A DNA stretch of 23,271 nucleotides from an uncultured Desulfobacterales bacterium (lineage in GTDB: Bacteria > Desulfobacterota > Desulfobacteria > Desulfobacterales > JAFDCJ01): positions 1 through 23,271 of the forward strand of contig CALZJV010000330.1 in NCBI GenBank assembly GCA_945787595.1, in the 5' to 3' direction. The notes beneath the pieces were generated by a model. That model was not told the DNA's origin and ran no database searches. It saw nothing but the letters and a program-made list of their open reading frames with translations. Position numbers and translations under genes: made by a program. This document shows positions 1 through 23,271 of the stretch, one piece after another (position 1 is the stretch's first letter; every line of letters starts with the position of its first letter).

Positions 1-1100
1 TGTTGCAGTTTTTCGGCCGACATCTGTTTGGGGTGATAAACGACCTTGTCGGCGGAGTAATCGTCCCAGTCATAAGAAAAAATCCGGTCCTGCTGTTTGA
101 GATCGTCGTAGGCCTTGGTGTGGGGAAAGGGTGTCAATACGGTAAATTCGGCCAGGTCGAGCTCGATTTCAAGCAAAAAATCCACCAGGCGCTTGATAAA
201 ATCTTCGCTATGATGGTCCAGCCCGAGGAGGATAGTGCCTTCGACCCCGATGCCGTGATCGTGGTAGCGCTTGATCCTTTCACGGATTAAATTCGAGGTG
301 TCAAATACAGCCTGGTAGACATACCATGCCCCGGCCTGGGCTGCCAGATCGAGTACCTCCGGTTTATCCTCTATGGGATGGCTACACCATTTTTTCTTCA
401 AAGGTATCATTTCCCGAAACAATTCCAATTCCCATTGGGTATCCTGGGCCAGGGAGTTGTCGACGATAAACAAACGATTGTTGTCGATGCCGGCCATCTC
501 TTCAATGGCCTTTTCAATGGGCCGCGGTCTGAATTGTTTCCCGCCCAGATAGGCGACGGCGCAGGGATAACAGTGAAAACGGCAGCCTCGCGAGGCATGC
601 ACCAGGTCTACCATCTGAATGCCTTTGTAGTTATACAGATCTCGCTTCAGGATATCCCGCCGGGCACTACCGATTGTTTCAATCGGCGGCCGGTCCTCCA
701 GACAGTTATATATTTTTTGAAGCTGGCCGGCTTTAAAATCCGCCAGGACCTGCTCCATTTTTCCCTCGGCTTCTCCGATAAAAACGGCGTCTGCATGGCT
801 CATCGTTTCTTCGGCATGGAGCATGGTGGAAATACCGCCGAAAATGACCTTGACGCCTTTGTTGCGATAAATGTCGGCAATTTGCCAGCCGCGTTTAACC
901 TGCACGGTCAACATCATGGATATCGCGACCAAATCGGCGGGATCATCAAAATTAATCGGCTCCAGATTTTCATCGATAAATGCCACCTCGAAGTCATCCG
1001 GCAGTGCTGCCGCAAAAACAACCGGCCCGTGGGGTGGTAAATGGAACTCGTTCTGTCGGTCAAGTTTGGGCCATTTTGGATAGATCAGTTTAACTTTCAT
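1..1100 (-). CDS. B12-binding radical SAM protein (3' end cut by window edge)
   Basis: The minus-strand frame starts at ATG 1100-1098 and stays open to the window edge, about 366 codons, so the C-terminus is missing. The N-terminus (MKVKLIYPKWP...) is an opening typical of cobalamin-binding radical SAM proteins, and a Rossmann-like B12 domain fills roughly residues 1-135. The radical SAM core follows with the CX3CX2C cluster motif in HASRGCRFHCYPCAVAYLGG, which binds the 4Fe-4S cluster that cleaves SAM. Family members methylate unactivated carbons or rearrange lipid and polyketide skeletons; the substrate here is unknown. It lies on the same strand as the DUF3261/LolA pair but 307 bases downstream of it, so co-transcription is uncertain. 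Family assignment is strong, function is inference. Confidence 0.85.
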   Translation of the reverse strand, partial: MKVKLIYPKWPKLDRQNEFHLPPHGPVVFAAALPDDFEVAFIDENLEPINFDDPADLVAISMMLTVQVKRGWQIADIYRNKGVKVIFGGISTMLHAEETMSHADAVFIGEAEGKMEQVLADFKAGQLQKIYNCLEDRPPIETIGSARRDILKRDLYNYKGIQMVDLVHASRGCRFHCYPCAVAYLGGKQFRPRPIEKAIEEMAGIDNNRLFIVDNSLAQDTQWELELFREMIPLKKKWCSHPIEDKPEVLDLAAQAGAWYVYQAVFDTSNLIRERIKRYHDHGIGVEGTILLGLDHHSEDFIKRLVDFLLEIELDLAEFTVLTPFPHTKAYDDLKQQDRIFSYDWDDYSADKVVYHPKQMSAEKLQ

Positions 1101-1407
1101 AAACGAACCTGTTTCGGTTTTTGCATTTTAGAAATCCACAACTTTGGGGCGTAGACACGGATAAATGATTTTTTTTACAAACTCGAAAAATTCCAAATTC
1201 CAAGGACCAAAAAACAAATAAATCTCAAATTCCAATTTTCAATGACCAAATTTTTTTGCCTGCATCGGGCTCCGCCGAGTCATATTTTGAATTTAGTACC
1301 TATTTATTGAAATCACATCATGTTTGCGCATGATTTATACCATAGCCAGATTGAATATTTTAGGAATGCTATCGATTTAAATTGAAAAGACAGAGCGAAG
1401 CGATACC
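1101..1407. other. Non-coding gap with AT-rich intergenic repeat
   Basis: No gene is visible. Bases 1189-1250 carry an AT-rich repeat of the 'aaattccaa / caatgaccaaa' type, which recurs as an inverted pair at 2735-2880 and in part at 16030-16070. A small palindrome (atcatg, loop, catgat) lies at 1317-1334. A promoter for the radical SAM gene at 1-1100 would have to lie here, but I cannot name a convincing -35/-10 pair. Confidence 0.5.
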
Positions 1408-2109
1408 TCAAATCTTCAATCTTAAATCGTCAATATTCAATTCCGGCTTGTCCGGGTTAGGCAGTTCCATGATCAGGGTATAGCCCGCACCATCATGCGC
1501 CCTTAATTCGAGCCGGTCGGGAAAATCAGGCCCGTCACCGTCAGATTCCTGTTGGGTGAAAAAAGCATCGACTGTGCGGCTTAACCGCTGTTGTGCAGTG
1601 TATTGTCTGATGTGCCAGGTGTGATCGACATCGATCACGAGGTCAACGATTCGTCCATCCCGATTTTGATAACGACAGACGGATGACTTGTTCGGGTCGC
1701 TGCCGGTTTCCACCAGGGGTCCTGGCGGCATAAAAAATATCAACTGAATATCGCTGATAAGGCCGGCGGCAAAATCCTCATTGTCAAATGGTGCAACCGC
1801 CCGGTTGATGACAAGTCGTTGATCATAGCGGGCATCAAAAACCACCAGCCCTTCAATCGTCATGAGAACACAATGGGCGCTTTTGTCCCGCGAAGATATG
1901 ACGGTCGCGCCCATGACCAAACCCCTGTGCCCGCCCGGCATCACGGCTTCAATCGAATGCACAAACTGCCATTTACCGCTGGGAAACAGTCGATGGCATG
2001 TTTGCGGCAATTCCCCCCGAACGGCATGATATGCGGGTTGCAAGCCCGGCAGCGTGCTGCATGAAATCAGGATACACCCGATACACAACGATAGACACAA
2101 AGTTTTCAT
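1408..2109 (-). CDS. DUF3261-type outer-membrane lipoprotein
   Basis: This 233-residue protein has a lipoprotein signal peptide: hydrophobic residues 3-15 and a lipobox LISC with the acylated Cys at position 17. The body contains MTIEGLVVFDARYD, which resembles the conserved core of DUF3261. That family is known mainly as the small lipoprotein of aryl polyene clusters, encoded next to the MMPL exporter and LolA-like gene, and is thought to help place the product at the outer membrane. Its start overlaps the stop of the LolA-like gene by four bases (ATGA, 2106-2109), so the two are translationally coupled. There are no catalytic motifs. The lipoprotein call is firm; the family call rests on motif resemblance plus context. 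Confidence 0.75.
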   Translation of the reverse strand: MKTLCLSLCIGCILISCSTLPGLQPAYHAVRGELPQTCHRLFPSGKWQFVHSIEAVMPGGHRGLVMGATVISSRDKSAHCVLMTIEGLVVFDARYDQRLVINRAVAPFDNEDFAAGLISDIQLIFFMPPGPLVETGSDPNKSSVCRYQNRDGRIVDLVIDVDHTWHIRQYTAQQRLSRTVDAFFTQQESDGDGPDFPDRLELRAHDGAGYTLIMELPNPDKPELNIDDLRLKI

Positions 2110-2726
2110 GAAATTTTCCGGAAAATGGAATCCTGCAAGGGCTGGTTGAGAATAGCGTTTTTAAATTCAAATCGGGTGTATGAATTCTCGCCTTCGTAGA
2201 TCATCACCGCTGCTATAATTCCGGGGCGGTCGGAAAGAATGAGTTCGATGCGTTGAATCACGGTGGCAAGGCTTTTTTCTTTGGGCCGCAGCACGATTTT
2301 GCGGCCGGGCTCCAGACTTGCACTAAAAGCCGGATTTTCTTCAAATCGGCCACTCAACCACTGGGTAATGTCCTGTAAAACCAACTGCATGGACTGCAGA
2401 TGGGCCCCCTCGTCCTCGATAATGGCCCCGTTTCTCTTGAGGTAACGTTTTGTTCTGCCGTCATGCATGAGCAGAATACTTTGAACCGGGGAGCGATACT
2501 CCCAGCGTAGTGAATTGGGAGCCTGGAAATAAAAAATCCCCTTGGAAACAAGCGGCCTGGCAAGGATTTCCATGTGTTTTTCCTGCACGAATTCAGCCCT
2601 GACGGATGTGACAGTTGAAGCCGTTTTTTTGATGCCCTCCCAGGTGTCGGCCCAACCGAGGCACAGGAATGCGGTGAGCAGAAAAAGGACTTTTATTAAA
2701 AAATAGGGTTTTTGTGTTTTTTTCAT
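2106..2726 (-). CDS. LolA-like periplasmic lipid carrier
   Basis: This 206-residue protein has a Sec signal peptide (KK, then hydrophobic FLIKVLFLLTAFLCLGWA, cleavage near residue 26). The rest matches the LolA/outer-membrane lipoprotein carrier fold: TSVRAEFVQEKHMEILARPLVSKGIFYFQAPNSLRWEY is the typical strand-rich N-terminal half ('F.Q.k......p....G.f.f..P..lrW.Y'). LolA-like proteins carry acylated cargo across the periplasm. Variants in aryl polyene clusters are thought to handle the polyene lipid rather than lipoproteins. Its stop overlaps the start of the DUF3261 lipoprotein gene. The 226-base gap from fabG contains an inverted repeat, so the pair may have its own promoter. Confidence 0.82.
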   Translation of the reverse strand: MKKTQKPYFLIKVLFLLTAFLCLGWADTWEGIKKTASTVTSVRAEFVQEKHMEILARPLVSKGIFYFQAPNSLRWEYRSPVQSILLMHDGRTKRYLKRNGAIIEDEGAHLQSMQLVLQDITQWLSGRFEENPAFSASLEPGRKIVLRPKEKSLATVIQRIELILSDRPGIIAAVMIYEGENSYTRFEFKNAILNQPLQDSIFRKIS

Positions 2727-2734
2727 GATTTAAG

Positions 2735-2880
2735 AAAATTCCAAGCACTAAAATTTATAAATCCCAAATATCAAATAAATCCCAATGACCAAAATTCAAA
2801 ATCTCAAACAATGATTTGGTCATTGAAAAATTGAAATTTGAGATTTGTTTGGAATTTGATGCTTGTAATTTGGAATTTAA
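2735..2880. repeat. AT-rich imperfect inverted repeat
   Basis: The two halves, about 2738-2805 and 2811-2879, are approximate reverse complements built from 'aaattccaa', 'aaatctcaaa' and 'caatgaccaaa'. The central symmetric segment is 'caatgaccaaa...tttggtcattg'. The same words occur at 1189-1250 and, weaker, at 16030-16070. This looks like a dispersed genomic intergenic repeat. It lies between fabG and the LolA-like gene and could act as an RNA hairpin. Confidence 0.65.
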
Positions 2881-2952
2881 TTGGCTGTTCCTTGCAATAG
2901 GGATATCAATAATACCAATCCAAGTTTTGTAAATTACATAAAAGGCACAACA

Positions 2953-3690
2953 CTAGAACATTCCGCCGTTTACGGATATCACCTGCCCCGTAACATAGGA
3001 CGCATCCTCGGAGCACAAAAACCTCACCACCTTGGCTACTTCCTGTGGTTTTCCGATCCGGGCCATGGGTATGGTGGCTTTAATATTTTCCACGGGTGCG
3101 CCTTTTATCATATCGGTTTCGATCAGTCCCGGGGCGACCACATTAACTCGGATTCCCAATCGCGCCACTTCGGATGCAACCGACCGGCTGGCACCGATCA
3201 ATCCGGCCTTGGCTGCGGAATAATTGGCCTGGCCCCGGTTGCCGAGAAGACCGGCGACCGATGCGATGGAAACAATCGCGCCGCGTTTAAGACGAATCAT
3301 TTTTTCAAGCACGGGCTTGGTAACGTTATAAAACCCACTTAAACTAATGTCGATGACCGCATGCCAGTCTTTGCGGGGCATCAAAATAAACAGCCCGTCA
3401 GCCGTAATGCCGGCGTTGTTGATCAGCGCATCAATGGATTCATATTGCTTTAAAATTTCATCCACAGCGCTTTGAGTTTCATCGAAATTGGAAACATCAA
3501 ATTGCATTATGTTACCGTCGGATCCTGCCTTCCTAACCATTTCCAGGGTATTTGCGGCTCCTTTTTCATCCGAATTGTAGTTGACGACCAATCGATATCC
3601 ATCTTTTGCCAACTCGAGGCAGATGGCCTGGCCGATTCCCTTGCTGGCACCAGTAACCAGCGCAAGCTTTTCGCCATGTACTTCCTTCAT
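2953..3690 (-). CDS. fabG: 3-oxoacyl-ACP reductase, FabG-type SDR
   Basis: This classical short-chain dehydrogenase reduces beta-ketoacyl-ACP to beta-hydroxyacyl-ACP with NADPH, the first reduction after each condensation. With the start at 3690 the glycine-rich cofactor motif TGASKGIG is at residues 13-20, NNAG near 91-94, and the catalytic triad Ser144, Tyr157, Lys161 lies in SIASVAG...YSAAKAG. It ends in VTGQVISVNGGMF, the usual SDR C-terminus. Length (245) is normal. An ATG nine bases upstream (3699) is possible, but the GGAG ribosome site overlaps it and is spaced correctly for 3690. It lies in the minus-strand arm beside an ApeP-like dehydratase and presumably serves the divergent ketosynthases, as ApeQ does in aryl polyene clusters. 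Confidence 0.9.
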   Translation of the reverse strand: MKEVHGEKLALVTGASKGIGQAICLELAKDGYRLVVNYNSDEKGAANTLEMVRKAGSDGNIMQFDVSNFDETQSAVDEILKQYESIDALINNAGITADGLFILMPRKDWHAVIDISLSGFYNVTKPVLEKMIRLKRGAIVSIASVAGLLGNRGQANYSAAKAGLIGASRSVASEVARLGIRVNVVAPGLIETDMIKGAPVENIKATIPMARIGKPQEVAKVVRFLCSEDASYVTGQVISVNGGMF

Positions 3691-3751
3691 TATCTGCATC
3701 TCCGTGTAAGATACTATCCCAAGAATCCACTTCTTCCTTTTGGGCGATTAT

Positions 3752-4237
3752 TTACAAAAACCGCACGACCACAAAAATTCCCAACATCGCAAACGCCAGC
3801 GCTAGTTTGGCCGCAACTCCCAAGGCCAAACCCACTGTAGCGCCGACGCCGGCGCGCCCGGCGGTCCTCAAATCGGATTGGGCCGTTAGCTCTCCTAAGA
3901 CAGCACCAATAAAAGGGCCCAGCAGAATACCAGGAATTCCAAAAAATATACCGACAATCGCACCGAACGCAGCCCCTATGATTGCCCGGTTCGAAGCGCC
4001 GAATCGTTTGGCGCCGAAAGCACCGGCTAAAAAATCAAATACATACATAAGCAGAGCCATGATGCCCAGCACAATCAGCGTGCCAAAGCCCACATGCTTA
4101 AAGCCTTCGACCCAGGCCGCTACCAAAAGTCCCGCAAACAATATCGGCGCGCCCGGGAGGACCGGAAAAAGTAACCCCGCCATTCCCACCACCACCAGAA
4201 TAATAGCTAACAACCAAAGTAAGATTTCAAGATACAT
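3752..4237 (-). CDS. DUF456 family membrane protein
   Basis: This roughly 161-residue, very hydrophobic protein is rich in Gly and Ala. Membrane segments are visible at the N-terminus (LEILLWLLAIILVVVGMAGL), then FAGLLVAAW, TLIVLGIMALLMYVF, a Gly-rich pair around AIIGAAFGAIVGIFFGIPGILLGPFIGAVLGEL, and a C-terminal hydrophobic segment. This pattern, including LLFPVLPGAPILFAGLL and the GIPGILLGPFIGAVLGEL loop, fits DUF456, a family of unknown function. I chose ATG 4237; a TTG at 4252 is an alternative, and neither has a clear ribosome site. It sits between fabG and the ApeP-like gene on one strand, which suggests co-transcription, but the family is widespread and may be unrelated to the pathway. 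Confidence 0.8.
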   Translation of the reverse strand: MYLEILLWLLAIILVVVGMAGLLFPVLPGAPILFAGLLVAAWVEGFKHVGFGTLIVLGIMALLMYVFDFLAGAFGAKRFGASNRAIIGAAFGAIVGIFFGIPGILLGPFIGAVLGELTAQSDLRTAGRAGVGATVGLALGVAAKLALAFAMLGIFVVVRFL

Positions 4238-4292
4238 GGTGGCAATGTTCAAGGGAAGTTATTTATTATTCGTGATGACAAACAACGATTAT

Positions 4293-4730
4293 CTAACCTT
4301 CAGTATCGGTTTGAAAAAGCTGCAATGAAATTTCTCCGACAATAGCATCACCGATCCGGGCAATGCCTAAAATGTGTCGATAACTTTCATATTCGAATTG
4401 ATTTTCGGCGCTTGTTATGATGCGCTGATTTAATGAAATCGCTCCCACAAAAAACCGGGATTGTTTGATGCCAACCAGCCAGCCTTTCTTCTCGGAATCT
4501 TTGCCGCGTTGTTTGATTCGGACCCAGCCATTGGTGACCGCTGCCGTTTGAGCGACCAGTTCGATTAGAACGAGTGGATTCACGCCATTTGCATCAAAAA
4601 AAGGCCATTGATCGGTAACCGTCGCAGCTGTAACAGCCCTTTCATCATCCATTTCAAGGATTTCATCAATAAGCAACATTCGATCACGTTGGGGCAAAAG
4701 ATCTTCGATTCTGATGCCGTCAGGATTCAT
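4293..4730 (-). CDS. ApeP-like hotdog protein (3-hydroxyacyl-ACP dehydratase)
   Basis: This 145-residue single-hotdog protein begins with IEDLLPQRDRMLLIDEILEMDD, close to the 'llPHR.pMlLiDrv.e.d' opening of the ApeP-type dehydratases of aryl polyene clusters, but with Gln in place of the usual His. The long hotdog helix contains VNPLVLIELVAQTAAVTNGW, with Glu57 and Gln61 at the positions typical of the family. The expected reaction is dehydration of beta-hydroxyacyl-ACP to trans-2-enoyl-ACP. It is the first gene of the minus-strand arm, divergent from the ACP gene across about 290 bases. The pathway has two more dehydratase-fold proteins (8792-9148 and 15076-15948), so a specialised role is likely. 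Confidence 0.82.
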   Translation of the reverse strand: MNPDGIRIEDLLPQRDRMLLIDEILEMDDERAVTAATVTDQWPFFDANGVNPLVLIELVAQTAAVTNGWVRIKQRGKDSEKKGWLVGIKQSRFFVGAISLNQRIITSAENQFEYESYRHILGIARIGDAIVGEISLQLFQTDTEG

Positions 4731-5016
4731 ATTTTTGCCTGTGGACTGCCCAATACTAGGTTGTCAAATTATCAGAGCAACATATTTCGTTCTAATTTTA
4801 AAAGGTTTGAATTTTATCTGAGAAAATGGGCTAAATAGAACTAAGATGCTATCAAAAATATGGTAATTAATGATTGAACGGGTTAAGAAAAAATTATGTT
4901 TTCTCAATTTCAGCTGGATGTGATATTACTATATATATTTGGCACTGTAAAGAAACATGACAAAAACCTCCAATGCCCGGGTGAACGGCACAAGTTTCGC
5001 CTTGGGAAGATCCGAA
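4731..5016. promoter_or_regulatory. Divergent intergenic region, probable bidirectional promoters
   Basis: The gap between the divergent ApeP-like gene and the first ACP gene is distinctly AT-rich, with runs such as atatatattt at 4931-4940. It is the natural place for the promoters of both arms. I cannot mark exact -35/-10 boxes or a regulator site, and no regulatory gene is present in the window. If the ACP starts at ATG 4957 the gap is shorter (4731-4956). Confidence 0.45.
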
Positions 5017-5295
5017 GTGGTAGACAGAATGGAAAAATTATTAAAGGAACTCCAGGTTAAAATTGTTGATGTGTTGAATCTGATTGATGTAGAGCCTGAA
5101 GATATAGGGACCGATGACCGACTGGTGGGCGGAAATCTTGGACTTGATTCCATCGATGTGCTTGAGATGGTTATCATGATCGAAAAAGATTACGGCATTA
5201 AAATCGACAACCGAGAATTGGGCGTAAAAGTGTTTGCCACCCTGGGAACACTCGCCGAATATATTCATAAGAGCTCTCCGGAGTTGCCCAATTGA
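5017..5295 (+). CDS. Acyl carrier protein (first ACP)
   Basis: This small acidic carrier has the phosphopantetheine site in NLGLDSIDVLEMV; the Ser is residue 45 counted from GTG 5017. A 4'-phosphopantetheine arm there holds the growing acyl chain. Helix I (MEKLLKELQVKIVDVLNL) and the helix III region (VFATLGTLAEYIHK) are normal for ACPs. The start is uncertain: GTG 5017 has a gggaag ribosome site at 5004-5009 with good spacing, ATG 5029 is in frame, and ATG 4957 would add 20 residues that do not resemble ACPs. Its stop overlaps the TTG start of the ketosynthase gene (TTGA, 5292-5295), tying it to that synthase. A second, divergent ACP is at 9398-9670. Confidence 0.88.
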   Translation: MVDRMEKLLKELQVKIVDVLNLIDVEPEDIGTDDRLVGGNLGLDSIDVLEMVIMIEKDYGIKIDNRELGVKVFATLGTLAEYIHKSSPELPN

Positions 5296-7390
5296 CCGAT
5301 GTGCGGGTTTACATTTCCGGAATGGGAATCATCTCCTCTCTCGGAAACGGGATATCAAATACCGGAGAAGCACTTCTAAAAAGTCTGGTAGGCATAAGAC
5401 CGCTAACCCTTTTTTCGACAGCCTCCAATCAACCGCTCCCGGTGGGAGAGGCCCCCGGCCCGATTGAAGATAAGTCTCTTCCGCGCACCCACCAGCTCGC
5501 CCGTCTGGCAGCCGATCAGGCCATGGCCAAATCCAGGGAGACGCCGGACGCAGTGGTGATGGGCGTTACGACCGGCGGTATGCTGACGACAGAGGCTTAG
5601 CCCGCCGATACCGCTGCACAGGACCGGCCCTGACTGTTTCTACCGCCTGTTCTTCCGGAACCGCTGCCATAAAAATCGCGCTGGAGATGCTACGCTCCGG
5701 AAGTGTTAAACGGGTATTGGCCGGAGGGGCCGATTCCTTGTGCCGGCTGACATATTACGGGTTTAACGCTCTGCAGCTCGTCGACCCTGACGGCGCGCGG
5801 CCTTTTGATCAAAACCGAAGGGGGATGTCGGTGGCCGAAGGTGCGGCCATGTTGTTGCTGGTCGCAAACGATCCGCACAATGCCGTGGCCGAAATCCTCG
5901 GTGCCGGTTTATCCTGCGATGCGTATCATCCAGCGACACCGCACCCTATGGGACAAGGCGCTCTGGCGGCCATGCAGGCCGCCATTCAGGATGCCGGAAT
6001 TTCGAAGGCCGATATCGACTACATTAACCTGCATGGTACCGGTACCCTGGATAATGATCTTTCCGAAGCCGCGGCTGTCAACACCCTTTATAAGCAGCAA
6101 AAGCCGCTGATGTCATCGGTCAAGGGTGCTTTTGGGCATTCTCTGGCTGCCGCCGGGGCCATTGAAGCGGTTGTCTCCGCCATCAGCATTTCCAACAGCC
6201 TGGTTCCGGCAACCGTCGGATGCAGTCAGCCGGATCCGGATTTAAAGCTGGATCCCGTTATTCAGCCCGCTCAAAGGCCAATCGGCACCGTTCTCTCAAA
6301 CTCTTTCGGGTTTGGCGGCAACAACGCAGCGATTGTTATTAGTGCCTGCGGAAAATACAAACCCAACAGAACTTGCGCTAATACACAGCCAATGGCAATC
6401 CTCGGAAGCGCCTGTACAACCGGGGCAGGAAATACAAGTCAAACAATGAAAGCGATCGCATTTGGCAAAACGTGCGCAGGGATGCTGGGTATTCGGCATA
6501 TATCCGCGAATCTTTCTGCCGCTGAAGTGCGTCGACTTAAACGGTTTCCGCGCCTGGCATTGTCCCTGGCCATTGCAGCCCACGAGAATTCGGGGGAAGG
6601 CGATAACCCGTCGGCGGTTTTTTTGGGCACCGGTTGGGGGGCGCTGTCGGAAACTTCGGATTTTTTAACCCGCCTGTTTGAAACCAATGAGCAGTTTCCC
6701 AGCCCGATAGACTTTATCGGATCGGTTCACAATGCCGCCGCAGGTCAGATTGCCATGCGATTTCAGGCCACAGGCGCCAATATCACCATGACCGGAGGCG
6801 ATTATTCCTTCGAACAGGCAATAATGGCGGCAAGTTATTTATCAAACAGCATTGATGATACCTTTCTGGTTATCGGAGCCGATGAATCGCATCCGCAGCT
6901 TTCGCGGCTATTTGATCGGTCCACTTGCGGGTCAGCGATTTTATCGGACGGTGGTGGCGCCCTGTGTTTAAAAACCGGAACGAACGCGTCCGGATTTACC
7001 ATCCAACCCGTTTTTTTTGAAAGCAGGGAAAATAATCCGGAAGTGATATCCTCTTTGATTCAGCGGCTGGAACAGCCCGGGCAAATTAATGACCGTTACG
7101 GTGTGATTTTGGCAGGACACCCTGCCGCCTGCCGCCGGGAAGGGGAAATGCAGCTGCAAAACCTGCTTTCTCTATCCGGTTGCAATCCCCCCGTGATTGA
7201 TTATCGCAAAATAACCGGGGAGTATGCTTCCGCCTCGGCAGTGGCCGCCGCAATGGCCGTACAATTTTTGCAGGATGGCAAAATCCCCGAAGTCCTTTGT
7301 AATGACAAAGCGGCGGATCTAGGCCAAAAGGGAGTGCTTATTATCGGTACGGGCAACTTTATCACGGCCCTGGAGGTGATGCCGAAATGA
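5292..7390 (+). pseudogene. Ketosynthase fused to chain-length-factor-like domain, frameshifted
   Basis: The first part (TTG 5292 start, VYISGMGIISSLGNG...) runs to VVMGVTTGGMLTTEA and a stop at 5598-5600. The gene resumes in another frame (ARRYRCTGPALTVSTACSSG...) up to 7390. At the junction about 20-30 residues expected in a ketosynthase are absent, so a short out-of-frame deletion, or a sequence error, lies near 5590-5600. The ketosynthase catalytic triad is complete: Cys codon 5648-5650 in STACSSG, His in INLHGTGT, His in VKGAFGHS. After NSFGFGGNNAAIVI a second KS-fold domain begins without a stop. Decarboxylative Claisen condensation of malonyl-ACP is the expected reaction, as for ApeO. 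The gene ends overlapping the radical SAM start (ATGA, 7387-7390). If the lesion is real, the KS half is dead. Confidence 0.82.
6392..7390 (+). other. Chain-length-factor-like KS domain lacking the active-site Cys
   Basis: This is the C-terminal domain, about 332 residues, of the fused synthase. It begins again like a ketosynthase (MAILGSACTTGAG) and contains AVFLGTGWGALSETSDFL and GSVHNAAAGQIAMRFQATGANITMTGGDYSFEQA. The last part aligns with the nucleophile elbow, but Gly-Asp stands where active ketosynthases have Ala-Cys, and no catalytic His motifs follow. This matches chain-length factors, for example ApeC, which pairs with the ketosynthase ApeO in aryl polyene synthesis. Here the two are one polypeptide. 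The frame from 5687 through this domain is intact. Confidence 0.72.
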
Positions 7391-8742
7391 AAGTATTGCT
7401 GGTATCCGCCAATACACTGAAGGAACCATACCCGGTCTATCCTCTGGGACTGGATTATGTGAGCGGAGCCATCGCAGCCGACCATCAGGTGCAAATTGTC
7501 GATATGAACAGCCTCGGTGATCGGGATTCATTGGCCGCAGTTATAAAAGAATTTTCACCGGATGTCATCGGCATCTCTTTGCGCAACATCGATAACACCG
7601 ACACCACGGACCCGAGGGGGTTTATCGGCCAATACCGGGAAATCGTCGATGCGATCCGAAATCATACCGATGTCCCTCTGGTTTTGGGAGGAAGCGGATT
7701 TACCATCTTTCCGCACGAGACCATGAAGGCTTTGGATGCCGATTATGGAATTATTGGCGAGGGAGAACGGTTGGGGCTATTGTTGAATGCCATCCAAAAG
7801 CGGGAAGTTATCGGGTCGATCCCGGGTGTTATCACCCGCCAGAGCAAAAAAGCCCTCCCGGCCCCCTGGGAAGGAAAAATCACCCGGAGCCTCATTGCCA
7901 ATCATTCCAACCTTAAATATTACCTGCAAAACGGCGGAATGCTGAATTTGCAGACCAAACGGGGTTGCCATTTTAAATGCGTCTACTGTACCTATCCCCA
8001 TATTGAAGGACGGAAATTAAGGCTCATGGACCCCGAAGAAATCGCGACCGCTGCACGCCGGCTGCAAGCAAGCGGGGCCAAATATTTTTTTATCACCGAT
8101 TCAGTGTTTAACGCTGATTTTGCCCATAGCATTGCGGTGGCAGAGGCATTCAAAAAATCGGCAATATCCATACCATGGGGCGCATTTTTTGCGCCATTGA
8201 AACAACCTGAGGGTTATTTTCAAAAATTGGCGGATGCCGGGTTGACCCATGTGGAATTCGGCACGGATTCTTTATCAAATCGCGTTCTGGCAACGTATCG
8301 CAAACCGTTTCGGGATCAGCAGGTTTTTAGAACTCATCAGGCCGCAATCGATGCAGGTCTCTACGTTGCCCACTATTTTTTGCTGGGAGGTCCCGGGGAG
8401 AACCCGCAGACCCTTAGGGAGACACTTACCAGGGTCGGCAGCCTAGAAAAATCCGCTTTGTTCTTTTTTTGCGGCATGCGTATTTATCCGGATACCGCAT
8501 TGTATGATATCGCCGTCAAGGAGGGACAGATAACAGAGGGCCGGAGTATTCTCGAACCCGTTTTTTACCGCTCACCATTTATTGATTCGGATGAAATCAT
8601 AAGCCAGGTCCAAAAAGAGGCCAACAGACGACTTAACTGGGTGATTGGTGCTGGTGGGGAAGAAACCGCTAAAATAATCAGCCAAATGTATCAGCGCGGA
8701 CATTGTGGTCCCATGTGGGAATATTTGATCCGCTTAGGCTAG
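7387..8742 (+). CDS. B12-binding radical SAM protein, lipid/polyketide type
   Basis: This is a 451-residue protein with an N-terminal cobalamin-binding domain (MKVLLVSANTLKEPYPVYPLG..., a common opening of the class; GEGERLGLLLNAI near residue 125). The radical SAM core has a CX3CX2C cluster at Cys194, Cys198 and Cys201 (RGCHFKCVYC). A conserved stretch, YFFITDSVFN, follows, then VEFGTDSLSN and YFLLGGPGE, as in other B12 radical SAM proteins. Such enzymes methylate or otherwise remodel carbon skeletons using SAM and cobalamin. The start overlaps the upstream synthase by four bases, so the two are co-translated and its substrate is likely the chain made by that synthase. Similar proteins occur in ladderane-candidate and other lipid clusters. 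Substrate and reaction are inference. Confidence 0.88.
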   Translation: MKVLLVSANTLKEPYPVYPLGLDYVSGAIAADHQVQIVDMNSLGDRDSLAAVIKEFSPDVIGISLRNIDNTDTTDPRGFIGQYREIVDAIRNHTDVPLVLGGSGFTIFPHETMKALDADYGIIGEGERLGLLLNAIQKREVIGSIPGVITRQSKKALPAPWEGKITRSLIANHSNLKYYLQNGGMLNLQTKRGCHFKCVYCTYPHIEGRKLRLMDPEEIATAARRLQASGAKYFFITDSVFNADFAHSIAVAEAFKKSAISIPWGAFFAPLKQPEGYFQKLADAGLTHVEFGTDSLSNRVLATYRKPFRDQQVFRTHQAAIDAGLYVAHYFLLGGPGENPQTLRETLTRVGSLEKSALFFFCGMRIYPDTALYDIAVKEGQITEGRSILEPVFYRSPFIDSDEIISQVQKEANRRLNWVIGAGGEETAKIISQMYQRGHCGPMWEYLIRLG

Positions 8743-8791
8743 TGTCTTTTGCAGTTGAATATTTAATTGAATTAATTTAAAATAGCTTACT

Positions 8792-9148
8792 ATGAAGTGG
8801 TACGTTTTAAAGAAATTGACCCGATCCGATATAAACGAAATAGAAGCCGATATCCACATTCCGTCGGATTCGCCCTGGTTTCGCGGGCATTTTCCTGGAG
8901 AACCCATTTTACCGGGTGTGGCTCAAATCGGCATGGTCATAGATGCTATCAGGCAGGCGCGAGATCAGGATTTGAAGGTAACAGGTGTGCGCCGGGTAAG
9001 ATTTAAACAAATCATCCGGCCCGATGATAAATTAAAACTAATAGCGACACCGCTGAAAGAAAACGTCGGCGCTTATACTTTTCGCATTCTGGTCGAAAAT
9101 GAGGCGGTCTGCAGCGGCGTTATGATGGTTGAGACGCAGACAAATTAA
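8792..9148 (+). CDS. FabZ/ApeI-like 3-hydroxyacyl-ACP dehydratase
   Basis: This 118-residue single-hotdog protein carries WFRGHFPGEPILPGVAQ, the hallmark FabZ/FabA motif with catalytic His33. The position of the FabZ catalytic Glu (normally in PGVLxIEA) reads Gly47 in PGVAQIGMV, so the second catalytic residue is not canonical. This difference is shared with the ApeI-type branch as far as I recall. The expected reaction is dehydration of beta-hydroxyacyl-ACP. The C-terminal half (VRFKQIIRPDDKLKL, then YTFRILVENEAVCSGVMMVE) is standard. It follows the radical SAM gene by 49 bases with no obvious ribosome site and is followed by a repeat element and the second ACP. Confidence 0.87.
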   Translation: MKWYVLKKLTRSDINEIEADIHIPSDSPWFRGHFPGEPILPGVAQIGMVIDAIRQARDQDLKVTGVRRVRFKQIIRPDDKLKLIATPLKENVGAYTFRILVENEAVCSGVMMVETQTN

Positions 9149-9376
9149 CTAGTTTCCATCCATAAATGGTCTTTTTGCCCAATCTCGGCCTCAATCGGCG
9201 CGTTTGTTTGTGCGACGTAGCCAGCTACGTCTCCGCACAAACGCTTGATTTCCTTGACCTTGGACAAAAATCCGCATTTCTGGATTGGACTTGGACAAAA
9301 ATCCGCATTTCTGGATTGGAAACACTTTCTGGTGCCCAAACTGATTTTAACCGATTTGTGGATGGGCACTAACTAG
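9149..9376. mobile_element. MITE-like palindromic element with internal tandem repeat
   Basis: This 228-base non-coding insert begins right after the dehydratase stop. Its ends are imperfect inverted repeats: ctagtt..ccatccataaat at 9149-9167 against the complement of ccgatttgtggatgg..aactag at 9351-9376. Inside are a strong hairpin (9200-9220 with 9224-9244, around gacgtagc/gctacgtc) and two copies of a 31-base direct repeat (9260-9290 and 9291-9320). No transposase is encoded and the small frames across it resemble no protein. It has the form of a non-autonomous element or REP-like repeat inserted between two operon genes. A target-site duplication is not obvious. Confidence 0.65.
9260..9320 (+). 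repeat. 31-bp tandem direct repeat, two copies
   Basis: The unit starting ttggacaaaaatccgcattt is at 9260-9290 and again at 9291-9320 (the last base differs or is missing). It lies inside the palindromic element at 9149-9376. Confidence 0.9.
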
Positions 9377-9397
9377 CGGAAGAGGAGAAAAATCAGG

Positions 9398-9670
9398 ATG
9401 TCAACGGAAAGGAATGTTGAAAAAATTACCCTGCGCGTAGCGGAAATCATGATTGAGGAACTCAAACTTGAAGATGTCACACCGGCAACATTTGACCCCG
9501 AAATCGACTTGATTGATGAAGTCGGGATCGACAGCATGGATCTGGCGACCGTGGCCCTGGTGCTGCGGGATGAATACGCAATTCGAATCGATGAGGATGA
9601 TTACCCTAAGTTGACAAGTGTCCGGTTGATTTCTGAATACATCGATAACAAACTGAAAAATATCTCCTAA
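9398..9670 (+). CDS. Acyl carrier protein (second ACP)
   Basis: This is a 90-residue acidic carrier with the phosphopantetheine attachment Ser46 in DEVGIDSMDLATV. Length and helices fit an ACP. A good ribosome site (AGAGGAG, 9381-9387) precedes ATG 9398. It differs clearly from the first ACP (DSM rather than DSI; a different helix I). The operon therefore keeps two carriers, as aryl polyene clusters do, possibly for separate steps such as primer loading versus elongation, or for presenting the chain to the two radical SAM proteins that follow directly. The next gene starts six bases after its stop. Confidence 0.92.
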   Translation: MSTERNVEKITLRVAEIMIEELKLEDVTPATFDPEIDLIDEVGIDSMDLATVALVLRDEYAIRIDEDDYPKLTSVRLISEYIDNKLKNIS

Positions 9671-9675
9671 AATTT

Positions 9676-10743
9676 ATGAATGATTGCCCCTCCAATCAAG
9701 AATGGAAATTTTCCGAAATTCTGGCGGATCCTAAAATCCGTGCAAGATGGGAAAAGGTTCGCAAATATTTTTTTATGCGAGAGTCTACCTATGACATGGC
9801 CAACCGGTGCAATATCCGGTGTGAGGGCTGTTATTACTACGAAGGCGATAAACAGTTTGCCGAGCAAAACCGGGATCCGGCTGCCTGGCGCGAACTCATG
9901 CGGTCGGAGAAAGCACGCGGCATCACCTACGTTGTGCTTGCCGGGGCCGAGCCTTCATTGGTACCCGAGCTCTGTAAAGTCTGCTTTCAGGAAATGCCGC
10001 TGGGAACGATTGCCACCAACGGGTTGAAATTCATCCCCGAATCCATCAACTATAAAATTCATATCTCGGTCTGGGGAAATGACGCCACAAGCTTTGAAAT
10101 CCGCAAAGCCAGAAACATGCTGCTCAGGCAGATAGGTAATTATCAAGGCGATCCGCGGGCGGTATTTGTCTATACCTTTACCCGCAACAATATCGATCAG
10201 GCCCGGGAGGTTGCCGGGATCCTGGCCGAAAATGGATGTAAACTGACGTTTAATATGTTTTCCGCTCCGGTAGGATATGACGGACAATTGCGACACACCG
10301 TCTCATCTTTGAACCGGACCCGCAAAATCATGACAGACCTGCTGGAAGAATATCCCGCCAGCGTGCTCTTTTCGCTTTATAGCGCGGTGGCTCACACGCA
10401 CCAATCCGGTCTGCATGATCTTTATTCCTGTCCATACCCCCGGATGAATCCGTCAACCGCTATCGGCCTGGGGCGATCGTTCAGACAGTATCGTACCGAT
10501 CTTACCTGGGACAGAGCGGTTGCCTGCTGCGTGCCGGATACCGACTGCGCCGATTGCCGACACTACGCATCCGGCAGTGCGGTTGTTACAGCCCGACTGT
10601 TTCGCCATGCCACCGATCCGGATACCTTTAAATCCTGGCTCGATTATGTCGACACCTATCTGGCCGTATGGGTGATGGGATATGAGAAAGGTGACAATCT
10701 TTGCAGCTATCTGGTGTTGCCGCCCGGACAGGATGTATTCTAA
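9676..10743 (+). CDS. Radical SAM protein with C-terminal Cys cluster (tandem copy 1)
   Basis: This is a 355-residue protein with no B12 domain. The radical SAM motif CX3CX2C is at Cys45, Cys49 and Cys52 (NRCNIRCEGC). LAGAEPSLVPEL is the GGEP-type SAM-binding segment, with Ala replacing the second Gly. A C-terminal Cys group, Cys284/285/291/294 (CCx5Cx2C), could hold an auxiliary Fe-S cluster, as in SPASM or twitch domains. The C-terminus is rich in aromatic residues. It starts six bases after the second ACP, so its substrate may be acyl-ACP. It is paralogous to the gene at 10898-11896, with the same architecture. I do not recognise a characterised family; oxidation, cyclisation or C-C bond formation on the acyl chain are possibilities only. 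Confidence 0.85.
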   Translation: MNDCPSNQEWKFSEILADPKIRARWEKVRKYFFMRESTYDMANRCNIRCEGCYYYEGDKQFAEQNRDPAAWRELMRSEKARGITYVVLAGAEPSLVPELCKVCFQEMPLGTIATNGLKFIPESINYKIHISVWGNDATSFEIRKARNMLLRQIGNYQGDPRAVFVYTFTRNNIDQAREVAGILAENGCKLTFNMFSAPVGYDGQLRHTVSSLNRTRKIMTDLLEEYPASVLFSLYSAVAHTHQSGLHDLYSCPYPRMNPSTAIGLGRSFRQYRTDLTWDRAVACCVPDTDCADCRHYASGSAVVTARLFRHATDPDTFKSWLDYVDTYLAVWVMGYEKGDNLCSYLVLPPGQDVF

Positions 10744-10755
10744 TTCGAATCATTG

Positions 10756-10860
10756 ACAGTCTCGTAAAAAGTCAAAATACTCAAATTTTGACCTCATAGT
10801 CTATTGAAACTATTAAATATGAAATTTGAAAATTGGCAAATTTCGGACTTTTTACAAACC
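10756..10860. repeat. Inverted-repeat element ('taaaaagtc' ends)
   Basis: The ends are cgtaaaaagtc at 10763-10773 and gactttttaca at 10846-10856, reverse complements of each other apart from the outermost bases. Between them is an AT-rich segment containing ctcaaattttga and gaaatttgaaaattggcaaattt. This is a short palindromic intergenic repeat in the 154-base gap between the two tandem radical SAM genes. It could form a long hairpin in the operon mRNA. Confidence 0.7.
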
Positions 10861-10897
10861 ATCAATCATTGATAAGCCAAACATCAGGAATAAATGA

Positions 10898-11896
10898 ATG
10901 ATCACCGTAAGTTCCTTGCTGGATCAACATTGGCATCAACGTTACCAACGAATTTCTAAACTCAACATTCGAAGCTCAATCTATGACGTCACCAATCAGT
11001 GTAATTTGCGCTGCAAAGGCTGCTTCTTCTTTTCATCCGATGAGCACAAGGCGGCTGTCGAGGAAAAGGATATAAAAAAATGGGAAGCGTTCATCGAAGG
11101 GGAAAAGGACCGTGGTGTTAATCTTGCCATTTTGATCGGCGGAGAACCGACCCTGCACCTGGACCGGGTCGAGGCCTTTTATACTCGGCTGTCAACATTT
11201 TGTGCCACCAACGGTTTGATCAAAATTCCGCGCGACCGATTCCCGGATATGATGCTGGGCATTTCGCTATGGGGTGATGAAGCAGATGAAAAAACGCTTA
11301 GGGGCAAAGACACCTTCAGCATTTCCAGTAAAAACTATGAGGGCGATTCCAATGTCTATTATCTGTATACCCTTACTCCTAAGCAGATCGGTAAAATTGA
11401 GCGTATCATCCGCAAAATAAGAGATGCCGGCCTGAAAGTCCACATGCAGCTGCTTTCGAATGATGAAGGGGTAGATGGTTTTAACTGGCAACCGGAGCAG
11501 CTCGAGGTTCTGAGGGCCGAAATGGACGATATGCTGGACAAATATCCGGATACCGTCATTTCCTCCAAATACTACCACGAAATCATTACCAGCGGGAAAA
11601 TGCTGGGTCGCACCTTTGGCTGGGACGAATGTCCTTCCGTCACTCAGCCGCTGGATCAGCGAGATCCCCCTCCCAAACGTTTAATCGAATTTATCCGCTG
11701 GGCATCCGATCTCAATACGATGCATCGCTGCTGTACTTCCGAAACAAGAGATTGCTCGAGCTGTAAAGACGGAGCCGCTCATATGAGCTGGGTGATGGTG
11801 AACAAGCGTGCCCATATCCGTACGACACAAGATCTGCAAAACTGGATTGAGGTCTATGAGATGTTTGCCAAGCTGTATCAGTTCATACCCTGGTAA
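10898..11896 (+). CDS. Radical SAM protein with C-terminal Cys cluster (tandem copy 2)
   Basis: This is a 332-residue protein. The CX3CX2C motif is at Cys35, Cys39 and Cys42 (NQCNLRCKGC), followed by ILIGGEPTLHLDRV, a canonical GGEP motif. The C-terminal Cys278/279/286/289 (CCx6Cx2C) matches the arrangement of the upstream paralogue and may bind an auxiliary Fe-S cluster. A ribosome site (aggaa, 10886-10890) precedes ATG 10898. The pair looks like an old duplication: the N-terminal SIYDVTNQCNLRCKGCFFF parallels STYDMANRCNIRCEGCYYY of copy 1, yet overall identity appears low, so they probably perform different steps or form a heterodimer. It is followed 16 bases later by the second ketosynthase gene. 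The substrate is unknown; an ACP-bound chain is the contextual guess. Confidence 0.85.
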   Translation: MITVSSLLDQHWHQRYQRISKLNIRSSIYDVTNQCNLRCKGCFFFSSDEHKAAVEEKDIKKWEAFIEGEKDRGVNLAILIGGEPTLHLDRVEAFYTRLSTFCATNGLIKIPRDRFPDMMLGISLWGDEADEKTLRGKDTFSISSKNYEGDSNVYYLYTLTPKQIGKIERIIRKIRDAGLKVHMQLLSNDEGVDGFNWQPEQLEVLRAEMDDMLDKYPDTVISSKYYHEIITSGKMLGRTFGWDECPSVTQPLDQRDPPPKRLIEFIRWASDLNTMHRCCTSETRDCSSCKDGAAHMSWVMVNKRAHIRTTQDLQNWIEVYEMFAKLYQFIPW

Positions 11897-11912
11897 ATGG
11901 AATGGACTATTT

Positions 11913-13072
11913 ATGTCTTCTAAAAAAGCAGTAATCGTCGGATATGACGCGGTTTCTCCCCTGGGGACCGAAATGGATATCCAGTGGGCCAGAGCGATCC
12001 GGGGTGAAAGCGGTATCGGAGCACTGACCCGGTTTCCGCTGACGGATCTCCAATTTTTAAATATGCCATGCTGGTAGTTCATCGGGCCCTTGTAAAAAGC
12101 GGCATCAACATCAGCGCGGAGTTGTCGCCCCGGGTGGCGGTTACGTTCAGCTCGGCGGTGGGCGGACAGGATGCGATCCTCAAAGCCGACCGTCGTATGA
12201 TCGCTGAAAACAAGCTGCCGCCGCCCTATGCCAATCCCAACTCATGCATCAATATGGTCGGCGGCAAAATATCGATTTTAACACAGGCCACCGGACCGAT
12301 TACATCGCCCATCTCAGCCTGTGCTACGGGGGTGACCTCTTTGATTATCGGCGCCCTCCTGTTGGCGCAGGGCCAGGCCGATATCGCTATTTGCGGTGCC
12401 GTCGATTTCGCCTTGGTGGAACCTATCGTGGCCGGCTTCGCAACCATGGCTGGGGCATACGCCCCTAAATCTGGGCAGGAAACGGAACCGGCCGCACGGG
12501 CCAGTCGCCCGTTTTCAATTGATCGCAAAGGATTTGTTGTTTCCGAGGGTGCCGGCTGTATCATTATTACCACCGATGCCTTTGCCGCCGCCCACGGGTT
12601 GGATTACAGGATTGAAATTTCCGGATGGAGCATGACGTCCGATGCCAGCCATTTTGTGGCTCCCCATTTGCCGACGGTAACGCGCTGCATAGCTGAATGT
12701 ATTGACAACTCCGGCATATCGTCGCATGATATAGACGTTGTCAATGCCCATGCGACCTCCACCAAAGTCGGCGACGAAGTGGAATACAAGGCGCTGAAAA
12801 CCGTTTTTGGGGATTCACTGCCGCCCGTTTCCGCCAACAAATCCCTGATCGGACATGCGATGGGGGCGTCCAGCGCCATTGAAGCCATTTTTGCCATGGA
12901 AAGCATGCTGCAAGGCGTCGTGCCGCCGACCATCAACTATACACCGGATCCGGAACTGGTCCTGGACTGTGTGGCGGATGGTGCCCGCCGACTCGACCAG
13001 GCGTACGTGCTGAAAAATTCCTTCGGTTTCGGCGGTTGTAATGCCTGTATTGTTTTTCACAGGGTAGCCTGA
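11913..13072 (+). pseudogene. Beta-ketoacyl-ACP synthase (second KS), frameshifted
   Basis: It starts at ATG 11913 with KKAVIVGYDAVSPLGTEMDIQWARAIRGESGIGALTRFPLTDLQ, then hits a stop at 12075-12077. The remainder continues in another frame from about 12053 (KYAMLVVHRALVKSGI...) to 13072. Compared with the intact neighbour at 13351-14616, about 25-30 residues (that protein's 52-77) are missing at the junction near 12050-12062, so the lesion is a small out-of-frame deletion or an error. The catalytic residues are present: Cys in ISACATG, His in VNAHATSTKVGD (Ala instead of the usual Gly), His in NKSLIGHAMGA. The gene is a tandem paralogue of the third KS. With the lesion it could not give an active enzyme. 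Confidence 0.82.
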
Positions 13073-13350
13073 ATTAAGATGGGTGGTCAAAATTTTCAAT
13101 TACTTCGCTTTTTGCGTTTATCCAAATTGTGTGTGATAGATTTCAGGCTACCAGGTTCAAAGATTCCGGGTTCACCGTTCAAAGGTTCGAATTAAATCGG
13201 GTCACCGAACCTTGCACCCCATGAACCCTGAACCAAATTTTACTGACACCTGAAACCCGACACCTGACACCAAGAAATCGGGTTAAAGCAAGATACTTAA
13301 TTTATATAAAGTATTGGGAGAGTTTCAACCTCCCAATTTTAAGGTAACAG
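13073..13350. repeat. Intergenic region with inverted repeats and a 5' leader hairpin
   Basis: There is no gene. Bases 13153-13187 (ggttcaaagattccgggttc...) are an imperfect inverted match to 13207-13234 (gaaccttgc...gaacc), and a tract of 'gacacctgaaacc' words follows at 13244-13270. Just before the third KS, attgggag (13313-13320) pairs perfectly with ctcccaat (13330-13337) around a nine-base loop, followed by four T and the ribosome site aaggt (13341-13345). An AT-rich stretch at about 13293-13312 may be a promoter. Confidence 0.6.
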
Positions 13351-14616
13351 ATGAAAGCCCCTAAAAATAGACGGGTGTTTGTGGTCGGTTATGGTGCGGC
13401 CACACCCCTTGGCAAAAACTTTGAAACGACCTGGCAACGGGCTGTCAGGGGCGAAGCCGGTTTTCGCAAACTGACCCGGTGCCACACGGACTCACGCTCC
13501 AATGTGGTCGGCGAAATCCCGGACTGGAATCCGCAAACGCTGGACTATTTAGACCGCAAAGAACTCTACAACTGGAATGCCGATTATGTGTTCTTAACCA
13601 TGGCTATTTGTAGAGAAGCCCTGACCGATGCGGGCCTGGAAGTTAACGAAAATACCGGCCCGCGCACCGCCTGCCTGATCGGTTCGGCCTTAAACGGGAC
13701 TGACGCTTATCGTATCGCCATGGACAACTACGTAAACAGGGGGCCCTTGAGAGTCAGTCCCTATCTATTACCCAATTTGTGCGCCAACCTGCCGTCGGGT
13801 AAGGCCGGTATTTTGTTGGGGTTCACGGGACCCATATTTTCACCTCAGGGTGCTTGTGCATCCGGCAATCATGCCATTGGTATCGGGGCACGGATGATAA
13901 GGGATGGGGATTGTGACTTTGTTCTGGCCGGGGGTGTTGACACCTGTCTAGTCCCTGAAATTATCCAGGGTTTTGCCAATATGCTGGCAACTATTAAAAT
14001 CAACCCGCAGGATCGGGCTTATGATGATCCAACCCAAGCATCGAGACCGTTTAGTCTGGATAGAAAAGGATTTGTTCTGTCCGAAGGGGGTGGCGTTGTG
14101 GTATTGGCCGCGGAAGAAATGATTTCGTCATACGGTTTGAACCCCAGAGCCGAAGTTATGGGAATCGGCTGGACATCGGATGCATATCATTTTACCTTGC
14201 CCAATCCGCAAACGATTATTCGTGCCATTCACCAAGCAATCGATGATGCCGGTCTCGTACCGGGTGATATTCAGCATGTCAATGCCCATGGTACGTCCAC
14301 ACCCAAAGGCGACGCCACGGAGATTGAATGTCTCAGAACTGTTTTTGGGCCTTCGCTTCCAATGATTCCGGTATCATCAAACAAATCTCAAATTGGACAT
14401 ACACTGGGCGCTTCGGCCGCCATCGAAGCCGCCCTGGGCATTGAGGCCATGCGGCAGGGATTGTTGCTGCCGACGGTAAACCATGTCCCGGATCCGGAAT
14501 TTGCAGATATCGACGTGGTTCCCAACAGGATTCGCAGATACTCGTATGAATTTATTCTTTCCAATTCCTTCGGATTTGGTGGAACCAACTGCTGTATTGT
14601 ATTTAAAGGGGTGTGA
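13351..14616 (+). CDS. Beta-ketoacyl-ACP synthase, FabF/ApeR-like (third KS, intact)
   Basis: This 421-residue protein is a complete KS of normal FabF length. The catalytic triad is Cys169 (GPIFSPQGACASG), His313 (VNAHGTSTPKGD) and His350 (NKSQIGHTLGA); the C-terminal NSFGFGGTNCCIVF loop is present. It should condense malonyl-ACP with an acyl chain. It is the tandem paralogue of the damaged gene just upstream, with which it shares SRPFS-DRKGFV-SEG and the VVGY opening. It has its own leader with a hairpin and an aaggt ribosome site, so it may be expressed separately. Clusters of this kind often use one KS for initiation and a KS/CLF pair for elongation, and this copy could be the initiating or final-extension enzyme. 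It is the only undamaged KS here. Confidence 0.92.
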   Translation: MKAPKNRRVFVVGYGAATPLGKNFETTWQRAVRGEAGFRKLTRCHTDSRSNVVGEIPDWNPQTLDYLDRKELYNWNADYVFLTMAICREALTDAGLEVNENTGPRTACLIGSALNGTDAYRIAMDNYVNRGPLRVSPYLLPNLCANLPSGKAGILLGFTGPIFSPQGACASGNHAIGIGARMIRDGDCDFVLAGGVDTCLVPEIIQGFANMLATIKINPQDRAYDDPTQASRPFSLDRKGFVLSEGGGVVVLAAEEMISSYGLNPRAEVMGIGWTSDAYHFTLPNPQTIIRAIHQAIDDAGLVPGDIQHVNAHGTSTPKGDATEIECLRTVFGPSLPMIPVSSNKSQIGHTLGASAAIEAALGIEAMRQGLLLPTVNHVPDPEFADIDVVPNRIRRYSYEFILSNSFGFGGTNCCIVFKGV

Positions 14617-14617
14617 A

Positions 14618-15097
14618 TTGAGGCCGAAACCTTTTGTTCCCGAAGTGCTGGACGGCGATCGACGCTACATGCGGGATAAGACCAACGGCCTGGTGTGGCA
14701 CCAATGTGAGTATCGTACACTTTATGCAGATACGGATCGCTCGCAGGTCGTCTACCATGCCAACTATCTGCGCTATTTTGAGTTCGGCCGGGCGTCGCTG
14801 ATGCGCGACACCGCTTATTCGTATCGCGAGATCGAGGAAAACGGCTATATATATCCGGTCATTGAAATCGGTGCCACCTATTACAGCGCCCTTCATTATG
14901 ATGATGCCATCTGGATCCACACCCGTCCTTCGGCACTCGAACGGGTGCGGCTGCAGTTTGACTACCTGATTACCCATGAAAAAACCCATGAAATTATCTG
15001 CAAGGGATTTACGAGGCACTGCGCTGTCAACGCTTCCGGTATTCCCGTGGAAGTAGACGAAAAAACGGCTCATCTATGGAGGATCTTTCCCAAATAG
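14618..15097 (+). CDS. Acyl-CoA/ACP thioesterase, 4HBT (YbgC-like) hotdog
   Basis: The core sequence CEYRTLYADTDRSQVVYHANYLRYFEFGRASLMRD is the 4-hydroxybenzoyl-CoA thioesterase signature, with the catalytic Asp at residue 40 counted from TTG 14618 and the conserved YHANY after it. It should hydrolyse the thioester of the finished or a stalled acyl chain. The C-terminal half (QFDYLITHEKTHEIICKGFTRHCAVNASGIPVEV) is standard. Start: TTG 14618 lies one base after the KS stop and has aaaggggtg upstream; ATG 14669 is the next in-frame ATG and still keeps the catalytic motif. Its 3' end overlaps the next gene by 22 bases. Thioesterases of this family occur in aryl polyene clusters. Confidence 0.87.
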   Translation: MRPKPFVPEVLDGDRRYMRDKTNGLVWHQCEYRTLYADTDRSQVVYHANYLRYFEFGRASLMRDTAYSYREIEENGYIYPVIEIGATYYSALHYDDAIWIHTRPSALERVRLQFDYLITHEKTHEIICKGFTRHCAVNASGIPVEVDEKTAHLWRIFPK

Positions 15098-15948
15098 CCG
15101 AATCTGTTCGACTGCCGGCTCATATCCCTGTTTATCCTTATCTGACGGACCACCGTTTTGAAGGCCAGGTTGTATTGCCTGCAGTGGAAACGATGAAGGT
15201 GCTTGCAGAAACTGCTAAGGTTTTCCGGCCGGATACGGATATCTCCGGCATGAACCATGCACGGTTTGATAAATTCCTTTATATCCCACCCGATACGACT
15301 ATAATTGACGCATTCTGCGACATTGTCATTTATCCGAATGGCGATATCATGGCCACCTTGTTGACCAAAACCCCCTCCCGGAAATCTACTATCGTACGCG
15401 TCAAGGAACATGGTGCCGTCTGCTTTCCATTCCGTAAGCCGGATATACAGCTGCCGCTTGACCTGACTCCAACCCTGGATGGCGTCGGTTTGGAAATACC
15501 GGCTGAAAAAATCTACAGCGACCTTGTTCCATTCGGCAAGACTTACCGTAATATTCACGGCCAACTGAGAATTTCCGAAGACGGGGCAACGGCAAGGACC
15601 CATGCCAGATCTGTTAACACATCTGCCCTTAATTTCGCTGATACAGGATCGCCTTTTCCTCTGGATGCGGCATTTCACGCAGCCTGCGTATGGGGACAGC
15701 GTTATGCTCAGACTGTTTCATTTCCTGTCGGGATTGAAAAACGGGTCATATTCAAACCGACGCAACCCGGCACAACTTATCTGAGTCGAATTATCCCTGT
15801 AAGAAAAAGTGCAGAACGGCTTACGTTTGATATATGGATTTACGGCAAAGACGGTAATCTTTACGAGGGCGTCGGCGGTGTTCACATGCGCGATGTCAGT
15901 GCCGGGCGACTGAAACCGCCGCGGTGGATAAGGGGGGACGTTGCTTAA
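15076..15948 (+). CDS. Stand-alone PKS-type dehydratase (double hotdog)
   Basis: This 290-residue protein carries both signatures of polyketide-synthase dehydratase domains. HRFEGQVVLP (residues 26-35) is the HxxxGxxxxP motif with catalytic His26, and PLDAAFHAA has the DxxxH motif with catalytic Asp197. Length and the two halves fit a PS-DH double-hotdog fold as a free-standing protein. It would dehydrate beta-hydroxyacyl-ACP, so it is the third dehydratase-fold enzyme of the cluster besides the ApeP-like and FabZ-like single hotdogs. It overlaps the thioesterase gene by 22 bases (15076-15097), so they are co-translated. It could act on a branched or modified intermediate that the single hotdogs do not accept; a non-dehydrating isomerase or cyclase role is also possible. 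Confidence 0.78.
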   Translation: MEDLSQIAESVRLPAHIPVYPYLTDHRFEGQVVLPAVETMKVLAETAKVFRPDTDISGMNHARFDKFLYIPPDTTIIDAFCDIVIYPNGDIMATLLTKTPSRKSTIVRVKEHGAVCFPFRKPDIQLPLDLTPTLDGVGLEIPAEKIYSDLVPFGKTYRNIHGQLRISEDGATARTHARSVNTSALNFADTGSPFPLDAAFHAACVWGQRYAQTVSFPVGIEKRVIFKPTQPGTTYLSRIIPVRKSAERLTFDIWIYGKDGNLYEGVGGVHMRDVSAGRLKPPRWIRGDVA

Positions 15949-16121
15949 ATTGTGCGTAATTGTTCCCCAGCGTTTTTCATAGAATCGAATGGGCTCTCAA
16001 ATTTAATAAGATCCAACTTGTTCCGGAGCAATTTTAAATTACAAATTTGGTGCTTTTAATTTGGGATTTAGTAGTAGTTCACCTAACGCCTAATGAATAA
16101 AGGTATCCAAAGGGGGAGAAT

Positions 16122-17096
16122 ATGCTTGACTGGAACACGAAAGCGATTATCGGGCCGGCAGGAATTCTTCTGATGATCTTGAGTCAGTTATTGGCAGGAT
16201 GTACAACGACGTTACCGAAACATAATATTATCGGCCCCAAAACCTATAAAAATTCAATGGACATTCATATAGGCGGCACTCGCCGCTCCTATCTGGTGCA
16301 TATTCCCTCCGGTTACGACCCGCAAAAACCATTGCCTTTGGTTGTGGTGATTCACGGAGCATTTGACACGGCTGAAGGGGTTGAAAAATTTTCCGGTTTC
16401 AGTAATTTAGCGGATCGGGAAAATTTTGTTGTCCTGTATCCCAATGGGATGGGCATATTTGGATTTCTTCAGCATTGGAGAAAAGCTGCAGACGACAACT
16501 GGGATGATGTGGGATTCGTTGCGGCTGCCATTGAGGATGTTCGAGCCCGTTTAAAGATCGATTCCAGCCGCATTTATATGGTCGGATTTTCCAACGGGGG
16601 CATGTTTACCTATCGTTTTGCCGCGGAACGGGGGGATCTTCTGGCGGCGGCGGCTCCCATGGCCGCATCCATCGGCGGAAAGCCTTCCAATGATGCGCCG
16701 GAATGGCGTATACCCGAACCCGTACAGCCCCTTTCCATGATCATCATTCACGGACTGGCGGACGATGACATCACTTACGAGGGGGGCGTCAGCCGTCACC
16801 GGGGCGGAACCCGCACATACTGGTCCGTTGAGGAATCTGTTAAGTTCTGGGTCATGTCAAATGGCTGTAATCCCAGGGCCGCCAGCACCCATTTAAACGA
16901 CGGCAGCGTCAATCTGAAATCATGGGGAATTTGCAGGAACGACACTGAAGTGGCACTTTACCTGATCAAGGACTGGGGACATGTTTGGCCGGGTAAATAC
17001 TTTACGTCGGATCTGGCGGAAAACGATCCTCTCAGGAACTTTGATGCCGCCGAAATCATCTGGGAATTTTTTAAATCTCATCAGCGCCAACCCTAA
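16122..17096 (+). CDS. Lipoprotein esterase, PHB depolymerase/LpqC-like
   Basis: This 324-residue alpha/beta hydrolase has a lipoprotein signal peptide (ILLMILSQLLAGC lipobox). The body is of the secreted PHB depolymerase/feruloyl-esterase type: SYLVHIPSGYDPQKPLPLVVVIHG near residue 55, nucleophile Ser157 in GFSNGG, likely Asp214 in HGLADDD, and His287 in GHVWPG. It would be anchored in the envelope and cleave an ester. A strong ribosome site (aggggga, 16111-16117) precedes ATG 16122. It lies 173 bases after the dehydratase gene and just before a PlsY-like gene, so it may trim or transfer an ester-linked lipid product, or be an unrelated neighbour. Confidence 0.85.
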   Translation: MLDWNTKAIIGPAGILLMILSQLLAGCTTTLPKHNIIGPKTYKNSMDIHIGGTRRSYLVHIPSGYDPQKPLPLVVVIHGAFDTAEGVEKFSGFSNLADRENFVVLYPNGMGIFGFLQHWRKAADDNWDDVGFVAAAIEDVRARLKIDSSRIYMVGFSNGGMFTYRFAAERGDLLAAAAPMAASIGGKPSNDAPEWRIPEPVQPLSMIIIHGLADDDITYEGGVSRHRGGTRTYWSVEESVKFWVMSNGCNPRAASTHLNDGSVNLKSWGICRNDTEVALYLIKDWGHVWPGKYFTSDLAENDPLRNFDAAEIIWEFFKSHQRQP

Positions 17097-17108
17097 GTCC
17101 ATGGATTC

Positions 17109-17711
17109 ATGGTTGCTAATTTGTATACAATGAAACTATTGATCTTATTATGCCTAGGGGCTTACGCTGCGGGCTCCGTTAATTTTTCAATCCTGCTTTT
17201 CAAGATGCTGGGAAAGGATGATCCGCGCAACGCTTTCAGCGGTAACCCCGGTGTCGTCAATGTCTATCGACAGGCCGGACTGTCCATGGCTGCGGTGGTA
17301 TGGCTGCTGGATATGAGCCGGGCTTTGGTGGTGGCCTTTATCGCCATACGTCTGCTGCCGGTGGCGCTTGTTCCCTGGGCCGGTCTGGGGCTCATCCTGG
17401 GCAACCGTTTTCCCTGTTTTCATGGTCTGCATGGCGGCAAGGGTGTTGCCAATTATCTCGGCTTTACAACGATTATCTCGCCGGTCGCTGCCGGGTTATC
17501 CGCCCTGGGGTGGCTTTTGACCTATGCCATATGGCGCACCCCTTTTATCGCCTCTTTTGTGATGGTGTTTATCCTGGCTGCGGGAACGATTGCTGCATCT
17601 GAGTATTCTCTAGCGGCGATCGCAGGTGTTGCAGCAACGGCGGTACTGATCTATTACAACCATAAAGCAAACGTACTGGGGCTGGTGCAGCAAGGAGGAG
17701 GAGTGGATTAG
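17109..17711 (+). CDS. plsY: PlsY-like acyl-phosphate:glycerol-3-phosphate acyltransferase
   Basis: This roughly 200-residue polytopic membrane protein has the PlsY motifs: AAGSVNFSILLFKMLGKDDPR (motif 1, usually GSIPfGyl...), FSGNPGVVNVYRQAG (motif 2, usually GSGNpGatNv.R) and GNRFPCFHGLHGGKGVANYLG (motif 3, GH.fp.F..fkGGKGva). The family transfers an acyl group from acyl-phosphate to glycerol-3-phosphate, the first step of phospholipid synthesis. Several motif positions differ from standard PlsY (VN for PF, VV for AT, GNR for GH), suggesting a specialised paralogue that loads the cluster's unusual acyl chain onto a lipid. The start may be ATG 17109 or ATG 17130. It follows the esterase gene by 12 bases. 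Confidence 0.82.
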   Translation: MVANLYTMKLLILLCLGAYAAGSVNFSILLFKMLGKDDPRNAFSGNPGVVNVYRQAGLSMAAVVWLLDMSRALVVAFIAIRLLPVALVPWAGLGLILGNRFPCFHGLHGGKGVANYLGFTTIISPVAAGLSALGWLLTYAIWRTPFIASFVMVFILAAGTIAASEYSLAAIAGVAATAVLIYYNHKANVLGLVQQGGGVD

Positions 17712-18002
17712 GCGTTTTATTGGGCCAAAAACTCAACAAATAAGTCAAGTTTTTGCAAAGAGAACAAACCTCTGGTGCTGAAGATACTGGCTGCTTGATA
17801 CTGGATTAACGAGGTATTCTGTCGATTTTATAAATGGAAAAAGATCGAGCCGACTCCGCCACAGCAGGAATGGTTACGACGGCCGGAAGCGACTCATTTT
17901 TCCAGCATCCAGTAACCAGTATCCAGCATCACTTCGCCTCGCCAACAGTCTATGTTTCTCATCGACTCGTCGGTTTGAGGCTTAGCTTTGCTATATTTTA
18001 AG
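17712..18002. repeat. Intergenic gap with imperfect inverted repeat
   Basis: There is no gene between the convergent PlsY-like gene and the small membrane protein gene. The segment 17773-17805 (tggtgctgaagatactggct...) is roughly the reverse complement of 17901-17931 (tccagcatccagtaaccagt...), a long, loose palindrome typical of dispersed intergenic repeats. It could act as a two-way terminator for the converging genes. Confidence 0.6.
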
Positions 18003-18350
18003 TCAGGAATCCTTTTTCATTAATTTCTCAACGGTTACCCTCGACGCCCAGCGCAGAAATATCCTGGTATAATCGGCTCCGGCCAGATACATCCCCAGCA
18101 AGAATACCAGGTGTGACAGACCATAGGTAAGCGGACCGCCGATCGCGACGATTAAGGGTTTTTCCAGGTAAATAGACAATGCTCCCAGCGCACCCACCGC
18201 CGGCCAGCCGATGATATAGCTAAAAGCGATAGCTGAAATTCCGAGCACGACCCGCACAGAGGGTTTTTTTTTAAAGGCGCTTAAATCGGCTTTGTCCTCG
18301 ATGGCCGAACGAACATATCTGGTTTCAGCGAATTTTTTGATTATATTCAT
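18003..18350 (-). CDS. Small conserved membrane protein of unknown function
   Basis: This is a 115-residue protein with a charged N-terminus (MNIIKKFAETRYVRSAIEDKADLSAFKKKP) and two or three membrane segments: VVLGISAIAFSYIIGWPAVGALGALSIYL, and PLIVAIGGPLTYGLSHLVFLLGMYLAG. The C-terminus is basic (FLRWASRVTVEKLMKK). I recognise no named domain. The sequence has clean membrane topology and resembles hypothetical proteins I recall from deltaproteobacteria, so I think it is real. It is transcribed against the surrounding genes and flanked by repeat-rich gaps; a link to the pathway is not supported. Confidence 0.7.
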   Translation of the reverse strand: MNIIKKFAETRYVRSAIEDKADLSAFKKKPSVRVVLGISAIAFSYIIGWPAVGALGALSIYLEKPLIVAIGGPLTYGLSHLVFLLGMYLAGADYTRIFLRWASRVTVEKLMKKDS

Positions 18351-18873
18351 TTTTATCTGCGTTAAGGCATTTAAACGGGCAGGCGAAGAACCATGAAGGT
18401 ACCCATCCGCTCGCGCATCTAAACCTGATCACGAATAAGAACTGGATTAATGGAATGATGGAATGGTGGAATATGGGGTACATTCGTGTTCCATCTGGTT
18501 GAAAAATAATACGGTTCATGGGATAAACAAACCATGGATCGAAAAAATATCAACAGTGAATATTGACCCCAAAAGCCTTGATTCAAACACTGAAGTTATG
18601 CGTTTTTGACTATTATTCCATTGTTCTCTCCGAGCCGTAGGATCTCCGAGCCGGAGGCCATCATTCCATCATTCCATGTAGGCGGCATGAAACCAGTGTC
18701 GTTAAAAGATGTATGATTTCAATAGGCTTTCAGATGGTGTTTTTGGTCCTCTTTCAGCCGACTAGAGGACGCCCCCTGAGTAAGGCGTACAAATAGTACG
18801 TTGTCGATTGGGGGCGACTGATAACGCAGTCCAAAAACTTGATCTGGAAGACTATATAAGGAGAAAATGTGCA
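18351..18873. repeat. Repeat-rich non-coding gap (two palindromic elements)
   Basis: No gene is seen in 18351-18873. One element pairs atggaatgatggaatggt (about 18450-18467) with ccatcattccatcattccat (about 18658-18677) across about 190 bases. A second, at 18722-18855, is described separately. The upstream start ATG 18808 of the FMN-binding protein would be translated through this second repeat, so it is rejected. Confidence 0.6.
18722..18855. repeat. Large palindromic intergenic repeat
   Basis: The outer arms 18722-18749 (ataggctttcagatggtgtt...) and 18829-18855 are imperfect reverse complements, including an exact tttttgg/ccaaaaa core. Inside, cgccccc (18770-18776) pairs with gggggcg, and a gtac...gtac core lies at the centre. 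The whole could fold into one long stem-loop. It ends just before the ribosome site of the FMN-binding protein gene, so it forms the leader of that mRNA or is a REP/MITE-type insertion. Confidence 0.65.
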
Positions 18874-19281
18874 ATGTGCAAGTTCAAAACAAATGCATTC
18901 GGGTTGCAGATTTTTGCAGCTATCGCTTTTTTAATTTACGGGACGGTATTTTTCAGTTGCGCACCGACCGCGGTAATCGGAAAACCGGTTGATCCTGCAA
19001 AACTTGTTGATGGAACATTTAAAGGCAGCTATAGGGGTGGTCCGAATAAAGCGATCGTCGAAGTGACAATTAAAGATAATTCGATTGTCAATATTAGAAT
19101 AATTCAGCACCAGGCTTGGAAGGGTAAAAAGGCCGAAGAAACTATCGTTGAACGAATAATTGCGCGTCAATCGACCCGGGTGGATGCGGTTAGCGGGGCA
19201 ACCAACAGCAGTAACGTAATTATGAACGCGGTGCAGCTGGCGATTGAAAAAGCGGGGCTTGGTTCTAAAATGGGCCAATAG
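18874..19281 (+). CDS. FMN-binding domain lipoprotein
   Basis: Starting at ATG 18874, with AAGGAG at 18858-18863, gives 135 residues. The signal peptide ends in a lipobox (FFSC, Cys29). The mature part is an FMN-binding domain: LVDGTFKGSYRGG, VEVTIKDNSIVNIRII and VDAVSGATNSS. The last is the D-x-x-SGAT flavinylation motif, with Thr110 the expected covalent FMN site (attached by ApbE). Such envelope domains carry electrons in extracytoplasmic redox chains. An ATG at 18808 is in frame but translates through a palindromic repeat. There is no direct link to lipid synthesis; it might feed electrons to a reductive step or be independent. Confidence 0.88.
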   Translation: MCKFKTNAFGLQIFAAIAFLIYGTVFFSCAPTAVIGKPVDPAKLVDGTFKGSYRGGPNKAIVEVTIKDNSIVNIRIIQHQAWKGKKAEETIVERIIARQSTRVDAVSGATNSSNVIMNAVQLAIEKAGLGSKMGQ

Positions 19282-19301
19282 CGGTAAGACAAAATATTTA
19301 T

Positions 19302-19374
19302 AACCACGAAACACACGAAACACGCGAAAAAATCAACATAATTTATTTCGTGTCATTTCGTGTGTTTCGTGGTT
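19302..19374. repeat. Perfect 19-bp inverted repeat
   Basis: aaccacgaaacacacgaaa (19302-19320) is the exact reverse complement of 19356-19374, separated by 35 bases that include further cacg..cgtg partial pairs. It lies between the FMN-binding protein and glycosyltransferase genes and could act as a terminator-like hairpin, though without a clear T-tract. This type of repeat is widely dispersed in environmental bacterial genomes. Confidence 0.85.
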
Positions 19375-19431
19375 TGAATAAAATGGCCGAGGTTAGAATC
19401 AACCCCAGAAAGCGTATTAGTAAAACGGTTA

Positions 19432-20151
19432 ATGATGAATGCTAAAATAACTGCTAAAAACTGGGAATTTTTTGATAAAATCTACTGCATCTCATTGGAT
19501 GAACGTGCGGACAGACAAGGAGAGGCCAAACGTCAATTCGGCAAGATCGGGCTGTTGGAAAGAGTCGAATTTGAGATTGTAAAAAAGCATCCGCATAATA
19601 TTGAACAAGGAATATTTGAATCACACCTAACCTGTTTGGAAAAAGGGATCCGGGCCGGCGCCGACACTATTGTCGTATTCGAAGATGATATCCTGTTTGA
19701 ACGGTTCAACCCGGCCGATCTTAAAAATTGTATTGACTTCTTATCGACCAACCACCATTGGAATGCCTTGTATTTTGGGTGTCTGGTATCGGGCAGTAAA
19801 AAAACACAACACCGATCGGTACTGAAAATAAAGTACCGCTGCCTGACCCATGCCTATGTTTTCAGTCGCAAGTTTTCTGAATCGTTGGTTAAAAAATCCT
19901 GGAGTGAAATACCCTTTGATGATTTTCTGTGTTCATTAAATGATGAATTTTATGCTATCTATCCTTCTTTTGCGTTTCAGAGCAATTCGCGTTCGGATAA
20001 CATCAGGTTTTTACCATTGGACAAATTTAGAAGATTATGTGGCGGGCTGCGGTGGTTACAAAAAGGAAACGAGCTCTACCATCACCGCCGAACACCGGTC
20101 ATCCTGCTGCATATTATTATTATCCTGCTGATCCTCATGTTGGCTTTATGA
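19432..20151 (+). CDS. Glycosyltransferase family 25 (LPS-type) with C-terminal membrane anchor
   Basis: This 239-residue protein opens with FFDKIYCISLDERADRQGEAKRQF, the GT25 N-terminal pattern ('vyvInLdrr.dR...'). It has ESHLTCLEKGIRAGADTIVVFEDDILF, with the EDD metal/nucleotide-sugar motif at residues 84-86, and LTHAYVFSRKFSESLV, as in LOS glycosyltransferases. The last 20 residues (PVILLHIIIILLILMLAL) form a membrane anchor, unusual for the family. It should transfer a sugar to a lipid or LPS acceptor at the inner membrane. Its stop overlaps the start of the exporter gene (ATGA, 20148-20151), which suggests it glycosylates the exported product. The start may be ATG 19432 or the next codon, ATG 19435. 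Confidence 0.82.
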   Translation: MMNAKITAKNWEFFDKIYCISLDERADRQGEAKRQFGKIGLLERVEFEIVKKHPHNIEQGIFESHLTCLEKGIRAGADTIVVFEDDILFERFNPADLKNCIDFLSTNHHWNALYFGCLVSGSKKTQHRSVLKIKYRCLTHAYVFSRKFSESLVKKSWSEIPFDDFLCSLNDEFYAIYPSFAFQSNSRSDNIRFLPLDKFRRLCGGLRWLQKGNELYHHRRTPVILLHIIIILLILMLAL

Positions 20152-23100
20152 AATCGCCTGAAATCCATTGGCACCGATTGATTTTAATACTGCTTATTGT
20201 GGTTATTTTATTCGGTATTGGTTTATATCGAATAGAAATTGATTCGGATATTGTCGCTTCTCTGCCTGAAGGTGATCCGGTAATTTCGGATGCCGTCTAT
20301 ATTTTTAAAAACCACCCCCTTCAGGATCAATTGCTCATTGATGTCAGCCTTCAAAACGACGACCTGGAAATTCTACTTGAATGCGGCGAACTGGTCGAAA
20401 ACAAATTAAACGACAGCGGGTTGTTTAAAAATGTCGGCCTAAAAGATGTTCAAAATCTCATACCTGATTTATTGGCGTATGTTGTAGAAAACCTGCCGGT
20501 CATGTTTAGCGCAAAAGAGCTTGAAAAAAAGATCGAACCATTGCTGGAATCCGATCAAGTTCAAAAAAGACTGCAGGCCATTTATTTGCAACTGCTGGAA
20601 ATGGAAGGAATCGGGCAGGCAGAATTCATCTCAAAAGATCCTTTGGGGCTAAAAAATTTAATTTTGGCCAGACTATCACACCTGGCTCCATCTCAAAGTG
20701 CCCGCATATACAGGGGAAAACTCATATCTGCTGACGGTAGACATCTGCTTGTCATCGCCAATCCCATCGCCTCTAGTACGGATACGACCTTCGCCCGCAA
20801 GGCCGCCGAACTTATTGATAATCTGGCTGATGACCTGAATCGGAAATATTCCGAAGCGGGGTACGGCATTACGCTGACCCCCACTGGAGCATACCGGGCG
20901 GCCCTGGATAATGAGCTTATCATAAGACAGGATGTTAAAAACGCTATCCTGCTGGCCACCATCGGCATTGCAATTTTGCTCATATTTGCTTTCCCAAGAC
21001 CTCTCATGGGGCTGCTGTCCCTATTGCCGGCGATGGCCGGATCGATGATCGCATTTTTTGTTTTTACATTGCTGCACAAATCGATTTCGGTCATGGTGCT
21101 CGGTTTTGGCGGCGCAATCATTTCGATTACCGTCGATCACGGGATAGCTTATCTACTTTTCCTGGATCGCCCTTATAAAACTCATGGCAGAGAAGCGTCT
21201 GCAGAAGTCTGGGGTGTGGGGCTGCTGGCCGCCTTGACAACTGTGGGCGCTTTCGGTGTGCTTTCCATCAGTGGTTTCCCGGTATTTGAGCAACTCGGGT
21301 TATTTACGGCCCTGGGAATTGCATTCTCATTTCTATTTGTTCATTCTGTTTTCCCGAAGGTTTTTACGGCCATGGCGCCTGCCCGCCCAAGGCGTCTACC
21401 GCTTGAAAATGTTGTCAACACGCTGGCACTAACCGGAAAAAAAGGAGCTTATGCGGCCCTGGGAGTTGTTATTGTCATGCTTTTTTTCGCAAAACCCGGA
21501 TTCAATGTAAGTCTGAGCTCCATGAACACCGTAAGCAAGGAAACTACCGCAGCCGAAAATCTGTTTGCCGACGTGTGGGGCAATATTTTTAGCAGGATAT
21601 ATTTGATGACCGAAGGCCCAAGCGTCAAGGAGCTTCAGAAAAAAGGCGACAGCCTGCTGGCTATGATGGATGCGGACATGCACTCGGGCGTTCTGTCTTC
21701 AGGTTTTGTTCCTTCGATGATATTTCCGGGCAAAGATCGCAGGCAACAAAATTTCGCGAATTGGAAAGAATTTTGGAACCGGAGCAGGGTTCGCCGGTTT
21801 AAACGTGTGATGGCAGAGGCATCGATTAAACCGGGTTTTACGGCCGATGCGTTTAAGCCATTTTACAAACTACTTGCCCCGGACTTAAACCCGCCGGCAG
21901 ATATAACGATTCCTGAAAAATTTTACAGTCTGATGGGAATAACTAAAAGTTTGGAAGGATCGAGATGGATTCAGTTTTGCGGTCTGACTACCGGTGAGTC
22001 TTATCAGGCTGACAGGTTTTTTGAAAAATATCAATCTGCAGGCAAACTATTTGATCCGACCTTTTTTTCGCAAAAACTCGGCAGGCTTTTATTTACCACA
22101 TTTACAAAGATGTTGGTGATCATCGGTATCAGCGTCACCATTCTCTTGTTTTTATTCTTTTTCGACTGGAAATTAACCGTTATCTCACTGTTGCCGGTTT
22201 TCTTCGCCTTAATCAGCACCCTGGGCACCTTGAACCTTATCGGCCACCCGCTGGACATTCCGGGGTTAATGCTTGCCATTATTGTCATGGGTATGGGTAT
22301 CGATTATTCACTGTTTTTTGTCAGATCCTATCAGCGCTATGCGGATGCATCTCATCCGTCTTACGGTCTCATCCGTATGGCGGTTTTCATGGCGTCCGCA
22401 TCAACGCTTATCGGGTTCGGAGTTTTATGCACGGCCGAGCACTCGCTTTTAAGAAGCGCCGGATTAACGTCATTGTTCGGCATCGGCTATTCCCTTATCG
22501 GCGCTTTTGTCATTCTGCCGCCTGTTTTAAAATATGTGTTTCAATCCCGGCAAGAAGATATCAGCCAGGCCGCCGATCTTCATGATCGTATTTTGAGACG
22601 ATACCGAAACATGGAAGCGTATCCGAGAATATTTGCCAGGCTTAAAATTCGTTTGGATCCCATGTTTTCAGAACTGCCCCGTATTTTTGGATTCTCCCGG
22701 CAGCCCCGGACAATTATTGATATCGGCTGCGGTTTCGGCGTACCGGCCAGCTGGTTGATTGAAAATTTTGCCGAATTGAAAATCTATGGTATTGATCTTG
22801 ACAGCAATCGGGTCAGAATAGCCTCCAGGGCACTCGGACCAAGAGGCGTGATCGTGCACGGCCGGGCACCGGATCTACCACGAATTCCGCATTTGGCCGA
22901 TGCCGCCGTCATGCTGGACATGTTGCATTATTTAAAAGATGATGATTTAGGACTCACGTTATCGCGGTTGGGTGACGGACTTTGCGATAACGGCCACCTG
23001 ATAATACGAGCCGTTGTAGTGCCGAATGCGCGGCAGTCCTTGTTCTGGTGGCTGGAGAATCTCAAAAATAAAATTAGGAGAATCACCGCCTATTATCGCT

Positions 23101-23222
23101 CCTTTGATGAGATATCAACGATTCTGACTCAAGCCGATTTTACGATTGAGCATACTGAACCGTCGGGACCCAAAGGGGATTTAGTTTGGTTTGTCCTGAG
23201 GCGCAGGAGCCGGAACCATTAG
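20148..23222 (+). CDS. MMPL/RND exporter fused to a C-terminal SAM methyltransferase
   Basis: This is a 1024-residue protein. The start ATG 20148 overlaps the glycosyltransferase stop. Residues 1-820 form an RND/MMPL exporter: TM1 near 10-27 (LILILLIVVILFGIGL), a large periplasmic loop, a first membrane block with ISITVDHGIAYLLFLDR, a second periplasmic loop, and a second block with IVMGMGIDYSLFFVRSY, which carries the conserved Asp of the proton relay. After the last membrane segment (FGIGYSLIGAFVILPPVLKYV) a soluble domain contains motif I DIGCGFG (858-864) and YGIDLDSNRV, followed by AVMLDMLHYL, a class I SAM-dependent methyltransferase. MMPL proteins export lipids and aryl polyene products; this fusion suggests methylation on the cytosolic face coupled to export. 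The exporter call is firm; substrate is inferred from the cluster. Confidence 0.88.
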   Translation: MKSPEIHWHRLILILLIVVILFGIGLYRIEIDSDIVASLPEGDPVISDAVYIFKNHPLQDQLLIDVSLQNDDLEILLECGELVENKLNDSGLFKNVGLKDVQNLIPDLLAYVVENLPVMFSAKELEKKIEPLLESDQVQKRLQAIYLQLLEMEGIGQAEFISKDPLGLKNLILARLSHLAPSQSARIYRGKLISADGRHLLVIANPIASSTDTTFARKAAELIDNLADDLNRKYSEAGYGITLTPTGAYRAALDNELIIRQDVKNAILLATIGIAILLIFAFPRPLMGLLSLLPAMAGSMIAFFVFTLLHKSISVMVLGFGGAIISITVDHGIAYLLFLDRPYKTHGREASAEVWGVGLLAALTTVGAFGVLSISGFPVFEQLGLFTALGIAFSFLFVHSVFPKVFTAMAPARPRRLPLENVVNTLALTGKKGAYAALGVVIVMLFFAKPGFNVSLSSMNTVSKETTAAENLFADVWGNIFSRIYLMTEGPSVKELQKKGDSLLAMMDADMHSGVLSSGFVPSMIFPGKDRRQQNFANWKEFWNRSRVRRFKRVMAEASIKPGFTADAFKPFYKLLAPDLNPPADITIPEKFYSLMGITKSLEGSRWIQFCGLTTGESYQADRFFEKYQSAGKLFDPTFFSQKLGRLLFTTFTKMLVIIGISVTILLFLFFFDWKLTVISLLPVFFALISTLGTLNLIGHPLDIPGLMLAIIVMGMGIDYSLFFVRSYQRYADASHPSYGLIRMAVFMASASTLIGFGVLCTAEHSLLRSAGLTSLFGIGYSLIGAFVILPPVLKYVFQSRQEDISQAADLHDRILRRYRNMEAYPRIFARLKIRLDPMFSELPRIFGFSRQPRTIIDIGCGFGVPASWLIENFAELKIYGIDLDSNRVRIASRALGPRGVIVHGRAPDLPRIPHLADAAVMLDMLHYLKDDDLGLTLSRLGDGLCDNGHLIIRAVVVPNARQSLFWWLENLKNKIRRITAYYRSFDEISTILTQADFTIEHTEPSGPKGDLVWFVLRRRSRNH

Positions 23223-23271
23223 GCCCTAAGTCCATTTTTTCTAACAACATGTTGTAAAGAAATGGAGGTTT
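23223..23271 (+). promoter_or_regulatory. Palindrome and ribosome site of a gene beyond the window
   Basis: acaacatgttgt (23244-23255) is a perfect 12-base palindrome, and ggagg (23264-23268) at the very end looks like the ribosome site of a following plus-strand gene whose start lies outside the window. The palindrome could be an operator or just a small hairpin. Confidence 0.4.

What the first reader, a model, noticed from the sequence alone, without database searches (positions are those of the whole stretch)
1..23222. Radical-SAM-rich hybrid of aryl polyene and ladderane-like lipid clusters
Seen: three ketosynthases (one fused to a CLF-like domain), two ACPs, FabG, three different dehydratase-fold proteins, a thioesterase, MMPL exporter, LolA-like and DUF3261 proteins (the aryl polyene set), together with four radical SAM enzymes, two of them B12-binding, a PlsY-like acyltransferase and a GT25. 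Known: aryl polyene clusters make ACP-bound polyenes and export them to the outer membrane; candidate ladderane clusters of anammox bacteria combine radical SAM, KS, FabZ and ACP genes. Inferred: this cluster makes a polyunsaturated acyl chain that is then methylated, cyclised or cross-linked by radical chemistry and placed in the outer membrane. I know of no described product with this gene set.
Basis: partly seen in the sequence, partly recalled or inferred. Interest (0 to 1): 0.82.

Follow-up and report, generated by a model that had tools for sequence, protein, structure and literature searches.

The report
Radical-SAM polyene lipid gene cluster
This stretch carries a gene cluster, shared by many oxygen-avoiding bacteria, that probably builds an unusual polyunsaturated lipid and reshapes it with radical enzymes; I found no description of its product.

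Summary
The gene list is essentially right, but two of three ketosynthases are frame-broken in this copy (about 70 and 91 nt missing against the closest relative) and the 'DUF3261' call is weak. The cluster is real and conserved. Its near-invariant heart is an eight-gene set, DH2-ACP2-rSAM3-rSAM4-KS2-KS3-TE-DH3 (contig permitting: rSAM4 69 of 69 loci, KS2 to DH3 42 of 44), in records labelled Desulfobacterota, Spirochaetes and Myxococcota. rSAM3 and rSAM4 are paralogues of no named family. Around it sit an aryl-polyene/flexirubin-type set and genes shared with anammox ladderane clusters (rSAM_ladder_B12). The anammox-type clusters I fetched lack rSAM3/rSAM4, so this is not a ladderane cluster. 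New here: an aromatic-amino-acid-lyase-family gene occurs in 11 of 28 rSAM4-bearing genomes but 1 of 367 others of the phylum, sometimes inside the cluster, pointing to an aryl starter in that subset; 28 further genomes, including the window's closest relative, lack it. Rattray et al. (2009) described similar clusters in Desulfotalea and Kuenenia; Desulfotalea was not tested. Best reading: an anaerobic, radical-modified polyene lipid built on ACP and exported to the outer membrane. Product and rSAM3/4 chemistry unknown.

The parts
1..1100 (-). rSAM0: B12-binding radical SAM protein, cut by the window's left edge (CRFHCYPC motif)
   Evidence: B12-binding 33.8 bits; best NCBIfam TIGR04013 57 bits, below cut-off; found in 15 of 44 relatives with >9 kb upstream
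1408..2109 (-). lipoprotein-like protein beside LolA, at best distantly DUF3261-like
   Evidence: no Pfam/NCBIfam hit for itself; 3 of 10 proteins scanned touch DUF3261, best E 0.041; 11 of 44 relatives
2106..2726 (-). LolA-type carrier, best NCBIfam model is flexirubin LolA2
   Evidence: PF03548 49 bits; NF053544 LolA2_flexi 96.3 bits (cut-off 125) against 48.8 for housekeeping lolA; 12 of 44 relatives
2953..3699 (-). FabG ketoreductase
   Evidence: NF004200 FabG 307.9 bits over cut-off 273; flexirubin FlxB 306.3 bits, cut-off 340; 44.5% identical to ApeQ; 20 of 44 relatives
4293..4730 (-). DH1: FabA/FabZ-like dehydratase
   Evidence: weak Pfam FabA 16.3 bits; 33% identical to ApeP over 97 aa; 16 of 44 relatives
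4957..5295 (+). ACP1 acyl carrier protein
   Evidence: PF00550 39.8 bits; 36 of 44 relatives
5292..5600 (+). KS1 N-terminal piece, before the frame break
   Evidence: 86% identical to L001; about 70 nt missing after 5597 against L001
5603..7390 (+). KS1 C-terminal piece fused to a chain-length-factor-like domain
   Evidence: Pfam KS N/C domains; one ~720 aa frame in relatives; in L008 the CLF half lacks the catalytic Cys and His; 20 of 44 relatives
7387..8742 (+). rSAMB12: B12-binding radical SAM protein, family TIGR04072 rSAM_ladder_B12 (CHFKCVYC)
   Evidence: 409.5 bits, curated cut-off 360; 30 of 44 relatives with >9 kb upstream
8792..9148 (+). DH2: ApeI-like dehydratase (core)
   Evidence: PF22818 ApeI-like 45.2 bits, cut-off 28.5; 64 of 68 relatives
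9398..9670 (+). ACP2 acyl carrier protein (core)
   Evidence: PF00550 33 bits; 66 of 68 relatives
9676..10743 (+). rSAM3: radical SAM with a C-terminal CC-x5-C-x2-C motif (core)
   Evidence: PF04055 28.4 bits, cut-off 29.5; invariant Cys 45, 49, 52, 284, 285, 291, 294 in 24 rows
10898..11896 (+). rSAM4: paralogue of rSAM3 (core)
   Evidence: PF04055 33.3 bits; 84% mean column identity over 21 rows; 69 of 69 relatives; hhalign with rSAM3 E 5e-34
11913..12077 (+). KS2 N-terminal piece, before the frame break
   Evidence: three-frame translation; about 91 nt missing near 12047 against L001
12068..13072 (+). KS2 C-terminal piece (core)
   Evidence: FabF-like 271 bits; 42 of 44 relatives
13351..14616 (+). 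KS3, intact ketosynthase with Cys-His-His (core)
   Evidence: FabF 373 bits; active site; 42 of 44 relatives
14603..15097 (+). TE: YbgC/FadM-type 4HBT thioesterase (core)
   Evidence: TIGR00051 79.8 bits over cut-off 68.7; 42 of 44 relatives
15076..15948 (+). DH3: PKS-type dehydratase (core)
   Evidence: PF14765 PS-DH 35.5 bits; faint similarity to the C-terminal part of the PfaA model, 18.4 bits; 42 of 44 relatives
17109..17711 (+). PlsY-like glycerol-3-phosphate acyltransferase
   Evidence: PF02660 107.8 bits; 27 of 44 relatives
18003..18350 (-). small protein of unknown function, conserved neighbour
   Evidence: family c13, 22 of 36 relatives with >9.5 kb downstream
19432..20151 (+). GT25 glycosyltransferase
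   Evidence: PF01755 34.6 bits; 8 of 36 relatives
20148..23222 (+). MMPL/RND-type exporter fused to a C-terminal methyltransferase
   Evidence: PF03176 53.5 bits, PF13489 37.8 bits; 12 of 36 relatives

Best explanation
The window holds most of a radical-SAM-rich type II polyene/fatty acid cluster of an anaerobic bacterium close to Desulfosarcina. Mechanism, mostly inferred: the KS/CLF, KS2 and KS3 with FabG and the dehydratases, and no enoyl reductase among the window's annotated genes, build an ACP-bound polyunsaturated chain. The paralogous pair rSAM3/rSAM4, encoded between ACP2 and KS2, together with one or more B12 radical SAM enzymes, change the carbon skeleton (methylation, ring closure or double-bond rearrangement; which one is unknown) while the chain is on ACP2. 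The thioesterase and PlsY-like enzyme release it or move it to glycerol. The MMPL-methyltransferase, LolA and a lipoprotein move it to the outer membrane. In a subset of relatives an aromatic amino acid lyase and an AMP ligase probably supply an aryl starter. Shown: gene content, conservation, order, paralogy, lyase association. Inferred: every chemical step and the product.
For: Core DH2-ACP2-rSAM3-rSAM4-KS2-KS3-TE-DH3 conserved. In a draw of 395 genomes of the phylum of G001 that was not selected for rSAM3, 28 have rSAM4 at 635-706 bits, the next tier (at most 138 bits) is rSAM3, and 25 of the 28 show rSAM3 on the same contig at E <= 1e-30; 5 of 193 genomes of the phylum of G009, a Myxococcota-labelled record, have rSAM4. 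rSAM_ladder_B12 over its cut-off. LolA and FabG lean to flexirubin models, below their cut-offs. Catalytic triad intact in KS3 and in L008's KS1 and KS2, CLF without it. Lyase with the Ala-Ser-Gly motif in 11 of 28 rSAM4-bearing and 1 of 367 other genomes; Fisher p 3e-13, or 4e-12 without the query's own genome (10 of 27), both ignoring kinship; on the rSAM4 contig within 46 kb in 7 of 18 genomes, beside ApeJ-, ApeK- or AMP-ligase-like genes in some.
Against: No product or enzyme activity is known. The cluster-type lyase is absent from 28 of 28 further genomes searched, the closest relative's among them, so an aryl head group is unsupported for the window itself. LolA, MMPL and the DUF3261-like gene lie near the core in only part of the loci (12 of 44, 12 of 36, 11 of 44). 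L032 and L063 have no KS2-DH3 after rSAM4, and L060 and L065 no DH2-ACP2 before rSAM3. This copy has two broken ketosynthases. AlphaFold models of rSAM4 and rSAM3 are poor (mean pLDDT 63 and 60).
Confidence: 0.55

Rival explanations
1. It is a ladderane-type cluster and the product carries fused cyclobutane rings.
For: rSAM_ladder_B12 family hit over cut-off; some relatives add phytoene-desaturase-like and polysaccharide-deacetylase genes as in anammox-type clusters.
Against: The anammox-type clusters in five genomes lack rSAM3/rSAM4; in the one annotated in full (L119) the B12 enzyme is paired with a SPASM radical SAM that shares only generic radical SAM similarity with rSAM3/4. The window has no match to desaturase-like, polysaccharide deacetylase or AMP ligase queries, though its left flank is cut. 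Rattray et al. found no ladderanes in D. psychrophila, whose clusters they called syntenic to Kuenenia (PMC2649909).
Confidence: 0.05
2. It is an anaerobic polyunsaturated fatty acid or hydrocarbon synthase (Rattray's proposal): all double bonds are made during elongation or by radical SAM/desaturase-like enzymes, and the product is a long polyene chain without new rings or branches.
For: FabG and three dehydratases without an annotated enoyl reductase; DH3 faintly like the C-terminal part of the PfaA model; D. psychrophila makes C31:8 and C31:9 hydrocarbons (PMC2649909, lipid section read).
Against: Does not account for B12 radical SAM enzymes, methyltransferase, LolA/MMPL export or the lyase link. 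Whether D. psychrophila carries rSAM3/rSAM4 was not tested.
Confidence: 0.2
3. It is an ordinary aryl polyene cluster adapted to anaerobes; the radical SAM genes only replace oxygen-dependent or SAM-methyltransferase tailoring of the head group.
For: Matches to KS, CLF, KR, DH, ACP, TE, LolA and MMPL of the E. coli APE cluster; lyase and AMP ligase in relatives.
Against: The closest relative's genome has no such lyase and the window has no match to a lyase, ApeH, ApeJ or ApeD; identities to APE proteins are 21-45%; rSAM4 is more constant than the LolA, MMPL or KS-CLF genes.
Confidence: 0.2
4. In this organism the cluster is decaying or misassembled and makes nothing or only part of the product (this can be true together with the other readings).
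For: Two separate frame-breaking gaps in KS1 and KS2.
Against: dN/dS against L001 in the broken genes (0.13-0.23) is within the range of intact neighbours (0.06-0.40), so the lesions are recent or assembly errors.
Confidence: 0.2

Closest known systems
FASII/radical SAM gene clusters of Kuenenia stuttgartiensis and Desulfotalea psychrophila (Rattray et al. 2009, PMC2649909)
   Same: KS and KS-like genes, ACP, FabZ-like dehydratase, FabG, B12 radical SAM of family TIGR04072, MMPL-type membrane protein; some relatives of the window add phytoene-desaturase-like, polysaccharide deacetylase and AMP ligase genes
   Different: anammox-type clusters examined lack rSAM3/rSAM4; the annotated one pairs the B12 enzyme with a SPASM radical SAM; the Desulfotalea genes were not available to compare
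Aryl polyene (APE) cluster of E. coli CFT073
   Same: KS, CLF, KR, two dehydratase types, ACPs, thioesterase, LolA, MMPL
   Different: no radical SAM gene annotated in the E. coli cluster; window has no match to ApeH, ApeJ, ApeD or ApeB; CLF fused to KS1; rSAM3/4 core extra
Flexirubin cluster (NCBIfam FlxB, LolA2)
   Same: LolA scores best and FabG second best with flexirubin models
   Different: both below the curated cut-offs; other flexirubin genes were not searched for
Pfa polyunsaturated fatty acid synthase
   Same: DH3 has faint similarity to the C-terminal part of the PfaA model (18.4 bits)
   Different: no multidomain synthase frame in the window; discrete type II enzymes
Jawsamycin-type radical SAM plus iterative PKS (recalled, no call)
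   Same: radical SAM enzyme acting with a polyketide-building enzyme
   Different: not compared by sequence here

Membership tests
Anammox-type ladderane cluster | B12 radical SAM of family TIGR04072 | tested here: met
   409.5 bits, cut-off 360; anammox-type L119 copy 440 bits
Anammox-type ladderane cluster | gene content as in L119: PolyDeac, KS, non-canonical KS, MT, KS, AMP ligase, SPASM radical SAM, B12 radical SAM, FabG, ACP, FabZ, MT, MMPL, desaturase-like, GT | tested here: not met
   window gives no match to PolyDeac, AMP ligase or desaturase-like queries and only a 59-aa radical SAM motif match to the SPASM enzyme; it has rSAM3/rSAM4, which five anammox-type genomes lack. The window's left flank is cut
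Anammox-type ladderane cluster | ladderane lipids in the carrier | not testable with these tools
   no culture; none found in D. psychrophila by Rattray et al. (PMC2649909)
Aryl polyene cluster | KS plus CLF, KR, DH, ACP, thioesterase | tested here: met
   but KS1 and KS2 are frame-broken in this copy
Aryl polyene cluster | LolA, MMPL and DUF3261 export trio | tested here: inconclusive
   LolA and MMPL found; DUF3261 touched by only 3 of 10 proteins at E 0.04 or worse and no match to ApeN
Aryl polyene cluster | aryl starter supply (lyase and/or AMP ligase) | tested here: not met
   no match in the window; cluster-type lyase in 0 of 28 genomes, but in 11 of 28 rSAM4-bearing genomes of the phylum draw. 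The E. coli APE cluster has no annotated lyase either
Radical SAM superfamily (rSAM3, rSAM4) | CxxxCxxC motif and PF04055 | tested here: met
   motif invariant in 24 and 21 rows; rSAM4 33.3 bits over the Pfam cut-off, rSAM3 28.4 just under 29.5
Any named NCBIfam radical SAM subfamily (rSAM3, rSAM4) | score over a curated cut-off | tested here: not met
   best hits 25.6 and 29.8 bits, cut-offs 400 and 490
Pfa PUFA synthase | multidomain PfaA-type synthase | tested here: not met
   only discrete proteins in the window

The most novel reading that the evidence does not exclude
rSAM3/rSAM4 are a new two-enzyme radical machine that reshapes an ACP2-bound polyene, in some lineages an aryl polyene started from an aromatic amino acid, giving a structurally new class of exported lipid or pigment shared by anaerobic Desulfobacterota, Spirochaetota and Myxococcota.
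Probability: 0.35. Interest if true: 0.82.

Novelty: new variant of a known kind. Interest (0 to 1): 0.6.

Why it matters
Ladderane biosynthesis is unsolved, and a 2016 test of Kuenenia candidate genes in E. coli did not succeed (PMC4790861, abstract and passages seen). This family shares the B12 radical SAM gene with that pathway but also occurs in records labelled Smithella, Desulfosudis oleivorans (a MAG) and strain NaphS2, so radical chemistry on an ACP-bound chain may become testable outside anammox bacteria. The near-invariant eight-gene set names the enzymes to test first, and the lyase link predicts an aryl group in one subset and gives no support for one in the window's nearest relatives.

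Tried and rejected
Viral contigs searched with rSAM4: 3 stretches matched a pattern, none a relative. PDB sequence search with the rSAM4 profile: only two weak hits, 6efn (SkfB) and 5v1q. AlphaFold models of rSAM4 and rSAM3 too poor; a Foldseek search of the rSAM4 model gave general radical SAM hits, TM-score at most 0.41 among the 50 rows shown, and is not used; the rSAM3 model was not searched. PDB searches with ACP2, DH2, the B12 radical SAM and the lyase gave general family members only. The E. coli collection was read for an APE yardstick; the first stretch missed the cluster. The Planctomycetota label of L002 is doubted: its rSAM4 is 89% identical to the window's and sits beside Desulfobacterota-labelled rows in the tree, so a misbinned contig is likely. 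Four lone rSAM4-like proteins (31-33% identity) in genomes of that phylum have no cluster genes in the 14-19 kb read around them. The idea that every such cluster is aryl-primed was rejected. Eight paper searches gave no characterised product for this gene set; most subscription journals are not covered. antiSMASH, BiG-SCAPE and cblaster could not be run. Rfam was not searched.
Full report
What is in the window. Minus strand: a B12-binding radical SAM protein cut by the left edge (rSAM0), a lipoprotein-like protein, LolA, FabG, DUF456 and a weak FabA/FabZ-like dehydratase (DH1). Plus strand: ACP1, a ketosynthase fused to a CLF-like domain (KS1-CLF), a B12 radical SAM protein over the cut-off of TIGR04072 'rSAM_ladder_B12' (409.5 bits, cut-off 360), an ApeI-like dehydratase (DH2), ACP2, two tandem radical SAM proteins (rSAM3, rSAM4), KS2, KS3, a YbgC-type thioesterase, a PKS-type dehydratase (DH3), a PHA-depolymerase-like esterase, a PlsY-like protein, an FMN_bind protein, GT25, and an MMPL protein with a C-terminal methyltransferase.

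Two ketosynthases are broken here. Against L001 (a Desulfosarcina-labelled MAG, about 88% identical) the window lacks about 70 nt in KS1 and about 91 nt in KS2, and each gap shifts the frame. Relatives have a single KS1-CLF frame of about 720 aa and a KS2 of about 416-423 aa. dN/dS against L001 is 0.23 and 0.19 for the KS1 pieces and 0.13 for the KS2 piece, within the range of intact neighbours, 0.06 to 0.40. So the lesions are recent or are assembly errors; I cannot tell which, since no genome is held for the window and no reads were available.

The conserved unit. A protein search with rSAM3 gave 2048 homologues at E <= 1e-3 among 3822 candidates, of which 120 are listed. A genome-contig scan with 24 aligned rSAM3 sequences found 304 stretches encoding a relative; the best 80 were kept. 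Counting only loci whose contig reaches far enough: rSAM4 69 of 69, ACP2 66 of 68, DH2 64 of 68, KS2, KS3, TE and DH3 42 of 44 each, PlsY 27 of 44. Other parts are less constant: ACP1 36 of 44, TIGR04072-type radical SAM 30 of 44, polysaccharide deacetylase 23 of 44, KS1-CLF 20 of 44, FabG 20 of 44, DH1 16 of 44, rSAM0 15 of 44, LolA 12 of 44, DUF3261-like 11 of 44, phytoene-desaturase-like 5 of 44, MMPL-methyltransferase 12 of 36, GT25 8 of 36. Exceptions to the core: L032 and L063 have no KS2-DH3 after rSAM4; L060 and L065 have no DH2-ACP2 before rSAM3; L040 and L045 give no DH2 match; L040 has the parts shuffled; some loci, such as L028 and L044, have genes inserted. The 80 loci are the best-scoring of 304 and were selected by rSAM3, so these counts describe close relatives, not the whole family, and the presence of rSAM3 in them is by construction.

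rSAM3 and rSAM4. They are paralogues (26-30% identity; profile comparison E 5e-34). In 16 of 16 genomes chosen from the loci an rSAM4 lies beside rSAM3. The unselected test is: 28 of 395 genomes of the phylum of G001 (the genome of L008) have rSAM4 at 635-706 bits, and 25 of these 28 show an rSAM3 match on the same contig at E <= 1e-30; G014 has it just above that threshold; for G428 and G779 none is listed. A further genome, G432, has only a 121-bit match. rSAM4 has 84% mean column identity over 21 proteins from records labelled Desulfobacterota, Spirochaetes and Myxococcota. Both proteins have an invariant CxxxCxxC and a C-terminal CC-x5-C-x2-C (rSAM3) or CC-x6-C-x2-C (rSAM4), which would suit an auxiliary iron-sulphur cluster (inference). 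Neither passes a named NCBIfam radical SAM model. Models were too poor to use. A tree of 72 rSAM4 sequences puts the window next to L001 (100/94); the two Myxococcota rows form one group, and the four Spirochaetes rows can be one group, with weak support.

Distribution. Besides, rSAM4 occurs in 5 of 193 genomes of the phylum of G009 (Myxococcota-labelled record). In the phylum of G017, the genome of L002, labelled Planctomycetota, 5 of 392 match at E <= 1e-20: G017 itself, probably a misbinned contig, and four lone distant relatives with no cluster genes near them.

Ladderane comparison. In the same 392 genomes TIGR04072 is over its cut-off in 21. I fetched regions from eight of these genomes. 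Five (G111, G191, G281, G357, G381) share one arrangement as far as tblastn shows. In the copy annotated in full (L119, ACP) it reads PolyDeac-KS-noncanonical KS-MT-KS-unknown-AMP ligase-SPASM radical SAM-TIGR04072 radical SAM-FabG-ACP-FabZ-MT-MMPL-desaturase-like-GT. This follows the numbering from kuste3351 to kuste3335 in Table 2 of Javidpour et al. 2016 (PMC4790861, passages seen), with the small ACP kuste3350 not detected. All five carry a hydrazine synthase alpha domain, but so do G215, G042 and, weakly, G009, so the marker is not exclusive. None of the five is among the rSAM4/rSAM3 hits at E <= 1e-20, and the SPASM radical SAM shares only generic similarity with rSAM3/4. The window gives no match to the desaturase-like, AMP-ligase or polysaccharide-deacetylase queries, but its left flank is cut, and some relatives have such genes further out. 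The window's cluster is therefore related to ladderane clusters by shared genes, but is not one. Rattray et al. 2009 (PMC2649909; abstract, first part of results and of discussion, lipid section and one review read) reported syntenic clusters in Desulfotalea psychrophila, which made no detectable ladderanes but C31:8 and C31:9 hydrocarbons. I did not have that genome's genes. A 2023 paper reports antiSMASH 'ladderane' clusters in Desulfobacterota MAGs (PMC9902471, passages seen).

Aryl polyene comparison. Against the E. coli CFT073 APE genes the window's proteins match ApeQ (44.5%), ApeO (42% over the KS1 piece), ApeR, ApeC, ApeP, ApeE, ApeF, ApeI, ApeK, ApeL and ApeM, all at 21-45% identity. 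ApeA, ApeB, ApeD, ApeG, ApeH, ApeJ and ApeN give no match to the window. The CLF half, read in L008, lacks the catalytic Cys and His. LolA scores 96 bits with flexirubin LolA2 and 49 with housekeeping LolA; FabG scores 306 bits with flexirubin FlxB and 308 with a FabG model; both flexirubin scores are under the curated cut-offs. The DUF3261 call is weak.

A new link. L040 holds a gene of the aromatic amino acid lyase family (PF00221, 512 bits), and an AMP ligase, among the cluster parts. With that lyase as query, 12 of 395 genomes of the phylum have a match of 550 bits or more, with a gap down to 392 and then 304 bits. Eleven of the 12 are among the 28 rSAM4-bearing genomes, one among the other 367; Fisher p 3e-13. 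One of the 11 (G020) is the genome the query came from; without it the count is 10 of 27, p 4e-12. Both tests treat genomes as independent, which they are not. In a set of 46 rSAM4-bearing genomes, 18 have it, 7 of them on the rSAM4 contig, from 2.4 to 46 kb away. The 18 come from records labelled Smithella, Desulfosudis, Spirochaetes and Myxococcota, among others. Next to it lie ApeJ-, ApeK-, LolA- or AMP-ligase-like genes in several. Eight lyases compared keep the Ala-Ser-Gly that forms the MIO cofactor in this family (recalled) and read 'FH' (5 of 8), 'YH' (2) or 'QH' (1) at the site that I recall as substrate-selecting, so substrate choice is open. Against this for the window: of 29 further loci asked, 28 genomes were held, and 0 of 28, L001's genome included, had the cluster-type lyase; 7 had weaker matches, the best 280 bits. 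Two genomes of the window's own branch, G002 and G003, have 43-45% identical lyases, G003 on the cluster contig 25 kb away.

How it probably works. KS/CLF elongation with ketoreduction and dehydration but no annotated enoyl reductase would leave a polyene on ACP. The position of rSAM3/rSAM4 between ACP2 and KS2, and their constancy, suggest that they act on the ACP2-bound chain. B12 radical SAM proteins are often methylases (general knowledge), so methyl branches are likely where they occur. Thioesterase and PlsY-like proteins suggest transfer to glycerol; LolA and MMPL suggest passage to the outer membrane. All of this is inference from family membership; the product is unknown.

Verdict. A real, widespread variant of the known FASII/radical SAM clusters for which I found no characterised product, with an unexpected conserved radical SAM pair and a lineage-dependent link to an aromatic amino acid lyase; this particular copy may be damaged.

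Noticed in passing
5597 and about 12047: Two frame-breaking gaps of about 70 and 91 nt against L001, each inside a ketosynthase gene.
   Followed up: partly
9254-9315: 31-nt tandem duplication (94% identical) between DH2 and ACP2.
   Followed up: no
1188-1239 and 2827-2878: 52-nt inverted repeat, 85% complementary, flanking the DUF3261-like and LolA genes.
   Followed up: no
17712-18800: Long stretch with little coding sequence and simple repeated motifs such as 'ccagtatccagcatc' and 'ggaatgatggaatgg'.
   Followed up: no
23217-23265: 49 nt at the window's end match L001:4144-4191 in inverse orientation at 90%, possibly an interspersed repeat.
   Followed up: no
16122-17096: Protein over the cut-off of NF050058, an extracellular short-chain PHA depolymerase type 1; in 3 of 36 relatives only.
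   Followed up: no
18003-18350: Small protein of unknown function that recurs beside the cluster in 22 of 36 relatives.
   Followed up: partly
L002: Record labelled Planctomycetota carries a Desulfobacterota-like cluster contig, probably misbinned.
   Followed up: partly
L082-L085: Lone radical SAM proteins 31-33% identical to rSAM4 in four genomes of the Planctomycetota-labelled phylum, without cluster neighbours.
   Followed up: partly
L121, L122: Clusters with the highest TIGR04072 scores (551 and 542 bits) together with an rSAM0 orthologue at 56-58% identity, LolA and MMPL, in two genomes of the same phylum.
   Followed up: no
L093, L136 (G003:C46): A second KS/CLF/ACP set, a lyase and an AMP-ligase-like fragment about 20-25 kb from a window-type cluster.
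   Followed up: no
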